Positions 1 through 64,000 of a DNA stretch of 64,000 bases are shown piece after piece (position 1 is the stretch's first letter; every line of letters starts with the position of its first letter). The stretch comes from Sporomusa acidovorans. GTDB lineage: Bacteria; Bacillota; Negativicutes; Sporomusales; Sporomusaceae. A program made the position numbers and the translations under genes. Where the stretch lies: positions 62,001 through 126,000 of the forward strand of contig NZ_FNAM01000009.1 of assembly GCF_900101845.1 (NCBI RefSeq), in the 5' to 3' direction. The notes under the pieces are model-generated. The model did no database searches and was not told where the DNA came from. It saw nothing but the letters and a program-made list of their open reading frames with translations.

Positions 1-456
1 ACCGCTTTTTCCACCCGATTTGGCCCGCAGCCGGATATATTCAATCGTCATGGCCTTATCTACCGCCTTACACATATCGTAAATCGTTAATGCTGCGACA
101 GATACCGCTGTCAGTGCCTCCATCTCTACGCCAGTCTTGCCGGTCGTTTTAACTATAGCCCGAATATCAATAGCATTGCCTGCATCGTCTACAGTAAATT
201 CAAGATTAACCCCTGTTAACAGCAACGGATGGCACATGGGGATTATATCCCATGTCCGTTTGGCCCCCATTACGCCGGCGACCTGTGCGACTCCCAAAAC
301 ATCACCCTTACCCAGGGCTCCCTGCTTCACCAGTTCGAGGGTAGCAGGCTTCATAACAATCCGTCCTTCCGCCACTGCTTCCCGTTTTGTTTCGTCTTTG
401 ACAGTTACATCTACCATACGGGCTTTGCCTGCATGATTAAAATGGGTTAATTCCAC
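1..456 (-). CDS. moaC: Cyclic pyranopterin monophosphate synthase MoaC (C-terminus cut by window edge)
   Basis: MoaC works with MoaA in the first step of molybdopterin synthesis, turning the MoaA product into cyclic pyranopterin monophosphate. The reading frame runs 152 codons to the window edge. It shows the family features: an N-terminal VELTHFN, the [10 protein letters not shown] segment, [14 protein letters not shown], the IPMCHPL motif and the [26 protein letters not shown] block. The visible end reads RAKSGGKSG, so only a few residues are missing. The start is a GTG preceded by a GGGGGA ribosome binding site. It is followed 5'-to-3' on the same strand by nothing visible; moaA and mobB lie upstream of it, so the three form a Moco gene group. 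Confidence 0.93.
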
Positions 457-532
457 TATGATTCCCCCTTCTGGAGCTAGCAAATTTCGTCTTAGCAACT
501 AACCGGCAAAAATAGCCCAGCTTCACCAATTA

Positions 533-1513
533 TCATCCGCCTATCTGCGACATCTTCCGGAAAAATTGAGTCGGCTCAGCGGCATTTGTCAGCGAATGCT
601 CCTGTGGTTTACTTTTTATAACATGATAAAAAATCTCCGCAATTTCGTCATCGCTGGCGCCATTGCGCAAAGCGCTTTTTACGTCAACTTCTTGATTGGA
701 CAATAAACATGGTTTAAATTTTCCATCCGCAGTCAGCCGAATTCTGTTGCACACTCCGCAGAAATGGTCGGAAAGCGGTGTAATAAAACCAAATGAGCCT
801 GGGGCCTGGGGCAAAGTGTAGTACTTGGCGGGACCGTTGCCGTAAATATCCAAAACAGGTTTTAATACTCCCCGCCCGCTGGAATTAATCGTAGTTTTCA
901 CCTCATCAATACTTGGACCAGGGCCGATTTGAACTTCTCCTATCGGCATATATTCAATAAATCTGACCGCTATGGGCGTGCGGTGTACTAGATCAAGGAA
1001 ATAGGCAATATCCTGTTCGGTTATTTGATTAGTTAGCACAACATTTAGTTTTACCGGTGTTAGTCCCACGGCTAAAGCAGCCTCAATTCCTTCTAAAGTT
1101 TGAGCCAACTCCCCCCCACGGGTAATCTGGCGAAACCGTTCGGGATTGATCGTGTCAAGACTGATATTGACGCGGGTTAAACCGGCAGCTTTTAGCTGAG
1201 CGGCCATCGGCGCCAGCAGACTGCCATTTGTCGTCATGGACAAATCGGTAATTGTTTGCAAGGCGGTAATGTTGCGAATAAACTCAATAATACCTTTGCG
1301 GACAAGCGGCTCCCCGCCGGTAAGGCGGATCTTATTAACTCCACGATTGCTAAGTATCTTTATTATCCGTAGAAATTCTTCATAGGATAGAATTCCTTCA
1401 TGGCTGAGCATTTTTACGCCCTGTGTCGGCATACAGTAAACACAACGAAAATTACAGCGGTCTGTCACAGAAACCCGCAAATAGTTGATTTGACGGTTAT
1501 GACAGTCATACAT
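533..1513 (-). CDS. moaA: GTP 3',8-cyclase MoaA (radical SAM)
   Basis: MoaA converts GTP to 3',8-cyclo-7,8-dihydro-GTP, the first step of molybdenum cofactor synthesis. The 326-residue length is normal. The radical SAM cluster motif CNFRCVYC (Cys20, Cys24, Cys27) is near the N-terminus, followed by RLTGGEPL. The second cluster is the C-terminal CGVCNRIRLTADGKFKPC (CX2CX13C), which binds GTP. The gene lies between mobB (17 bp upstream) and moaC (77 bp downstream) on the minus strand, consistent with one Moco operon. Confidence 0.96.
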   Translation of the reverse strand: MYDCHNRQINYLRVSVTDRCNFRCVYCMPTQGVKMLSHEGILSYEEFLRIIKILSNRGVNKIRLTGGEPLVRKGIIEFIRNITALQTITDLSMTTNGSLLAPMAAQLKAAGLTRVNISLDTINPERFRQITRGGELAQTLEGIEAALAVGLTPVKLNVVLTNQITEQDIAYFLDLVHRTPIAVRFIEYMPIGEVQIGPGPSIDEVKTTINSSGRGVLKPVLDIYGNGPAKYYTLPQAPGSFGFITPLSDHFCGVCNRIRLTADGKFKPCLLSNQEVDVKSALRNGASDDEIAEIFYHVIKSKPQEHSLTNAAEPTQFFRKMSQIGG

Positions 1514-1529
1514 AGCAATCAGTCCTTTA

Positions 1530-2021
1530 CTATTTCGATTTTAGTACACTTGCTTCTAAAAAGTCCGCCATGGCTGCCGGTTCTTCCAGGGAAAAATGGG
1601 GAATTGCATCATAAATTACGGTATCAGCTGCTACAGCCAGAAGTTCCGTCTTAACCCCCAAGGGATCATGGCCGGCCGCCTGACGGTATATTTCAATTTT
1701 TGCTTTTTTTTCCTGCTTGTAGCCTTCGGTAAAGATGATGTCAACATCGCGAATGAGCTGGATCACCTGATTCAGCGGCACTTCTTGTTCAGATTTTTTA
1801 ATCAATGCCATTTTATGAGGGGAAGTCAGGCATACTACATCCGCACCGGCCTGAGCATGCCGCCACGTATCTTTGCCTGTCTGATCCATTTCAAAATCCT
1901 GGTGATGATGCTTGATAACCGCAACTTTATAACCTCGCTGCTTCATTACCGCAATTAACTTCTCCAGATAAGTTGTTTTACCACTGTTTGACCGCCCTAC
2001 TACAGATATAACCGGGATCAT
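1530..2021 (-). CDS. mobB: Molybdopterin-guanine dinucleotide biosynthesis adapter MobB
   Basis: MobB is a small P-loop GTPase that assists conversion of Moco to its guanine-dinucleotide form, used by bacterial molybdo/tungsto enzymes such as formate dehydrogenase. The 163-residue protein has a Walker A motif GRSNSGKTT at residues 9-17 and the family segments VAVIKHHHQDFEMD, DTWRHAQAGADVV and IFTEGYK. The ATG is preceded by AAAGGAG. It is the first visible gene of the minus-strand moa/mob group; MobA is not in the window. Confidence 0.93.
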   Translation of the reverse strand: MIPVISVVGRSNSGKTTYLEKLIAVMKQRGYKVAVIKHHHQDFEMDQTGKDTWRHAQAGADVVCLTSPHKMALIKKSEQEVPLNQVIQLIRDVDIIFTEGYKQEKKAKIEIYRQAAGHDPLGVKTELLAVAADTVIYDAIPHFSLEEPAAMADFLEASVLKSK

Positions 2022-2311
2022 GATTGTCGCTCCTTTTACCTATATATAATACGCAATATAACCCCCCGGACATTATGCCAAAATAGCGAAAACCAAATGA
2101 CGATGATCGCTACTTACACTATGACAATAACGGGCTTTATTAATTTCACACATACTTACTGCAATATTCCGTATATTTGTAGAAACTTCTCCATTTTTAG
2201 CTGATTAACCTCCTCTTAAAATTAACTTTCATGATTTTTTCTTCAGCTAGCAGGAATTTTATTACTCTCTTGGGAAAAATACTATACTAAAAATTATTGG
2301 GAGGTATAATA

Positions 2312-2977
2312 ATGGCTAACTTAACTTTTTATGGTCATGCCTGTTTTAGTTTATGCGCAAAAGATACCACATTATTATTTGATCCGTTTTTTACCGGCAA
2401 TCCGGTTAATCCTGGTAATCCGGCCGAAGTCAGTTGCAACTATATTCTGGTCAGCCACGGGCATAGCGATCATCTTGGTGACACGATAGACATAGCTAAA
2501 CGCACCGGCGCAACCGTACTGTCCACTGCTGAAATCGCCTCGCTAGTCGGTCAGCAGCAATGCGCCAATATCAGCATGCACTTGGGTGGTAAGCGTACCT
2601 TTGATTTTGGCTATGTAAAACTAACGCCCGCTTTTCATGGCGCCGGTGTTCCCGGCGGACACGCCGCCGGTTTTATTGTTAATTTTTTTGGCAAAACAAT
2701 CTATTTTGCGGGTGATACTGCCCTCTTTGGCGATATGGCCCTGCTGGGCCGTTTAGAAAATATTGATTTTGCCTTGCTGCCCATCGGCGACAACTACACA
2801 ATGGGCCCGGAAGATGCGGTTGAGGCAGTAAAAATGCTCAAGCCGAAAACAGTAATTCCTATGCACTACAATACCTGGCCGGTTATTGCTCAATCACCAG
2901 AACTATTTAAAGAAAAAGTAGAAGCACTTTCCATTTCTGTACAAATTTTAAATCCGGGACAAACCATTACCCTGTAA
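2312..2977 (+). CDS. UPF0173 metal-dependent hydrolase
   Basis: A beta-lactamase-fold hydrolase of the UPF0173 (YtkL) family; the substrate is unknown. Metal-binding motifs are visible: YGHACFSL at the N-terminus, SHGHSDHLGD (HXHXDH), FHGAG, FAGDTALFGDM and IPMHYNTWP at the C-terminus. I place the start at 2312 because GGGAGG lies 8 bp upstream; an upstream in-frame TTG at 2297 overlaps that binding site. 221 residues is typical. It is divergent from mobB across a 290-bp gap and probably monocistronic. Confidence 0.9.
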   Translation: MANLTFYGHACFSLCAKDTTLLFDPFFTGNPVNPGNPAEVSCNYILVSHGHSDHLGDTIDIAKRTGATVLSTAEIASLVGQQQCANISMHLGGKRTFDFGYVKLTPAFHGAGVPGGHAAGFIVNFFGKTIYFAGDTALFGDMALLGRLENIDFALLPIGDNYTMGPEDAVEAVKMLKPKTVIPMHYNTWPVIAQSPELFKEKVEALSISVQILNPGQTITL

Positions 2978-3102
2978 AAAAAGCGACCATGTCATATTTA
3001 TAACTGAACTGCTTCCACCTATTCTTTTAAAAAATAATCTTAAATAAGCCTTTTGCCATTACTGCTGGTAAAAGCCTTCATCATCTCGATATATTTATCA
3101 AA

Positions 3103-3133
3103 ATTGCCGGCATCAAAAGCTGATACCGGCAAT
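3103..3133 (-). terminator. Rho-independent terminator of the ornithine operon
   Basis: The 13-bp arms ATTGCCGGTATCA and TGATGCCGGCAAT (minus strand) pair with one T-G wobble across a short loop and are followed by TTTTGAT. The hairpin begins 15 bp after the ord stop codon. It may also end the convergent UPF0173 transcript. Confidence 0.7.
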
Positions 3134-3148
3134 TATTGATTCACTATT

Positions 3149-4204
3149 TTAATCCAAAGCTTTCACAAGATCTCTAACATCACCAATAATCGCTCGGGGA
3201 ATTGGCAAATCAAGCATGGTTTTTAGTCCCGGCTCGGAGTTAATGACAAGCGGAACCATGTTAACACAGATAGCAATAGTCGCAATTCCTCCCGGAATTT
3301 CCGGTTTTATCTGAAGATTCATATTTGGCGTGCCATTAACAGTAATATAGTCTCCTGTTTCAATATTTTCTAATTCAGGTTTAATTTGTTGCGGATGTTC
3401 CATCGTAATAAATGTTTTGCCATCAAAATCAGCATATCCAAGCTGTCGGCAACCTGCCACATCACCGGCATTGACTGAAACAATATCCGTTGCTCTTGGT
3501 ACTTTCGTCAGAATTGGTTCTTTATCTTGCCGGATATTATTCATTTTGATGCCAAAGGCTTCCTCAAACATTCCGAAAGATTGCAAAAAACCAATGTGAC
3601 CGGCAATGGTTTCATTTTTTACTCCCTGAATAAATTCTTCCGGCTTCAGACCAATTCCCTGTTCTACCATAACTGCCTTACCAAAACAGGCCAAATCATT
3701 AATTCTTTTCACATTAAGGCTTTCCACTGTATCACAGACTCCGGTAAGCATAATTACTACCAAATCCATAATAAAACCGGGATTTACACCTGTGCCGAGT
3801 ATCGAGACTCTATTTTCCTTAGCAATTCTATCCATTTCATCAGATAATTCAGGGTCAACTACACGCGGATAGGACATTTCTTCTGCCGTCGTAACAATAT
3901 TCATGCCAGCTTCCGCTGCCATCTTAATCTGAGGAAATACAACTTTTGTAAAAGAAGCTGTCGCCAAAAGACAAACATCGGCAAAACCTTTTTTTATAAC
4001 ATCTTCGGCATTTTCGGTAACTGTACAAGAATTATCTTCGTTCGCCGCAATTTCTAATATTTCATAAAGCTTTTTACCGACTTTCTTAGGATCCATATCA
4101 ATAGCACCGACAATTGTAAAACCTTTTTTACCTAACATCATTCTGGCAATGCCGCTTCCCATAGAACCTAATCCCCAAACAACGACTCTAACTTTTCTTT
4201 TCAT
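3149..4204 (-). CDS. ord: 2,4-diaminopentanoate dehydrogenase
   Basis: Ord oxidatively deaminates (2R,4S)-2,4-diaminopentanoate to 2-amino-4-oxopentanoate with NAD(P)+, the third step of anaerobic ornithine oxidation. The protein is 351 residues with an N-terminal Rossmann motif VWGLGSMGSGIARMM and the dihydrodipicolinate-reductase-like segment TTAEEMSYPRVVDPELSDEMD, followed by GTGVNPGF. The start has AGGAGG 7 bp upstream. It is the last gene of the ortA-ortB-oraS-oraE-mutL-orr-ord cluster, 44 bp after orr. The operon context makes this specific assignment much firmer than homology to generic dehydrogenases would. Confidence 0.92.
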   Translation of the reverse strand: MKRKVRVVVWGLGSMGSGIARMMLGKKGFTIVGAIDMDPKKVGKKLYEILEIAANEDNSCTVTENAEDVIKKGFADVCLLATASFTKVVFPQIKMAAEAGMNIVTTAEEMSYPRVVDPELSDEMDRIAKENRVSILGTGVNPGFIMDLVVIMLTGVCDTVESLNVKRINDLACFGKAVMVEQGIGLKPEEFIQGVKNETIAGHIGFLQSFGMFEEAFGIKMNNIRQDKEPILTKVPRATDIVSVNAGDVAGCRQLGYADFDGKTFITMEHPQQIKPELENIETGDYITVNGTPNMNLQIKPEIPGGIATIAICVNMVPLVINSEPGLKTMLDLPIPRAIIGDVRDLVKALD

Positions 4205-4248
4205 TATAACTCCTCCTAATGATAAATAACTAATTTAAAATCATATAA

Positions 4249-5337
4249 CTATGCACTATAAGCCTGTTCATTTTTATAATATTTTTTTACATAAGGTGAT
4301 GTCATTGCAATCAACAGACAGCCATAATCAACGTTAAATTCTATTACGTCACCAATAGTAAATTTTTTCTTGCAATCAGTCACATCAAGAATCAAATGGT
4401 CGCTACTGGCACCGAAAATATTTATATCTTCATCAAGGGGTGTTAATCCGTCTACCTTTATATCCTGTCTACCTATGGCAACAATCGCCCGTTTCCTTAT
4501 CCCCTTATCCTCATAATGCGGCTTCCTGCCAAAAGCATCTACACCAATGTTCCCTATTGGAATTGTTGGTTTATCTTTCAGTTCCACAATTTGACCTTTA
4601 ATAATAAACGCATCTTTGTAACAATTAGGTATAAGCTGCCCGTAAGAGGTTTCCCTCCCTAGCATAATGGCTTCACCAATTCTCAATTGATTAATTTCCC
4701 GAGGAATTGTATGATTGATCACCATGTATAAGCTACTGGAATTCCCCCCTGAAATGATCGGTACTGTAATTGAAAATTTCTCTTCTATATCTTTTTTTAA
4801 TTTAACGAGCATCCCTAAATTGTGTTTATCAGGAATTACCGCCCCGTAACAAGTCACATTTGTCCCCAAACCAAACAAATGGATATGCTTCATTTGTAAT
4901 ATTTTTTCAACAGTATCCATAACATCCTTTATCAATACCCCTTCTCTTAAATCCCCTACATCAACCATAAGAATAATGTTATGAATTTTATTTAACCTGG
5001 CGGCCGCTTCCGCTAATTTACTGATGGTACTAATCTCGGAATTAAGACTGATATCACTATATTGAACAACATCATCGATTTCACTTAGCATCGGAACTCT
5101 CAGCAATAGTTTCGTACAATTTAAATCCTGTAATTTCTTCAAATTTTTCATTCTGGAATCGGCAATTTGCGTAATTCCGGCCTTAAGAAAAGCTTCTACA
5201 ATTGGCTTTTGGGCACAAACCCCTTTACTAACAGCACCTATATCAATGTGTTCGTTATGACAAATAGCTTTAATTTCACAAATATTATGGATTATTTTCG
5301 CTATATCGATATCTATGCATGGATATTCCTGCCTCAT
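4249..5337 (-). CDS. orr: Ornithine racemase (fold-III PLP racemase)
   Basis: Orr interconverts L- and D-ornithine, giving the D-isomer used by the 4,5-aminomutase. The 362-residue protein has the alanine-racemase-like N-terminal barrel; the segment AVSKGVCAQKP places the likely PLP lysine at residue 38, the usual position in this family. GGNSSSLYM and RIGEAIMLGRET are further conserved family segments. The start is an ATG with GGGAGAGG upstream. It lies 25 bp after the mutL-like gene and 44 bp before ord. A generic alanine/amino-acid racemase label would fit the fold, but the neighbours argue for ornithine. Confidence 0.9.
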   Translation of the reverse strand: MRQEYPCIDIDIAKIIHNICEIKAICHNEHIDIGAVSKGVCAQKPIVEAFLKAGITQIADSRMKNLKKLQDLNCTKLLLRVPMLSEIDDVVQYSDISLNSEISTISKLAEAAARLNKIHNIILMVDVGDLREGVLIKDVMDTVEKILQMKHIHLFGLGTNVTCYGAVIPDKHNLGMLVKLKKDIEEKFSITVPIISGGNSSSLYMVINHTIPREINQLRIGEAIMLGRETSYGQLIPNCYKDAFIIKGQIVELKDKPTIPIGNIGVDAFGRKPHYEDKGIRKRAIVAIGRQDIKVDGLTPLDEDINIFGASSDHLILDVTDCKKKFTIGDVIEFNVDYGCLLIAMTSPYVKKYYKNEQAYSA

Positions 5338-5362
5338 AATTCCTCTCCCTTTTCAAAAGCAC

Positions 5363-6736
5363 TTATACAACTGCCGCCTCCATAACCTTCGCTATCCCTA
5401 AACTTTGCATTAGCAATGCCTGCGAGGCAGCTTTATTTTCTCTGCTTAACACTCCGGCACAAGCCATAATATAGTCTTTATCCAACAAAACTTTAGCGCC
5501 CTTTCTCGGCATCATTGTCACATCTTCCTTCAAATACCTTATCGCCGTCAGTATTGTCTCGCCGCCCGGAATTCTTGTCAGGGCCCCGCCTGTGCCCACT
5601 ATATACTTCACTTGGGATAAATCTTTGCCGTACGCAATAAAGCCGCCATCACCGTCATATTTTCTTTTAAGCGTACCGGCGTGTCTTTTCAGGGCAACGT
5701 CAACCGCTTTTTTCGTTAATAAGCGGCTTGCTGCAATATCTTCTTTCTCAATGGGGATCGCTGTAATGTGCTGCGCGATATATTCTTTTGAAAACCCTCC
5801 CAAATCCCTGATATCAAGCAGTTCTATAACATTGTTACTGTTTACAAATACCCCTAGGTCACCCTCTACCGTTCTTTTAGCTTTGGGCTCAGGATTAACC
5901 AGCATATCTAATATAGCACTGCTTCCTTCAGTAACGGAGTGAACATCTGTCGTTGCTCCGCCAACATCAAACACCAATAAATCCCCCAGTAAGTCATATA
6001 ACAATTTAGCGCTTTCCATCACCGCGCCCGGTGTTGGCATAATACTTCCTGTCACCATCTCTTTGATATGATTCATTCCCGGGGCTTTTACAATATTTTT
6101 TTCAAACACTTCCTGGATTACTTTGCGTGCCGGTTCAACATTCAACTCATCTACACTGGGGTAAACATTCTCTATTATATAGAGTTCCTGACCTTTGAAG
6201 ATTTCCCTTATTTCTTCTTGGTTGGCAATATTGCCGCAATACAATACCGGCTTATTAAATTGTTCATTACTGATTAATTCAGCATTATATAACGCTGTTT
6301 CTCGTTCACCATAGTCTGTTCCGCCGGCAATCATGATCATATTAGGATTGATTTCATATATTTTTTTCAAATCACTTTTTCGCATTCTCCCGGACGTAAC
6401 CATTTTTATTACCCCACCGGCACCTAATGCCGCTTCCTTAGCTGCTCGGACAGTCATTTGCCCCATCAACCCATGAACAGTTATTTTCAAGCCTCCGGCC
6501 GCACTGCTGGTAGCGAGCATTTTGCCCCAGACAAGCGGTTCTTTTAGCTGATTTTCAATCTCGCGTATCGCCGCTTTTAGACCAACTGTTACATCACCTT
6601 CTAAAACTGTAGTGGGGCCTTTTCCTTGAAAAGACATATCAATAAAAAATCTTCCTTGTTTATCCTGTTTGGAACTAAAGGCTGTGACTACCGTCGTCGT
6701 GCTGCCAATTTCCGCCACTAAATAATCAACTTTCAA
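5363..6736 (-). CDS. MutL/GlmL-like ATPase, probable aminomutase chaperone
   Basis: A 457-residue ASKHA-fold ATPase of the GlmL/MutL family, which accompanies B12-dependent carbon-skeleton mutases and aminomutases. The two phosphate-binding segments are visible: EIGSTTTVVTAF at the N-terminus and VFDVGGATTDVHSV near residue 260. IVGTGGALTRIPGG lies near the C-terminus. The likely role is reactivation of D-ornithine aminomutase after its cobalamin is damaged; that is inference from the family and from its place between oraE and orr. The start appears to be TTG, with GGGGGG 7-8 bp upstream. A 196-bp gap with a long inverted repeat separates it from oraE. Confidence 0.85.
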   Translation of the reverse strand: MKVDYLVAEIGSTTTVVTAFSSKQDKQGRFFIDMSFQGKGPTTVLEGDVTVGLKAAIREIENQLKEPLVWGKMLATSSAAGGLKITVHGLMGQMTVRAAKEAALGAGGVIKMVTSGRMRKSDLKKIYEINPNMIMIAGGTDYGERETALYNAELISNEQFNKPVLYCGNIANQEEIREIFKGQELYIIENVYPSVDELNVEPARKVIQEVFEKNIVKAPGMNHIKEMVTGSIMPTPGAVMESAKLLYDLLGDLLVFDVGGATTDVHSVTEGSSAILDMLVNPEPKAKRTVEGDLGVFVNSNNVIELLDIRDLGGFSKEYIAQHITAIPIEKEDIAASRLLTKKAVDVALKRHAGTLKRKYDGDGGFIAYGKDLSQVKYIVGTGGALTRIPGGETILTAIRYLKEDVTMMPRKGAKVLLDKDYIMACAGVLSRENKAASQALLMQSLGIAKVMEAAVV

Positions 6737-6778
6737 CTTTATTCCCCCCTATCTATATACAACGTGCTAAAGATTTGT

Positions 6779-6854
6779 GCAGGCGGGTGGTGTGTTGGCA
6801 AAAGCGGAAGTCAAACGCCAGTGGTGGGGCGTTGCCAATACACCATCCGCCTGC
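6779..6854. repeat. 76-bp inverted repeat between oraE and the mutL-like gene
   Basis: Two 23-bp arms (6779-6801 and 6832-6854) match except at two positions. Both differences become G-U wobbles in a plus-strand RNA but A-C mismatches in the minus-strand (operon) RNA. The 30-bp centre holds a smaller CGCC/GGCG pairing. It occupies most of the only long gap inside the ornithine operon. It could be a processing site, an insertion-like palindrome or an antisense RNA. Confidence 0.75.
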
Positions 6855-6932
6855 GCCCGCAAAATTCAATGCGGAATATATAGAAGGTTACCGCCTCATT
6901 CTAAACAGGCAAATTTCTAAATATCAATACTT

Positions 6933-9134
6933 TTATTTTTCGTTGTCCGCTACACCCATTAATTTCTTAATAATGAATGATGCAACATCAGTACCGTTTG
7001 ATCCTCTGCCAAATCCGACATCCATTCCATTGGCCCTTGCTATCTCGTCAGTAACTTGTGTACCTCCGGAAACAAGGATGATTTTATCTCTTACTCCCTT
7101 TTCAATACAAAGGTCATTTAACTTCTTCATATTTTTCGTATGCACGTCATTATGGGTAATAACTGTACTGCATAAAATAGCTTGTGCCTTCGATTCTATC
7201 GCGGCATCAACCAATTTTTCCAGCGGGCATGAAGTGCCTAAATAAATTGTCTCCATTCCAAACTTTTCAACACCGCCGTGTTTAATGTCTATTACTTCTC
7301 GTAAACCGACAGAGTGTTCATCTTCCCCAACTGTCGCCGCAACAACCTTGATGGGATGCTCTTTTACATAATCTTTCATGACTTGATTAGGCAGTACTTT
7401 TCTACGTTTGGGAAGCACTAGTTCGTCCCGTCTTACAGGCACAAAGTCACAAATTCCTTTAATTTCAACAAGTGTTCCCTCGGCTTTTTGCAATACTTGC
7501 TTATGCACAAGCTCAACATCTTTCAAATTCATTCTCTTGCCCATTTCCAAGGCTGCAGCTTCACTGATTTGTTCATTTTCAGGAATACATAAAGTAACCT
7601 TTACATACCCGTCTTTGGCCCATTGCACTTCGGGAAACACCGTACCATCTTCTTTTACCCGCTCCATTCTCTTAAACACATTATCATTGTCATCCAATTC
7701 ATCAATATATTTAATTTTAGAATGATTGCATAATGTGCATTCACGAATGGGATCACAAGGTTTTTTATACTGACTGGGCACATGGTTATGGCCAAAATGA
7801 GCGCAAACCGGTGCGAAATAGTCCTCTTCTCGCTTTACGATGGTATCAACAGCATCACCACCATCCATTTTTCTGGCGATACCATCTCCATTTCTTTCCG
7901 GATACAAACCAGAATCCACAAAGAATCCTGCAGCAACCGCTTTAAAATATCCGCCTACTTCCAGCATTTCTTCTAAAAATAAGACTGCTCTTTCTTGAAT
8001 CTCCCTGGATTTTTCCGGTAAATAACCGTTTCTTTTCAGTTCTATCATATCCATTAAGCCGTCCATGGCTATAAATGACTGTTTAGCTGTATTAACAGCA
8101 TGAATGTTGTTATAATGCCACGGTACATTTCTTCCTTCATCAGGAGTTATTGTACTTTGAATATCTGCTGATGTTAATTCCGAAATCAGCAAATTCAATG
8201 TATGCCCAACGGTTGCTTCCCGTTCACACGACTCAATATATTTCGTGTTCATTTGCGCTCTCATTTTGTATTTTCTAAAAAACTGTCTTAGCGCCACAGC
8301 GTATGGTAGATCATATCTCATACACGGAGCCGGCGCTGATGTCGGCGGTACCGTGGATAGAGAAATATTTTCCGGTTTCATCCCCACCAATTCAGAGAAC
8401 TTGGCATTAATGGCGTGCTGCACCATCAATTCGGGCATTACATTATAGCCCTTCATGGCGGTGGCATTGGCATTATGCGCCCCATCAATTTGCAGCATGC
8501 CTGCCCAAGCCATTATTTTCTTGGCCACAGCGGCATCGACAAACGAGCGACACATATTAATATTTCTGTATAGCACATTATATTGCGGATCCTGGTGGGC
8601 CCCATTAACACCTTCCTCAGCAAACATTACGGCTATATCGGGACCTGCCACACCGGAAACATAAGAATGAAAATTAATTTTTCTACCGACTTCTTCTTCT
8701 ATTAAATCAATCGCTTTTCTTGTTGCTCTGACTTCTTTTCTCGTAATAGGTACCCCGCCGATTCCTTCCGGCGTTCCTTCGATTAATCCATCATAATGAC
8801 TCTGGCCGGCCGTTCTAATCACCATCAAGTGATCGGCGCCATGCCAGGCAGCCATTCTCATTCTTCTTAGATCGTCTTCAAATCTGCCGGAAGCAATTTC
8901 CGTAGTAATGACCGGTAACGGTTGCGGATCTATATTTTCAAAACTTCTTGCCGCAGGAAGTGGTTGACTTTTCTTTAACGGAGTTGATATTTCACGATAA
9001 GTAAATTCGCCGGCTTTTCCATTGTCATATTTTTCCCGCCAATGCCATCCTCTCCATTTTGGTTCATATTTATCTAAATCTTTTAATACCTCTTCTACCA
9101 TAAGTTTTTTATTTTCATCCAGCTTTTCAAGCAT
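6933..9134 (-). CDS. oraE: D-ornithine 4,5-aminomutase, large (B12/PLP) subunit
   Basis: OraE with OraS converts D-ornithine to 2,4-diaminopentanoate by an adenosylcobalamin radical mechanism with PLP. The roughly 733-residue protein has an N-terminal TIM barrel and a C-terminal cobalamin-binding Rossmann domain. The base-off signature D-x-H-x-x-G is seen as DEHSVG, followed by LGTSCPLEKLV and SGGTQVTDE. I favour the ATG at 9134, which overlaps the oraS stop codon and has GGTG upstream; an in-frame GTG at 9146 is the alternative. The overlap implies translational coupling to oraS. Confidence 0.95.
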   Translation of the reverse strand: MLEKLDENKKLMVEEVLKDLDKYEPKWRGWHWREKYDNGKAGEFTYREISTPLKKSQPLPAARSFENIDPQPLPVITTEIASGRFEDDLRRMRMAAWHGADHLMVIRTAGQSHYDGLIEGTPEGIGGVPITRKEVRATRKAIDLIEEEVGRKINFHSYVSGVAGPDIAVMFAEEGVNGAHQDPQYNVLYRNINMCRSFVDAAVAKKIMAWAGMLQIDGAHNANATAMKGYNVMPELMVQHAINAKFSELVGMKPENISLSTVPPTSAPAPCMRYDLPYAVALRQFFRKYKMRAQMNTKYIESCEREATVGHTLNLLISELTSADIQSTITPDEGRNVPWHYNNIHAVNTAKQSFIAMDGLMDMIELKRNGYLPEKSREIQERAVLFLEEMLEVGGYFKAVAAGFFVDSGLYPERNGDGIARKMDGGDAVDTIVKREEDYFAPVCAHFGHNHVPSQYKKPCDPIRECTLCNHSKIKYIDELDDNDNVFKRMERVKEDGTVFPEVQWAKDGYVKVTLCIPENEQISEAAALEMGKRMNLKDVELVHKQVLQKAEGTLVEIKGICDFVPVRRDELVLPKRRKVLPNQVMKDYVKEHPIKVVAATVGEDEHSVGLREVIDIKHGGVEKFGMETIYLGTSCPLEKLVDAAIESKAQAILCSTVITHNDVHTKNMKKLNDLCIEKGVRDKIILVSGGTQVTDEIARANGMDVGFGRGSNGTDVASFIIKKLMGVADNEK

Positions 9135-9498
9135 TTTTTTCACCACTTTTCATTTTTTCAACAACCTTATCCCAGCCTATCCCTTTCGCCAATTCAGCAC
9201 CGGCTTCAAGATAATCTATCTTCTTTAAATCAGCATAAGTCAAAATAACGTTTCCAATCCCTTTTCCCAGCAGATTCCATTTTGCACCATACTCTACTAA
9301 CGGCTTAGCTTCCAAACTGGAAAACCCCATTCGCAGCGCAACCGAGCGCTCAATAGCCGGTGATGTATGCGTATATGCTAAATCAACAATCGGTTCTACA
9401 ATCTTTTCAGTTAAACTCCAAAACCTTTCATACAATTGTTCATTTGTCAAATTTTTTAAGTGATGTCTACTTTGTTCAAAATCATCTGTTCTCTTCAT
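9127..9498 (-). CDS. oraS: D-ornithine 4,5-aminomutase, small subunit
   Basis: OraS is the small, accessory subunit of the D-ornithine 4,5-aminomutase heterodimer. The 123-residue protein contains YERFWSLTEKIVEPIVDLA, ERSVALRMGFSSLEAKPLV and GKGIGNVILTYADLKK, consistent with the family in length and sequence. An AGGAGG site precedes the ATG by about 10 bp. Its end overlaps the start of oraE, and it begins 14 bp after ortB. Confidence 0.94.
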   Translation of the reverse strand: MKRTDDFEQSRHHLKNLTNEQLYERFWSLTEKIVEPIVDLAYTHTSPAIERSVALRMGFSSLEAKPLVEYGAKWNLLGKGIGNVILTYADLKKIDYLEAGAELAKGIGWDKVVEKMKSGEKNA

Positions 9499-9512
9499 AA
9501 CCTAAACTCCTC

Positions 9513-10928
9513 CTATCCAACTTGAATGTCACGCTGTACTAATACTTTTAAAACTTCTTGCTTATCCATTTTGGTTTCTTCCGATAAAAACTTCACATCT
9601 ATTTCATTAAGTTTGTTATCATGCACCTTTTTGAGAGCGTTATTGATATAGGAATTTCGTAGCCCCGCTAAATCCACATCTTTTACTGAAACAATCGATG
9701 GATGTGACGGAATGACAATGTTTTTTCCTGGAATTTGATCTTGGGGATCTCCGACAAAAACTCCAATCCCATTTTCTTTTGCAAAATTCAATTGCGGGAT
9801 TAAATGTTTTCCCGCTCCCGTATATTCTGTTTCTTGGACAACGATGATATCATCATCCCCATATTCCTGCGCAATTGCAAAGGCAGCCGCCAGCGAGGTA
9901 TTGCCGGCAGGCCCTCTTTCCATTCCTTCCAGTTGCGCTAATATTTCAGTCATCCAAAATACTTCACCCTGTGTAATCGTTACATACCTGTCTAAATATC
10001 TTAATGGTCTTGCCGCACTTCTCGGAACATCAGATCGGTCCGGATTGGTTACAAAAGGAATCCCAAAACCGGTATGTCCTGTTGTAAATGATTTCTTATT
10101 GAAAGCTATATCGGAGGCCATATGCAGACCGGAAAGATCAACTGAAGCACCTATTATGCTAGTACTGGCAGCGTCAGCCTTAAAAAGTCCTCTGGCAGTA
10201 CCAGTAACATTTCCGCCGCCGGCATGTGTTATAACAACGGCCACCGGATCTTTACCAAACTTTTCTCTACATTGTTCGGATATTTCATAGCCTAACGTTT
10301 CAACGCCCGCTACGCCAAAAGAAGAATATAGGGAAGCATTATAAAATTCCGTATCATCAAGAACTTTTAAGAAAGCATAAAATAATTCAGGTCCTACGGT
10401 AAGCCTGATAACTTCTGCCCCGTAGCTTTCGCATTTTCTCCCTTTCTCAAGAATTTCCGGCTGCCCAACTTTCCTTGAATCATAACACTCGTTAGCAATA
10501 ATACACTTAAGTCCCCGAATATTGGCTTGCGAGGCTACGGCAGCGCCATAATTTCCGGAAGTAGCTGCGGCAACTCCTTTATAGCCTCTCTTCATGGCGT
10601 CGTATACCGAAATAGACGCTCTTCTATCCTTAAAACTTCCTGACGGATTGCAGCTTTCGTCTTTTACACAAATCCTGGCGGCTGTTCCCGTCTTAGATGA
10701 TTTCCTTGCTAATGTAGTAATGTTTTTTAATTCCAACAATGGTGTATTGCCTACGCCAACTTCCTGTTGTATTGCCTTTACGTCCTGCAGACAGTAACCG
10801 ACATCTCTCATTAAACCTTCATAGTCAAAAGCGAGTTTTCCAGTTTCATATTTATCAAAATCAATTCCCACCGACTTAAGCATAATTTCATTTTTTTTGA
10901 CCATAAACTTCTCATATTCATTCATCAT
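9513..10928 (-). CDS. ortB: 2-amino-4-ketopentanoate thiolase, beta (PLP) subunit
   Basis: OrtB with OrtA cleaves 2-amino-4-ketopentanoate with CoA to alanine and acetyl-CoA, the energy-yielding last step of the pathway. The 471-residue protein is a fold-type II PLP enzyme related to threonine synthase. The PLP lysine is probably Lys100 in NPSGSFKDRRAS, and the phosphate-binding loop follows as TSGNYGAAVASQA; HAGGGNVTGTARG is a further conserved glycine-rich segment. Two adjacent ATGs (10928, 10925) follow GGGAGG. It starts 36 bp after ortA. Confidence 0.94.
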   Translation of the reverse strand: MMNEYEKFMVKKNEIMLKSVGIDFDKYETGKLAFDYEGLMRDVGYCLQDVKAIQQEVGVGNTPLLELKNITTLARKSSKTGTAARICVKDESCNPSGSFKDRRASISVYDAMKRGYKGVAAATSGNYGAAVASQANIRGLKCIIANECYDSRKVGQPEILEKGRKCESYGAEVIRLTVGPELFYAFLKVLDDTEFYNASLYSSFGVAGVETLGYEISEQCREKFGKDPVAVVITHAGGGNVTGTARGLFKADAASTSIIGASVDLSGLHMASDIAFNKKSFTTGHTGFGIPFVTNPDRSDVPRSAARPLRYLDRYVTITQGEVFWMTEILAQLEGMERGPAGNTSLAAAFAIAQEYGDDDIIVVQETEYTGAGKHLIPQLNFAKENGIGVFVGDPQDQIPGKNIVIPSHPSIVSVKDVDLAGLRNSYINNALKKVHDNKLNEIDVKFLSEETKMDKQEVLKVLVQRDIQVG

Positions 10929-10964
10929 GTAGACCTCCCATAAGATATGACCAATTGTTCTCTT

Positions 10965-11255
10965 TTACTGACCAATCATTTCCCTTGCTTGTTTTCCCAC
11001 ATGACTTATCTCTTTTACATATTTACCGTAAGTATGGTAATATCCGGGTTCTACCTCTACGACAATCCCTTTGGCAATCCTTCCCACATTTGTTATAACC
11101 TCTACCGCATCTCCCCGTTCACAATTTTCAAGGCAATTTCCTCTGATCCAGGCTTTAAGTGGCGTGATTTTTGTTTCTTCCGGTATAGTTTGAGCCCGAT
11201 TTTCCGGAGTTAAAACGACTTCTTCAATTTCAACCCATGTACCCTTGTTAATCAT
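10965..11255 (-). CDS. ortA: 2-amino-4-ketopentanoate thiolase, alpha subunit
   Basis: OrtA is the small subunit of the CoA-dependent thiolase that splits 2-amino-4-ketopentanoate. The protein is about 96 residues and begins MINKGTWVEIEEVVL, matching the short OrtA family. AGGTG lies 7 bp before the ATG at 11255; the ATG at 11261 is only a few bases from it, so I prefer 11255. It is the first gene of the seven-gene minus-strand operon and follows a -24/-12 promoter at 11314-11329. Confidence 0.92.
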   Translation of the reverse strand: MINKGTWVEIEEVVLTPENRAQTIPEETKITPLKAWIRGNCLENCERGDAVEVITNVGRIAKGIVVEVEPGYYHTYGKYVKEISHVGKQAREMIGQ

Positions 11256-11313
11256 AACCATTCACCTACCATAGTTGTATTTTTAAGAAATGTACATGTA
11301 CTTATTTTATTAT

Positions 11314-11329
11314 CGCAATTATTGTGCCA
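11314..11329 (-). promoter_or_regulatory. Sigma-54 (-24/-12) promoter of the ornithine operon
   Basis: The minus strand reads TGGCACAATAATTGCG. This matches the sigma-54 consensus TGGCAYRNNNNTTGCW at every defined position except the last. The -24 GG and -12 GC have the required spacing, and the ortA start is about 60 bp downstream. Paired dyads that could bind an activator lie 127-175 bp upstream. Confidence 0.8.
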
Positions 11330-11406
11330 ACTAAGATTAAAGTTAAAAAATTTTTTATTGATAAAGAAATCCCATGAAACCGTTATATAACTATATAAAA
11401 TAAAAT

Positions 11407-11444
11407 GAAACCGCAATTAGATCTTGCCTCTAATTGCGATTTCA
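11407..11444 (-). terminator. Hairpin with T-rich tail, probable terminator for the M20 gene transcript
   Basis: On the minus strand, 14-bp arms GAAATCGCAATTAG and CTAATTGCGGTTTC pair with one T-G wobble and are followed by ATTTTATTTTAT. It could stop transcription coming from the M20 hydrolase gene before the ortA promoter. One arm lies inside the duplicated element at 11429-11673. Confidence 0.55.
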
Positions 11445-11673
11445 CTTATTCTATCGCAAAATAATTTGCGGTAATGCAAAATCCTTTGCTTTTTTGGGTA
11501 AAATATCGAATTATCAGGACTTACTGTCAAACACAGGCCGTTTTTACCCACGAAAGCTGGGAAAGAGATTATTGAAATGTATATTTATAAAAAGTACAAC
11601 CTCCATTTTTTTTGAAGGTTGTACTCTTTATAATCTGTATGTATAGTTTTGCCGAATACTGACAGAGATAAGT
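11429..11673. repeat. Duplicated intergenic element, copy 1
   Basis: About 245 bp, closely matched by 13929-14175 with one main region of indels. It contains two GCAAA-N4-TTTGC dyads (11456-11469, 11476-11489) and a 10-bp hairpin near 11594-11626 whose stem changes by two wobble-compatible substitutions in the other copy. Its right end abuts decayed IS21 sequence. No convincing coding frame is shared between the copies. Confidence 0.85.
11456..11489. promoter_or_regulatory. Paired GCAAA-N4-TTTGC dyads, candidate activator (UAS) sites for ortA
   Basis: Two identical-arm palindromes, GCAAA-ATAA-TTTGC and GCAAA-ATCC-TTTGC, have centres exactly 20 bp apart, i.e. on one face of the helix. They lie 127-175 bp upstream of the ortA -24/-12 promoter, a normal distance for a sigma-54 activator. 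The same dyad occurs upstream of the other sigma-54 promoter at 20794-20807. Confidence 0.6.
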
Positions 11674-11674
11674 A

Positions 11675-11815
11675 CTTTACGACACCACGCAGGCGCCTGA
11701 AGATTCAGGTCATCGACATCGCGGAACTGTCTGCCTGAAGAAAGTTATCTTTTACATCGTTCTACATTCCCCTTGGTTTGGGGCCTTCTTGGGCGGCAAA
11801 GCATGAAAAATCTTC
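11675..11815 (-). pseudogene. Decayed IS21-family transposase (istA) fragment
   Basis: Minus-strand translation gives FRDVDDLNLQAPAWCRKV, preceded in a shifted frame by VKDNF and before that by NQGECRTM. Together these resemble the IstA region that normally reads GKVERTVRYVKDNF...DLDDLN.QA..W. Several frameshifts and stops make it non-functional. The match breaks off exactly where the duplicated element begins. The family call rests on pattern recognition only. Confidence 0.5.
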
Positions 11816-11849
11816 CTCAAATACCCAAATAGAAAACTACTATTTAAGC

Positions 11850-13442
11850 CTATAAAAGTAAATGTTCAATCATAAACTTATAAAGTTCAGGTACAATTTC
11901 AAAGGAATAAGAAAGATTTAATCTTTCACTGCATTTGTGGAAATCTTTTCCGAAACCACCAAAAACAACTCCCGGTATACTCAATAGCTTTAATTTTTCG
12001 AAGGGAATTGTATAATTTTTATACATACCAATAATATTTTTACTGCAATTCTCAACATCAGCCTTTGAAATATTACCGGTATAACTCAAATCGCAAATGC
12101 CCATAAAATAATTTCTTTTTGCTATATCTACTTTAAAATTTACTTTCGCAAAATCCAACATTTTTTGTACTGTGTGTAACAAAAATTCATCATTAGCCCT
12201 AGACTTATCCAACGATTTACTCGGATAAAACGGAGGTGCGAATGAAATAACAATGGTAGGCTCCTTTACACTATAATAATTAAAAGTTTCTTTGACACTA
12301 TGGATTGCAGTAGTTTGTAACCCCATTCCTGCAGCTGTACATTTGTCAATAAAATCATTCATATGATTATCAAAATCTCCAGTAAAGTTTCTTTTGACTT
12401 CTTCGTAAAGTTCTTCATAAGTCATAACCCGTGGTTCATAGGTTATCCCAAACCCTTTACATTTTTCATTTATTTTGTCAAAAGCCTTGACTCCAATATC
12501 TTTTAATAAAGATATAAGCTCACTAGTGCTCCTGCCGATAGTTAATAAATTATAATAGGCCGCTGCATAAAGAGGAGTCTGAACGGAATAATATTCTTTT
12601 AAATCAGTTTGTTTCAAACAAGTTGGCGGAGCAGTAACTATATCTCCAGATGATTCGCAAAAGTCCGTATTCAATTCAAGCATAGCATTTACTTCTGATG
12701 CCAATAAATTAGGATTCAACGCACTTGTTGAATCACATACATGAGCTGCCTTTCCCGCAAAAAATAACAATGGCATAATTTTACCGCAAGTACCCAAATA
12801 TATTTTTTTAGTATCATCCTCCACGTAATCCGGGAGACAACATTCTGAAACAAATGCACCTTTAAATTCCAATTTATTTTCATTTTGAAGTCTTTCTAAA
12901 ATGTGGACTGCCGCAAGCATCCCTTCTGAATTAGATTCTTCTCCCGGTACAGCAATAAATAAAATATTACCTGAAAAATCTCTCCGCTCAGAATAATAAC
13001 GAAGAATTTCAATTCCTAGTGCGATTCCGAATTTCATATCTGCAGTTCCTCTACCAAAAATCCAATCACCAGAATGTAAATCTTTAGTAGCGTCTTCATC
13101 TAGAGGAAGTTCATGAATCCTTTTCGTAATTTTTATAGGATCAAACGCAATTTCCATTAATGGTCCAAAATCATCAATACCAACAACATCATAATGACCT
13201 GTGATAATAACAGTCTTGTTTGATTCTTTTTTCCCTTTTACCATTGCCGTTACAACGGTTCTCTCTAATGGATCGTCTTGAACCGGGTAAACTTTTAGCA
13301 ATTCTGGATTTTTGAGAAAATAAGCCATTTTTTTCAAAATATCATGTATTCCTACCGCCGCAAAATTCTCGCTCTTAGTCCCTGAAATTCCTGGTATTAA
13401 AGCAAGCTTAAACATAGTATCCATGATTTGTTCTTTCAGCAT
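11850..13442 (-). CDS. RocB-like M20-family metallohydrolase
   Basis: A 530-residue zinc hydrolase of the M20 family, close in size and pattern to the arginine-utilisation protein RocB of Bacillus, whose substrate is unknown. Metal-ligand motifs are visible: GHYDVVG (His83, Asp85), RGTADMKFG (Asp135) and PGEESNSEG (Glu168-Glu169). AAAGGGG precedes the ATG. It lies between the ornithine operon and a sigma-54 activator gene, as rocB lies in the RocR/sigma-54 arginine regulon of Bacillus. A role in hydrolysing an arginine/citrulline-derived amide or peptide is inference. Confidence 0.75.
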   Translation of the reverse strand: MLKEQIMDTMFKLALIPGISGTKSENFAAVGIHDILKKMAYFLKNPELLKVYPVQDDPLERTVVTAMVKGKKESNKTVIITGHYDVVGIDDFGPLMEIAFDPIKITKRIHELPLDEDATKDLHSGDWIFGRGTADMKFGIALGIEILRYYSERRDFSGNILFIAVPGEESNSEGMLAAVHILERLQNENKLEFKGAFVSECCLPDYVEDDTKKIYLGTCGKIMPLLFFAGKAAHVCDSTSALNPNLLASEVNAMLELNTDFCESSGDIVTAPPTCLKQTDLKEYYSVQTPLYAAAYYNLLTIGRSTSELISLLKDIGVKAFDKINEKCKGFGITYEPRVMTYEELYEEVKRNFTGDFDNHMNDFIDKCTAAGMGLQTTAIHSVKETFNYYSVKEPTIVISFAPPFYPSKSLDKSRANDEFLLHTVQKMLDFAKVNFKVDIAKRNYFMGICDLSYTGNISKADVENCSKNIIGMYKNYTIPFEKLKLLSIPGVVFGGFGKDFHKCSERLNLSYSFEIVPELYKFMIEHLLL

Positions 13443-13520
13443 GATTGCAGGCCCCTTTCACTATAATAATTTCTTATTTGGTTTTCTCAGCTTGAAACTC
13501 TTGACTTTGTATGTCTGGTT

Positions 13521-13928
13521 TCATTTTTTTATATAATACTGCTCCCATACATATTTATCACTAGGCACGGCATTTAAAATGAACAATAATATTGTAAAGC
13601 CTATAATCCATACTAACGAATCAATACCAGGAAAAATATTTTTCATAATGATTGACGAAGCCACAATTTGAGAAGCTATAGTAACCGTCCAAGCTATCCA
13701 TTTTATCCATCCCACAGTAAATCCTAGCTCAGAATTAATAAATTCTATTGCATAGGCTTGTACCGTCCCTGCTATTGGCATTGCAATTAATAATTCTCCT
13801 AAACAAAACATCATCAAATACATTACGATTGCCCCCAAAAGATAGCTAATAAGGTTCCCCCTGGTTCTGCCTTCTCTAATACATATCCTGAACCTAAAAA
13901 TAATCCTGTCCCTATTGTCCCGCCTGCT
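13521..13928 (-). pseudogene. Truncated, frameshifted amino-acid permease (APC family)
   Basis: The frame MYLMMFCLGELLIAMPIAG...IVASSIIMKNIFPGIDSL is nearly identical to the intact permease at 16844-18253. The upstream part GTIGTGLFLGSGYVLEKAEPGG is in a different frame, so there is a frameshift near 13850. The 5' end stops at the boundary of the duplicated element (13929) before the true N-terminus. The 3' end stops after about five transmembrane segments. It is clearly dead and probably a relic of a tandem permease duplication. Confidence 0.85.
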
Positions 13929-14175
13929 TCTAATTGCGATTTCACTTATTCTACCGCAAAATAATTTGCGGCAATGCAAAATCTTTTGCTTTTTTTTGAA
14001 TCATCAGGTACTTACTATCAAACAACAATTATACAGGCCGTTTTTACCCCCGAAAGCTGGGAAAGAGATTATTGAAATGCATATTTATAAAAAGTACGGC
14101 CTCCATTTTTGGGGGAAGGTTGTACTTTTTTATAATCTGTATGTATAGTTTTTCCGAACACTGACAAAGATAAGT
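13929..14175. repeat. Duplicated intergenic element, copy 2
   Basis: About 247 bp, the partner of 11429-11673. It keeps both GCAAA-N4-TTTGC dyads (13956-13969, 13976-13989) and the late hairpin. One side abuts the broken permease and the other lies 36 bp from the stop of the sigma-54 activator gene. There is no clear target-site duplication or terminal inverted repeat. Confidence 0.85.
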
Positions 14176-14211
14176 CACAGTATCACTTCAATTCAATACA
14201 ATAGGATAAGC

Positions 14212-15621
14212 TCAAGATTTTTTTTCAATATCTATTCCATATTTTTTAATTTTATATTGAAGATCCTGTCTGGAAATATTTAAACTTCTTGAGGTCTTAG
14301 TAATGTTATTATTATTTTCTCTCAATATTTTCTGAATAATAGCTTCTTCAATATCTGTCATAAAACCATCTAAATTAATTTTTCCAGCCACATTGGCCAC
14401 GATATTATGTACATCCATAAAGGTAATGTCCGAATCGTTATTACCAAGGATATAATCAAAACAGTCTTGCGATAAAACAGAATGATCATCCGCCATATTG
14501 ATTGCGGCTTCAATAACATTTTTTAATTCCCTGATATTTCCCGGCCACTGATATTCGAGGAATTTCCTCAACATCTCCTGATCAATCCCGATTATCGATT
14601 TTCCTAAAGTCCTGTTATAATTCTTAATCAACTCATCCACTAAAATTGGAATATCTTCTTTGCGTTCTCTAAGGGGAGGGATATTAATTCTTAATACCCC
14701 TAATCTGTAATAAAAATCTTTTCTGAGCCTACCCTCTTCCATTAATTTTTCCGGCTGTTCATTGATTGTGGCAATAACCCTTACGTCAACATCAATATTA
14801 TTATTACTGCCAACACGCCGGATAACGCCTTCTTGAAGTGCTCTTAAAAGTTTCGATTGCAAATACGGTTCCATAGAATTCACTTCATCCAATAAAATAG
14901 TTCCATGGTTTGCTTCTTCAAATAACCCTTTTTTATTCTCCGCACCTGTAAAACCTCCTTTTTCCGTGCCAAATAACATTGACTCCAATAAAGTAGCCGG
15001 AATGGCTGCACAATTAATCGGCACAAACGGTCTGTCTTTCCTCATGCCGCCGTAATGAATGCTTTGCGCAAATACTTCTTTCCCCGAACCTGTTTCCGCA
15101 TATAATAATACCGATGAATTAGACATGCTGGCTTTTTTTGCTTTTTCAATTGCCTTCTTCATTTTAGGGCTCTTCCCATATATGTCATCAAAAGTATAAT
15201 GCCTTTTTTTCTGCTTTTTATATAAATTTTGCAATTTATATATACTTTCTGTCAGACCTTTTAATTGCGTCATGTCTTTAGAAATTTCAATAGCTGCGAT
15301 TACCTTATTTTCTGAAACAACCGGTACCGTTGTGTTTATGGTGGTAATTTCCTTTTTGCTTCCACTGCCATAATGTTGGATCAGGTCAACGATTTTCTTT
15401 CCTGATATCAATACTTTCATCAAGGAAGACTCACTCTCTGCGACATTCTTCAAATATTCATTTACTTTTTTCCCTAAAACGGCATCAGGACAAATACCCT
15501 CAACTTTCCCCATAGCATTATTATAATATCTGGTTTTTCCATCCACATCCACGATATGAACTCCAACTTCCAAATTTTCTATTAAACTATTTAATATTTT
15601 TTCTGCAGAAAAATCATTCAT
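14212..15621 (-). CDS. Sigma-54-dependent transcriptional activator, PAS-AAA+-Fis type (RocR-like)
   Basis: A 469-residue enhancer-binding protein. An N-terminal PAS-like sensor (about 8-115) is followed by a short coiled linker, an AAA+ domain (about 143-380) and a Fis-type helix-turn-helix at the C-terminus (ITKTSRSLNISRQDLQYKI). Walker A is AETGSGKE (175-182) and Walker B is TILLDEVNSM. The sigma-54 contact loop reads GGFTGA (222-227) instead of the usual GAFTGA. Architecture and neighbours match RocR, the arginine/ornithine activator of Bacillus. It probably drives the -24/-12 promoters at 11314 and 20962 in response to an amino acid such as ornithine or citrulline. Confidence 0.9.
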   Translation of the reverse strand: MNDFSAEKILNSLIENLEVGVHIVDVDGKTRYYNNAMGKVEGICPDAVLGKKVNEYLKNVAESESSLMKVLISGKKIVDLIQHYGSGSKKEITTINTTVPVVSENKVIAAIEISKDMTQLKGLTESIYKLQNLYKKQKKRHYTFDDIYGKSPKMKKAIEKAKKASMSNSSVLLYAETGSGKEVFAQSIHYGGMRKDRPFVPINCAAIPATLLESMLFGTEKGGFTGAENKKGLFEEANHGTILLDEVNSMEPYLQSKLLRALQEGVIRRVGSNNNIDVDVRVIATINEQPEKLMEEGRLRKDFYYRLGVLRINIPPLRERKEDIPILVDELIKNYNRTLGKSIIGIDQEMLRKFLEYQWPGNIRELKNVIEAAINMADDHSVLSQDCFDYILGNNDSDITFMDVHNIVANVAGKINLDGFMTDIEEAIIQKILRENNNNITKTSRSLNISRQDLQYKIKKYGIDIEKKS

Positions 15622-15884
15622 TTCTTCACCTTATTTTATATTTTGATTTTTTATATGGCATAATAATTAAATACTTACTTATTAAGCTACTTTAAAAATC
15701 AATGAATACGTGATATATTTAATGAGTATCTTGCGTAGTTCTGAGAAAGCTGAAAAATACTGGGTCTAATAATAGACTTTATCTCAACAACGTGTAAAAG
15801 CTTTTAACATTTTGCTCACAATAAAATGCTTATAAAGAAACATTCGTCCTTTCCGAATGTTACATATTCCCGGAGGAATTAATT

Positions 15885-16688
15885 ATGAAATTTATTGAAA
15901 ATATTATTAGCAACCTTATGAAAATAGGCTTAACGAAATATGAATCTATGGTTTATTTGACACTACTAGAAAATCAAGAAATTACAGCCTACGAAATTAG
16001 CAAACGTTCGGGCGTCCCACAGTCAAAAATATACGGAACTGTCGGATCACTTATCGAAAAAGGGATTGCGCTACCTAATGGAACTGACCCTACAAAATAT
16101 GCGGCGTTACCATTGGATAAATTCCTTGAAAATTATAAAACGGAAACAGAAACTACAATTGATTATCTAAAAGACAATATTAAAAATATAAAAACTGATA
16201 ATACAACAGATTATATTTGGCATTTTAATGGTTCTGAACAAATATATACTAAAATAAAATCTATGTTAGGAAATGTACAAAAAAGTATCTATTTAACAGC
16301 ATGGGCTAAGGAATATGATTTTTTTTATAAGGATCTATTCGCTGCCAGCGAAAAAAATATTGACGTCGTTTCAGTACTGTATGGCACTACCCAAAAAACA
16401 GTTGGAAAAATATATTACCACGAAATGCACGATATGCATAAAATCGCCGCCAAATATGGGCGCTGGTTTAGTCTAGTCATCGACAATAAAGAATCTTTAT
16501 TTGCTTCCTTTAACGAACAAAATAGCTGTGCTGTATGGACACAAAATATCGCCTTTATGCTAGTAACCGAGTCTTTTATTATGCATGATATCTATATTGC
16601 TGAAATCTATTTAAAACATAAAGAAGAGCTCAATAAGGAATTCGGGGAGAATCTTGAAAAATTACGACAAAATATACATATTGGATAA
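15885..16688 (+). CDS. TrmB-family transcriptional regulator
   Basis: A 267-residue regulator. The N-terminal winged helix-turn-helix (about 8-75) has the TrmB pattern LMKIGLTKYESMVYLTLLE...AYEISKRSGVPQSKIYGTVGSLIEKG. The remaining two-thirds is a putative effector-binding domain of the phospholipase D-like type. GGAGG precedes the ATG. It is divergent from the sigma-54 activator across 263 bp and convergent with an amino-acid permease, so it may control amino-acid uptake. The ligand is unknown. Confidence 0.85.
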   Translation: MKFIENIISNLMKIGLTKYESMVYLTLLENQEITAYEISKRSGVPQSKIYGTVGSLIEKGIALPNGTDPTKYAALPLDKFLENYKTETETTIDYLKDNIKNIKTDNTTDYIWHFNGSEQIYTKIKSMLGNVQKSIYLTAWAKEYDFFYKDLFAASEKNIDVVSVLYGTTQKTVGKIYYHEMHDMHKIAAKYGRWFSLVIDNKESLFASFNEQNSCAVWTQNIAFMLVTESFIMHDIYIAEIYLKHKEELNKEFGENLEKLRQNIHIG

Positions 16689-16692
16689 AATC

Positions 16693-16738
16693 AAGCCAGA
16701 ATTATGTTAGTTATAACTAAATTCTGGCTTAATTTTTT
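16693..16738 (+). terminator. Terminator after the TrmB-family gene
   Basis: Arms AAGCCAGAATT and AATTCTGGCTT (11 bp) with a 16-nt loop, followed by AATTTTTT, 5 bp after the stop codon. Confidence 0.8.
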
Positions 16739-16843
16739 GCTTTACTACAGCTTTATTAACTACTATAGCGGATATTTATTTTTAATTTAGACGCATACAA
16801 GAATACAAATTTTTCTGTATTATCTAGCATCTTTATAATTCAA

Positions 16844-18253
16844 TTACTTTGCAATTTCTTTAGATACATTAGTTGTATTAGAAAAGAATTTAAAGCCAAA
16901 ATATAATATCAATATTGTTGGAACTCCTGCATAAATAGCCATTTTTTCCGTAGGATCAAAGAGCATCGCCACCGCAATTGCTATATAAAATACAATCGCT
17001 ACAATCGGTGTTATTGGATATAATGGCGTTTGATATTTTAAGTTTTCAACTTTGTTTCCTTCAGCTATATAACGTTTTCTAAAGCGCATCTGACAGACAC
17101 AATCAATTGCGTAAATAAAAATATCAATACTGGCAAGCAATGATATAAGAAAAAGATATACTGTATCCGCTGCAATAAAACTTGAAACAACTGCCAATGC
17201 TGCAAATGCAATAGAAATAATCAGTGAATACATAGGTACTTTTTTTTCATTTATCTCAGCTAATATTTTAGGTGCTTGATCATGCTTGGCAAGCGACCAC
17301 AACGTTCTTGTACTTGCATATAAAAATGAATTGGCTGATGATAAAGCGGCAGTAATAACAATAATGTTCACTAAAAGGGCTGCCCCACTGATTCCGGCAT
17401 TTTGAAACATATAGGCGAAAGAACTTCCAGCAAGATTTGCTTGCCTCCAGGGCAGAACACACCCAATCAAAAAAATACAGGCAACATAACATAACGTTAT
17501 TCCAATAATATATTCTCTAATAGCCTTTGGCATCTCAACTCCAGGATCTTTGCTCTCACCTGCTGCCGTGGCAATAAGATCAGACCCGCCAAATGCAAAA
17601 ATAGCAGATAACATCGATACTACGATTGCACCATAACCATTAGGGAAAGCCCCCCCGTCGGCAACAAAATTCGTAAATCCGATCGTTTTTCCTCCAATTA
17701 CACCTGTGATAATACCAATTCCTGTTATGACAAAAAGTACGACGGCTATTACTTTAACACTGGCAAACCAAAATTCTGTTTCGCCAAAGTTTCTTGATGG
17801 CAAAACGTTGAGTACGAAAAGTAGAATTGTAAATAAAACAATCCAAATTAAGGAATCAATACCCGGAAAAATATTTTTCATAATAATGGATGAAGCAACA
17901 ATTTGAGCCGTAACGGTCACCGCACAACTGATCCATTTTAACCATCCTGCTGTAAATCCCATAGCAGGGTTTATGAATTCGGTAGCATATGCTTGTACTT
18001 GACCTGAAACCGGCATTGCTACAGTTAGCTCTCCAAGACAAGCCATCATTAAATACATAATGATAGCACCAAGCACGTAGGCAACTATCGCTCCCCCCGG
18101 CCCAGCTGTATGGATAACATTACCAGAAGCTAAAAATATTCCTGTTCCTATTACTGCACCAATCGTATACATGGAAATATGTCGGCTTGACATACCACGT
18201 TCGAGTCCCTGAGACTTCTCAAGAACTTCTTTTACTTCATTATTAGTTTGCAT
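16844..18253 (-). CDS. Amino-acid permease (APC superfamily)
   Basis: A 469-residue transporter with about 12 predicted membrane segments. The APC signature is near the N-terminus: SRHISMYTIGAVIGTGIF, then GPGGAIVAYVLGAIIMYLMM and GELTVAMPVSGQVQAYATEF. AGGGGGAG precedes the ATG. It lies 254 bp downstream of the carbamate kinase gene on the same strand and could share its transcript, so citrulline, arginine or ornithine exchange is a reasonable guess. The broken permease at 13521 is a close paralogue. Confidence 0.88.
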   Translation of the reverse strand: MQTNNEVKEVLEKSQGLERGMSSRHISMYTIGAVIGTGIFLASGNVIHTAGPGGAIVAYVLGAIIMYLMMACLGELTVAMPVSGQVQAYATEFINPAMGFTAGWLKWISCAVTVTAQIVASSIIMKNIFPGIDSLIWIVLFTILLFVLNVLPSRNFGETEFWFASVKVIAVVLFVITGIGIITGVIGGKTIGFTNFVADGGAFPNGYGAIVVSMLSAIFAFGGSDLIATAAGESKDPGVEMPKAIREYIIGITLCYVACIFLIGCVLPWRQANLAGSSFAYMFQNAGISGAALLVNIIVITAALSSANSFLYASTRTLWSLAKHDQAPKILAEINEKKVPMYSLIISIAFAALAVVSSFIAADTVYLFLISLLASIDIFIYAIDCVCQMRFRKRYIAEGNKVENLKYQTPLYPITPIVAIVFYIAIAVAMLFDPTEKMAIYAGVPTILILYFGFKFFSNTTNVSKEIAK

Positions 18254-18507
18254 ATTCTCTCCCCCTATATAATAACGTTAGGTAAGACCAAACTAATTAT
18301 TTTCCAGTCCGAGATTTTATATATGCCCAATTATTAATGTTTCTGTAAAATTCTAATAACATAATATTTCTATTAAAATTTCTGTTATCTCGAACGAAGA
18401 GATATATTGTAGCCATTTACAAAATCGAGGTTTATAATTGTCCTTTCTACGAGAATAATAATTTAAATAACTTTATCACCTTCTTTGAATTAACAGTTAC
18501 TGTTAAT

Positions 18508-19446
18508 TTATCCTACAAAAACTGTTCCACTTTTCCCTTGTAATGCTTCTAAAGCTTTATCAAGTGAAGCGATGATAGATTTTCTTCCTATTTTAGACTC
18601 TTGAAATTTCAAAGCTGCTTTCACTTTAGGGAGCATGCTTCCCGGGGCAAATTGACCTTCGGCAATATATCTCTTGGCTTCCGCCATAGTCATTGACGAT
18701 AAATTTCTTTGATCCGGCTTGCCAAAATTTACAGCGACTTTATCTACCGCCGTTAAAATCATCAGCACATCCGCATCTAATTCATCAGCAAGTTTTCCAG
18801 CAGCAAAATCCTTATCAATGACTGCAGCCACACCTTCAAGACTACGGTCTTCCTTTTCTACAACCGGAACTCCACCGCCGCCAGCGGTAATAACAATATT
18901 ACCTTTCTCTATCAGTGTCCTAATTGTATTAATTTCAACTATTCTTTCCGGCTGAGGGGATGCTACAACCCGCCTAAAACCCCTGCCGGAGTCTTCCACC
19001 ATAGCATATCCTTTTTCCTTTATCAGTTTTTTTGCTTCTTCCTCATTATAAAAAGGGCCTATTGGTTTTGTTGGTTTCTTAAAACCTTGATCATTCTTAT
19101 TTACAACAACCTGTGTAATTACTGATGCCACCGGCTTATTTATTCCTCTTTTGGTTAATTCATCTCTTAGCGCTTGTTGAATATGGTAGCCAATCATTCC
19201 TTGACTCATTGCACCACATACATCAAAAGGCATTGCGGGTGTAATTTTACTGCAATATTCATTCTGAATTACAAGTCTGCCCACTTGAGGACCATTTCCA
19301 TGGACAATAATAACTTCGTACCCTTTTTCAACCATGTCAGCCAAATGCACAGCAGTCTGTTTTACTACTTGCAATTGAGCTTCTGCGGTTGGCGACGCTC
19401 CTTCTGCCTGCAGGGCATTACCGCCTAATGCAACTACTACCCTCAT
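18508..19446 (-). CDS. arcC: Carbamate kinase
   Basis: ArcC transfers phosphate from carbamoyl phosphate to ADP, giving ATP, CO2 and ammonia; this is the ATP-yielding step of citrulline/arginine fermentation. The 312-residue protein has the family landmarks VVALGGNALQ at the N-terminus, HGNGPQVG, GRGFRRVVASPQP and ITAGGGGVPVV. I place the start at 19446 because GGGGAGGAG lies just upstream; the in-frame GTG at 19470 precedes that site. It begins 16 bp after the carbamoyltransferase stop codon. Confidence 0.95.
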   Translation of the reverse strand: MRVVVALGGNALQAEGASPTAEAQLQVVKQTAVHLADMVEKGYEVIIVHGNGPQVGRLVIQNEYCSKITPAMPFDVCGAMSQGMIGYHIQQALRDELTKRGINKPVASVITQVVVNKNDQGFKKPTKPIGPFYNEEEAKKLIKEKGYAMVEDSGRGFRRVVASPQPERIVEINTIRTLIEKGNIVITAGGGGVPVVEKEDRSLEGVAAVIDKDFAAGKLADELDADVLMILTAVDKVAVNFGKPDQRNLSSMTMAEAKRYIAEGQFAPGSMLPKVKAALKFQESKIGRKSIIASLDKALEALQGKSGTVFVG

Positions 19447-19462
19447 TTTTTCTCCTCCCCAA

Positions 19463-20464
19463 TTATTCACCTAACGATGCGACCATAACAGCCTTTATTG
19501 TATGCATCCTATTTTCAGCTTCATCAAATACCACAGAATATTTGCTTTCAAATACCTCATCAGTTACTTCCATTTCTTTCAGCCCAAATTTTTCAAAAAC
19601 TTCTTTACCCTTTGTAGTATTTAAATCATGAAAAGATGGTAGACAATGTTCAAATATCACATTTTCATTTCCTGTTAACTTGATCATATCCATATTAACT
19701 TGATAAGTCTTTAACATATTGATTCTTTTAGTCCAAACTTCATCCGGTTCACCCATGGACACCCATACATCTGTGTAAAGTACATCAGCGTCCAGCACAC
19801 CTTCTTCAACATGATCCGTAACTGTTATTTTTGCCCCTGATTCTTTTGCCTCGTTTTTACATCTTGTTAGTAATTCTTCATCAGGAAACAATTCTTTGGG
19901 AGACACAATTCTAAAATCCATACCCATTTTTGCCGCCCCGATCATTAGGGCATTTGCCACATTGTTTCTACCATCACCAACATAAACAAACACCATCTTG
20001 TTATAGGGCTTATTTAAATGTTCTTGCGCCGTTAAGAAATCAGCTAAAACTTGAGTAGGATGGTCCGCATCCGTAAGACCGTTCCATACCGGAACTCCAG
20101 AATATTTTGCTAAATCATCAACTGTTTTTTGCGCAAATCCTCGATATTCGATGCCATCGTACATTCTTCCCAATACTCTGGCCGTATCGGCGATAGATTC
20201 CTTTTTACCCATTTGACTTCCCGTAGGTCCAAGATAAGTAACATGCGCTCCCTGGTCAAGTGCGCCAACTTCAAACGCACATCTTGTTCTTGTCGAATCT
20301 TTTTCAAATAAGACCACAATATTTTTTCCTTTTAATCTTTGTGTTTCGGTACCTGTATACTTAGCAACCTTTAAGTTCTTAGCCAAATCAAGCAAATACT
20401 TAATTTCTGTTTCTGAGAAATCCATTAATGTCAAGAAATTTCTGTTTTTAATATTGACGCTCAT
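19463..20464 (-). CDS. Ornithine carbamoyltransferase, probably catabolic
   Basis: The enzyme interconverts citrulline plus phosphate and ornithine plus carbamoyl phosphate. The 333-residue protein carries the carbamoyl-phosphate motif STRTR (57-61) and HCLPSFHD near the C-terminus. Coupling to arcC and to an ornithine-degrading cluster argues for the catabolic direction (arcB), though sequence alone cannot separate arcB from argF. GAGGAG precedes the ATG. A sigma-A promoter with a downstream dyad lies about 100 bp upstream. No arginine deiminase gene is visible, so citrulline rather than arginine may be the immediate substrate. Confidence 0.94.
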
Positions 20465-20525
20465 GTTTATTTCTCCTCGATTCCTTAATTATTTAACTTA
20501 CTTTTTAGAAAATTTAATAAAATTA

Positions 20526-20551
20526 TTATAGACTACCGCGGTGGTTAATAA
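20526..20551. promoter_or_regulatory. Dyad between the carbamoyltransferase promoter and gene, possible operator
   Basis: An ACCGCGGT core (20535-20542) sits inside a longer imperfect dyad with TTAT/ATAA ends. It lies just downstream of the -10 box at 20560-20565, where a repressor would block initiation. The cognate regulator is unknown; the TrmB-family protein is one candidate. Confidence 0.45.
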
Positions 20552-20559
20552 CATTTTTT

Positions 20560-20588
20560 ATATTATGCTAACTAATCTGAATTGTCAA
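20560..20588 (-). promoter_or_regulatory. Sigma-A promoter of the carbamoyltransferase-arcC operon
   Basis: On the minus strand a consensus -35 TTGACA (20583-20588) is separated by 17 bp from a -10 TAATAT (20560-20565). The gene start is about 96 bp downstream. Confidence 0.7.
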
Positions 20589-20651
20589 TAGATTTTTTTA
20601 AATAAAATTTATCAAGTATCAATACCAGCAAAATAGAATAGTCGCAAAAAT

Positions 20652-20706
20652 TATGCCAATAAATTAAGGCTGTTGAATTTTTCAACAGCCTTAATTTATT
20701 GGCATA
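20652..20706. repeat. Perfect 26-bp palindrome with 3-bp loop
   Basis: Arms 20652-20677 and 20681-20705/6 are exact reverse complements around TTT. The centre reads GGCTGTTGAATTTTTCAACAGCC in parts, terminator-like, yet it sits between two divergent promoters where no transcript should end. It may be a relic terminator of a lost gene. Confidence 0.8.
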
Positions 20707-20793
20707 TATTTAAATTACTAGTTGACGTCGTACAAAATACTACTATATTACAAAGTTGCCAAGTTAATTTAATATTAATTTTTTTTGATTAAT

Positions 20794-20807
20794 GCAAAAA
20801 ATTTTGC
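20794..20807. promoter_or_regulatory. GCAAA-N4-TTTGC dyad, candidate activator site for the distal permease
   Basis: GCAAA-AAAT-TTTGC, followed 12 bp later by another TTTGC half site (20815-20819). It lies about 155 bp upstream of the -24/-12 promoter at 20962 and has the same arms and spacing as the dyads upstream of ortA. Confidence 0.55.
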
Positions 20808-20961
20808 GGAATACTTTGCTAAACAATCGTTTTTTTTGTGAAAAATAGAAAATGTTATTTTATCTTTTTATAAATTCAATTGCTCTACTTATGCTATAGT
20901 TCTTAACAAAATGCCTATAAAGAGCGCGGAGTAACCACAGTCTGTTTTTTATGCAATAGTT

Positions 20962-20977
20962 TGGCATAAATATTGCA
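20962..20977 (+). promoter_or_regulatory. Sigma-54 (-24/-12) promoter of the distal permease
   Basis: TGGCATAAATATTGCA matches TGGCAYRNNNNTTGCW at every defined position. The predicted start site is near 20989, about 300 bp before the permease and about 43 bp before a 25-codon ORF. Confidence 0.8.
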
Positions 20978-21031
20978 TAAATATTTGAATAGTAAGCCAC
21001 TATCACTTATATGAAGGGAGGCAATGATCTG

Positions 21032-21109
21032 ATGGCTACAGCAAAAAAGCAATTTTATAATATTAAATATAACAGAAAAATGATTATTATTTTTTTTGAC
21101 TCTGGGTAA
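21032..21109 (+). CDS. Possible 25-residue leader ORF downstream of the sigma-54 promoter
   Basis: An ATG with GGGAGG 10 bp upstream opens a 25-residue frame beginning MATAKKQFYNIKYNRK and ending in a hydrophobic stretch. It is the first ORF of the predicted sigma-54 transcript. I do not recognise it. It may be a leader peptide or the stump of a deleted gene; the remaining 177 bp before the permease hold no other gene. Confidence 0.3.
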   Translation: MATAKKQFYNIKYNRKMIIIFFDSG

Positions 21110-21286
21110 AGATTTGAAACAGCAACAAATATGTAAAAGATATTCCTAATCTCAACAAATCTTACTATTCTATTTTCGCCAGAACAGAAACGGAAACATT
21201 GTATGCTCATTAAATTAAAAAATAAGATAAATTGCAAACATGGGAATTAAGGATTCATATCGAGAATGATTGAGGAGGAATTTTTA

Positions 21287-22720
21287 ATGGCGAATGATAA
21301 TTTCAATGATAAAATTCAGCAGACTATGGAACAGCAGTCTGGCTTGAATCGCAGAATGAAAAGTCGCCATCTATTTATGATTACTCTGGGGGGCGTGATT
21401 GGAACCGGCCTATTTTTAGCTTCAGGTTCAACAATAAATCAGGCCGGGCCAATTGGTTGTATACTAGCCTATGCTATTGGCGGCTTTATCATGTATATGG
21501 TTATGCTATGTTTGGGAGAATTAGCGGTAGAAATGCCAGTAGCCGGAGCGTTTCAAACTTATGCCAGTATTTTTATTTCACCGGCCTTTGGTTATCTCTT
21601 GGGCTGGTTATATTGGTTAAACGGGGCAATTACTATTGGAATTGACTTAGTGGCTGCCGGTATGCTACTAACTACCATGACGGGAATTTCCGAATGGATC
21701 TGGGTGCTACTATTTGGTTGTCTGCTATTCGGCTTAAATTCTTTGCGTGTTGATGTTTTCGGCGAATCGGAATTTTGGTTTGCAAGTATAAAAGTAGGCG
21801 CTATTATCGCCTGTATTGTGGTTGGTGGCTTGGCAATTATGGGTTATGCCGGCGGTCATGAGGCAATTGGTTTTAAAAATTATTTTACAGACGGCGCCTT
21901 TCCTAATGGCATTGGCGCAGTACTGCTAGCAATGATAACAGTTGCGTACTCTTATAACGGAACTGAAATTATCGGAGTCGCCGCCGGTGAAAGTGAAAAG
22001 CCGGAAAAAACTATTCCCAAAGCAATTAACAACACTGCGTTTAGAACATTATTGTTTTATGTACTGTCAATGGTCGTTGTGGCAGCTATCGTTCCTTGGA
22101 AAGAAGCTGGTGTAAAAGACAGTACTTTTGCTGAAATTTTTCAATATGCCGGTGTCCCTGGTGCTTATAGGATTATGACCCTGGTCGTTATTACTTCAGC
22201 GTTATCTTGTGGTAATTCCTGGTGTTATAGCGCAACCCGCATTTTGTGGGCAATGTCCAAAGAAAATATGGCTCCTGCTGTCTTTGGAAAATTAAACCGT
22301 TGGCAGGTTCCAATGAATGCATTAATTTTGACGATGGCGGTTTCCGCCGTATCATTATTATGCAGTGTGGTTGCTGTAGACACATTGTATCTCTGGCTGA
22401 TCTCCGTCTGCGGCTTGGCCTGTGTGCTGGGTTGGATGGGAATATGCGCCTCACAATATTGCTTTCGTAAGCAATATGTTAATAATGGCGGAAAAGTTGC
22501 AAATTTAAAATATAAGGTTCCTTTCTTCCCACTAGTTCCCTTCTTAGGCTTTTTCCTTAATTTAATTATTATAATTGGCTTATGGTTTGATGAAAGCCAA
22601 CGCATCGCCATTTACGTTGGCGTTCCATTTATTCTCCTTGTTATGATATATTATTACGTATTTGTCGCACCAAAAAGAAAAATGCTTTCCAATAGGGCTG
22701 GAGGCCATGTAAGCCGCTAA
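21287..22720 (+). CDS. Amino-acid permease (APC superfamily), sigma-54 controlled
   Basis: A 477-residue APC transporter with about 12 membrane segments. The N-terminal signature is SRHLFMITLGGVIGTGLF, then GPIGCILAYAIGGFIMYMVM and GELAVEMPVAGAFQTYAS. I place the start at 21287 because GAGGAGG lies just upstream, whereas an in-frame ATG at 21266 precedes that site. It is a diverged paralogue of the permease at 16844. The sigma-54 promoter and activator dyad upstream tie it to the ornithine operon, so it is the best candidate for uptake of the amino acid that feeds the pathway. Confidence 0.88.
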   Translation: MANDNFNDKIQQTMEQQSGLNRRMKSRHLFMITLGGVIGTGLFLASGSTINQAGPIGCILAYAIGGFIMYMVMLCLGELAVEMPVAGAFQTYASIFISPAFGYLLGWLYWLNGAITIGIDLVAAGMLLTTMTGISEWIWVLLFGCLLFGLNSLRVDVFGESEFWFASIKVGAIIACIVVGGLAIMGYAGGHEAIGFKNYFTDGAFPNGIGAVLLAMITVAYSYNGTEIIGVAAGESEKPEKTIPKAINNTAFRTLLFYVLSMVVVAAIVPWKEAGVKDSTFAEIFQYAGVPGAYRIMTLVVITSALSCGNSWCYSATRILWAMSKENMAPAVFGKLNRWQVPMNALILTMAVSAVSLLCSVVAVDTLYLWLISVCGLACVLGWMGICASQYCFRKQYVNNGGKVANLKYKVPFFPLVPFLGFFLNLIIIIGLWFDESQRIAIYVGVPFILLVMIYYYVFVAPKRKMLSNRAGGHVSR

Positions 22721-22753
22721 AAATCCTAAAAATATTGATAAACTGATTAGGGG

Positions 22754-22818
22754 TAAGCCATCGGCAACTCCTTATGGTTTACTGGATACTTACCTTTTTG
22801 GGAGTTGCTAATGGTTTT
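22754..22818 (+). terminator. Imperfect hairpin after the permease
   Basis: AAGCCATCGGCAACTCC pairs imperfectly with GGAGTTGCTAATGGTTT, followed by TTCC, about 33 bp after the stop codon. Probably a weak terminator. Confidence 0.5.
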
Positions 22819-22943
22819 TCCGATTCTTGTTGCAAACTTTATTATACGCTATTTCCGTTCCTTAAACGTTAAGGATATTAGTATATCACTGTAACCTGTT
22901 AATTTAGAAATAATCAAGAAAAAAGCCTGGTGAGTATATAAAA

Positions 22944-23870
22944 TTGAAATCAAATTTATTATTACTACTGGCGGCAGTGATTTGGGGATTGGCCTTTGTA
23001 GCACAACGAGTTAGTATGGACTACATTGGCCCCTTTACGTTTAGCGGTGTTAGGTTTGCATTAGGCAGTCTTTCTTTATTACCACTTATTTTCTTTTGTA
23101 AAATAAATCCTCATAATTCAAATAATAGCATAGATAATGAGATGACAAGCAGTTGGCGCATTGGCTTTATTGCTGGAATAATCATTTTTTTTGCTATTTC
23201 CCTGCAACAAGTCGGACTGCAATACACTGCGATTGGGAAGGCTTCATTTATAACTTCTTTATACATCGTAATTGTACCAATCATGGGCATATTTTTGCAG
23301 CAACATATTACAACCAAAACTTGGTGTGGCTGTATGTTAGCGACAACAGGGTTGTACCTGTTATGTGTCAAAGAAGGCTTTGCCATTTCTTACGGAGATC
23401 TTCTGGAATTAATCGGGGCCTTTTTTTGGGCAGCCCATCTTTTATTTATCGACCATTTTGCCAAAAAGGTTGATACACTACAATTTGCCTTTCTTCAATT
23501 TATGTCCTGTTCACTGCTTAGTATCGTAACTGCGCTTTTAATTGAGCCTATTGCTCTAGACGCCATTTTACAAGCCCGCGTACCCATTCTATATACGGGA
23601 ATTTGTTCCACTGCCATTGCCTACACATTACAAATTGTTGGACAAAAGCATGCCGAACCTTCGCATGCTGCAATTATCCTAAGTATGGAAACAGTTATTG
23701 CAACTCTTGGTGGCTATATTTTTTTAAATGAAAGGCTGGGGTTCTACGAACTCCTTGGATGTACACTGATGCTGTCCGGAGTACTGCTGGCTCAATTGCA
23801 AGGGAGAAAATCTGATCCAAAACAAAGTAAAGAATTGAATATTATTTGCAAAAAAACTGACGCCCCTTAA
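22944..23870 (+). CDS. EamA/DMT-family transporter
   Basis: A 308-residue membrane protein with about ten membrane segments in two EamA repeats. The first repeat has the usual LLLLLAAVIWGLAFVAQR opening, and the second contains HAAIILSMETVIATLGGYIFL near the end. Members export or import metabolites such as amino acids; the substrate here is unknown. The start looks like TTG with a weak GGTGAG upstream. It stands alone, 223 bp after the permease. Confidence 0.85.
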   Translation: MKSNLLLLLAAVIWGLAFVAQRVSMDYIGPFTFSGVRFALGSLSLLPLIFFCKINPHNSNNSIDNEMTSSWRIGFIAGIIIFFAISLQQVGLQYTAIGKASFITSLYIVIVPIMGIFLQQHITTKTWCGCMLATTGLYLLCVKEGFAISYGDLLELIGAFFWAAHLLFIDHFAKKVDTLQFAFLQFMSCSLLSIVTALLIEPIALDAILQARVPILYTGICSTAIAYTLQIVGQKHAEPSHAAIILSMETVIATLGGYIFLNERLGFYELLGCTLMLSGVLLAQLQGRKSDPKQSKELNIICKKTDAP

Positions 23871-23945
23871 AGAATGACGTCAGTTTGCGCAATTTTTGTT
23901 AGTGGCAATTCATAGCTAACCTAATCGCTCTTCTATTTTGCTATT

Positions 23946-24398
23946 TCATAATTCCTTCACCATAGCAATCTCATCACAATTGGGAAATTTAGGGCAATTA
24001 ATGCATTCCTTCCACATTTTATGAGGCACACTTTCTTTGGGCACCTCTTTAAAATTGAGTTTAGCAAAGAAACCGGGCTGGTAGGTCAGGGCAAACAGAG
24101 TTTTAACCCCTAGTAATTTAGCCTCCTCTGTCAATAATTCGACAATCTTGCTTCCTACCCCGCTTTTCACTTTACTGGGATGAACAGCCAATGCACGAAT
24201 TTCTCCCAACTCTTCCCAAACCAGATGCAATGCAGCAATGCCAACGACTTTTCCATCCTCTTCGGCCAAAATAAATTCTCTCAGACCTTCGTACAAAGTA
24301 TTTCGTGCCCGGGGCAGCATGAGCCCCTGCTCGGCATAATCGTTAATTAATTTAAGAATATCTTCCACATCACTAAACTTAGCCTTACGAAAAATCAT
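23946..24398 (-). CDS. GNAT N-acetyltransferase, short ArgA-like
   Basis: A 150-residue GNAT protein. It begins MIFRKAKFSDVEDILKLIN and has the acetyl-CoA binding segment VHPSKVKSGVGSKIVELL. The C-terminus CPKFPNCDEIAMVKEL, with HKMWKECINCP before it, matches the short glutamate N-acetyltransferase (ArgA-type) seen in Firmicutes, so the first step of arginine synthesis is possible. I chose the ATG at 24398 because GGAGGG is 7 bp upstream. Acceptor specificity cannot be read from sequence. Confidence 0.8.
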   Translation of the reverse strand: MIFRKAKFSDVEDILKLINDYAEQGLMLPRARNTLYEGLREFILAEEDGKVVGIAALHLVWEELGEIRALAVHPSKVKSGVGSKIVELLTEEAKLLGVKTLFALTYQPGFFAKLNFKEVPKESVPHKMWKECINCPKFPNCDEIAMVKEL

Positions 24399-24456
24399 CA
24401 TCCATCCCTCCAAGTCTACCGCATTATTATACATCATTAATAATATTTATACAATA

Positions 24457-25098
24457 TTAATTAGAATCAATTTGACTGCTTGGACATAATTCATGAAGTG
24501 GACAATGATCGCATAGAGGATTCGCCGCCTTACAAACCTTGCGTCCATGCCAAATGAGCCAATGGTGAGCGTCGCTCCACTTTTCCCGGGGAATGGCCCG
24601 CATAAGTCCCTGTTCTACTGTCAGCGGCGTATCACCGGTTGCCAATTTAAGCCGGTTGGCCACGCGGAAGACATGCGTATCGACAGCAATTGCAGGGACT
24701 CCAAACAATTGGCTTAATAATACATTAGCGGTTTTACGGCCCACTCCCGGTAATTTAATTAATTCATCGAAACTATCCGGTACTTGTCCACCGTATTTTC
24801 TGCACAAGATTTCGCAGGTAGCCAGGATATTTTTTGCTTTACTCCGATAAAGGCCGCAATCCCTGATTGCCGCTTCCAATCCGCTCTGACCGAGTTCAAG
24901 AATTTTCTCCGGTGTATTATACTGGGGAAACATCCGTGCCGTAATAATATTTACACGCACATCGGTGCACTGCGCGGACAAAATCACAGCTACCAGTAAT
25001 TCAAAAGGTGTTGAATAGCTTAGTGCCGTAGTCGTATTTTTATAGTTTTGCTCTAAAAGATCAATCATTTGCTGCTTTATAGCTTTTGTAATTCGCAC
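24457..25098 (-). CDS. nth: Endonuclease III (DNA glycosylase/AP lyase)
   Basis: Nth removes oxidised pyrimidines and nicks at abasic sites in base-excision repair. The helix-hairpin-helix LPGVGRKTANVLLS is followed by VDTHVFRVANRL, which holds the catalytic aspartate. The C-terminal [4Fe-4S] motif is CKAANPLCDHCPLHELC. The likely start is the GTG at 25098, with GGGGGA 7 bp upstream, giving 213 residues. Its stop is 58 bp upstream of the acetyltransferase start. Confidence 0.95.
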   Translation of the reverse strand: MRITKAIKQQMIDLLEQNYKNTTTALSYSTPFELLVAVILSAQCTDVRVNIITARMFPQYNTPEKILELGQSGLEAAIRDCGLYRSKAKNILATCEILCRKYGGQVPDSFDELIKLPGVGRKTANVLLSQLFGVPAIAVDTHVFRVANRLKLATGDTPLTVEQGLMRAIPREKWSDAHHWLIWHGRKVCKAANPLCDHCPLHELCPSSQIDSN

Positions 25099-25151
25099 AT
25101 CAAAATCCCCCAATCTATTACTTGTAACGACAAAAATATTGTACCTTAATT

Positions 25152-25247
25152 AAAGGATAAACTCTAGTAAAAATACCAGAGTTTATCCTTTTTATCGTAC
25201 CGGATCATAAAACATCCCTTGCATTTTTCATACAAGAGATGTTTTAT
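25152..25247. terminator. Two tandem hairpins between HD-GYP gene and nth
   Basis: A 14-bp stem (25152-25165 / 25178-25191) with T-rich flanks is followed by a second stem, ATAAAACATC/GATGTTTTAT (25207-25216 / 25238-25247). Both could act on minus-strand transcription from the HD-GYP gene; the remaining sequence to 25355 shows nothing else. Confidence 0.6.
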
Positions 25248-25355
25248 GTCCTTATATTTAGATAAGTGCCAGCAAAACCAGGCTCATAATTTGTGTAGCA
25301 TCTTAAGGTTCTTGAACCACTGCACGTGCATTACCGCCTGCATGTAATGAGCTAT

Positions 25356-26411
25356 TTAGTTAACTTCCACAATATGGATTTCATCTTTCTGCAGATCTAC
25401 CATTTTTCCATTATGCATACAAACAATTGGTTTCGTACCATACTTATGCCGGATGTTGAAAGCAATAATTTGGGCTATTTGCCCGGTGCTTAACACCACA
25501 TTACTTCCAATCAGGCTGTCCCGGACATTATTAAGAAAAGTCAGGCAAATTTCGGGTTCAAGCCCGCTAAACATTTGATTCGCAATTGTGTCAAGCGCTT
25601 CAAACGGCGTTACTCTGCGGCGATATACCCGGTCTGAAGTCATAGCCTCGTAGATATCGGCAATAGCAATAATTTTTGCATCATGATGAATTTCATCACC
25701 ATGAAGACCAGCTGGATAGCCGCTTCCGTCCAAACGCTCATGGTGCTGCAAAATCCCCAGTTTAACACTGTTCGGGACCTGCTCCAATCCTTGAACCAGT
25801 TGATATCCTTCACCTGAATGCCGTTTAATGGCTTCAAATTCTTCACAAGTCAGCTTGCCCGGCTTATCAAGGATTGCTAAAGAAATAGCTAATTTCCCGA
25901 TATCATGGAGTAATCCGGCTAGAATCAAATTCTTTAGCTCTTTGCCCTGATAATTGCACCATTTTCCTAAGACTCCCGTAATAATCGCTACGTTGAGTGA
26001 ATGTTGAAAGGTATGCTCACTATGGCGTTGCATTTCGTATAAATAATCAATGGCACCAATGGTCTCCGCTAAAAGAATAATCTTGTGCTCTGCCAGTTCC
26101 CGTAACTCCAGAATGGGAACCTCTTTAAATTTTTGAATATACCGAAATGCCTCGATAACCCGGTTCATTGTTTCTGTATAATTTTTTAAAAAATCTACCC
26201 TTGTGCGCTTAATTTCTATAGCTCTTTTCCCTATTCTTTCTTTTCCGTTGCCCACACACAAGGAAGAAATTCCCCAATTCTTTATTTTGTTTATGTAGGC
26301 TGACGTTAACCGTGTGCCACGGTCTAATAACTTAACTTCATGCTCTCCAGTCGTTACTTCTGCACTCAATAACATCCCCGGGGTTAAATTCTCTATCAAA
26401 ATTGACCTCAC
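25356..26411 (-). CDS. HD-GYP domain protein, probable c-di-GMP phosphodiesterase
   Basis: A 351-residue cytoplasmic protein. The N-terminal ~100 residues are a small variable domain also seen in the paralogue at 57087. The HD-GYP domain spans about 130-310, with HSLNVAIITG, GLLHDIGKLAISLAI (HD at 169-170) and HHERLDGSGYP (223-233). Such proteins hydrolyse cyclic di-GMP. The start is GTG with AGGAGG 7 bp upstream. There is no receiver or membrane segment, so the signal is unclear. Confidence 0.88.
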   Translation of the reverse strand: MRSILIENLTPGMLLSAEVTTGEHEVKLLDRGTRLTSAYINKIKNWGISSLCVGNGKERIGKRAIEIKRTRVDFLKNYTETMNRVIEAFRYIQKFKEVPILELRELAEHKIILLAETIGAIDYLYEMQRHSEHTFQHSLNVAIITGVLGKWCNYQGKELKNLILAGLLHDIGKLAISLAILDKPGKLTCEEFEAIKRHSGEGYQLVQGLEQVPNSVKLGILQHHERLDGSGYPAGLHGDEIHHDAKIIAIADIYEAMTSDRVYRRRVTPFEALDTIANQMFSGLEPEICLTFLNNVRDSLIGSNVVLSTGQIAQIIAFNIRHKYGTKPIVCMHNGKMVDLQKDEIHIVEVN

Positions 26412-26518
26412 ACCTGAGCCTCCTGACTAATTTGAAATAGTTTTTTAAACATTGATGATTAACCCAGCCTTATTATTCGGCGTTTTCTGGCTGGCCTGCA
26501 ATCCATATACTAAAAATA

Positions 26519-26546
26519 ATACAAGACCCCATCTAGGTCTTGTATA
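26519..26546. terminator. Isolated hairpin upstream of the HD-GYP gene
   Basis: ATACAAGACC and GGTCTTGTAT form a 10-bp stem with a 7-nt loop. It lies in a 592-bp stretch (26412-27003) that otherwise holds only AT-rich sequence and gene remnants. Confidence 0.5.
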
Positions 26547-26873
26547 TGGCATCCTTGCCCGGCAATAACCCTAAACCTTCTTAACTGTAAACACTTCTTG
26601 TTTTTTTAATTCAAATCGAACTTGCAGAAAAAACCGCTTTCTATTTAATTCTATCATATTACATCTTTCGACTTATTTCAATTGTTGCCGCGATCTAAAT
26701 TTATCACAATATAACAGTAAAATATTGTGAGCAAATTACAATCTCCTGACTTTTATGGAAATAGTTCAACACTATTTTACAAAATAAGTTTTTACAACTT
26801 AATACGGCGTTTGCGAAAACAGCCACATAATGTAAATACAAATTCTAAACGGTTTTTTCAGCTTGCACTTTAT

Positions 26874-26969
26874 TTATAAGATCTCTTCTAAAGTTAACAA
26901 CAAGTTTATGCCTTTGTCAATATCGTATTCAGCTAATTTACCAGTTCCATCCGTAACAAGTTCTTTAGC
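26874..26969 (-). pseudogene. C-terminal remnant of an unidentified gene
   Basis: A 31-residue open frame, AKELVTDGTGKLAEYDIDKG then INLLLTLEEIL and stop, preceded in frame by TAG. Its amino-acid pattern looks like a real protein end. I cannot name the family. It sits next to the truncated dctA, so both probably lost sequence in one rearrangement. Confidence 0.35.
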
Positions 26970-26981
26970 CTAATCATCGTC

Positions 26982-27017
26982 ACCGAATGGAGCAAAAATT
27001 GATATGCTCCATTCGGT
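26982..27017. repeat. 13-bp inverted repeat at the dctA truncation junction
   Basis: ACCGAATGGAGCA (26982-26994) and TGCTCCATTCGGT (27005-27017) are exact complements around 10 bp. The repeat overlaps the first in-frame ATG of the truncated transporter and may mark the deletion junction. Confidence 0.65.
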
Positions 27018-28155
27018 TGAAACCGACAAAATTGTTACCGGTATCGCCGGAATGGATGATATCAAAAAGGTTGGCCGGGTAGGTGCAAAAGCCCTGATCT
27101 ACTTTGAAGTTGTAACCACTTTTGCTTTAATCATGGGTTTATTCCTGGTAAACTGGTTGCAGCCAGGTGCCGGCATGAATGTCGATGTCAGTAAATTGGA
27201 CACGAAGGCTATCGCTGCCTATACGGCAGCCGCCCAGACACACAGCAGTTCTGTGGATTTTTTTATGAACATCATCCCCACCAGCGTGGTTGACGCTTTT
27301 GCCAAAGGAGATATTTTGCAAGTGTTATTGTTTTCCATTCTCTTTGGCTGGGCTATACTGGCTATGGGCAAAAAAGGCGAAAACATATATAATCTGATCA
27401 GCGATATTTCCCACAGCTTTTTTGTCATTGTCGATATCATTATGAAAATTGCTCCAATTGGCGTTTTCGGTGCCATGGCTTTTACAATTGGCAAATATGG
27501 TATAGCCTCGCTTGGTCCACTGGCAAAACTTTTAGGATGTTTTTACATAACCTGCGCCCTTTTTGTCCTCGTAGTTATTGGTGCTATAGCCAGATGGACC
27601 GGTATTAGCATTTTTAAATTTCTGGCTTATATTAAAGAAGAACTGCTCATTGTGCTTGGCACCTCTTCTTCCGAAAGTGTACTGCCACGCCTTATGGAAA
27701 AGCTAGAAAAACTGGGTTGCCCCAAGTCAATAGTCGGATTAGTTGTGCCCACAGGTTATTCCTTCAACCTTGACGGCACATCCATCTATCTCACAATGGC
27801 CGCTATTTTCGTAGCGCAGGCAACCAATACCGAACTTACCTTGACCCATCAGCTTACCATCCTGGCTGTTTTGCTGCTTACCTCGAAAGGAGCATCCGGC
27901 GTAACCGGCAGCGGGTTTATCGTATTGGCAGCAACTCTATCAGTAATACCAGGAATTCCTGTAGCCGGACTCGCCATCATTTTTGGCATAGACCGCTTCA
28001 TGTCCTTAGGAAGAGCGATAACCAACTTAATTGGTAACGGAATTGCAACAATAGTTGTCGCGAAACTTGAGAATGAACTTGACCAGGAAAAACTCCGGGA
28101 CTCCTTATTCATAAATGCTGCAAAGCAAAATTCCACCGACCGCCATGTAAGCTAA
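27004..28155 (+). pseudogene. 5'-truncated C4-dicarboxylate/proton symporter (DctA family)
   Basis: The frame encodes most of a DctA/GltP transporter: [55 protein letters not shown] and [19 protein letters not shown]. DctA proteins run about 430 residues, and roughly 55 N-terminal residues (two membrane helices) are missing here. The frame starts inside a 13-bp inverted repeat with no ribosome binding site. The rest has no stops, so the loss looks recent. It could still be expressed as a 383-residue protein but is unlikely to transport. Confidence 0.8.
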
Positions 28156-28310
28156 CTAACGGTGCTCTCTTACCAAACTGCCCTGACTGAAACACGCAAA
28201 ACACGTGGATACAATGCAGGTTTTTCGTGTTTCTATCAGAAACAATTATTATGAAAATTTACTATATCAATTACAAATAAATTTATTATTTGCTTTGATA
28301 TAAACTTAAC

Positions 28311-28338
28311 TTGACACAGCCTAATTGTCTGTTATAAT
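28311..28338 (+). promoter_or_regulatory. Sigma-A promoter of the DAHP synthase leader
   Basis: Consensus TTGACA (28311-28316) and TATAAT (28333-28338) with 16-bp spacing, about 44 bp before the leader peptide start. Confidence 0.8.
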
Positions 28339-28381
28339 AAAAACATACTTTTAAAACATTAAGATATTAGGTGTGACGATC

Positions 28382-28507
28382 ATGATGCTAACAACAGCTA
28401 AATTATATCAACATGAATACTTTTTCTTTTTTGCTTGGGCTAACTTTTTTAGCGCAGGCTTTTTTAAGTTGAATAATTTAATAACAAGTTTATCTGTGAG
28501 TCCTTAA
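28382..28507 (+). CDS. Aromatic-rich leader peptide for attenuation of DAHP synthase
   Basis: A 41-codon ORF with AGGTG 8 bp upstream encodes a peptide with 8 Phe, 2 Tyr and 1 Trp. Ten of the 16 residues from 13 to 28 are aromatic (YFFFFAWANFFSAGFF). Such leaders (pheA, pheST of enteric bacteria) stall ribosomes when the charged tRNA is scarce and so prevent a downstream terminator from forming. A strong terminator follows 31 bp after its stop, then aroF. Phenylalanine is the main predicted signal. Confidence 0.85.
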   Translation: MMLTTAKLYQHEYFFFFAWANFFSAGFFKLNNLITSLSVSP

Positions 28508-28538
28508 CCTTAACCGGTATCAACCTTAAGAAAAAATA

Positions 28539-28573
28539 AAAAAACCTAAGGCTCATTGAGCCTTAGGTTTTTT
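28539..28573 (+). terminator. Attenuator terminator upstream of DAHP synthase
   Basis: A 16-bp stem (28539-28554 / 28558-28573) with a 3-nt loop and a T-rich right arm. It lies between the leader peptide and the structural gene, so read-through is required for expression. Confidence 0.85.
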
Positions 28574-28574
28574 A

Positions 28575-28668
28575 TTTTACATTATCAGAAAGTATAACCT
28601 TTCTGATAATAAGTAAGAACGACTAAGGCTTCTGCCGGCGTCCTAAGGGACTTGGCATAAGCCAAGTC
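28575..28668 (+). promoter_or_regulatory. Structured 5'-UTR motif, copy A
   Basis: TTTTACATTATCAG is followed by a 12-bp hairpin (28581-28592 / 28599-28610) and a 49-nt core (28620-28668) ending in the stem GACTTGGC/GCCAAGTC. The core is 44/49 identical to 58219-58267, which precedes an HD-GYP gene in the same orientation. The distance to the aroF start is 36 bp. It matches no riboswitch class I can recall. Confidence 0.65.
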
Positions 28669-28704
28669 TTATCTTAAAAATATTATTAACAGGAGGCGTT
28701 CGTA

Positions 28705-29718
28705 ATGGTTATTGTATTAAATACTTTAGCATCACCTGAACAAATTGAAAAACTGAAACAGGAATTAGAAAACTACGGCTTAAGTGTATGGCCCACATAC
28801 GGTAAATTTCAAACTATCCTGGGTATTGTGGGCGATACCGGCAAACTTGACCGTGATTATTTACTGAGCAAGCCGTATGTGGAGAAGGTACTGTCTGTAC
28901 AAGAACCCTATAAAAAGGCCAATCGTTCCTTCCATCCTGAAAATACGGTCATCCCGGTTGGCTCACAAGCAATTGGCGGCAATCAACTGGCCATTATCGC
29001 CGGTCCCTGCTCGGTTGAAAGCCGTGATCAGATTATCGGTATCGCCAAGGATGTAAAAGCCGCCGGCGCGGGTTTTCTGCGGGGTGGCGCTTTCAAACCG
29101 CGTTCTTCACCTTATAGCTTTCAGGGAATGCAGGAAGCAGGACTTGAATTATTAAAACAGGCCAAACAAGCAACCGGGCTGCCCATTGTTACCGAGATTA
29201 TGTCAATAAGTCAGTTGGAACAATACCACGAAGATATCGATGTTATTCAAATTGGCGCACGCAATATGCAAAATTTCGATCTCTTAAAAGCAGCCGGGCA
29301 AATTAATAAACCTATCCTGCTCAAACGGGGATTAAGCGCTACTATCGAAGAACTTTTAATGTCTGCCGAATATATTATGGCTGGGGGCAATGAAAACGTA
29401 ATTTTATGCGAACGCGGCATCCGGACCTTTGAAACCTATACCCGTAATACCCTTGACCTCAGTGCCGTGCTGGCAATCAAAAAACTCAGCCATCTGCCGG
29501 TTATTGTTGACCCAAGTCATGCAGCCGGACTGTGGTGGATGGTTGAATCTTTATCCAAAGCCGCTGTAGCCGTAGGTGCTGATGGTGTTATCATTGAAGT
29601 TCACCAAGACCCTAGTAATGCCAAATGCGACGGACAACAGTCCATAAAACCTGAACGATTTGCTGCACTAATGAATTCCTTACGGGAAATCGCGCGTATT
29701 GATAACCGCACTGTTTAA
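28705..29718 (+). CDS. aroF: 3-deoxy-7-phosphoheptulonate (DAHP) synthase
   Basis: This enzyme condenses phosphoenolpyruvate and erythrose 4-phosphate, the first step of the shikimate pathway. The 337-residue type I-beta protein has an N-terminal ferredoxin-like regulatory domain (about 1-85), as in the Thermotoga enzyme that is feedback-inhibited by aromatic amino acids. The barrel shows IAGPCSVESRDQI, RGGAFKPRSSPYSFQG, LLKRGLSAT and VDPSHAAG. AGGAGG precedes the ATG. Expression appears to be controlled by leader-peptide attenuation and a second structured 5'-UTR element. Confidence 0.95.
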   Translation: MVIVLNTLASPEQIEKLKQELENYGLSVWPTYGKFQTILGIVGDTGKLDRDYLLSKPYVEKVLSVQEPYKKANRSFHPENTVIPVGSQAIGGNQLAIIAGPCSVESRDQIIGIAKDVKAAGAGFLRGGAFKPRSSPYSFQGMQEAGLELLKQAKQATGLPIVTEIMSISQLEQYHEDIDVIQIGARNMQNFDLLKAAGQINKPILLKRGLSATIEELLMSAEYIMAGGNENVILCERGIRTFETYTRNTLDLSAVLAIKKLSHLPVIVDPSHAAGLWWMVESLSKAAVAVGADGVIIEVHQDPSNAKCDGQQSIKPERFAALMNSLREIARIDNRTV

Positions 29719-29792
29719 TAGAATGAGCTAAGTTTCAAATATGGAACTTAGTTCATTTTATGAGCCACATCCAATAATTTTCTTTTGAATTT

Positions 29793-29987
29793 CTAACTGA
29801 TTACTTCCTGAACCCGGCCAATGGTGCCATCGGTTAACCGGACTTTAATCCCACGATGATGCACCGGACTGCTTGTCAGAATGTCTTTGACGATTCCTTC
29901 GGTTAACTGACCTGACCGTTGATGCGGTTTTTGCACAATTTTCACTTTCGCACCTGGTACTATATTTTTTCGTTGTGTCCCGTCCAT
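29793..29987 (-). CDS. YwbE-family protein
   Basis: A 64-residue conserved protein of unknown function. MDGTQRKNI at the start and GIKVRLTDGTIGRVQEV near the end match the YwbE family of Firmicutes. The family-like N-terminus supports the ATG at 29987 over a GTG at 29999. The compact beta-rich sequence resembles a KOW/SH3-like fold. Confidence 0.85.
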   Translation of the reverse strand: MDGTQRKNIVPGAKVKIVQKPHQRSGQLTEGIVKDILTSSPVHHRGIKVRLTDGTIGRVQEVIS

Positions 29988-30056
29988 GTTATTTTCCACT
30001 TCCTGTTTATATTTAATGCGATAACTTTGTTCAAATATACCACCGGTCTGTATCGC

Positions 30057-30326
30057 TCAGTCTTTTTCAAGCGAAATATATTTAGTAAAGGCTTTCACCA
30101 TTTCTTCCTTGGCTTTGCGCTTAAGGCGTTTTATGGCATACTCACGCTTGCGAGCCATGCTTTCGGTAGCATGCTGTTCATAGTATACCAAAGCAACAGG
30201 CAGACGACTGCGGGTATAGCGGGCACCAATCCCCTTATTATGAGTCGCAATTCTTGCTTCCAGGTTGTTAGTCCAGCCGGTATAAAAGGTTCCGTCCGCA
30301 CATTGAACAATGTAAGTATACGGCAT
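30057..30326 (-). CDS. GIY-YIG nuclease-superfamily protein (UPF0213)
   Basis: An 89-residue single-domain GIY-YIG protein: YTYIVQCADGTFYTGWTNNL at residues 3-22, then RIATHNKGIGARYTRSRLP and a C-terminal ESMARKREYAIKRLKR. Stand-alone UPF0213 (YazA-like) members are thought to be structure-specific nucleases, but the role is not established. It lies 15 bp after the recQ stop codon, so the two may be co-transcribed. Confidence 0.9.
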   Translation of the reverse strand: MPYTYIVQCADGTFYTGWTNNLEARIATHNKGIGARYTRSRLPVALVYYEQHATESMARKREYAIKRLKRKAKEEMVKAFTKYISLEKD

Positions 30327-30341
30327 ATTACCTACCTAGTG

Positions 30342-32504
30342 TTATGCCTTGCCTGCCATGCTGAAATGTTTGCATAGCACCGCCTTTATTGCGGCATAAC
30401 TCACAGCATCGGGCAAAGCTTCTTTGATCGGCTTCAATTGGTTGCCGCCAATTTTTTTTATGGTAGCTATAATAAGTTCTTCGTACTGCTGGGGAATAAG
30501 CCTGTCCCAATTAATACTATGCCCCTCTTGCGCACAACGTACCAGATGATTTTGCACGGTGTTGACGGTTAAGTCCCGCGATTGAGCAATTTCTTCTAAA
30601 TTCATATCTTGACGGTACATGGTTAAGGTAATAAGATGGCTGGGTTCGGCCTCGGCTTTGCTGCTCTTTTTGCCTGCCGCCTGTTTAGCCGGTACGGCGG
30701 CAACAACTGTCTCCGTACCGCCTACCGGCGCAGCATGCTCTGTTAAATAGCGAGTAATAACAGCCAAAAATTCTTTCCCATATTTCTGTAGTTTTAACTC
30801 GCCAATCCCCTTGATCTGGTGCATAGCGTCAAGATCTTGAGGACGGTGCTGACTCATTTCCCGCAGGGTCGTATCGGCAAACACAACAAACGGCGGAACA
30901 TTTTCCCGTTCGGAAATTCGTTTGCGGCACTGCCGTAACAACTCAAACAGAGTATCATCCTGAACAGGCTGACGTTCGGTAAATACCTTCTGCCAAACTC
31001 TGGTCTCACCGCGCAACACTAAAGATGCCTCCGGTTCCAACTTTACTACCGGATATTCGCTTTCAGTCAGGCGTAAATAGCCGGTAGCAACCAAACGCTG
31101 TACAAGGGATTTAATAGCCTGTACGGTGCGCTCCGCCATCAAGCCATAGGTTGGCAGCCGGTCAAGGCCCAACTGTTGGACTTTTTTATTTTTTGACCCT
31201 TTTAACACATCGGCAATAACGGAAATGCCGAACCTTTCCTTCAGGCGGTAAATGCAAGAAAAGACTTTTTGAGCATCCACCGTAATGTCCACCTGTTCGC
31301 CATCAGCCGTACAATTGCCGCAATGACCGCAACCTTCTTCGGTTGTGGGCTCGCCAAAATACTGTAAAATATAATGCCGCAGACAATCGGGTGTATGACA
31401 ATAATCCACCATCTCCTGCAGCTTTTTTAATTCGTGCTGTTTACGTTCAGGCTGTTCAACGGACTTATCAATCAAAAAACGCTGTAACAGCGGATCTTGC
31501 GGTCCAAACAGCAGGATACATTCGCCCGGTGCGCCATCCCGTCCGCTGCGGCCGGCCTCTTGGTAGTAAGACTCCATGTTTTTCGGCATATTGTAATGTA
31601 TCACATAACGTACATTGGATTTGTCAATTCCCATTCCAAAGGCATTGGTGGCCACCATAACCCGGATATCATCATACAAAAACTGCTCCTGCTGAAACTT
31701 GCGTTCTTCATCGTTTAAGCCTGCATGATAATGCCCGGCAGCAATCCCCCTCTTCTTGAGCAGCGTATAAAGCGTGTCGACTTCTTTACGGGTTGCCGCA
31801 TAAATAATGCCGGCCTGACCGGCATTGGCCTTAACATATTTCTGGACAAATTGCGGTTTGTTTTCGCCGCGCAAAACAGAAAAAGAAAGATTAGGCCGGT
31901 CAAAGCCTGTTATATGTACTTGCGGCCATTGTAATGCCAATAGATTTTCAATATCATTTTTGACCTCAGGCGTAGCGGTGGCCGTAAAGGCACCAATTAC
32001 CGGTCTTGCCGGCAAATTGGCAATAAACGTGCTCACATTGCGATAGCTTGGGCGGAAGTCATGACCCCACTGCGAAACACAGTGGGCTTCGTCAATAGCC
32101 AGCATACTAATCTTTAGCTGTCCCACAACCGCTAAAAACCAGTCGGCGGTCAGCCGTTCAGGCGCTACATAGACCAGTTTATACCGTCCGGCACGCATAT
32201 GCTGCAGGCGCCGCCCCGCTTCTGAGCCACTGAGCGAACTATTGATAAACGTCGCCGGTATTCCTGCTTCCGTTAACGCGTCCACTTGATCTTTCATTAG
32301 CGAAATGAGCGGTGAAACCACGATGGTTATACCGGGAAGCAGCAGAGCTGGAATCTGAAAGCATAATGATTTGCCTGCCCCGGTAGGCATAATGGCGATG
32401 GTATCCTTGCCGCCAAGCAAACTCCCGATAACCTTGGCCTGCCCTGGCCGAAATTCATCATAACCGTAATATTTTTTTAATATTACCCGTGCCTTTGTCA
32501 ACAT
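30342..32504 (-). CDS. recQ: ATP-dependent DNA helicase RecQ
   Basis: A 720-residue 3'-5' DNA helicase used in recombination and replication restart. Helicase motifs: MPTGAGKS (Walker A), AIDEAHCVSQWGHDFRPSY, GAFTATAT and YYQEAGRSGRDG. The zinc-binding RQC region has CLRHYILQYFG and CGHCGNC. An HRDC domain (about 515-595) is followed by a further C-terminal helical segment with MNLEEIAQSRDLTVNTVQNH, as in long RecQ proteins of Firmicutes. GGAG precedes the ATG. Confidence 0.95.
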   Translation of the reverse strand: MLTKARVILKKYYGYDEFRPGQAKVIGSLLGGKDTIAIMPTGAGKSLCFQIPALLLPGITIVVSPLISLMKDQVDALTEAGIPATFINSSLSGSEAGRRLQHMRAGRYKLVYVAPERLTADWFLAVVGQLKISMLAIDEAHCVSQWGHDFRPSYRNVSTFIANLPARPVIGAFTATATPEVKNDIENLLALQWPQVHITGFDRPNLSFSVLRGENKPQFVQKYVKANAGQAGIIYAATRKEVDTLYTLLKKRGIAAGHYHAGLNDEERKFQQEQFLYDDIRVMVATNAFGMGIDKSNVRYVIHYNMPKNMESYYQEAGRSGRDGAPGECILLFGPQDPLLQRFLIDKSVEQPERKQHELKKLQEMVDYCHTPDCLRHYILQYFGEPTTEEGCGHCGNCTADGEQVDITVDAQKVFSCIYRLKERFGISVIADVLKGSKNKKVQQLGLDRLPTYGLMAERTVQAIKSLVQRLVATGYLRLTESEYPVVKLEPEASLVLRGETRVWQKVFTERQPVQDDTLFELLRQCRKRISERENVPPFVVFADTTLREMSQHRPQDLDAMHQIKGIGELKLQKYGKEFLAVITRYLTEHAAPVGGTETVVAAVPAKQAAGKKSSKAEAEPSHLITLTMYRQDMNLEEIAQSRDLTVNTVQNHLVRCAQEGHSINWDRLIPQQYEELIIATIKKIGGNQLKPIKEALPDAVSYAAIKAVLCKHFSMAGKA

Positions 32505-32652
32505 ATATTTTTATCTCCAATTCTAATCACCAGCAGTTGCTGTTAAAAAAATCCAATGCCAACTGCTTCTTTTACTATGATAGCATAAGACAGCCTATCT
32601 GGCTATTCCCTGCGGATCGCATCACTTTCCGTCATACCTGATCGTTATAGTA

Positions 32653-34593
32653 TCAGGAAAGGTGCCCGCAAGACACATAGCCACCCGGATAGTCAGCAAG
32701 TTCTTGCAGCGATGGCCGAGTTTCCGCTACCGCCAAGGCCAATAAGTCACCATTGATCTCCAATAATAACCGTTCTGCTTTTAAATACTTCACTGCTTTT
32801 TTAAGCTCTTCGCCGCCCCAATCCCGCCCTGCTACCCTTCGCACAAGTTGCGCAAGCTGTTGCTTACTAGTTACACTGCCGCACACTTGATAAACATCTT
32901 TGGTTATTTCACGCAGCCTATGGCACGATTGCACGGCACAAGGCCGCGAATCCGCTATTTCCCATACTTCTTCGTTGACCCTCCTCATACATAACAACGC
33001 TCTGGATTTACTCCAGAATCTTTTGCTCCATACCTTGACCTTTTCTTCCAGCTGGCGATAAACCGGATCAAAAGCCGGTTCATCCTGGTTAGAGTCTGCA
33101 AAATAATGCGCCAACTGATCAATAAGCCCCGGCAAATCAGGATAAACATACTGATATCCCGGAGCAGGACACAGTTTTAGCCCATATTGTTCCGGATGAT
33201 TTACATAGACGCTGCCCCGGTCAAAGGCCATTTGAATCATGTCATTCGGCGGCTGCAAATGAACAAGTTGGTCAATCCAGGCTTTCATTTCCCGGTACCA
33301 TTCCACCTTCTCACCGGGAAACCCCCACAGCAGGTTCCAGGAACAACGGATACCCAGTTCCAGCGCATTCTTTAATAGTTCGACATGTCGAATAGCCTTA
33401 TTCCCTTTATTCATTAATAACAAAGGGCCGTCATGCAGACTCTCGATTCCCGGTTGCAGCCAGCGAACTCCCGCTGCCGCCAATTTGCTCAATTGTTCCC
33501 GGGTAAGATTAGACTTGGTTTCATAAAAAATGTTATATGTTACAGGCAATACCGAAAAATCGGCAATCACGGTGCGCAAATGCTCCATGCCCAGAATGTT
33601 GTCGGTCGCTTCAAAAGACTGCACACCATAGCGTTTTGACAGCGTAGCAAATTCAGTTGCCACGCGTTGTCGGGACTTTGGACGATAACGGTAGCCCTGA
33701 CCGTTCAGCCCGCAAAACGTGCAGGGATGTCTTTCTCCCCACCAGCAGCCCCGGGACGTTTCCACTAATAAACCGGGAACAATATGCTCCTGCAATAAAC
33801 TTTGTTGTAATGCATGAAAATAATCATCATAGTCCGGGACAGGAACGCTGTCCATATCGTCGACAACCAGGCGTGGCACCTGATCGTCACTGTTAAAAGG
33901 CATACCTGCCCATAACACGCCATACGGCAATTCATTTTTGGCAGCAAGACCTCCTTGTGTCAGCACAGACCGGCAAAACTGAGAAAAACAATGGTCGGCC
34001 TCACCGGAAACAGTAAAATCCAACCAGGGAAAATTCTCTACCATGGTCAGCCCGGCCTTGCCTTCGCAATTTTCGCCGCCCATAACCGTCACTACCGCCG
34101 GTGCAAGTTGTTTGATCCGCCGTAACAGTGCCAAGGAAGCACAATTCTGTTCAAATAGAGACACACAGCCGACAATTTTAGGGTGACTGGCTAGAACGCG
34201 TTCAGCCACTTCGTTTACAAAACCAACCGCCAGGGAACGCACTTCACGGACAATAGCAAGCAGTCTCTCCAGGAACTGTGGATCAACCCCTGCCGGGCGG
34301 GTATGCCGGCGGTGCGTATAGTATAGCTCGTCTCCTGGCAGCCTGTACCCGGAAAAAGCCGCGGCAGCGAAGGCAAACTCCCCGCCAAAGGTTTGCCGGT
34401 AAGAGTGAGTTATGCTTTGGTACTTATACACACCAATCTGTTCGGCTAATGCCAAATTGCTATATTCCACTTTTGTTTTGATTCCAACCTGCATCAGGGC
34501 ACTTTTCAACAATCCCAGTGCCAATGATGGATGGGCAAGATCGGCAAACGGCATATTGACAAGACAAACATCTGCTTTTTCTGATACTGCCAT
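32653..34593 (-). CDS. B12-binding radical SAM protein, RiPP maturation family (rSAM_ocin_1-like)
   Basis: A 646-residue protein. The N-terminal B12-binding-like domain opens with DVCLVNMPFADLAHPSLALG. The radical SAM core has the spaced motif CX7CX2C (Cys283, Cys291, Cys294) in SRGCWWGERHPCTFCGLNG, then SFEATDNILG. These match the peptide (RiPP/bacteriocin) maturation radical SAM family 1. I use the ATG at 34593, with GGGGG upstream; the frame stays open to a GTG at 34692. No precursor peptide, protease or exporter is evident, so the substrate is unknown. Confidence 0.82.
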   Translation of the reverse strand: MAVSEKADVCLVNMPFADLAHPSLALGLLKSALMQVGIKTKVEYSNLALAEQIGVYKYQSITHSYRQTFGGEFAFAAAAFSGYRLPGDELYYTHRRHTRPAGVDPQFLERLLAIVREVRSLAVGFVNEVAERVLASHPKIVGCVSLFEQNCASLALLRRIKQLAPAVVTVMGGENCEGKAGLTMVENFPWLDFTVSGEADHCFSQFCRSVLTQGGLAAKNELPYGVLWAGMPFNSDDQVPRLVVDDMDSVPVPDYDDYFHALQQSLLQEHIVPGLLVETSRGCWWGERHPCTFCGLNGQGYRYRPKSRQRVATEFATLSKRYGVQSFEATDNILGMEHLRTVIADFSVLPVTYNIFYETKSNLTREQLSKLAAAGVRWLQPGIESLHDGPLLLMNKGNKAIRHVELLKNALELGIRCSWNLLWGFPGEKVEWYREMKAWIDQLVHLQPPNDMIQMAFDRGSVYVNHPEQYGLKLCPAPGYQYVYPDLPGLIDQLAHYFADSNQDEPAFDPVYRQLEEKVKVWSKRFWSKSRALLCMRRVNEEVWEIADSRPCAVQSCHRLREITKDVYQVCGSVTSKQQLAQLVRRVAGRDWGGEELKKAVKYLKAERLLLEINGDLLALAVAETRPSLQELADYPGGYVSCGHLS

Positions 34594-34902
34594 ATACTTA
34601 TTTCGCCCCCTTTCATTTTCCCCAAATAGGTCATCCAGAGCGGAAGTCTTGAATTTTTCAGCGATATCCCGCCTCCACGCACATAAGTACACTGTGTCTT
34701 TATTCCATATATTACTAACTTTTTCGCCCTTTATTGGGGTATGTCCTGCTAAATGACAATAAGCATGATAAAATTCTCACAAACCCTTTCCGACCATTGG
34801 CTATAAAAAAACCACCTCCGTCGCCAATGATCAGTTCTTGCCTAATCACTTGCTAGGAAGCGGGATTTTCATTTTTCATTTGTTTTTACTTTGGCTATCG
34901 AT

Positions 34903-35238
34903 TTAGCTCCAGCTACTCCAAACCTCCGGACAATACCCCACTGTCGCCTTAGCGCCGTTGCGCACAATCGGCGTCCGTAATAGGAGCGGATGCTCCAGCA
35001 GTTCTTCCTCTATGTTGTGAACCAAATATTTCAAATTGCGTTTAGCATACTCCTTGCCTGATTTGTCAATAAGATTGTCCAGGCCGCCAGCCGCTGCTCT
35101 TACCTTATCCAGTTCTCCCTTGCTTAACCCTCTAACCGTTAAATCAATAAACTGAAAAGGTATCTTGCGTTCTTTAAAATACCGTTCAGCCTTACGGGTA
35201 TCCTGACATTTTTTTGTCCCCACTATTTGTATATTCAT
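34903..35238 (-). CDS. ArsC/Spx-family thioredoxin-fold protein
   Basis: A 111-residue protein of the arsenate reductase/Spx superfamily. It begins MNIQIVGTKKCQDTRKAERY, with a single N-terminal cysteine in CQDT rather than CXXC, and has the KYLVHNIEEELLEHPLLLRTPIV stretch ending in a cis-proline-like TPIV. It resembles the YffB-like group of unknown role more than arsenate reductase. It lies 27 bp downstream of the ABC-F gene and may share its transcript. Confidence 0.85.
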   Translation of the reverse strand: MNIQIVGTKKCQDTRKAERYFKERKIPFQFIDLTVRGLSKGELDKVRAAAGGLDNLIDKSGKEYAKRNLKYLVHNIEEELLEHPLLLRTPIVRNGAKATVGYCPEVWSSWS

Positions 35239-35265
35239 CGTCCTTCAACTAACTCCTTTATCTGC

Positions 35266-37170
35266 TTAGTTGTCGAATTCCGCCACCAATTCATTAAGAT
35301 ACGTCCAGCGGTTAAGCAACTCATCAAGTCTTGTTTCCAGTTCCTGCTGTTTTTTAGTCAGTTCCTGCAATAGTTCAAAGTCACTGCCTGCCGTATTAAT
35401 CGCCGCAGTTATCTGGGCAAGTTCCTGCTCAACACCGGCAATGACATCCTCTATCTGCTCATATTCCCGCTGTTCTTTAAAAGACAGCTTACGGGGCCGT
35501 CCTTTAGGTTTATCCTGCCCGCCCTGTTTCTTAGGCGGTTCACTTTTCCTATGATCGGCCTGCTCGGCTTCCTGCATGCTGACTTTTTCCTGATAATCCG
35601 AATAATTGCCAGGGTACTGGGTAATTTTTGCTTGCCCCTCAAAGGCAAATATTTTATCAACAAGCCTGTCAAGAAAATACCGGTCATGGGAAACCACAAT
35701 AACAGCACCGGGGAAATCTTCCAGATAGTCTTCCAAAATACTGAGTGTCTGTACGTCCAGATCATTGGTAGGTTCGTCCAACAAGAGTACATTGGGCGCA
35801 CTCATGAGAACTCTGAGCAAAAATAAACGGCGTTTTTCCCCGCCTGACAGCTTGGCGATCTGCGTCCATTGCTGGCCGGGCGGAAAGAGAAACCGCTCTA
35901 AAAGCTGCGCTGCGCTAATGGTACCGCCATCCGCAGTAGGCAAATAATTTGCTTCCTCTTTAATATATTCGATCACGCGCAAATTTTGGTTCATTTCGGT
36001 GCTTTCCTGCGAAAAATACCCAAGCTTCACTGTCTGTCCAACCTCAACCTGCCCGCTGTCAGCAGGTAGCCTGCCGGCAATCAGGTTAAGCAAGGTGGAT
36101 TTACCGCTGCCATTGGGGCCGATGATACCGACCCTGTCATTTTTAAGAACAATATAACTAAAGTTCTTAATGAGCGTTTTACCTTCATACGTTTTGGTAA
36201 TATCCCTGATTTCAATAATCTTCCTTCCCAGACGGCTGGCACCGACGGCAATTTCCAACTGGGCGTCGGCCGTCAAAGGCGTCTGGGCACTAAGTTCTTC
36301 AAACCGTTCAATTCTGGCTTTTTGTTTGGTACTGCGGGCCTGTGCTCCCCGTCTTATCCAGGCGAGCTCATTGCGCAGGATATTCTGGCGTTTGCGCTCA
36401 CTGGCCTCCTGCTGTTCTTCTCTTTCGGACTTAGCTGTCAAAAACGTGCTATAGTTCCCGGTATACGCATACAAATTGCCTTTATCCAACTCGATAATAC
36501 GATTTGCCACTCTGTCCAGAAAATATCTGTCATGGGTAATCATCAGCAGTGCGCCTTTGCGTTTGGCCAAATATTGTTCCAGCCAAGCCACCGTATTGTT
36601 ATCAATATGATTGGTAGGCTCATCCAGAATTAAAAGATCAGCAGGATTAATAAGGGCGCTGGCTAAAGCAATGCGTTTACGCTGTCCGCCCGATAGTGTG
36701 CTGACAATCGCCGTAAAATCAAAAATTCCCAGCTTGGTAAGGATGGTTTTCGCATCACTTTCCAGTTGCCAGGCATTCTGGGCATCCATTTGCTGCGTCA
36801 AGATAATGAGCCGTTTTTGACAAGCCTCATCCCCCGGACACTGCTGCCCCTGCATCAGCACCTGTTCGTACTCTTTTAACACCTTCATCACCGGTGAATG
36901 GCCTTTATAAACCTGTTCCAGCACGGTAGCATTGGCATCAAACTCAGGGTTTTGCGGTAAATACTCGATCTGTACATTATTGCCTGTCGTGATTTTACCC
37001 GCATCAGCCGGTTCTACGCCGGCAATTACCTGCAAAAAGGTCGATTTACCTGTGCCGTTGACACCAATCAGACCTATCTTATCGCCTTCGTCAATACCAA
37101 AGGTAACTTGTTTAAATAAAACTTTCTCGCCATAGCTTTTGGTCAAATTCTCGATCGATAATAAATTCAT
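35266..37170 (-). CDS. ABC-F family ATPase (Uup-like)
   Basis: A roughly 635-residue cytoplasmic protein with two ABC ATPase domains and no membrane segments. The Walker A motifs are GVNGTGKST and GPNGSGKST, and the signatures are LSGGQRKR and LSGGEKRR. The C-terminal ~70 residues form a predicted coiled coil as in Uup. Uup-type ABC-F proteins bind ribosomes or nucleic acids. AAGGA lies 7 bp before the ATG at 37170. Confidence 0.92.
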   Translation of the reverse strand: MNLLSIENLTKSYGEKVLFKQVTFGIDEGDKIGLIGVNGTGKSTFLQVIAGVEPADAGKITTGNNVQIEYLPQNPEFDANATVLEQVYKGHSPVMKVLKEYEQVLMQGQQCPGDEACQKRLIILTQQMDAQNAWQLESDAKTILTKLGIFDFTAIVSTLSGGQRKRIALASALINPADLLILDEPTNHIDNNTVAWLEQYLAKRKGALLMITHDRYFLDRVANRIIELDKGNLYAYTGNYSTFLTAKSEREEQQEASERKRQNILRNELAWIRRGAQARSTKQKARIERFEELSAQTPLTADAQLEIAVGASRLGRKIIEIRDITKTYEGKTLIKNFSYIVLKNDRVGIIGPNGSGKSTLLNLIAGRLPADSGQVEVGQTVKLGYFSQESTEMNQNLRVIEYIKEEANYLPTADGGTISAAQLLERFLFPPGQQWTQIAKLSGGEKRRLFLLRVLMSAPNVLLLDEPTNDLDVQTLSILEDYLEDFPGAVIVVSHDRYFLDRLVDKIFAFEGQAKITQYPGNYSDYQEKVSMQEAEQADHRKSEPPKKQGGQDKPKGRPRKLSFKEQREYEQIEDVIAGVEQELAQITAAINTAGSDFELLQELTKKQQELETRLDELLNRWTYLNELVAEFDN

Positions 37171-37353
37171 AGTACTGTCCTTTTCATGAGTTTTCTTCAT
37201 TTTAACACACTTATCAGGTTTGTTGAAGAAATGCTCTTTACTTTTATGGAAAATAGTAGTATATTAGATTCTCATCTATATCGTATACCCTTAGTTTTGC
37301 TTGTGCAAACTGAAATAACAGCTCATTTATTATAGAAAAGAAAGGTGTTTTTA

Positions 37354-38679
37354 ATGACAACCAATTTTTCAGCTCTGGGCATCCGCCCCGAACTGGCTCA
37401 ATTTCTAAAACAATCCGGCATTAACCAGCCTACCCCTGTTCAGCTACAAACCATTCCGGCTATATTGGCAGGCAAAGATGTGATTGCCCAGTCGCAAACA
37501 GGTACCGGTAAAACGTTGGCCTTTTTACTGCCAATTTTAGAAAGAATCAGAAACTCAGCCCCCCATGTGCAGGCCCTAATTGTCACCCCCACCAGGGAAT
37601 TGGCCCTGCAAATCAAGACCGAGGCCGCTAAGCTGGCGCAAGTGTTGTCCATCAATGTATTAGCCGTCTATGGCGGTCAGGATGTGGAGGAACAAATCCG
37701 TAAACTTCGCGGCCAGCCCCATCTCGTCATTGGTACTCCCGGCCGCCTGCTTGACCATGTACGCCGCAAAACACTGATGCTTGCGGGCGTAACCAGACTC
37801 GTGCTGGACGAGGCCGATCAAATGCTCCATATGGGCTTTTTGGAGGAAGTCGAAGAGGTGATCCGCTTGACTTCCCCCAAACGCCAGACTCTGCTGTTCT
37901 CGGCGACGCTGCCGCCCAAAGTGCGTTCACTCGCGGCACGGTATATGACCAAGCCGGCAGATATCCGCATCCAGGGTGATAATGTTACCTTAGATGAAAT
38001 CAAACAGATTATCATGGAACTGCCGGAAACAGATAAACTGGACAGGCTCTGCAGCCTGGTTGATGAATACCAGCCGTATCTGGCGATCATCTTTTGCCAT
38101 ACCAAGGAACGTGCCAAAGCACTCAATACCGCCCTGCTGCAGCGCGGTTACAAAACAGACGAACTGCACGGCGATTTATCGCAGGCCAAACGCGCCCAGG
38201 TTATGAAGCGTTTTAGCGAGGCCAAATTGCAGCTTCTGGTTGCCACTGATATTGCCGCCCGGGGCCTCGATATCGAAGGCGTTACCCATGTCTTCAGTTA
38301 CGATATTCCCCATGACACCGAAAGCTATATCCACCGCATCGGCCGGACCGGCCGGGCCGGGGAAACCGGAACAGCCATTACCTTTGTCAGCCCCGGTGAA
38401 CAAATGTATCTGCGGTTAATTGAGCGGGGCATCGGTTCAACAATTGAAAAATATAAAGCCAACGGGCAAAAGGTAATTAAAAATGTCAGCAAAAAAGAAA
38501 AACCTACCGGACTAAATAAAGTTTCGGAAAAGGCAATAGCCGGTAAAAATCTGTCTGATAAAAAAGCTTCACGTCATGGCGGCAATAATTTAAGAAGCCG
38601 CCGCAAGCCAAAAGCTGCCGGCGAAACAAGCGGCGGCAAAACTTATCGTGGTAAGCGGCAACCGAAGGGCAAGGCCTAA
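37354..38679 (+). CDS. DEAD-box RNA helicase
   Basis: A 441-residue ATP-dependent RNA helicase. Motifs: the Q motif (FSALGIRPELAQFL...QPTPVQLQTIP), SQTGTGKT, PTRELALQ, LDEADQM, SATLP and HRIGRTGRAG. The last ~80 residues are a basic tail rich in Lys, Arg and Gly, typical of RNA-binding extensions of CshA/RhlE-type helicases. AAAGGTG precedes the ATG at 37354. It is convergent with topB; the two stop codons are adjacent. Confidence 0.93.
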   Translation: MTTNFSALGIRPELAQFLKQSGINQPTPVQLQTIPAILAGKDVIAQSQTGTGKTLAFLLPILERIRNSAPHVQALIVTPTRELALQIKTEAAKLAQVLSINVLAVYGGQDVEEQIRKLRGQPHLVIGTPGRLLDHVRRKTLMLAGVTRLVLDEADQMLHMGFLEEVEEVIRLTSPKRQTLLFSATLPPKVRSLAARYMTKPADIRIQGDNVTLDEIKQIIMELPETDKLDRLCSLVDEYQPYLAIIFCHTKERAKALNTALLQRGYKTDELHGDLSQAKRAQVMKRFSEAKLQLLVATDIAARGLDIEGVTHVFSYDIPHDTESYIHRIGRTGRAGETGTAITFVSPGEQMYLRLIERGIGSTIEKYKANGQKVIKNVSKKEKPTGLNKVSEKAIAGKNLSDKKASRHGGNNLRSRRKPKAAGETSGGKTYRGKRQPKGKA

Positions 38680-38693
38680 TCAGCCTTGCCCTT
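38665..38693. terminator. Bidirectional hairpin holding both stop codons of convergent genes
   Basis: Arms AAGGGCAAGGC and GCCTTGCCCTT (11 bp) flank the loop CTAATCA, which contains TAA of the plus-strand helicase and TGA of the minus-strand topoisomerase. The palindrome is itself coding on both strands. The following sequence is only slightly T-rich. Confidence 0.55.
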
Positions 38694-40692
38694 GTTGCCG
38701 TACCGTCGGTGCCGGTATGTCCGGTTTATTATTTTTATCATCAAAGGAAGCCCGGCAGGCCGGATAGCGCGAACAGCCCCAAAACTTGCCATGCTTGCCG
38801 TTTCTCAGTTGCAGCACCCCTTTGCGGCAGCGCGGGCAGGGATGATCACCTTTAAGCGGAATACTCATGCGTTTGGCTTTACTGCAAAGGCTGGCCGTAA
38901 ACCGGGCTTGCTGCAGCAGGAATGTATCCAGGCTGGCGTTGCCATCAGCCATCTGATGCAGAATATCTTCCCATAATGCGGTAAAATCAGGGTAAGTAAT
39001 CTCTTCCGGCAATATGTCCACCAGCAAATACGCCGGTTCTGTCGGTTTCAAATATTTCCGTTTAGTTTCTTCCCGCAAAAAGCCGCGCTCGATTAATTCC
39101 TTGATAATCGTGGCGCGAGTAGCCTCGGTACCGATACCGGCCACATCTTTAAGCTGTTTTTTTAAATCAGGATTTTTTACATATTTATGGATTTCCTTCA
39201 TCGCGGCCAACAAGGTTGCCGCCGTAAACCGCCCTGGCGGCTTAGTTGATTTCTTTTCAGCCGAGGCCTTGACAAAGCGCGGCTGATCACCCTTAACCAT
39301 AGCTGGCAGCATTGAGCTGTCTTCTTCTTTTTTTTCTTCCGTATCGGCGCTATAGATTTCTTTCCAGCCTAATTCCTTAACAATCCGGCCATTGGCTATG
39401 AATGCTTCAGCCGCATACTTAAGTTCAGCCCGGGTCTGGTCATAAACATGCACAGGATAAAATTGGGCGATATACGCCTGCGCAATAAGGAAATAAATGT
39501 TTCTTTCCGTCTCGCTTAAGCCGGCGAAATTACAGCGTACTACCGTCGGTATGATGGCATGGTGAGCGGTAATTTTTTTGTCATTCCAGGCACGGCTGAC
39601 AATAGCAGTATCGGCTTTGGCCGCCCAGCCGGCCAGTTCATTCTGGGCAAGATTGCTCAGATTAGCAATAATGACACCGGTATCCTCCTGCTGCGATTCC
39701 GGCAAAAATTCACAGTCAGAACGCGGGTAGCTGGTCAGCTTACGCTCATAAAGTTTTTGCGCCGTATCCAGCACTCCCTGCGGGTCATAGCCAAATTTTT
39801 TGCCGGCCATGACCTGCAGGGTCGAAAGCGACAGCGGCAAGCGCTGCAGTTCTCTTTTTTCGGTGGTTTCGCAGGAAATAACCGTCGCCGGCTCGTTAGA
39901 CGTCTGCAGCCTGGAAAACAATTCCTTGGCAATGGTTTTATCCGCCAGCCGTCCTTCGGCATCAAGCCCCGGCTGTTCCTCCTGCGGCTTCCAATAAGCG
40001 GTAAAAACCGTGCCATCCTGATCAAAATCAGCCTTAACGGTAAAATACTTAACTTGTTTGAAGTTCTCTATCTCCCGTTCCCGGCGGACGACAAGCGCGA
40101 GAGTCGGCGTCTTGACCCGGCCAACCGGCAAGGTTGTCCGGTGTCCCGCCTGCTGAGCAGCCAGTGTATAAGCCCGCGACAAATTCATGCCAATCAGCCA
40201 GTCGGCCCGCGATCTGGCCAGTGCTGATTCCTTTAAGTTCTGAAAATCTCTGTTATCCCGCAGGCTGGCAATCGCTTTTTTTATGCTCTGTTCATCCAAT
40301 GCATTGAGTAAAATCCGGCGAACCGGTTTTTGATTATGCACATAGTCCAGTACTTCATCAATAAGCAGCTGGCCTTCCCGGTCAGGGTCACCGGCATGAA
40401 TGATTTCCGTAGCCTGGTCAATCAGGCTTTTGACAACCTCAAACTGTTTTTTACAGGAATCGGCCACTAATAGCTTCCAGCTTTGCGGTATAATCGGTAA
40501 ATCCTCCGCCCGCCATTTTTGGTACTTGGGATCATATTCATCCGGCTCCGCCTGGCGGAGAATATGCCCATAACCCCAGGTAATGACTCCGTCGCCGGTG
40601 GTAATGTACCCATCCTTGCGGCTTACCGGCCCGGGAAGACACTTGGCAATCTCCGCTGCCATGCTGGGTTTTTCAGCAATATATAACTTCAC
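38680..40692 (-). CDS. topB: DNA topoisomerase III (type IA)
   Basis: A 670-residue type IA topoisomerase that relaxes and decatenates DNA. The TOPRIM domain shows IAEKPSMA and GDPDREGQLLIDEVL. The active-site tyrosine lies in TSYPRSDCEFLP. A C-terminal zinc ribbon CPRCRKGVLQLRNGKHGKFWGC (in two halves) ends near residue 650. The GTG start overlaps the stop codon of the upstream helicase (GTGA), implying translational coupling. Confidence 0.94.
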   Translation of the reverse strand: MKLYIAEKPSMAAEIAKCLPGPVSRKDGYITTGDGVITWGYGHILRQAEPDEYDPKYQKWRAEDLPIIPQSWKLLVADSCKKQFEVVKSLIDQATEIIHAGDPDREGQLLIDEVLDYVHNQKPVRRILLNALDEQSIKKAIASLRDNRDFQNLKESALARSRADWLIGMNLSRAYTLAAQQAGHRTTLPVGRVKTPTLALVVRREREIENFKQVKYFTVKADFDQDGTVFTAYWKPQEEQPGLDAEGRLADKTIAKELFSRLQTSNEPATVISCETTEKRELQRLPLSLSTLQVMAGKKFGYDPQGVLDTAQKLYERKLTSYPRSDCEFLPESQQEDTGVIIANLSNLAQNELAGWAAKADTAIVSRAWNDKKITAHHAIIPTVVRCNFAGLSETERNIYFLIAQAYIAQFYPVHVYDQTRAELKYAAEAFIANGRIVKELGWKEIYSADTEEKKEEDSSMLPAMVKGDQPRFVKASAEKKSTKPPGRFTAATLLAAMKEIHKYVKNPDLKKQLKDVAGIGTEATRATIIKELIERGFLREETKRKYLKPTEPAYLLVDILPEEITYPDFTALWEDILHQMADGNASLDTFLLQQARFTASLCSKAKRMSIPLKGDHPCPRCRKGVLQLRNGKHGKFWGCSRYPACRASFDDKNNKPDIPAPTVRQQGQG

Positions 40693-41864
40693 TTAATCCT
40701 AACTCCTGACTTTTTTCCTGCTTTCTTATCAAAAACTTTGCCATAAGCCAATTGCTTTGGTTGTATTTTTATCCTTAAAGATTTTTCGTAATGGGGTATT
40801 AGCGCCGCCTCCCGTGGTGTGACCAGTGAAATCGCAATCCCGCTTTTTCCCGCCCGGCCGGTACGCCCGGCCCGATGTAAATAAACGGCCGGATCTTCCG
40901 GCAAGTCTAAATTAATAATAAAGTCGATACCCGGGATATCCAGCCCCCGCGCCGCCAAATCAGAAGCTACCAGCAGCTTAAGTCTGCCGCTGCGAAACCC
41001 CTCCATAGCCTTTTTCCGGTCCTCTTTTACAAACCGGCCATGAATGCCGGCCGCAGACAAGCTATGATACTTAAGTTTGTCCACTGTCAGTTCAACATCG
41101 TCACTACGGTTAATAAAAACCAGCGCTCTGTCAATCGGAATGGTATGCACAATCTTGCGCAGCAATTCAAATTTATCCCGCTGTTCGCTGACAAAATAGA
41201 TGTGTGTGATATCAGGCTTACTATCGGCCTCATCCTGTGACAATAAGATTTCAACAGAGTCATTCATCAGCGCTGTGACACGTTCAAGCGCCGCCCGCGG
41301 CACTGTCGCGGAAAAGGCCAAAAGCTGCCTGTCCTTTTGCGTGGTCTTGATAACAGCTTTAACACTGTCACCATTTTTATCATCAAGCAACCGGTCCACT
41401 TCATCAAGAATAATCGTCTTAACTGTTTGGCTGTTTATCTTCTTTTTCTGCACCAATTCAAGAATCCGTCCGCTCGAACCGGTAATTATATGCGGTTTTT
41501 CCTTGAGTTTTTCAATCTGCCGCATAATATTAACATCACCAATGATGGGGGCTGCCGTTACGGCCAGGCCGGCATGTTCCGCCAGCAATTCAATCTGTCG
41601 CAGAATCTGTATGGCAAGTTCGTGAGTCGGCGCGAGAATAAAGGCCTGTGTCTCACGTTTGTTCGTATCTAACTTCTGAAAGAGCGGCAATAGGTAGGCC
41701 AGGGTTTTTCCTGTACCGGTGGGCGATTGACCGATAAGGTCTTTGCCTGCCAGAACTGGCGGTATCACCTTGGTTTGTATCGTTGTGGGCTTTGTTATCC
41801 CGGTCTTGGCAAGCCCCTGCACCAGGGATGGCGTTAAGCCCAGTTCGCAAAAATCTTTCTTCAT
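40689..41864 (-). CDS. DEAD-box-like RNA helicase with DEVD motif II
   Basis: A 391-residue helicase with SPTGTGKT (motif I), APTHELAIQ (Ia), SATV (III) and HRAGRTGRAG (VI). Motif II reads DEVD in IILDEVDRLLDD instead of DEAD. It lacks a long C-terminal tail. GGGAGG lies upstream of the ATG. It is coupled to topB by a 4-bp overlap; the pairing of an RNA helicase with topoisomerase III is notable but its meaning is unknown. Confidence 0.9.
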   Translation of the reverse strand: MKKDFCELGLTPSLVQGLAKTGITKPTTIQTKVIPPVLAGKDLIGQSPTGTGKTLAYLLPLFQKLDTNKRETQAFILAPTHELAIQILRQIELLAEHAGLAVTAAPIIGDVNIMRQIEKLKEKPHIITGSSGRILELVQKKKINSQTVKTIILDEVDRLLDDKNGDSVKAVIKTTQKDRQLLAFSATVPRAALERVTALMNDSVEILLSQDEADSKPDITHIYFVSEQRDKFELLRKIVHTIPIDRALVFINRSDDVELTVDKLKYHSLSAAGIHGRFVKEDRKKAMEGFRSGRLKLLVASDLAARGLDIPGIDFIINLDLPEDPAVYLHRAGRTGRAGKSGIAISLVTPREAALIPHYEKSLRIKIQPKQLAYGKVFDKKAGKKSGVRIK

Positions 41865-41888
41865 AAAGTAATAATCAGCCTCCCTGTA

Positions 41889-42096
41889 TTATTTCGGTTT
41901 TACTTCCTGGAACACCTGATCAACAATCGCCTGGTTGCCGTTTCTTATCAATTTCGGTTACAATATCAATAGCTGTTGATTTTACATCAATAGCCAAGTT
42001 AACTTTTCCTAAATTTTCTTTTTGCAGCAAGCCTATTTCTTTTACAAGAACTTTGAGCCTGGCAAGTGTATGACCTAGGTCAATATCCGGTTCCAT
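41889..42096 (-). pseudogene. N-terminal remnant of an inositol monophosphatase (SuhB-like) gene
   Basis: An ATG with GGGGTGA upstream opens a frame reading ENLGKVNLAIDVKSTAIDIVTEIDKK, the N-terminal pattern of inositol monophosphatases. A frameshift follows; the next frame gives NQAIVDQVFQEVKPK and a stop. The catalytic domain is missing. The remaining sequence to 42331 holds only a long hairpin. Confidence 0.65.
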
Positions 42097-42232
42097 AGAT
42101 TCACCCCATTTACATTATGTCCTTTTTTAGTATATCATGGCCTAATTCAACACCAAAATGTTCAATACCTTTAATTCGAAAATGCTGACCCATAATTCAA
42201 TGTTTTAAGACCGTTTTCCTATAAAAACTAAG

Positions 42233-42316
42233 AGGCGAGATTGCTTTCTTCCGGCTCGTAGGTCAGGAAACTTTGCTGTACCTGCCACTACGAACAAGAA
42301 TCTGGCAATCTCGCCT
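42233..42316 (-). terminator. Long 84-nt hairpin, terminator of the DUF711 gene
   Basis: AGGCGAGATTGC and GCAATCTCGCCT (12 bp) enclose a partly self-complementary interior (CGTAGGTCAGG versus CCTGCCACTACG). It begins 16 bp after the DUF711 stop codon and has T-runs on both sides. It is longer than an ordinary terminator. Confidence 0.6.
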
Positions 42317-42331
42317 TTTTGTCATTGCCTG

Positions 42332-43690
42332 TTAATTGGTCAAACTGCGAATCGGCGCCGGGATTCTCCCCCCCCGGGCAATAAAGTCGTCTGATTTAAA
42401 TTTGCTTACAGGCAGTATCGGACTATAGCCAAGCAATCCGCCAAATTCAACAGTATCCCCTACGTTTTTACCAGGTACGGGAATAACTCTCACTGCCGTC
42501 GTCTTGTTATTGATCATGCCGATAGCCGCCTCATCGGCAATAATAGCCGCTATGGTGGCTGCCGAAGTATCACCGGGAATAGCGATCATATCAAGGCCAA
42601 CCGAGCAAACACAGGTCATGGCCTCCAATTTTTCCAAAGACAGGCTGCCGCGTTCCACTGCGGCAATCATACCGGCATCTTCGCTAACCGGAATAAACGC
42701 TCCGCTCAGACCGCCCACATGCGAAGAAGCCATCAAACCGCCTTTTTTAACAGCATCGTTCAAGAGGGCTAATGCCGCCGTCGTACCGGGTGCGCCACAG
42801 CTCTCCAATCCCATTTCTTCGAGAATATGGGCTACACTGTCGCCTACCGCAGGTGTCGGTGCCAATGATAAATCAATAATACCGAAAGGATAACCAAGCC
42901 GTCTGGATGCTTCCCGCGCCACCAATTGACCAACACGGGTGATTTTGAAAGCAGTGCGTTTTATAGTTTCGGCTACTGCACTGAAATCACGCCCCCGTAC
43001 ATCTTCTAATGCCCGTTTGACCACGCCCGGCCCGCTTACGCCCACATGAATAGCAACCTCCGGTTCACCAACTCCGTGGAAAGCACCGGCCATAAAGGGG
43101 TTGTCCTCAGGCACATTAGCAAACACCACCAGTTTGGCGCACCCCAAAGCATCTCTGTCCTTGGTGCGTTCGGCGGTAAGCTTGATGACTTCGCCCATTT
43201 CCCGGACGCAGTCCATATTAATACCGGCTTTGGTGGAACCTAAATTGACTGAGGAACATACCCGTTCCGTTACATCTAACGCCTCAGGAATGGAGCGAAT
43301 CAAAATGCGGTCTCCGTTGGTAAATCCTTTTTCCACAAGCGCTGAAAAACCGCCGATAAAGTTCACGCCTACTTCCTTGGCGGCAGCATCAAGCGCCTTG
43401 GCTACTTCGACATAGCTATCGGCACGGCAGCTTTCGGCGGCAATGGCAATCGGCGTTACCGAAATACGTTTATTGATAATGGGAATACCGTATTCTGCTT
43501 CAATATCTTCCCCTGTTTTGACCAACTTTTCTGCAGTACGGGTAATTTTGTCATAGATATTTTGACAAAAGTTCTTCATATCCGGATGACCGCAATCCCG
43601 TAAACTAATGCCCATCGTAATTGTCCGGATATCAAGCTTGTTTTCTTCAATCATGCGATTCGTTTCATGAACGTCCTTTATTGTAAACAT
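42332..43690 (-). CDS. DUF711/UPF0210 family protein
   Basis: A 452-residue conserved protein of unknown function, in older annotation called a PFL-family protein. Family segments are visible: [61 protein letters not shown] and [20 protein letters not shown] lies 8 bp upstream of the ATG at 43690. It is paired with a small ACT-domain gene 40 bp upstream, a conserved pairing in Firmicutes that suggests amino-acid-linked regulation. Confidence 0.9.
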
Positions 43691-43730
43691 ATGTATAGCC
43701 TCCAAGTTTAAGACTCATTAGCAAGAATAG

Positions 43731-44000
43731 TTATACGCGGTGCATTACATTAAAAATATCTTCATGCTGCACTTTTATATCAAGACCCATGGCAGTCCCT
43801 TTTTCTCCAAGCAGTTGACCTAAATCCTTTAGACTAATAATAGATTGCGACATATCGACCAGCATGACCATGTTAAAAAAACCTTCCAGGATATTCTGGT
43901 TGATATTAAGGATATTAATATTATTCTCAGCCAAAATGTTACTGACCATGGCAATGATGCCTACCCTATCCCGCCCGACAATTGTTATAACAGTTTTCAT
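43731..44000 (-). CDS. ACT-domain protein (UPF0237)
   Basis: An 89-residue single ACT domain: MKTVITIVGRDRVGIIAMVS at the start, then NINILNINQNILEGFFNMVMLVDM. ACT domains bind amino acids and often regulate partner enzymes. GGAGCG precedes the ATG at 44000. It is upstream of and probably co-transcribed with the DUF711 gene. Confidence 0.92.
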   Translation of the reverse strand: MKTVITIVGRDRVGIIAMVSNILAENNINILNINQNILEGFFNMVMLVDMSQSIISLKDLGQLLGEKGTAMGLDIKVQHEDIFNVMHRV

Positions 44001-44093
44001 ATCATCACGCTCCAAAAATTTCTATTATCTGTTTACAGGTATGATAATATTATACTCAATTTTAAGGAAAAGCCAAGTGTATGTAAAGAAAAA

Positions 44094-44117
44094 ACACCTG
44101 CCACGCACAGCAGGTGT
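44094..44117 (-). terminator. Terminator of trxB
   Basis: On the minus strand ACACCTGC/GCAGGTGT forms an 8-bp stem followed by TTTTTTC, about 22 bp after the trxB stop. Confidence 0.85.
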
Positions 44118-44138
44118 CAATTTGTCCGCTGACTACAT

Positions 44139-45059
44139 TCATTTTATCCCGTGTTTATGCAGTAAGTATTCATACGCAACCATTGCCGCCTTTGCGCCGT
44201 CACCAGCCGCAATAACAATTTGTTTGTCAGGACCGTTGGCCACATCACCGGCAGCAAACAACCCCGGAATATTAGTACGCGTACGGCAGTCGGTAACTAC
44301 CTCACGGTATTTGTTAAACGCCAGTATGTCCTGACAAAATTCAGAGTTCGGCAATAAACCAATTTCCACAAATACTCCCTGGATGGCAAGCTCGGTTTGC
44401 GCCTTAGTCTCATTGTTGCTGATTATAAGTGACTCTACGGCCTCGCTTCCTTTGATTTCAGTCGTTGTGTAACCGCTGAATTCAATAACAGGTTTAGTTA
44501 ACTCCCTAAGTCTTTCAATAACAATGGGGTCAGCGTTATAGCCATGCAAGGATATAAGATAAACCTTTTCCGCCACGCCGCTAAGTTCAATGGCAGCCTG
44601 CAAGGCGGAGTTGCCGCCGCCAACCACAGCTACATGCTTGCCGGCATAGAGAGGTCCGTCACAAGTAGCGCAAAAGCTGACTCCTCTGCCAATAAATTCA
44701 GCTTCCCCCGGCACTTCCAAGCGGCGTGGCCGTTTTCCCGAAGCGACAATAACGGCTTGGGCCTGATACTTACCACCATCACTGATTACATGAAAAGTTC
44801 CGTCCGTGCCCTGAGTTAACCCGGTAACTTCTTCATATTTAATGTCGATAGGGAACTTTCTTACCTGCTCATCAAACTTTTCCATAAGCTCCGGTCCGGT
44901 AATAAACTGATAGCCCATATAATTCTCAATATCCATAGTCCACATGGGTTGACCGCCAAATTCTTTTGTCAACATAAGTGCCTTCAATCTTTTACGCGCT
45001 GTGTACACAGCGGCTGTCATGCCGGCAGGGCCTCCGCCAATAATGATTAAATCATACAA
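44139..45059 (-). CDS. trxB: Thioredoxin reductase (FAD/NAD(P)H)
   Basis: A 306-residue flavoprotein that reduces thioredoxin or a related partner. FAD motif IIGGGPAGMTAAVYTARKR at the N-terminus, redox-active CATC in FCATCDGP, NAD(P) motif VVGGGNSALQAA, and the C-terminal FAD motif LFAAGDVANGPDKQIV. The start appears to be TTG with GGGTGA upstream. No thioredoxin gene is adjacent. Confidence 0.93.
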   Translation of the reverse strand: MYDLIIIGGGPAGMTAAVYTARKRLKALMLTKEFGGQPMWTMDIENYMGYQFITGPELMEKFDEQVRKFPIDIKYEEVTGLTQGTDGTFHVISDGGKYQAQAVIVASGKRPRRLEVPGEAEFIGRGVSFCATCDGPLYAGKHVAVVGGGNSALQAAIELSGVAEKVYLISLHGYNADPIVIERLRELTKPVIEFSGYTTTEIKGSEAVESLIISNNETKAQTELAIQGVFVEIGLLPNSEFCQDILAFNKYREVVTDCRTRTNIPGLFAAGDVANGPDKQIVIAAGDGAKAAMVAYEYLLHKHGIK

Positions 45060-45208
45060 AGCTATTCACCCTCACAATCGTATTTGCTTTTGACAACGCG
45101 TTAAATTTTTGCAGGCAATTTATACCTCAGTCAAAGAGATTCTAGGAAGCCAACACGTATACTATGCCTGCTGCCTGCTGCGTTTTAGATGTACGCTATA
45201 TAATCTCA

Positions 45209-45964
45209 TCATTTTTTGCTTCTATAAAGACTATATGTCAGTACTTCGTCGTTTGCCACCATTCTGCCGGCAGTTACATCGGCAATAAATAACGTATGTG
45301 ATCCTACATCTACCGTCTTGTCTGGCAAAACCTTCGCTTCCACATAAGCAAGACAGTCTTTCAGTATGGGGCAGCCGTTTTGTCCGGGAATATATTCAAC
45401 ATTAGCGAATTTATCCACATTTCGTCCTGATTGGTAACCAAATTGCCGAACAGCCTCCATTTGTTCCGTGCCCAGCATCGACACGGCAAAAATACCACTG
45501 CTCATTAGATAGTCATGCGTAAGATTCCTTTTATTAAGACATACTGAAATACGCAACGGTTTACTGGTTAATTGAAACACCGTATTACAACATTGTCCGT
45601 TGATGTTGTTATCTTTAACGGAAGTGACGACATAAAGACCATAACTTATTTTGTCCAAGGCCGAGTTGACGGTATCAAGTCCGGCTGTTAGCACGGCCTG
45701 ATCCGTCAGTGCCACATTATCATCCAGTAACAATACAAATTGTTCGGCACCAACACCGCACAGCGGGCATTTGGCAGGCGGCGTATCCCCCGTATGTACG
45801 TAGTCACATACCGTGCATTTCCAACGCTTAGCTTTCTTTTGCTCCATCACATTTTCTGCATAGGCAACAAATTCCTCAGCGCCAACACCGCAAATTGGGC
45901 ATTCATTCGGTGGTTCCTTTCCTTCATGGATATACCCGCATACCTTACAACGCCATTTAGTCAT
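45209..45964 (-). CDS. Rubredoxin-rubredoxin-flavin reductase fusion
   Basis: A 251-residue protein. Two short rubredoxin-like domains each have paired CXXC knuckles (Cys6/9 and 22/25; Cys50/53 and 66/69). An FMN-binding flavin reductase-like domain follows (about 100-251; SYGLYVVTS, NGQCCNTVFQLTSKP, VCLNKRNLTHD). High-molecular-weight rubredoxins of anaerobes combine the same domains and donate electrons to flavodiiron oxygen/NO reductases; here the rubredoxins are duplicated and N-terminal. A role in oxidative-stress defence is inference. Confidence 0.88.
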   Translation of the reverse strand: MTKWRCKVCGYIHEGKEPPNECPICGVGAEEFVAYAENVMEQKKAKRWKCTVCDYVHTGDTPPAKCPLCGVGAEQFVLLLDDNVALTDQAVLTAGLDTVNSALDKISYGLYVVTSVKDNNINGQCCNTVFQLTSKPLRISVCLNKRNLTHDYLMSSGIFAVSMLGTEQMEAVRQFGYQSGRNVDKFANVEYIPGQNGCPILKDCLAYVEAKVLPDKTVDVGSHTLFIADVTAGRMVANDEVLTYSLYRSKK

Positions 45965-46162
45965 ATTCTTTCTCGCTCCTATAAAAAAATTTTAAAAATA
46001 ATTATCTTTTAATTATTATTTTCATTCCTGCTTGCACATTTGTCAATAATTTGCTAGTATTTTTTATAAATAGTTTATAAATATATTTTTATACAGGAAA
46101 TCCAACAAAATTTTTTATTTCCTGATTCGTTTAAACAGACAAAAAAAGTGAGGGATTGCTTA

Positions 46163-46369
46163 ATGATAACTCCAGAATTAATTGCCAGAATAAACGCTTT
46201 GGCCAAAAAAAGCCGCGAGGTTGGTCTTACCGATGAAGAACGCTCTGAACAGGCTGAGCTTCGCCGCCTTTATATTGATCATATAAAAGCACAGGTAAAG
46301 GCTCAGCTTGACTGCATTGAAATTGTTGACCATGATGAAAACTGTGATTGCGGCTGCCATAAACACTAA
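46163..46369 (+). CDS. DUF896 family protein
   Basis: A 68-residue protein with the DUF896 (YnzC) pattern: ITPELIARINALAKKSREVG, LTDEERSEQAELRRLYID. It ends in a Cys/His-rich tail, CDCGCHKH, which could bind metal and is not part of the core family. GAGGG precedes the ATG at 46163. The function of the family is unknown. Confidence 0.88.
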   Translation: MITPELIARINALAKKSREVGLTDEERSEQAELRRLYIDHIKAQVKAQLDCIEIVDHDENCDCGCHKH

Positions 46370-46371
46370 AC

Positions 46372-46406
46372 AGATAACGCCAGAGCCAACCGCTCCGGCG
46401 TTATCT
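46372..46406 (+). terminator. Terminator of the DUF896 gene
   Basis: AGATAACGCC and GGCGTTATCT form a 10-bp stem directly after the stop codon, followed by ATTGAAAAAATT. Confidence 0.65.
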
Positions 46407-46416
46407 ATTGAAAAAA

Positions 46417-46803
46417 TTATCTGTTATTTTCAAAAGTATCACAGTCAGTATCCGCTGTCTTGGAAGCATTCGGACCGGCGACATGAATATGTTCCGCATT
46501 GCAATAATTGCCCGTTTGCCAAAACTTGCAATTATTGACAAAACATTCTACTGCCGGAGTGATCTGCGTACCTTCCATGAAGGCCGCTGATACCGTTCCT
46601 CCAATGTTGGCATTATGCAAAGCGCCAACCATATCACCCATTGTTTTACGGTGATGAAAAGCGCGGCACAGAGTATCCTGCGGCTTGGCCGATGTTCCTT
46701 TCATGGCATCATTATACACACTGATTTTGGCGGCCATGCATTGATCTCCGGGCATATAATGGGTACATTGATCAACAGTGCATTTAACTATTGGATTGGA
46801 CAT
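46417..46803 (-). CDS. Protein with two DUF1540 domains
   Basis: A 128-residue cysteine-rich protein. The N-terminal repeat reads VKCTVDQCTHYMPGDQCMA and the C-terminal repeat VECFVNNCKFWQTGNYCNA, each ending with a further Cys (DTLC, DTDC), as in DUF1540. The four-cysteine pattern suggests metal binding. AAGGAG lies upstream of the ATG. Members are common in spore-forming Firmicutes but have no assigned function. Confidence 0.88.
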   Translation of the reverse strand: MSNPIVKCTVDQCTHYMPGDQCMAAKISVYNDAMKGTSAKPQDTLCRAFHHRKTMGDMVGALHNANIGGTVSAAFMEGTQITPAVECFVNNCKFWQTGNYCNAEHIHVAGPNASKTADTDCDTFENNR

Positions 46804-46861
46804 AAGGTTATTCACTCCTTTATTTTTTGTTAGTATCTGCCCAAATTCGCCTTTTATACCC

Positions 46862-47095
46862 TTATATTGCCACCAACGCCAACGCCATCCGGGTATCATA
46901 CGCACAAACTGGACAATAGATTACATGCAAACAATAATCTTCTGATTGAAGAGGCAGGGATTCTTTATCCATATAGGGACTATAGGGTCCCAGATAATTG
47001 CTAATCGAACCGCCGTCAACCATTTTTCCTCCACAGTAGGGGCATGTTTCGACAATTGCCTGCAGGGCATTGCACAACGGACAAACTTTTTCCAT
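46862..47095 (-). CDS. Small zinc-ribbon protein
   Basis: A 77-residue protein with two CXXC pairs at the N-terminus (CPLCNALQAIVETCPYCGG) and one near the C-terminus (VIYCPVCAYD). This looks like a zinc ribbon or rubredoxin-like knuckle arrangement. I do not recognise a named family. The ATG at 47095 follows GAGGTGAG. It lies 58 bp upstream of the DUF1540 gene on the same strand. Confidence 0.7.
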   Translation of the reverse strand: MEKVCPLCNALQAIVETCPYCGGKMVDGGSISNYLGPYSPYMDKESLPLQSEDYCLHVIYCPVCAYDTRMALALVAI

Positions 47096-47282
47096 GGGTC
47101 TCACCTCATAGTTTAGTTTGTTCGCGCAATCAGACATTCATCCATTTACGCTTCCTTTACCATGTCTCTTCAACAATAAGCCAAAATGCTATACTACAAA
47201 AATAAAAATTACATAAACTAACCAGACAGAACCGTATCCATATAGAGTAGCAAAAAATATATATTTACAGGTGATAATAAAT

Positions 47283-48677
47283 ATGGCAAAAAACAACCCT
47301 CCTGATCTCAATATTCGTCCAAGAATCCTGTATCAAGTGGCAAAAGCCGCCTGGGAAGGCCAGTTATTTGAACGTAAAGAAGAAATATGTCATTTATTAC
47401 AGCGGGAGTTTGAAGATAAGGCAACGCGCCGCCTTGTCGCCAACCAAATTCGTTTGGCCATGGGGCTGGAGCCTAATAATTCCGAAGAAGTAATTAATGA
47501 GTATGACGAAGAGGCTCTCATGGGCATGGGCAGTGAACCGGCTGCGATCAGCAACCTGCAGATTTATGAAAATTGCCAGGGCACTGCCTGCGAAACCCAC
47601 TGCCCGCTTAGCACAATCACCCGGGACGAACTGGGACAGGCCTCCATTGACAAAAATCAATGCAAAACAGACGACCAATGCGCCCAGGCCTGCAGGTTTG
47701 ATAATTTGACAGACAAGTCCCAGTTTGTTCCGCTCATCAATTTACTGCGTCAAAATACACACAAAGTATACGCATCGGTAGCTCCTGCCTTTGCCGGTCA
47801 ATTTGGAGCGGAAGTAACAGCCGGTAAATTGCGAAGCGCCCTGTTAAAATTGGGGTTCAGTGAAATGGTAGAAACAGCTTTATACGCCGATTTGGTTACC
47901 ATCAAGGAAGCCTTTGAGTACAATGAGCATGTCAAGGGTGAACACGACTTTTTAATCACAAGCTGCTGCTGCCCGATCTGGATCAAATTAATTGAAAACA
48001 AATTTCCTGATTTAATGGTTCATATATCACCATCCGTATCACCAATGATCGCTTCCGGACGGGTAATCAAAGAACTTGAACCTGACGCCAAAGTGGTTTT
48101 CATTGGTCCCTGTATTGCCAAGAAGTCAGAAGCACAACTGCCTGATCTTAAAGGCGCTATCGACTTTGTTTTAACATTCCAGGAACTTGCTACGATCCTC
48201 GAAGCGGCAACTATCAACCCGGCGTCAGAACCGGATGAAGAAAATCCGGTAGCTTCCTGGGGTGGCCGGATATATGCCCGGACAGGCGGCGTCAGCGCCG
48301 CCGTAGGCATGACACTGGAAAAACTAATTCCCCGCCGGGCGGAAAAGTTTAATCCCATTAAGGTGGATGGCATTCCTGATTGCACGAAACTCCTGGAAGA
48401 TATCCGCGCAGGCAAATTAAAGGCCAATTTTATCGAGGGGATGGCTTGTAAGGGCGGCTGCGTAGGCGGCCCCGGACGGCTTCTGCCCCCCGAAGAGGGA
48501 ACTGCCCGGGTAAACGATTATGGTAATGCCGCGCCAGCCCATACACCTGTCGAAAATCCTCAGGTTTATTCAATTCTGGCCAAACTTGGCCATTATCATG
48601 ATATGCCCGCTATGACTGGTACAAGCAAAATGGCGACCATCCTCGCCCGTAAACTTAACCCTGCACCCCCAAAATAA
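47283..48677 (+). CDS. [FeFe]-hydrogenase-like protein, divergent H-cluster motifs
   Basis: A 464-residue monomeric hydrogenase-family protein. H-cluster motifs are TSCCCPIW (226-233; usually TSCCPXW), GPCIAKKSE (275-283) and EGMACKGGCVGGPG (385-398). A ferredoxin-like region has two three-cysteine groups (Cys98, 103, 107 and Cys127, 133, 137) instead of the CX2CX2CX3C pattern. The first ~90 residues are a helical region of unknown role. It could be a sensory or poorly active hydrogenase. No maturation (hydEFG) or electron-transfer partner genes are adjacent. Confidence 0.85.
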   Translation: MAKNNPPDLNIRPRILYQVAKAAWEGQLFERKEEICHLLQREFEDKATRRLVANQIRLAMGLEPNNSEEVINEYDEEALMGMGSEPAAISNLQIYENCQGTACETHCPLSTITRDELGQASIDKNQCKTDDQCAQACRFDNLTDKSQFVPLINLLRQNTHKVYASVAPAFAGQFGAEVTAGKLRSALLKLGFSEMVETALYADLVTIKEAFEYNEHVKGEHDFLITSCCCPIWIKLIENKFPDLMVHISPSVSPMIASGRVIKELEPDAKVVFIGPCIAKKSEAQLPDLKGAIDFVLTFQELATILEAATINPASEPDEENPVASWGGRIYARTGGVSAAVGMTLEKLIPRRAEKFNPIKVDGIPDCTKLLEDIRAGKLKANFIEGMACKGGCVGGPGRLLPPEEGTARVNDYGNAAPAHTPVENPQVYSILAKLGHYHDMPAMTGTSKMATILARKLNPAPPK

Positions 48678-48690
48678 AAGCGAAAAGCCA

Positions 48691-48723
48691 AAGCCCCTGT
48701 CCGTAAATAACGGACAGGGGCTT
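48691..48723. terminator. Bidirectional terminator between hydrogenase and nucleoside kinase genes
   Basis: AAGCCCCTGTCCGT and ACGGACAGGGGCTT form a perfect 14-bp stem with a 5-nt loop between two convergent genes. Confidence 0.85.
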
Positions 48724-48728
48724 ACAAT

Positions 48729-50393
48729 TTAATGCTTATCAAAACAGGACTTGCCGATAAACTCGCGTAATATAGAGTTGTGAGGGATTTCATCATCATC
48801 TACTGATTTAAAATACTCCAGGAAGTTAAGCAACCGGCGCGCTTCCGAATACTCAGGCTCTTTCCGGGTGACTCTTTCCAAAAGGGGCTCAGCGTATTTT
48901 TTAAGTACGGCCAATTCATAAATAAGAGCTGAATTAAACATGAGGTCGGCTTGTTCCTGGAAGGGAAAGATGTTGCGTTCCTCGCCCCTTCGCACTGAAT
49001 TCCACATTTTAAGAGTCATTAACGCGTCATGTGAGCGGAACTGGCTATCCCGAACAATGCGGCGAATAAGCCGGGCATCTGTCGTTGGGATACGGTTATG
49101 ACTATCTATGGATAGTTGTGTTAACGCACTAATATAAATTTTGATTTTACAATGCCGGGGAACGGCACTTGTCAAACGTTCATTAAGGCCATGAATGCCT
49201 TCAATGATTAAAGGCTGGCCTTTATCCACTTTAATCCGGTGGCCCCGGTATTCCCGTTGTCCTGTTTTAAAATTAAAGGTAGGCATCTCAACTTCTTCCC
49301 CGGCTAAGATTCGGGCCAAATGAGAGTTAAATAATTCTAAGTCAATGGCTTCAATAGCTTCAAAATCATAGTCTCCATTTTCATCAAGCGGTGTATTATT
49401 ACGATCAACAAAGTAATCATCCAGAGAAACAGGTACAGGCCACACGCCATTTACTCTTAACTGAATATTGAGACGCTGGGCAAAGGTTGTTTTCCCTGAG
49501 GAAGAAGGTCCAGCTACTAAAATCACACGGACTTCGTTACGGTGCGCGGAAACAAAATCGGCAATTTGCGCAATTTTTTTCTCGTGCAATGCTTCCGCTA
49601 CCCGGATAATATCTCGGATCCCCCCTGTTTTCGTGCGTTCATTAAGAGTAGCCACATAACCGCAACGCAAGATATTGCCCCATTCTGCCCCTTCCTGAAA
49701 CACTTTAAATAACTTTGGATTTTCGTTAAATTCGGGCAATTTATCCGGACTTTCCTTTTCAGGCAACCGTAAAATAATTCCCGGCGGATAATATTTAAGC
49801 TCGAATACTTTCAAATACCCGGTAGACGGCGTCATTGTCCCGTATAAGTAATCATACACCTGACCGCAATAATAAATACTTACCTGCTCCCTGCCAATCT
49901 GCTCTAGCAGGCTGACTTTTTCGGTACGGCCGGCGGCCTTAAACAGCTCGATGGCTTCCGTTTTTAACAGTACTTTGCGAACTATCGGGCGATCTTCGGC
50001 AATGATCTGCCGCATGTGCTTCCCTAACTGGACAATATCCTCCGGTGTCACATCCCGTCCATGGTGCAGTTCACAGTATAACCCTTTACTCAAAGAGTGC
50101 TCCACCGTCACTTCACAACCGGGAAATAGTTCCTGTGCAGCTACAATCATAACCAGAGTCATGCTGCGCTGATAAACCTTCATCCCGGCATCGCTGCGGA
50201 GATCAATAAAATCAACTGTACTATCCTGCTCTAACACAATTTGCAAATCTCTAATTTCATTGTTCACTTTTGCGGCCACTACCGGTGTTGTGTACCTATG
50301 GGCGGCATCCCGGCTCAATTCCAGTAATGTAACGCCTTTGTCATGCTCCTCGGTACGGCCATTAGAAAAAGTAATTACTATTTTCTCTGACAC
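48729..50393 (-). CDS. Nucleoside (uridine) kinase-like protein with N-terminal TGS-like domain
   Basis: A 554-residue protein. The N-terminal ~60 residues resemble a TGS domain and the next region resembles the threonyl-tRNA synthetase second domain (AAQELFPGCEVTVEHSLSKG). The C-terminal kinase (about 285-490) has the P-loop VAGPSSSGKTTFAQRL and SLDDYFVDRNNTP of the uridine kinase/phosphoribulokinase family. This TGS-Udk fusion is common in Firmicutes and its substrate is not firmly known. The start is GTG with AGGAGG upstream. Confidence 0.88.
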   Translation of the reverse strand: MSEKIVITFSNGRTEEHDKGVTLLELSRDAAHRYTTPVVAAKVNNEIRDLQIVLEQDSTVDFIDLRSDAGMKVYQRSMTLVMIVAAQELFPGCEVTVEHSLSKGLYCELHHGRDVTPEDIVQLGKHMRQIIAEDRPIVRKVLLKTEAIELFKAAGRTEKVSLLEQIGREQVSIYYCGQVYDYLYGTMTPSTGYLKVFELKYYPPGIILRLPEKESPDKLPEFNENPKLFKVFQEGAEWGNILRCGYVATLNERTKTGGIRDIIRVAEALHEKKIAQIADFVSAHRNEVRVILVAGPSSSGKTTFAQRLNIQLRVNGVWPVPVSLDDYFVDRNNTPLDENGDYDFEAIEAIDLELFNSHLARILAGEEVEMPTFNFKTGQREYRGHRIKVDKGQPLIIEGIHGLNERLTSAVPRHCKIKIYISALTQLSIDSHNRIPTTDARLIRRIVRDSQFRSHDALMTLKMWNSVRRGEERNIFPFQEQADLMFNSALIYELAVLKKYAEPLLERVTRKEPEYSEARRLLNFLEYFKSVDDDEIPHNSILREFIGKSCFDKH

Positions 50394-50492
50394 CTAAAAG
50401 GCCTCCTTATGCGGATAAAACTCTCTATACACTCTATGTATTATTCAACCATATGACCCCATTTCCTGCATTAAATTACAGTGCCACATAAA

Positions 50493-50529
50493 GAAACCTG
50501 GCCTCAGCAATATCGCTGCGCCAGGTTTC
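50493..50529. terminator. Hairpin after the small membrane protein gene
   Basis: GAAACCTGGC and GCCAGGTTTC, 10-bp stem, 16 bp downstream of the minus-strand gene; plus-strand flank is CTTTTT. Confidence 0.6.
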
Positions 50530-50545
50530 CTTTTTAGAAAAGTAC

Positions 50546-50722
50546 TTATCGCAACATTTTCAGCAAGCGGTAGGCGATGATTGGCAACGGTGCTCTTCTT
50601 ACTGCCAAACGCATCCCGAGTAATACCAAAAAAAAGGCCCCTATTACATGAACAATCCAAAAGCCGGTGCGAGGAAATTCAAGGGTAGTGTCGTCGATAA
50701 GGTTATTGTGCTGACAGCTCAT
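50546..50722 (-). CDS. Small single-pass membrane protein
   Basis: A 58-residue protein with one predicted membrane helix (FWIVHVIGAFFLVLLGMRLA) and a basic C-terminus. AAGGAGG lies 8 bp before the ATG at 50722. I do not recognise a family. It stands between the nucleoside kinase and aminotransferase genes. Confidence 0.65.
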   Translation of the reverse strand: MSCQHNNLIDDTTLEFPRTGFWIVHVIGAFFLVLLGMRLAVRRAPLPIIAYRLLKMLR

Positions 50723-50807
50723 TCGGATCGACCTCCTTTTTATTAGTATTTCCCACACTTTAATAAATGAATAATGGTAATCTATACTATTCATTGCCAA
50801 GTTTATT

Positions 50808-52055
50808 TTACTTTTCGACTTCAGCCATGGCCTGAGCCATTTTGGCAGCCATTCCGGTTATTTTAAATGACGGAACGGCACATACGGCAATACGAATTCC
50901 TTTTCCCAGCGGTACAGCAAAGATATGGTCTTCGTGCAACTTATTGCATACGGCGTCAGGATCCTTAGCCGGGACAGTCAGGAAGAAGCCGGCTATGTAT
51001 GGCAGCATGTGCAGGTTAGCTGCTTTGGCCTCGCGGACAAAAATATCCGCCCGCGCATGGATAAGTCCATAGTATTGTGCGCGTTCTTTCTCCACTTGCG
51101 CCATAATGGTCTTATCATTATAAATGGTCGCTAAAAGCCGCATGCATCCCCGGTTAATATTAGACCAGGTAGCCCTGCTGGTAAATTGGTTAATATCGGC
51201 AAACTCCCGGGCAACATCCTTATTGGGGGAAATGCCGATCATCGCACCTGTGCGCTGCCCATACATAGTGTAGCCTTTGGACATACTAAAAGCCAGGATA
51301 ATAAGCACGTTGTCCGGTAAATTAGTAAACTTTTTCATGAATGCGCGGCACTCATTTTTCTCGCCCGCATAATCAATATAAGCAATATCCACCAGCAGTA
51401 TCAAGCGTTTGGACTGGTCTTTAGCCGCATTTTTAACTACATCCAACAAACTGTCCCAATCGCTGTTGCTTAAACTATAGCCGGTAGGATTATGTGCCGG
51501 GGTATTAATAATAGTAACCAGGCTGTTTTGTTTTCTTAACAGTTCTGCAACTTTGCTTTCATAGGATTTAGTATTAAAATTTTGTTTTTCATCAAACAAA
51601 GTATAGGTGTCCAACTTGCGCAAAGCATCTTGACACAACACTTTATACGGACCCCAGAACCAGTCGGAAGTTAGCAGAGTATCCCCAATCTCTGTGTAAT
51701 TGGCAACCGTATGATGTATGACCCCTGAGCCGCCGGAAGTTGCTACGGCACTCGTATAAGCTTCAGGCCGATTATCGGCAAAAGCCAAACTTGTGGCAGC
51801 CTCCAAAAACTCAGGCAGACCAGCAATAGGCGCATAGTTAATCACTTCATTAATTGGCAGGCTGCGGTAAACCTTTTCCACTGTAGGCAAACATACCAGC
51901 GCTTCCTTGTCATCCAGGATTGCGCCAATAGTAGCGTTGACAACTTTATCTTTGCCATATTGGGCAGCATCCTTATTGGCTGCTGCCGAGGCCCCAAAGA
52001 TCTTATCAGTCGCAAATTTTCCTTTAGCATGTGGTGCGGCAAGACTTAACGTCAT
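50808..52055 (-). CDS. Class I/II aminotransferase, probable aspartate or aromatic aminotransferase
   Basis: A 415-residue fold-type I PLP enzyme. NTPAHNPTGY holds the conserved Asn-Pro segment, VDIAYIDYAG the PLP-contacting Asp/Tyr, and SMSKGYTMYGQRTG the PLP lysine. Its closest pattern is the atypical tyrosine/aspartate aminotransferase group rather than AspB. GGGAGGAG precedes the ATG. It lies 25 bp after asnS; an aminotransferase next to asnS is a recurrent Firmicute arrangement, favouring aspartate as substrate, though not proving it. Confidence 0.82.
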   Translation of the reverse strand: MTLSLAAPHAKGKFATDKIFGASAAANKDAAQYGKDKVVNATIGAILDDKEALVCLPTVEKVYRSLPINEVINYAPIAGLPEFLEAATSLAFADNRPEAYTSAVATSGGSGVIHHTVANYTEIGDTLLTSDWFWGPYKVLCQDALRKLDTYTLFDEKQNFNTKSYESKVAELLRKQNSLVTIINTPAHNPTGYSLSNSDWDSLLDVVKNAAKDQSKRLILLVDIAYIDYAGEKNECRAFMKKFTNLPDNVLIILAFSMSKGYTMYGQRTGAMIGISPNKDVAREFADINQFTSRATWSNINRGCMRLLATIYNDKTIMAQVEKERAQYYGLIHARADIFVREAKAANLHMLPYIAGFFLTVPAKDPDAVCNKLHEDHIFAVPLGKGIRIAVCAVPSFKITGMAAKMAQAMAEVEK

Positions 52056-52080
52056 TTTATCTCCTCCCGTTATTCAAAAA

Positions 52081-53373
52081 TCATGGATACATTTTATGCA
52101 GCATACGCGGGAATGGAATCGTTTCGCGTATGTGCTCAAGGCCACACAACCAGGCAACAGTCCGTTCAAGACCTAACCCAAAACCGGAATGTGGCACTGT
52201 ACCAAACCGTCTTAGATCAAGATACCACGCAAAAGCTTCTTCAGGCAGCTTGTGCTCCGCAATCCGCTGTTTTAATAATGTCAAATCATCAATACGCTGG
52301 CCGCCGCCAATAATTTCACCATAGCCTTCAGGCGCCAATAAATCGGCTCCCAGTACAACTTCAGGATTATCCGGGTCAGGTTTCATATAAAATGCTTTGA
52401 TCGCGGTTGGATAGCGATGAACAAATACCGGCGCATTAAAGTGACTGGAAATAATGGTTTCATGAGGAGCGCCAAAATCATCTCCCCAAGTAAACTCTTC
52501 TCCAGCCTGTTTTAAAATTTCTACTGCTTCGGTATAACTAATCCGTGGAAATGGCAATTTGATGGCTTTCAGTTTCTCGACATCACGTTCCAGCGTTTTA
52601 AGCTCACTCAGGCATTTGTCCAGCACACGCTGAATTACATAGCCTATCATTTCCTCTTGGAGCTTCATGTTATCGTCAATATCATAGTAGGCCATTTCCG
52701 CTTCGATCATCCAAAATTCCAGCAGATGCCGGCGGGTTTTAGACCTCTCTGCCCGGAAAGTTGGGCCAAAACAATAAATACGGCCTAAAGCCATCGCGTT
52801 CGCTTCATTATACAGTTGGCCGCTTTGCGATAAATAGCCCTTTTCGCCGTGATAGTCAAGTTCAAATAAGTTCGTCGTACCTTCACAGGCCGCCGGTGTT
52901 ATGATTGGCGCATCAGCCAGGATAAAGTCGCGCTCATAAAAAAAGTTCCTGAGTGCGTGTTCAATCTCGGAACGAATACGCAATATGGCCGCCTGACGCG
53001 GTGTACGAATCCAGAGATGACGGTGTTCTGCCAAAAAATCAACACCGTGTTCTTTGTGAGTAATCGGGTAATCCTCGGCAACTCCAACAATCTCTAAGGA
53101 AGTTACATTCATTTCGTAACCGCCAACTGACCGGGGCTCTTCCCGTACAAGCCCTTTCACGCGAACTGAGCTCTCTTGGGTTAGACTCCTGATTTTTTTA
53201 AACAGTTCCTCACCGATTTCCTGTTTAACAACCACAGCTTGCATGAGTCCGGAGCCATCCCTGATAATAAGAAAGATAATCTTACCGGATGATCGCTGAT
53301 TATAAACCCAGCCTTGCACAGTCACTTGCTGTCCAACATGTTGGGACATTTTTTTTATTAGTACGGCTTCCAA
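52081..53373 (-). CDS. asnS: Asparaginyl-tRNA synthetase
   Basis: A 430-residue class IIb synthetase. An OB-fold anticodon domain (about 1-105; [19 protein letters not shown]) precedes the catalytic core. Motif 2 is [16 protein letters not shown], then [13 protein letters not shown], and motif 3 is [15 protein letters not shown]. Asn specificity over Asp is supported by overall length and lack of the bacterial GAD insert. The start is TTG with AAAGGAGGG upstream. No T-box was seen in the leader. Confidence 0.92.
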
Positions 53374-53536
53374 ATAATACCCTCCTTTGCTTAGCAGGTG
53401 TATCTAATCTATATCCTAGAAAATGATGGGTGCTATGCCTATTATGTACTTATTCTGGTTATGCCATTATATTTCCTGTTAAAAATTTAGCAAATATCAG
53501 TTTTTTATTGATGAATATCAGATTTTACAATATGAA

Positions 53537-53556
53537 AAGCAGGCTTCCGCCTGCTT
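53537..53556 (-). terminator. Terminator of the SASP gene
   Basis: AAGCAGGC/GCCTGCTT, 8-bp stem with a 4-nt loop and TTTTC on the minus strand, overlapping the stop region. Confidence 0.75.
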
Positions 53557-53815
53557 AGGGTTGTTGATTAATGTCTTGTTTGGCTGTCATGGTGCTGCCG
53601 GTAGCTTGCGTGTTGCCTTGCCCAAACTGAGTTTCTTGAGACTGAATCATTTTGCGAACCATTTGTCCGCCTACCCGGCCATTGTCAGCCGAGGTAAGAG
53701 CACCTTTGTACGTGTTTTTGTAATCTTTCAATCCTAATTCGGCAGCCGTTTCTTCTTTCAGATGATCGAGGCCACTTTGCGCTGCAGGGTTCACTGGTTT
53801 TTTACTCCTTGACAT
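53555..53815 (-). CDS. Alpha/beta-type small acid-soluble spore protein
   Basis: An 86-residue SASP that coats and protects spore DNA and is degraded at germination by the GPR protease. LDHLKEETAAELGLKDYKN matches the N-terminal helix, with the GPR-type site in EETAAELG, and the second signature is SADNGRVGGQMVRKMI. The C-terminal Gln/Thr-rich tail is longer than usual. GGAGG lies upstream of the ATG. Expression is expected from a sigma-G promoter. It is the clearest evidence that the host makes endospores. Confidence 0.92.
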   Translation of the reverse strand: MSRSKKPVNPAAQSGLDHLKEETAAELGLKDYKNTYKGALTSADNGRVGGQMVRKMIQSQETQFGQGNTQATGSTMTAKQDINQQP

Positions 53816-53915
53816 TACGCAAAACCTCCATTTAATTTATTTTTGGTGCCTGTTTATAGGTTGTCTCTTATTTAATAATTGATGCCATGTAAGTTATGGG
53901 TTACTTGGAAAAAAT

Positions 53916-53941
53916 AAAGCGGCTCGCAATTGAGCCGCTTT
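53916..53941 (-). terminator. Terminator of the outer-membrane protein gene
   Basis: AAAGCGGCTC/GAGCCGCTTT, 10-bp stem followed by ATTTTTTCC on the minus strand, 20 bp after the stop. Confidence 0.85.
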
Positions 53942-53960
53942 TGGTAAAATAAGTTAATAA

Positions 53961-54833
53961 CTAGAAATTAACGGAAAATTCTACGTTAGTACGTTTTTGA
54001 TCAGCGTCGGTGGTATTATTTTTACCCATATCATGATATACGGCAAGGTTAGCATTATCAGATACTTTGTAATTGGCTTTTACTTTAAATCCTTTGGAAT
54101 CCATATAGTTACCATTAGTAGTGTGATTATCAATCGCACCTGCTTCAATATCACGATATATTAAGGAATAATCCACGTCACCTTTTTTCGCAGCGTTACC
54201 AAATTTCACTTCAGCAAGATATCCGTTAGCACTGGTGTCAGAATTCTTTACATACTCAAGATTGAACACTGCATTATCGGTAATTTGAGTTGCAGCATTT
54301 ACGCCCCAGTATTTGGTGTCATCTTGTTTAAGATAGTTAGCACCAAAATTAACTTTGCCAAAAGAAGTTGCCATTTCTGCCAAGGAAATTTCTTTGGCAT
54401 CTTTATCATGGCCATAGAATCCGCTTAATTTAACATTTTCTAAAGTGGTGCCTACTTGTACGCCACTAAAGTTATCATCATCCATCAACAAGCCTTTGCC
54501 GGAATATAACGACTGCCGGCCAGCTTTAATATCAAAATTATTAAGTTTCGCGCCAAGGTAAGCTTGATCAAATGTTACGTTATGGTCACCGTCGCCATGT
54601 TTCAGATTGTTATCCATTCTTGCACGGCTGTGAAGATAGAAAGTATCATCAATGCCGGCGTCCATGTTCAAGCGAATGCGATTAGTCAAATAATTGCTAG
54701 CACTATCAGTTTGGTTATTCCATTCAATATTAGCGTCACCGGAAAAAGTAGGAGCAGCAGCGAATACGGAAGCAGTCGAGAGCGTCAGGGCAGCCATAAC
54801 GGCAGCAGCAAGCAGTTTCTTTTTCATTTGCAT
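53961..54833 (-). CDS. Outer-membrane beta-barrel protein (porin-like)
   Basis: A 290-residue exported protein. A clear signal peptide (MKKKLLAAAVMAALTLSTAS, cleavage near VFAAAP) is followed by alternating amphipathic strands such as NYLTNRIRLNMDAGID, AYLGAKLNNFDIKAGRQSLY and KVNFGANYL. It ends in NVEFSVNF; the terminal Phe is the usual outer-membrane barrel targeting signal. It resembles the putative porins of diderm Firmicutes. AGGAGG precedes the ATG. The upstream 300 bp appear structured. Confidence 0.88.
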   Translation of the reverse strand: MQMKKKLLAAAVMAALTLSTASVFAAAPTFSGDANIEWNNQTDSASNYLTNRIRLNMDAGIDDTFYLHSRARMDNNLKHGDGDHNVTFDQAYLGAKLNNFDIKAGRQSLYSGKGLLMDDDNFSGVQVGTTLENVKLSGFYGHDKDAKEISLAEMATSFGKVNFGANYLKQDDTKYWGVNAATQITDNAVFNLEYVKNSDTSANGYLAEVKFGNAAKKGDVDYSLIYRDIEAGAIDNHTTNGNYMDSKGFKVKANYKVSDNANLAVYHDMGKNNTTDADQKRTNVEFSVNF

Positions 54834-54849
54834 CTTTCCTCCTAATTAA

Positions 54850-55085
54850 TTGGAATATTTTGAATCTCCGAAAACCGGTACGCCTACGGAGATAACTTAT
54901 CCAGACTATTTGTTGGAGGAAGATAAGCCAATTAACTATGAGTGTCCACGTTTCCTCATAACTGCCTTGCTTATCTCTAATCCAGTTGCTTAGCCTAACA
55001 AGCTATCCTGTTACCTTCTCCCTTCATGGTGAGAGGAACTTTCCTTAGGTTTCAAGCAGCACTTTTTGTTTACTGCTTTATGTTT
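54850..55085 (-). ncRNA. Structured 5' leader of the porin gene (candidate)
   Basis: The gene-free 413 bp upstream of the porin hold nested pairings on the minus strand. AGATAAGC pairs with GCTTATCT and encloses AGTTATGAG/CTCATAGTT, which pairs with two wobbles that work only in the minus-strand RNA. Nearer the gene, TCTCCG pairs with CGGAGA around 54866-54893. No known riboswitch is recognised. Confidence 0.45.
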
Positions 55086-55204
55086 TATGTAATTCGCCTG
55101 TTTCGACATAATTCCTTCTTATTTGACAAATAAACTTCTTGGTAAATTAATGTAGTCTTAACAGTTCCTTTTTATATGACTTTGTTAAATTTACATAAAA
55201 AAAA

Positions 55205-55228
55205 GACAGTCCTTTTTATCAGACTGTC
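55205..55228 (-). terminator. Terminator of the aspartokinase gene
   Basis: GACAGTC/GACTGTC, 7-bp stem followed by eight T on the minus strand, 19 bp after the stop. Confidence 0.85.
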
Positions 55229-55246
55229 ATACATTTATTATCGGTT

Positions 55247-56467
55247 TTATGCAGGGAAAAAGCGGGAATGGATCGCGTTTACGGCTTCTTTTACTTTACT
55301 TGAGTCAATCAGACACGAAATACTAATCTCGGAAGTACTGATAACTTCAATGTTAATACCGGCATCGGCCAGCGCGCCAAATGTTGCAGCCGCAATACCC
55401 GGATTGCCTAACATACCGGCACCAACTACAGAGACCTTGGCAACATTTTCTTCAATCTTAAGACCGCTAAAATCCATTTGACTGTTCAGTTTCTCCATAA
55501 TTTTTTTTGCCTGGGGAACATCTCCCTGTGCAATTGTGAATACCATGTCAATAATGTGTTTATCCATTACGCGAACACTCTGAACGATCATATCTACATC
55601 AATATTTGCTGCGGCCAGAGTCGAGAATATTTTATAGGCAATTCCCGGCTGATCCGGTACTCCTAAAACAGCTATTTTCGCGACATTCGTATCATGCGTT
55701 ACACCACGAATAACAAACTCTTTTTCTTCCATTGTATATTCCTCCCTGATAAATGTACCTGGCTCATTCGTAAATGTAGAGCGGACGTGAATAGGCATAC
55801 CATAATGCTTACCCAATTCTACGGAACGTGGATGCATTACACCGGCTCCCAGCCGGGCCATTTCAAGCATTTCATTATACGTAATTTCTTTCATTCGTCT
55901 GGCATCTGGAACAACCCTGGGGTCAGAAGAATAAATTCCATCGACATCCGTATAGATTTCGCAATGATCGGCTTTAAGGCCGGCGGCTACCGCTACTGCC
56001 GTGGTGTCAGAACCACCTCGGCCCAAAGTAGTGATATCACCCCTTTGCGTCAATCCCTGAAAGCCTGCCACAACCACAATCTTGCCTGCGTTAAATTCTT
56101 CCCAAATCCTATCCGTATTAATCCCCGTAATTTTTGCTTTGTTAAACATCTCATTGGTTGTAAAACCCGCCTGAAAACCGGTCATCGACACTGCTTCATG
56201 GCCAAGCTCAACAAATGCCATGGCTAAGAGTGCAATGGAAACTTGTTCACCGGTTGCCAAAAGCATGTCCATCTCACGCCCATAAGTTTTGTCCGTTATT
56301 GCTTTCGCCAAACTTATTAAATCATCTGTAGTATCCCCCATCGCTGATACTACAACGACAATTTTATCGTCAGGTTTTTTTTCCCGTAATACCCGCCTGG
56401 CAACCGCCATAATTTTATCTGGTGTAGCCACTGAGCTGCCGCCAAATTTTTTTACAATTACTGCCAT
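55247..56467 (-). CDS. Aspartate kinase
   Basis: A 406-residue aspartokinase, first step of the Lys/Thr/Met pathway and of diaminopimelate and dipicolinate supply for cell wall and spores. Kinase motifs: VKKFGGSSVATPDKI, TTLGRGGSDTTAVAVA and TDVDGIYSSDPR. Two C-terminal ACT domains (about 265-406) end the protein, as in the lysine- or threonine-regulated LysC type. The ATG at 56467 follows AAAGGGGGA. No lysine riboswitch is visible in the short leader. Confidence 0.94.
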   Translation of the reverse strand: MAVIVKKFGGSSVATPDKIMAVARRVLREKKPDDKIVVVVSAMGDTTDDLISLAKAITDKTYGREMDMLLATGEQVSIALLAMAFVELGHEAVSMTGFQAGFTTNEMFNKAKITGINTDRIWEEFNAGKIVVVAGFQGLTQRGDITTLGRGGSDTTAVAVAAGLKADHCEIYTDVDGIYSSDPRVVPDARRMKEITYNEMLEMARLGAGVMHPRSVELGKHYGMPIHVRSTFTNEPGTFIREEYTMEEKEFVIRGVTHDTNVAKIAVLGVPDQPGIAYKIFSTLAAANIDVDMIVQSVRVMDKHIIDMVFTIAQGDVPQAKKIMEKLNSQMDFSGLKIEENVAKVSVVGAGMLGNPGIAAATFGALADAGINIEVISTSEISISCLIDSSKVKEAVNAIHSRFFPA

Positions 56468-56565
56468 GCCTATCCCCCTTTGTTCTACAGTATATAATAG
56501 CATGGCAGTTTATATTCTCCATACAAGTACAATATCCTTCTACAAGTGGACAAAATTGTATTTTT

Positions 56566-57006
56566 TTACTTGTCTAAGAATAAATTGATAAAAATTAAGC
56601 CTGCAAGGATAATCTCCCAACAGCCTTTAGTAACTAAAATAATGCTATCTTCCTGATTGTAACACCATTCCGTAAAGTTCCGATAAGCACCAGCCATATC
56701 CTGCCACAAGGCAATGGTTCCCAAAATTGCGGCCAGCAATGCCACAACTGTAAGGCCAATTGTGGGAAAAGCAGCACTAATGGCAATAAAATAGCAGGAA
56801 AGAATTATCCATGTCAAAAAGATGAGTCCCAGTGTTAAACGCCGGGCAACCTTTGAACCGACACGTCTTGCCATCTTTAATAACGCCAAGCGAATTAACC
56901 GGCGACCACAAAGTACTTGGCCTTTTTCATAACTTCTATACCGCTGGGGAATATCATAATTCCATACAATCGAACAGCAAGCTATGACTAACAGCAGTTT
57001 CTGCAT
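56566..57006 (-). CDS. Membrane protein of unknown function
   Basis: A 146-residue protein with a hydrophobic N-terminus, a basic central region (RRLIRLALLKMARRVGSKVARR) and two to three predicted membrane helices including IFLTWIILSCYFIAISAAF and IGLTVVALLAAILGTIALW. I recognise no family. GGGAGG lies 8 bp before the ATG. It sits between aspartokinase and an HD-GYP gene. Confidence 0.7.
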   Translation of the reverse strand: MQKLLLVIACCSIVWNYDIPQRYRSYEKGQVLCGRRLIRLALLKMARRVGSKVARRLTLGLIFLTWIILSCYFIAISAAFPTIGLTVVALLAAILGTIALWQDMAGAYRNFTEWCYNQEDSIILVTKGCWEIILAGLIFINLFLDK

Positions 57007-57086
57007 ACACTCAACCTCCCGGTATATTATATGCAGTTCTCCCTGGTACTTATCTATATTATAGCACTATTCAATTGTTTGAACAA

Positions 57087-58157
57087 TCAGACATCTATAA
57101 CTTCATCGATCCTTATATCTTTATTCCTATTTAAATCAATAAATTCATTATCTTCTGTCCTGACCACCGGTCGGCTGTGGCTGACACTATCAAAGTAGAC
57201 AACCTCAGCAACCCGGCCATCGTGTAACCGCATAAATTTTCCTGTTAAATAGTTGCTAATATTTTGTAAGAATACGGCACAGAATTCCGCATCAATTTTA
57301 CCAAACATTTCGCTGTTCAATGTTTCAATAACACTAAAAGGATCGACCTTACTTTTATAAACCCGATCAGAAGTCATCGCGTCATAAATGTCAATGATAG
57401 CAATAATCTTGGCAAAATAATGAATTTGCCCACCTGAAAGTTTCAGTGGGTAACCACTGCCATCCATTCGTTCATGGTGTTGCAGAACACCCAGTCGTAT
57501 AGCTTCTGAAAGTTCTTGATTATCACGTAAAAGTTCATAGCCAAGTATCGGGTGATACCGCATAACTTCAAGTTCCTTCTTGGATAATTTATCCGGCTTA
57601 TTGAGTATATTTATATCGACTAAGGCTTTGCCGGTATCATGCATTAGCCCTGATAGTATTAAGTCTTCTAAATCTTGCCCAGTGACACCAAGCCATTTTC
57701 CTAATACACCCGCCAATATGGAGACATTTAAAGAATGGTGCAGTGTATAATCATCTTTGCGCTCCAGCATCAGCAAAAACGATATAATTCCCCGTGTATT
57801 GGTCAATTGTCCAATTAACGTATGGGCTAGTTCCCACATAGATGCGACTGCCAATTTTTTATAGCGCCGTGTCTGCTCAAAGTAAATTTTTAACTTGTCT
57901 AAAGAATTTTCATAATTTTCCCGAGTTTGCCGCGCGCATTCTTCAAGCTCTTGTACATGATCAACTACCGACTGGTTAATTTCCTGGATATCAATCTGTT
58001 GAAGCCCCCAGTTAGTAATTTGTTCAATAATGCGCTGTGAAAGTATGATACCCTCACTTAAAAGTACACGACCATTATTGCCTAAAACGGGTTTACCTAC
58101 GGTCATACCTGGAACAACGTCTTTTACGTTGCATGGCTTGGTAATAAACTGCCCCAT
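57087..58157 (-). CDS. HD-GYP domain protein, probable c-di-GMP phosphodiesterase
   Basis: A 356-residue cytoplasmic paralogue of 25356-26411 with the same layout. A short N-terminal domain (VVPGMTVGKPVLGNNGRVLL) is followed by a helical linker and the HD-GYP domain: HSLNVSILAGVLGKW, GLMHDTGKALVDI (HD at 173-174) and HHERMDGSGYP (227-237). It should hydrolyse cyclic di-GMP. A structured 49-nt motif also found before DAHP synthase lies 62-110 bp upstream, so expression may be controlled at the RNA level. Confidence 0.88.
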   Translation of the reverse strand: MGQFITKPCNVKDVVPGMTVGKPVLGNNGRVLLSEGIILSQRIIEQITNWGLQQIDIQEINQSVVDHVQELEECARQTRENYENSLDKLKIYFEQTRRYKKLAVASMWELAHTLIGQLTNTRGIISFLLMLERKDDYTLHHSLNVSILAGVLGKWLGVTGQDLEDLILSGLMHDTGKALVDINILNKPDKLSKKELEVMRYHPILGYELLRDNQELSEAIRLGVLQHHERMDGSGYPLKLSGGQIHYFAKIIAIIDIYDAMTSDRVYKSKVDPFSVIETLNSEMFGKIDAEFCAVFLQNISNYLTGKFMRLHDGRVAEVVYFDSVSHSRPVVRTEDNEFIDLNRNKDIRIDEVIDV

Positions 58158-58218
58158 AGTTTCACCTACTCATATACATTTTTACGTTATGTCACGCAAG
58201 CTCCTCTATATAAGAAGA

Positions 58219-58267
58219 GACTTGGCTGGTGCCAAGTCCCTCAGGACGTCGGCAGAAGCCCTAGTCG
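58219..58267 (-). promoter_or_regulatory. Structured 5'-UTR motif, copy B
   Basis: The 49-nt minus-strand core is 44/49 identical to 28620-28668 and ends in the stem GACTTGGC/GCCAAGTC. TTTTACATTATCAG directly precedes it (58268-58281), as it does upstream of copy A. The HD-GYP start codon is 61 bp downstream. Confidence 0.65.
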
Positions 58268-58280
58268 CTGATAATGTAAA

Positions 58281-58308
58281 AGAGCCAGGGATAAGCTCCC
58301 TGGCTCTC
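58281..58308 (-). terminator. Terminator-like hairpin before motif copy B
   Basis: GAGCCAGGGA and TCCCTGGCTC form a strong stem followed by TTTTAC on the minus strand. It may end the transcript of the 58372 gene or act as an attenuator for the HD-GYP gene. Confidence 0.65.
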
Positions 58309-58371
58309 AAGAGCGTCCTATATAATTATTCTACAGTAATTGGCTTAAAGCCTTCCCATAAGCCCTACCTT

Positions 58372-59490
58372 TTAGGTTAAAATTCTAATCTTAAGGCTTT
58401 TTATCTGCTGTTTATCAACTCCCTCCCACTCGGGCGGGCACAGCATATCTACGGGAGAAAGAGACAATGCGGTATCACATTCATATACTGTATCGAATGC
58501 TTGTAAAGCAGTAATCGCACTACGAGAACGCATGATGGTATCAATATTCTCTCTGGGAACTTTTACTGCCAATACGCAATCATCAGTCAGTTCATTTTTT
58601 ATAATTCCAGCAGCATAGGCCTCCTGAAATGATGGTATATTGGCGAAAATAGTAGAAGCTACCTGCAGAATAATTGCACTGCATAGCTCAAAATATTGCT
58701 TATTGAACACTCTGGTGTCTTTATCCTGAAATTGAAGACGACCCGAAGGCAACATTTCGCAAATTTGTTTAGGAATAACCGCTTTTGACGGCAGCCAAAC
58801 CTTAATTAAGGGTATATCAGCGTAAAAATCAATGTCAACTTCAACCACTACCGGCAGTTTCAAATGACTCAACACCTCATCAAGTCTGGCCCTCACAGCA
58901 CTCGGTTCACCGGCCAATAATTGTTGAATGAGTGCGATACGAGCTGTTTCCTGTACTTCATGCTGGCGTTTCTTTTCGTCATATGCCTGCCGTTCTTGTT
59001 CGTTACGTCTGGCTATTTCTTCACTGGCTTCCTGTGCAGCATTTTTAACAGCTGCTTCCTTGTCTCTTTGAGTAAAATACAGGGATACTGCCGTAGCGAC
59101 TCCCAAGGCTGCCGTAAATAAAAGAACAATTGGGCTAAAGAAAATAACGAGTATGACAACTAACGAAACTATTAGTGCAATCCGGGTCCCCATAGGATAT
59201 ACATAGCTTTCCTGCGTTTTCGTTATTGCTTTATCAATAAGATAACTATAATCAGTTAAAATCAGTTCCGGAAAGGGTTCCTGCACTAGCAAGGGTTGAT
59301 AGTCGACCGGCTCATAGTTAAGCTTACTAACCGACGCCAATTTAAGTTCATAGTCTTGATGCTGAACAAATTCCTTACGCCAACGTTCAAATTGTTCTTC
59401 TCCCTTAAAATAGCGGACTTCAGCCCGTTCATTATTCTTATTATCATCTCTCCCTCGTTTTAATGGCATTTTTTCCGGTGGCGAAGTCAT
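58372..59490 (-). CDS. Membrane protein of unknown function
   Basis: A 372-residue protein. A charged cytoplasmic N-terminus (about 1-100) is followed by two close membrane helices (IALIVSLVVILVIFFSPIVL and LLFTAALGVATAVSLYF), a charged predicted coiled coil (about 140-190, rich in Glu, Lys, Arg and Gln) and a globular C-terminal domain. I recognise no family. GGAGG lies upstream of the ATG. It starts 12 bp after the small membrane protein gene, suggesting an operon. Confidence 0.7.
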   Translation of the reverse strand: MTSPPEKMPLKRGRDDNKNNERAEVRYFKGEEQFERWRKEFVQHQDYELKLASVSKLNYEPVDYQPLLVQEPFPELILTDYSYLIDKAITKTQESYVYPMGTRIALIVSLVVILVIFFSPIVLLFTAALGVATAVSLYFTQRDKEAAVKNAAQEASEEIARRNEQERQAYDEKKRQHEVQETARIALIQQLLAGEPSAVRARLDEVLSHLKLPVVVEVDIDFYADIPLIKVWLPSKAVIPKQICEMLPSGRLQFQDKDTRVFNKQYFELCSAIILQVASTIFANIPSFQEAYAAGIIKNELTDDCVLAVKVPRENIDTIMRSRSAITALQAFDTVYECDTALSLSPVDMLCPPEWEGVDKQQIKSLKIRILT

Positions 59491-59502
59491 AGAAAAACCT
59501 CC

Positions 59503-59754
59503 TTATTTACGAATCGTTATCCTGATCGTTTTACGCGCTACGACATAACAAAAAGCCAGTACTCCACCTAATGTAAAAAAGAAGGCAACCGGCTTGATCA
59601 TCATAATTTCAGAACTGCCAATCAGACAGAATAAAAGTGCTGTCATATACGCTAAAAACAGTTCACTATAGCGTGGACTGCCTGCACGCGGTGCAATAAT
59701 CACCCACACTAGAAAGCCAATAAGAATAATATTGCTATTTTTCATAAACTCCAT
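59503..59754 (-). CDS. Small membrane protein of unknown function
   Basis: An 83-residue hydrophobic protein with about three membrane helices (NIILIGFLVWVIIAP, LFLAYMTALLFCLIG, VAFFFTLGGVLAFCYVVA) and a basic C-terminus RKTIRITIRK. The start is uncertain: ATG at 59754, or GTG at 59769 with AGGTAG directly before it. It precedes the 372-residue membrane protein gene by 12 bp. Confidence 0.6.
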   Translation of the reverse strand: MEFMKNSNIILIGFLVWVIIAPRAGSPRYSELFLAYMTALLFCLIGSSEIMMIKPVAFFFTLGGVLAFCYVVARKTIRITIRK

Positions 59755-59953
59755 TGCTTGAAGATTCACCTACCTAAATTTATGGATAATTCTTATATTC
59801 GCTATTACTTACTTCTTTTCCTGCCTAATTATTTCCTTTCAAAATCATTGACGTTGTAACATTATGTTTTTGACCTTCATATGCTGAAGTAGTAAGAGAT
59901 ATATACAATTTACAACTTTTATTTAAGGTTAATAAAGGAGGTCATTAATATTT

Positions 59954-60295
59954 ATGGAAACTAAATATCCGCATTGGTATGGCCCAGAAGATAAGATGTG
60001 TTGCGATTTTCCAGAAAAAGACTTAATGTGCTGTGACGATTTCATGGAAGATCCCATGGCCTACAAAATGCAGCGTGATAATTTTAAAGACCGTCTGCTC
60101 TGCTTTTTAGGCGATGAAGTCCTCCTTGGTACAGATGCTGTGATCGACCGCAGAGGAGCTACGTTCTGCGGTACCGTATGCTATGTTGGCTGCGATTACA
60201 TCATTGTTAACAGTACTCATTGCCGTCGTGCTATTTCACTGCATGTACCGATAAAAATGATTCGCTTCATCGCTCCTTTTAAAGGCCACCGGTAA
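59954..60295 (+). CDS. Cys-rich protein of unknown function
   Basis: A 113-residue protein. The N-terminus has two CC pairs in acidic context (MCCDFPEKDLMCCDDFMED). The rest (LGDEVLLGTDAVIDRRG, GTVCYVGCDYIIV, HVPIKMIRFIAPF) has the look of the small beta-barrel DUF2642 type found in spore-coat-associated proteins, which I give only as a possibility. GGAGG lies about 12 bp before the ATG. It is followed 35 bp later by another unknown gene. Confidence 0.65.
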   Translation: METKYPHWYGPEDKMCCDFPEKDLMCCDDFMEDPMAYKMQRDNFKDRLLCFLGDEVLLGTDAVIDRRGATFCGTVCYVGCDYIIVNSTHCRRAISLHVPIKMIRFIAPFKGHR

Positions 60296-60330
60296 AATCG
60301 CAAGCCTCAGCATTAGGAGATGATGTACTA

Positions 60331-60801
60331 ATGAAAAAAATATTTAGTCGACGGTCAGTTGCCATTGATCCAACCCATATGATTACCCTTCATCAAGAGG
60401 CCATTGAGCAACTGGAGCTTATGCATACAGCACTGACAGCGGCGGAACAGGCTAACGACGGTACAAATGACGCACTTAACAGCATGGCTGAACATCATTG
60501 GGAAGCTTATCTTGATGTACTTCACATGATTTGCTTACACGATGAAAATTTTGCCGCAGTTATGAAAAAACATGGCTTTAAAATGCAAGAATGCGAATCT
60601 CCTGATGGCGATCAACGTCAATTTTATGGCAGCAGGCAATTAGTTCTGGCACTTCTTTTGGGGCTTATCCGTCGACACCGGCGTTTTACCTATTTTTATA
60701 GTTTGCGGGCAAACCCAATGGGAGATTACATCAAAGAATCCGTAGCCATGGAACGTGAACATACCGTCGAAATAATTGGTATGGTACAAAATATGATGTA
60801 A
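60331..60801 (+). CDS. Protein of unknown function, mostly helical
   Basis: A 156-residue soluble, helical protein with several His residues (HQEAIEQLELMHTAL, AEHHWEAYLDVLHMICLHDENFAAV) and a basic helical segment LLLGLIRRHRRFTYFYSL. I recognise no family; the His/Glu pattern could suit a ferritin-like or metal-binding bundle, but no complete motif is present. GGAGATGATG lies upstream of the ATG. It probably shares a transcript with the preceding Cys-rich gene. Confidence 0.65.
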   Translation: MKKIFSRRSVAIDPTHMITLHQEAIEQLELMHTALTAAEQANDGTNDALNSMAEHHWEAYLDVLHMICLHDENFAAVMKKHGFKMQECESPDGDQRQFYGSRQLVLALLLGLIRRHRRFTYFYSLRANPMGDYIKESVAMEREHTVEIIGMVQNMM

Positions 60802-60906
60802 TACTCCAAATCTTACATGGAGGCACTCTGCCTCCTATATTTTTTGGGAGGATTATTCTATTACCAATGCGAATACTATTCTATACCATATCAGCAAGGA
60901 GTAATT

Positions 60907-61779
60907 ATGCCTGATTTCAAAGTACCGACGCTCTGTCCGTCCTTACCGGTAAAAGATTTTTTACGCCGTCAGGCCGGTTTGTCACTAACACGGTGGCGCA
61001 AAATCAAAAATGGCGGAAGCTTGTTGATTAATGATCGCCCAGCAGCTGCCAACGACTTAGTTTATCCGGGTGACATCATTACCGCAACCTGGCCGAATCA
61101 TTCTTTGCTTCCTCCTGAAGACCTGCCACTTTCAATTTTGTATGAGGATGAGTGGTTGCTGGCAGTTGACAAACCGGCAGGTATGCTGGTTCATCCTGCA
61201 ACCACTCAGTTAACCGGTACTTTAGGCAATGCCGTCATGCATTATTATCATATACAAAACAATACCTACGGATTTCACCCGGTTAACCGATTAGACCGCA
61301 ACACATCAGGTCTGGTACTGATTGCCAAGCGGCCTGATATTCAGCATATACTAAATCAAAATCAACAGCAAATTAGCAAACAGTATTTGGCGCTCACTGC
61401 AAAGATACCCAACCCACCGCAGGGTATAATTACTGCGCCTATTGGCCGGAAGCCAGGAAGTATTATTGAACGTGCCGTTTGTCCTGACGGACAACAAGCT
61501 ATTACCCGGTATAACGTGCTTGCCACTTTTGACAGCGCCTGTTTGCTTAAAATTATGCTGGAAACCGGACGTACTCATCAAATAAGGGTTCACTTAAGTT
61601 ATATCGGTTGTCCTTTATTGGGAGATGATTTGTACGGCGGCCCGGTTAATTTAATTCACCGCCAAGCTTTACATGCAGCCAAATTGAGCTTGCTTCATCC
61701 GGTTACCAAACAACCATTTTGCATCGTAAGCCCTTTGCCGGCCGATCTTACCCATTTAATAACCCAACTTGGCGGGTAG
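60907..61779 (+). CDS. RluA-family pseudouridine synthase
   Basis: A 290-residue enzyme that isomerises uridine to pseudouridine in rRNA or tRNA. An S4-like N-terminal segment (VKDFLRRQAGLSLTRWRKIK, GGSLLINDRPA) precedes the catalytic domain. The active-site motif is HPVNRLDRNTSGLVLIAK, where the Asp is catalytic, and ETGRTHQIRVHL follows. I place the start at 60907 because AAGGAG lies 5 bp upstream; an open frame extends further 5' without a binding site. The RNA target cannot be read from the sequence. Confidence 0.9.
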   Translation: MPDFKVPTLCPSLPVKDFLRRQAGLSLTRWRKIKNGGSLLINDRPAAANDLVYPGDIITATWPNHSLLPPEDLPLSILYEDEWLLAVDKPAGMLVHPATTQLTGTLGNAVMHYYHIQNNTYGFHPVNRLDRNTSGLVLIAKRPDIQHILNQNQQQISKQYLALTAKIPNPPQGIITAPIGRKPGSIIERAVCPDGQQAITRYNVLATFDSACLLKIMLETGRTHQIRVHLSYIGCPLLGDDLYGGPVNLIHRQALHAAKLSLLHPVTKQPFCIVSPLPADLTHLITQLGG

Positions 61780-61786
61780 ATTATAA

Positions 61787-62788
<1,002 letters not shown>

Positions 62789-62858
62789 AAAAACCAGCAT
62801 ATTATTCTATAAATCGGAAAAGGTATTACTAATTCCATTTATAGAAAGGAGTTTTGTA

Positions 62859-62990
62859 ATGTCCGCTGATACTATCAATTTTGCCGCACTATCGGCCGAA
62901 GAACTTGATACTATCAAAAAATTTGAAAGAGAATTTGCCACCAAACATGGCAATACCATTTTTTTATTAGCATTTAACCAGGATAAATAA
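62859..62990 (+). CDS. 43-residue protein of unknown function
   Basis: A short gene with AAAGGAG 7 bp before the ATG. The peptide begins MSADTINFAALSAEELDTIK, continues as an amphipathic charged helix and ends NTIFLLAFNQDK. It lies 70 bp after fba and its stop codon is inside the arm of a strong terminator. I do not recognise it; codon use looks genuine. Confidence 0.6.
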   Translation: MSADTINFAALSAEELDTIKKFEREFATKHGNTIFLLAFNQDK

Positions 62991-63035
62991 AGAAACACGG
63001 CTTGTGCCTCGGCCAAGCCGTGTTTCTTTATTTTT
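62985..63035. terminator. Strong terminator after the 43-codon gene
   Basis: A 20-bp stem around ACACGGCTTG/CAAGCCGTGT with a 9-nt loop and TTTTT on the plus side. It can serve fba and the small gene, and possibly the convergent SIR2-like gene. Confidence 0.85.
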
Positions 63036-63084
63036 GTATTCTGGGTGGGCATAGAAATTGTTCATAGATGAACTATTCTGAGGG

Positions 63085-64000
63085 CTAAATAAAATCTTCC
63101 GGGCAATTGCAGAAATCTTCAAAACTACTATTGGTAAAGCAAATACCGCTTCCTAAAAACCGGGAATACCGTTCTTCTTCTTCCTTCATTTTTTCTGCTT
63201 TTTTACCCGGATAATTATTAATCACAGTAATACGCAATGGTTCAGTACGGTTAGTTTGAATACGTTTTATTAGATACTTTATATGCATATCGGCATCTGG
63301 AAACGAATAGCCACAGAAAATAAGGTGCCTAATTTCACTAAGGCTTATTTCTGCTTGGTGCCAAACCAAAGTTAAAAAATTATTTGACATATCTTTAAAA
63401 AATGTCGGTGGCACAATCACAGGCGATTTAATAGTTTGACATACATCACATTTAGCCTGCGAAGGGTCTGTTAACAGTTTAAGAATTCCCTGACGATCTG
63501 TAATCAATTGTAGTAAGTTACAGGTCGGGCAATATGACCAATTCAATGAACCATGAACTTTGTAAAGCTTAACAACCGGCTTGTTGCTTTTAGCTGCGGA
63601 CCCAATTGAATAGTTAGTAAACTCCACGCCGTAATCGACTATAATGTCATCTTTGGCAGCTAAAGCCCGGTCAAGCAAAACATCATAATTTGTTGAGATA
63701 AAGATAATATCCTGCAGGTATCCAAGCTCAGCTAAGCGGTTAGTCATAACCCTGTGAAGCCCTTTTACTTCCGAGGTTTTGTCTTCCAGTACCTCAGCCA
63801 TAAGCAGTATTAGATACTGTCTAACATAACCTATCCTGTTTGAGCCCTGCATAAGATTTTCCAAGTCAAAATCCTTAAAACATTGTCTTTTTCGAATTGC
63901 TAAATCCAAAATGCCAATAGCCTCTTCAAAGGTTGGAAAGCAAATTGCATTTAAGTCGTCCTGAAGCACGTCAATAAAAAAAAGTTGCCTAAAATAAGCT
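63085..64000 (-). CDS. SIR2-like domain protein (N-terminus cut by window edge)
   Basis: The open frame runs from 63085 past the right edge without a stop, so at least 305 residues. It has the SIR2-like NAD-binding pattern: FISTNYDVLLDRAL, KLYKVHGSLNWSYC, PVIVPPTFFKD and LIFCGYSFPDADMHI. A zinc-ribbon pair CPTCNLLQL/CDVCQTI (CX2C...CX2C) lies within. The N-terminal GAG loop is outside the window. Such SIR2_2 proteins occur alone or as NADase effectors in anti-phage systems; no partner is visible here. Confidence 0.8.
   Translation of the reverse strand, partial: AYFRQLFFIDVLQDDLNAICFPTFEEAIGILDLAIRKRQCFKDFDLENLMQGSNRIGYVRQYLILLMAEVLEDKTSEVKGLHRVMTNRLAELGYLQDIIFISTNYDVLLDRALAAKDDIIVDYGVEFTNYSIGSAAKSNKPVVKLYKVHGSLNWSYCPTCNLLQLITDRQGILKLLTDPSQAKCDVCQTIKSPVIVPPTFFKDMSNNFLTLVWHQAEISLSEIRHLIFCGYSFPDADMHIKYLIKRIQTNRTEPLRITVINNYPGKKAEKMKEEEERYSRFLGSGICFTNSSFEDFCNCPEDFI

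Follow-up and report, generated by a model that had tools for sequence, protein, structure and literature searches.

Two upstream motifs of Sporomusa acidovorans as copies of a small hairpin-rich repeat, very probably a non-autonomous mobile element

BOX, ERIC and RUP are small structured intergenic repeats, BOX being modular, and IS608 carries like hairpins at both of its ends. REP sequences and BIMEs are described as palindromic, intergenic and of high copy number, located mainly between unidirectional or convergent genes (PMC3733652). The bcr families of the Bacillus cereus group are described as intergenic repeats of 100–400 bp, with bcr1 present in tens of copies per genome; bcr1 to bcr3 (group A) are reported to have mobile-element features and a link to the motif TTTAT, are called MITE-like, and often lie in untranslated regions (UTRs) or operons (PMC6542083, PMC3446304). 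How bcr1-like small repeats move can be tested with the data set presented here, which comprises copies in the hundreds, their arrays, an order-wide structure, and sites that are filled in some relatives and unfilled in others.

Two motifs in the window, i.e., the whole stretch of 64,000 nucleotides of Sporomusa acidovorans that was analysed, had been interpreted in a preliminary description as a new cis-regulatory RNA or as members of a small palindromic repeat family. As judged from sequence comparison, both are copies of a small hairpin-rich Sporomusa repeat with many copies per genome. The second interpretation was upheld by the high copy number, repeat-free sites in relatives, head-to-tail arrays, and the lack of a common kind of downstream gene.

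Two window copies and their family

The motifs, at 28620-28668 on the plus strand (copy A, locus L001) and 58219-58267 on the minus strand (copy B, locus L020), are 49 nt each and have the same base at 44 positions, as the preliminary description had stated. Its account of their surroundings was also confirmed for both copies: the motifs are in sense orientation, end 36 nt (copy A) and 61 nt (copy B) ahead of the downstream ATG, and are preceded by TTTTACATTATCAG, along with a hairpin and a T-rich tail. With up to three mismatches allowed, GGACTTGGCANNAGCCAAGTC matched only at the two window places, giving four matches because it is palindromic, against 0.01 expected.

The element ends of both copies were defined via sites without the repeat. 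Copy A (97 bp, 28580-28676, plus strand, hairpin-1 type a) reads CATTATCAG...CTTA and comprises hairpin 1 (ATTATCAGAAAGTATAACCTTTCTGATAAT, 28581-28610, plus strand), assigned from its predicted fold and the alignment, and a long imperfect hairpin 2 (28614-28676, plus strand), with a core modelled as R1 and assigned from its fold, compensatory changes and the match to the R1 model. Directly 5' of copy A, the scan tool called a terminator-like hairpin (AAAAAACCTAAGGCTCATTGAGCCTTAGGTTTTTT, 28539-28573, no strand assigned), followed by a T-rich tail (28574-28579, plus strand) that ends in TTTA, the insertion point; spacers of relatives without the repeat keep a similar hairpin. The neighbouring gene outside the repeat encodes a DAHP synthase (28705-29718, plus strand; PF00793, 5.3e-80). 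Copy B (66 bp, 58211-58276, minus strand), also of type a, reads CATTATCAG|CGACTA...CTTA, a 31-nt internal deletion having removed most of hairpin 1, and its neighbour outside the repeat encodes an HD-domain (HD-GYP-like) protein (57087-58157, minus strand; PF13487, 1.8e-24). Upstream of copy B, the hairpin GAGCCAGGGAGCTTATCCCTGGCTC is followed by TTTTA (58282-58306, minus strand); the scan tool called no hairpin there, and it was recovered, with 10 pairs, by a looser custom test. The terminator-like hairpin that had been described in front of both motifs therefore stands for copy A, and for copy B only by the looser test. A 12-bp hairpin considered extra in copy A is present, but it corresponds to the usual hairpin 1 of the family, mostly deleted in copy B.

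The genome itself holds approximately 45 copies (40 blastn matches, 47 model matches). Matches were found in 11 of 12 family genomes, with 14 to at least 150 per genome within the genus, where one genome is 58% complete. The unit of ~91–125 bp consists of hairpin 1 and the long imperfect hairpin 2; the left end reads CATTATCAG, TCCAG or GTCTACCAG, the right end reads CTTA, and at least three sequence types of hairpin 1 occur across the family. Head-to-tail arrays have a spacing of 91 bp. Loci retrieved with one exact 21-mer were, among the matches listed, mostly from S. silvacetica. Plasmids gave a single partial match (44 of 105 bases, Sporomusa termitida), and no matches were obtained in phages and viral contigs, where the viral scan consisted of one exact 21-mer. 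No described Sporomusa repeat was found in the open-licence literature searched, which is not proof of absence. A promoter-like pair, TTGGCA-17-TAT, lies at the right end and could affect the next gene.

Insertion sites, structure and gene context

The spacer of the aroF orthologue was compared after a search of 12 genomes, two of which gave no orthologue. The repeat was present in four of the ten spacers (G000, G005, G007 and, decayed, G006) and absent from six (G003, G004, G008, G009, G010 and G011). The existence of such sites without the repeat in relatives indicated that it is mobile. Of the 123 copies whose ends were defined, 21 had junctions that were alignable to 1.6 Mb of G004, and seven of these junctions were gapless within 6 columns. 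Some of the seven have targets that do not end in TTA (L073 at 5593, GTTG|TCAGC; L134, TTTTAG|), and since the copy still ends in CTTA there, TTA belongs to the element; at another, L106, G004 itself bears a remnant left end. Small gaps or poorly aligning flanks were seen at the other 14. A 2-base duplication is a possible reading at a few junctions (L073 at 2120, L081), and no consistent target duplication was found across the 21. In at least one case, L035, the insertion directly abuts the CTTA end of an older copy, which G004 has as well; insertion of a copy behind the end of an older one explains the head-to-tail arrays.

The left flanks (n = 124) ended in TTTA in 48 cases and in CTTA in 13, the remaining 63 ending in neither, i.e., the motif is loose. 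A terminator-like hairpin with a T-tract was located upstream of 71 of 123 testable copies, vs. a summed mean of 14.0 when the upstream part was shuffled. At the level of aligned sequences, these data show insertion mostly 3' of TTTA/CTTA-like T-tract ends, often those of intrinsic terminators. Repeats that settle there mostly spare genes but alter 5' and 3' UTRs.

Two mutually exclusive foldings were predicted for the repeat. With order-level sequences added, hairpin 2 had 25 cells changed on both sides vs. 9.8, and 0 of 500 shuffles were as high, in a test that was not blind, as these sequences were added after compensatory changes had been noticed in them; in the Sporomusa-dominated alignment alone, covariation was no higher than in shuffles. 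The order-level alignment shows that compensatory changes have maintained the long hairpin 2 throughout the order. The second folding contains a terminator-like hairpin, which was predicted instead of the long hairpin when copy B was folded alone. Within Sporomusa, it is 98.1% paired with covariation slightly above shuffles (24 to 36 of 500 reach the score), but in the order-level set it was not clearly above them (59 of 500), and the attenuator folding was rejected as a conserved structure. No Rfam 15 family reached its gathering score anywhere in the window. A permissive Rfam search of six loci gave no overlap with the window copies; two sub-threshold matches touched copies elsewhere, at one locus each, and were taken as chance: in L004, SQ1002 on the strand opposite the copy (27.9 bits vs. 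a gathering score of 128, E 0.015), and in L005, mir-1252 across 8 nt of the left end (34.6 bits vs. a gathering score of 70, E 0.012).

A cis-regulatory RNA (riboswitch or attenuator) acting on the downstream gene would consist of a terminator, GACTTGGC-ACAA-GCCAAGTC followed by TTTTCTTA, and an antiterminator in which GGCTT.TGCC pairs with GGCA.AAGCC. The two exclusive foldings and the compensatory changes in hairpin 2 are consistent with such an RNA, as is the pairing of the terminator-like hairpin in Sporomusa, which however lost its distinction from shuffles at the order level. The sense orientation of both window copies ahead of a start codon is also in line with it, and sense/sense was the commonest gene context (61 of the 119 copies with both neighbours called); yet the downstream gene was antisense in 46 of the 119, and where the upstream gene was antisense, the downstream gene was sense in only 12 of 36 cases. 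The preliminary description had set copies unrelated to 5' ends against its regulatory interpretation, and apart from the predominance of sense/sense this is largely the distribution found. Its proposed listing of downstream genes gave no theme either: among 54 downstream sense proteins and 141 Pfam families, no family occurred in more than two proteins and no pathway stood out. Because of these antisense neighbours and the missing theme, a riboswitch is unlikely. The arrays and the six aroF spacers without the motif argue further against a regulatory RNA of any kind, which we consider very improbable. The location just before genes is explained if copies enter behind the terminator of whichever gene precedes, and any effect on the DAHP synthase or HD-domain gene would be a by-product. 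Interpreting the motifs as a mobile repeat explains away the apparent common regulatory RNA at two unrelated genes.

Proposed movement and its alternatives

We are highly confident that the repeat is a non-autonomous mobile element. The unit may move as a folded single strand by means of a trans-acting enzyme. The simplest candidate is an HUH tyrosine (Y1) transposase like those of IS200/IS605 elements or the RAYTs, which would cut the target 3' of YTTA and the element 3' of its right-end CTTA, and then join the strand. Such cutting would explain why no consistent duplication is left, why YTTA stands at both ends, and why there is a single orientation to the T-tract. Terminator tails would be preferred because the T-rich TTTA adjoins a hairpin that helps the DNA open. 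The single-strand, Y1-like step is put forward tentatively, while the explanation as a whole, a non-autonomous repeat with this type of movement, appears likely.

None of 51 Y1 or TnpB loci (38 of 94 Y1 places and all 13 TnpB places) had the repeat within ~1.5 kb, and the sequence flanking the Y1 genes of the own genome differs from it. Y1 genes occurred in 11 of the 12 family genomes, the sole genome without them also being without the repeat, a co-absence that is weak because this genome is small and 72% complete. TnpB was rejected as the mover, since it had no match in G003, G008, G009 and G010, which contain 64, 28, 24 and 84 copies, respectively. In the loci examined, no long version enclosing a gene was seen. 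That search listed 56 left ends that had no right end next to them and 54 right ends that had no left end next to them. Where a right end followed a left end at some distance, most cases represented internal expansions of roughly 55–80 bp; the wider distances of 2.8 kb (L048) and 5.5 kb (L060) were discarded, as the left ends belong to full-length copies (L048:3133-3227 and L060:5844-5961). Many other unpaired ends were at locus ends, diverged, or palindromic hairpin 1 read on the opposite strand. Co-orientation with replication was equally frequent among the copies (98 of 125) and among genes, which favour the leading strand (459 of 570 ORFs), and was rejected as proof of a single-strand mechanism, being confounded with gene orientation.

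Integron attC sites are imperfect hairpins with bulges, cleaved at the R-box GTTRRRY. The imperfect bulged hairpin of the repeat recalls them, and a site-specific recombinase (integron-, Xer- or IS110-like), acting on a double strand or on a folded attC-like strand with YTTA as shared core, would give cassette-like arrays. It would fit the YTTA at both ends, the inconsistent duplication and the head-to-tail arrays; the copies are nevertheless scattered over genomes, and such an enzyme would here have a very short, loose target. This alternative is rather unlikely. Less probable still is a classical MITE, mobilised by a DDE transposase that duplicates 2 or 3 bp (TA/TTA) of the target. At targets ending in TTA (L048, L138 at 4204, L031) it would be expected to leave the same outcome, and the two additional bases at L073 (at 2120) and L081 would suit it, but the right end is still CTTA at targets that do not end in TTA (L181 in addition to L073 at 5593 and L134), and the ends TCCAG and CTTA form no terminal inverted repeat by inspection. 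The terminator preference of the repeat could also point to an RNA-based mover, e.g., the reverse transcriptase of a group IIC intron that works in trans: group IIC introns are described as inserting downstream of a stem-loop, and IIC-attC introns as able to target putative terminators too (PMC7923331). By inspection, the ends of the repeat lack the motifs of group II introns, and we regard such a mover as highly improbable.

Comparison with known systems

BOX, ERIC and RUP probably differ from the Sporomusa repeat in their sequences and target rules. With REP/RAYT systems, it shares its palindromic, intergenic and high-copy nature and the presence of Y1-family genes in the genome. It differs in the length of the unit (~91–125 bp vs. 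20–40 bp for REP) and in not adjoining any Y1 gene examined; the unpaired end tag GTAG/CGTC was absent from the A1 and A2 consensus by inspection, CGTC occurring only inside hairpin 2.

Non-autonomous derivatives of IS200/IS605 elements resemble the repeat in that they insert 3' of a short motif, in one orientation to the target and with no consistent target duplication, and have a hairpin near each end. Insertion without duplication behind a short motif was found in the main (seven of 21 junctions gapless, TTTA or CTTA in 61 of 124 flanks), and subterminal hairpins at both ends were indicated by predicted folds, copy B having lost hairpin 1. Unlike in such elements, the two hairpins of the repeat are unlike in sequence, no parent IS with its ends was found in the 51 Y1/TnpB loci, and its replication bias is inseparable from that of genes.

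The likeness to bcr1–bcr3, one of kind and by description only, covers the intergenic location, the copy number, the mobile-element features and the link to TTTAT, to which insertion at TTTA/CTTA-like sites corresponds; the hosts differ, and the features of the Sporomusa repeat to be set beside bcr1 are that it prefers terminators, that its hairpin 1 is interchangeable, and that it inserts behind its own right end. More speculatively, and with rather low confidence, the Sporomusa repeats and the TTTAT-linked Bacillus bcr repeats might form a wider class of miniature elements, which a new enzyme or host process would insert, each as a folded single strand, at YTTA in terminator tails, with the outer hairpin freely replaced and the inner long hairpin kept. 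The best reading is that the repeat works like single-strand elements of the IS200/IS605 type or like bcr1 of Bacillus cereus.

Architecture, folding and distribution of the repeat

Re-reading of the sequence recovered the two 49-nt cores of the preliminary description at 28620-28668 (plus strand) and 58219-58267 (minus strand), identical at 44 of 49 positions, and the genes downstream were indeed those for DAHP synthase (aroF) and an HD-domain protein. Within the window, a 21-nt core pattern was confined to these two sites, which lie in copies A (28580-28676, plus strand) and B (58211-58276, minus strand) of a longer repeat. The proposal that the cores might belong to a small repeat family was borne out: blastn with 101 bp around copy A as the query found 40 matches in the same genome (6.0 Mb, 126 contigs; E ≤ 0.001), and R1, a covariance model of the repeat core (63 positions), gave 47 in that genome at E ≤ 0.01. 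The repeat was present in 11 of 12 genomes of the family (E ≤ 0.001), with 45 (own genome), 64, 14, at least 150, 41, 29, 28, 24 and 84 copies in the genus, the genome with 29 being 58% complete, and 0, 5 and 25 in other genera. At the order level, 23 of 28 genomes matched at E ≤ 1e-4, and copy numbers in the 16 outside the family ranged from 0 to 6. When named genomes were scanned with an exact 21-mer, at least 109 stretches were found, the sources among the matches listed being Sporomusa silvacetica, S. malonica, Sporomusa sp. KB1, Pelosinus MAGs and unclassified Bacillota or Negativicutes MAGs. Nine copies in one genome (G003) shared the top model score, which suggests recent spread, equal scores not proving identical sequence. 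In a different family of the order, a distant relative of the repeat formed an array of five 69-bp units (L434, G021:C1:2960600-2961500).

With nhmmer, 139 loci yielded 207 hits, of which the 180 with at least 30 bits were merged into 152 element groups. The unit consisted of hairpin 1 followed by the longer hairpin 2 (TAAGAA-c-GACT-a-GGCTT-c-TGCC-ggc-GTCC-TGAA-GGAC-tt-GGCA-c-AAGCC-a-AGTC-tt-TTCTTA). Many copies had a GAAAG-TATAAC-CTTTC-like middle of hairpin 1 between variable outer stems, which were assigned to type a (CATTATCAG...; 21/152), b (TCCAGATGG...; 76/152) or c (GTCTACCAG...; 27/152) or were not assignable (28/152); further types occurred in other loci, and some copies were extended by longer inserts or by an additional TACCCCCTAAAGGGGTACAG hairpin. 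Both hairpins were predicted in copy A (z = −7.6). Copy B lacked most of hairpin 1, and its predicted fold (z = −5.0) had a local GACTTGGC/GCCAAGTC hairpin in place of the long one.

In a 20-row, Sporomusa-dominated alignment, the long hairpin was 86% paired with covariation within the shuffle level, and the local terminator-like hairpin was 98% paired with covariation slightly above shuffles, being reached by 24 to 36 of 500. In the order-level alignment, eleven rows came from earlier loci and nine from eight loci (L428-L435) that belong to other families of the order. There, 8 of the 18 base pairs in the long hairpin had changed on both sides (25 cells vs. 9.8 in shuffles), typically from GACT/AGTC to AACT/AGTT or from TGCC/GGCA to CGCC/GGCG, and its covariation score was 0.230 vs. 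0.148, reached by none of 500 shuffles; these figures are supportive rather than blind, because shuffles ignore relatedness and some changes were known before the rows were chosen. For these rows, the score of the local hairpin was reached by 59 of 500 shuffles.

The right end of copies reads TTGGCA, 17 bases, then TA plus flank, and this pair could possibly act as an outward promoter, judging from sequence. Among the 149 of 152 groups taken into the test, 85 had at least four of six matches to TATAAT at the 17-base spacing, compared with 5 to 25 at spacings of 15, 16, 18 and 19, with similar rates for sense and other neighbours. A promoter scan gave a pair at 28652-28681 (spacing 18) for copy A and none for copy B.

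Filled sites, empty sites and the insertion target

An aroF orthologue was found in 10 of 12 genomes searched. Right behind the same terminator, the spacer held a type a repeat in the own genome, type b repeats in G005 and G007 and a decayed type b repeat in G006; no repeat was present in G003, G004, G008, G009, G010 and G011. Among the loci cut out, the HD-GYP gene of the copy B site stood in the same order only in G008, where the repeat was absent and a hairpin with a T-tail was kept.

Junctions were compared with 1.6 Mb of sequence from the closely related, copy-poor genome G004, in which both flanks lay at most 400 bp apart for 34 of the 152 groups. Exact ends were defined for 123 copies, and for 21 of them the alignment extended across the junction. 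Seven of the 21 had no gap within 6 columns (slashes mark the junction): L035, L048 (at 331, CAGTTTTTTA/TTTAAC), L072, L073 (at 5593, TGTTG/TCAGC), L106 (a remnant left end being present in the G004 site itself), L134 (CTTTTAG/TGAGAG) and L138 (at 4204, AACTTTTTTA/CCTCAT). The other 14 had few-base gains or losses, mostly in T-runs, or diverged flanks. Since the copies in L073 and L134 end in CTTA at targets not ending in TTA, the TTA is the element's own and no 3-bp duplication occurred there; L181 gave the same outcome. In L035, a newer copy began exactly where an older one, shared with G004, ended in CTTA, which explains how 91-bp arrays can arise.

The tetranucleotide preceding the left end was TTTA in 48, CTTA in 13 and another sequence in 63 of 124 copies, the last base being A in 80 of 124. 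A terminator-like hairpin with a T-rich tail directly preceded 71 of 123 testable copies; shuffling the upstream part, with the last 12 bases retained, gave a summed mean of 14.0. A sister repeat of similar architecture (...GGCTTCCGCTKTCGCYAAAGGCTCGGCGCAAGCCGTGTTTTCTTTA) lay directly upstream of copies in L044, L049, L077, L079, L118, L124 and L126, its end coinciding exactly with the start of the next repeat; L008 held a similar piece, and the core pattern of the sister repeat was absent from the window. In G004, several intergenic sites that correspond to repeat sites (those matching L009, L017, L035, L057 and L096) were occupied by another palindromic repeat (AACCGCAGAG... / ...CTCTGCGGTT type).

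Gene context and candidate movers

A 5'-UTR regulator predicts enrichment of copies between an upstream antisense and a downstream sense gene. With mechanically called ORFs, and after dropping 14 groups inside or overlapping ORFs and 19 without one neighbour, upstream/downstream genes relative to the element (n = 119) were sense/sense in 61, antisense/antisense in 24, sense/antisense in 22 and antisense/sense in 12. The excess of sense/sense is accounted for by insertion behind the terminator of the upstream sense gene. A Pfam scan of 54 of the 63 listed downstream sense proteins (eight of the nine omitted being of the longest kind) found 141 families, each in at most two members. The earlier reading as a new cis-regulatory RNA is therefore not sustained, the expected context being the rarest and the downstream proteins sharing no common family. 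The preliminary description named no known riboswitch with this sequence, and an Rfam search of the window found nothing that reached gathering score. Among seven matches from a permissive search of six loci, two overlapped repeat copies, both far under gathering score (SQ1002 in L004, opposite strand; mir-1252 in L005, 8 nt of the copy). Near two repeat copies, 5_ureB_sRNA (L003:2855-3094, plus strand, 123 bits, running off the locus end) and a cobalamin riboswitch (L004:1695-1866, plus strand, 109 bits) scored above gathering.

Genes for Y1, the HUH tyrosine transposase of IS200/IS605 or RAYT kind considered as candidate mover, were found in 11 of the 12 genomes of the family and were missing from the repeat-less one, a weak co-occurrence given the small size and 72% completeness of that genome. 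Matches to TnpB occurred in 7 of 12 and were lacking in four genomes that carry 24 to 84 copies of the repeat. No repeat lay within ~1.5 kb of Y1 or TnpB in 51 loci (38 of 94 Y1 and 13 of 13 TnpB places). Flanks of seven own-genome Y1 genes were inspected, and GGGACGGTTC-type sequence occurred on both sides of L143 and L146 and on one side (upstream) of L142. This sequence close to the ends of the RAYT-like genes, of GGGACGGTTCT / AGAACCGTCCC type, looks like a different repeat system. Of 125 copies assigned by GC skew, 98 were co-oriented with replication (135 of 150 matches of G010, G006 and G011, 10 of G010 unassigned; G009 left out), and the bias of genes was the same (459 of 570 sampled ORFs, one ambiguous G010 sample left out).

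Relation to known repeat systems

The Sporomusa repeats form a real and well-defined family whose members are mobile, structured and non-autonomous; a new riboswitch was rejected. A single-strand Y1-type step is the preferred but unproven mode of movement. REPs, described as 20-40 bp palindromes with a GTAG or CGTC tag (PMC3733652), differ from the Sporomusa repeat, which is without this defining tag. It is alike in kind to the bcr repeats of the Bacillus cereus group, by description rather than by bcr1 sequence; for all 18 bcr families, 40 to 51% of copies were reported in mRNA in two strains (PMC3446304). IS200/IS605 elements are described as moving as single strands with the lagging-strand template as target, at cleavage sites set by guide tetranucleotides 5' of hairpins (PMC5371812, PMC8266576), and the Sporomusa repeat is alike in its insertion rule.
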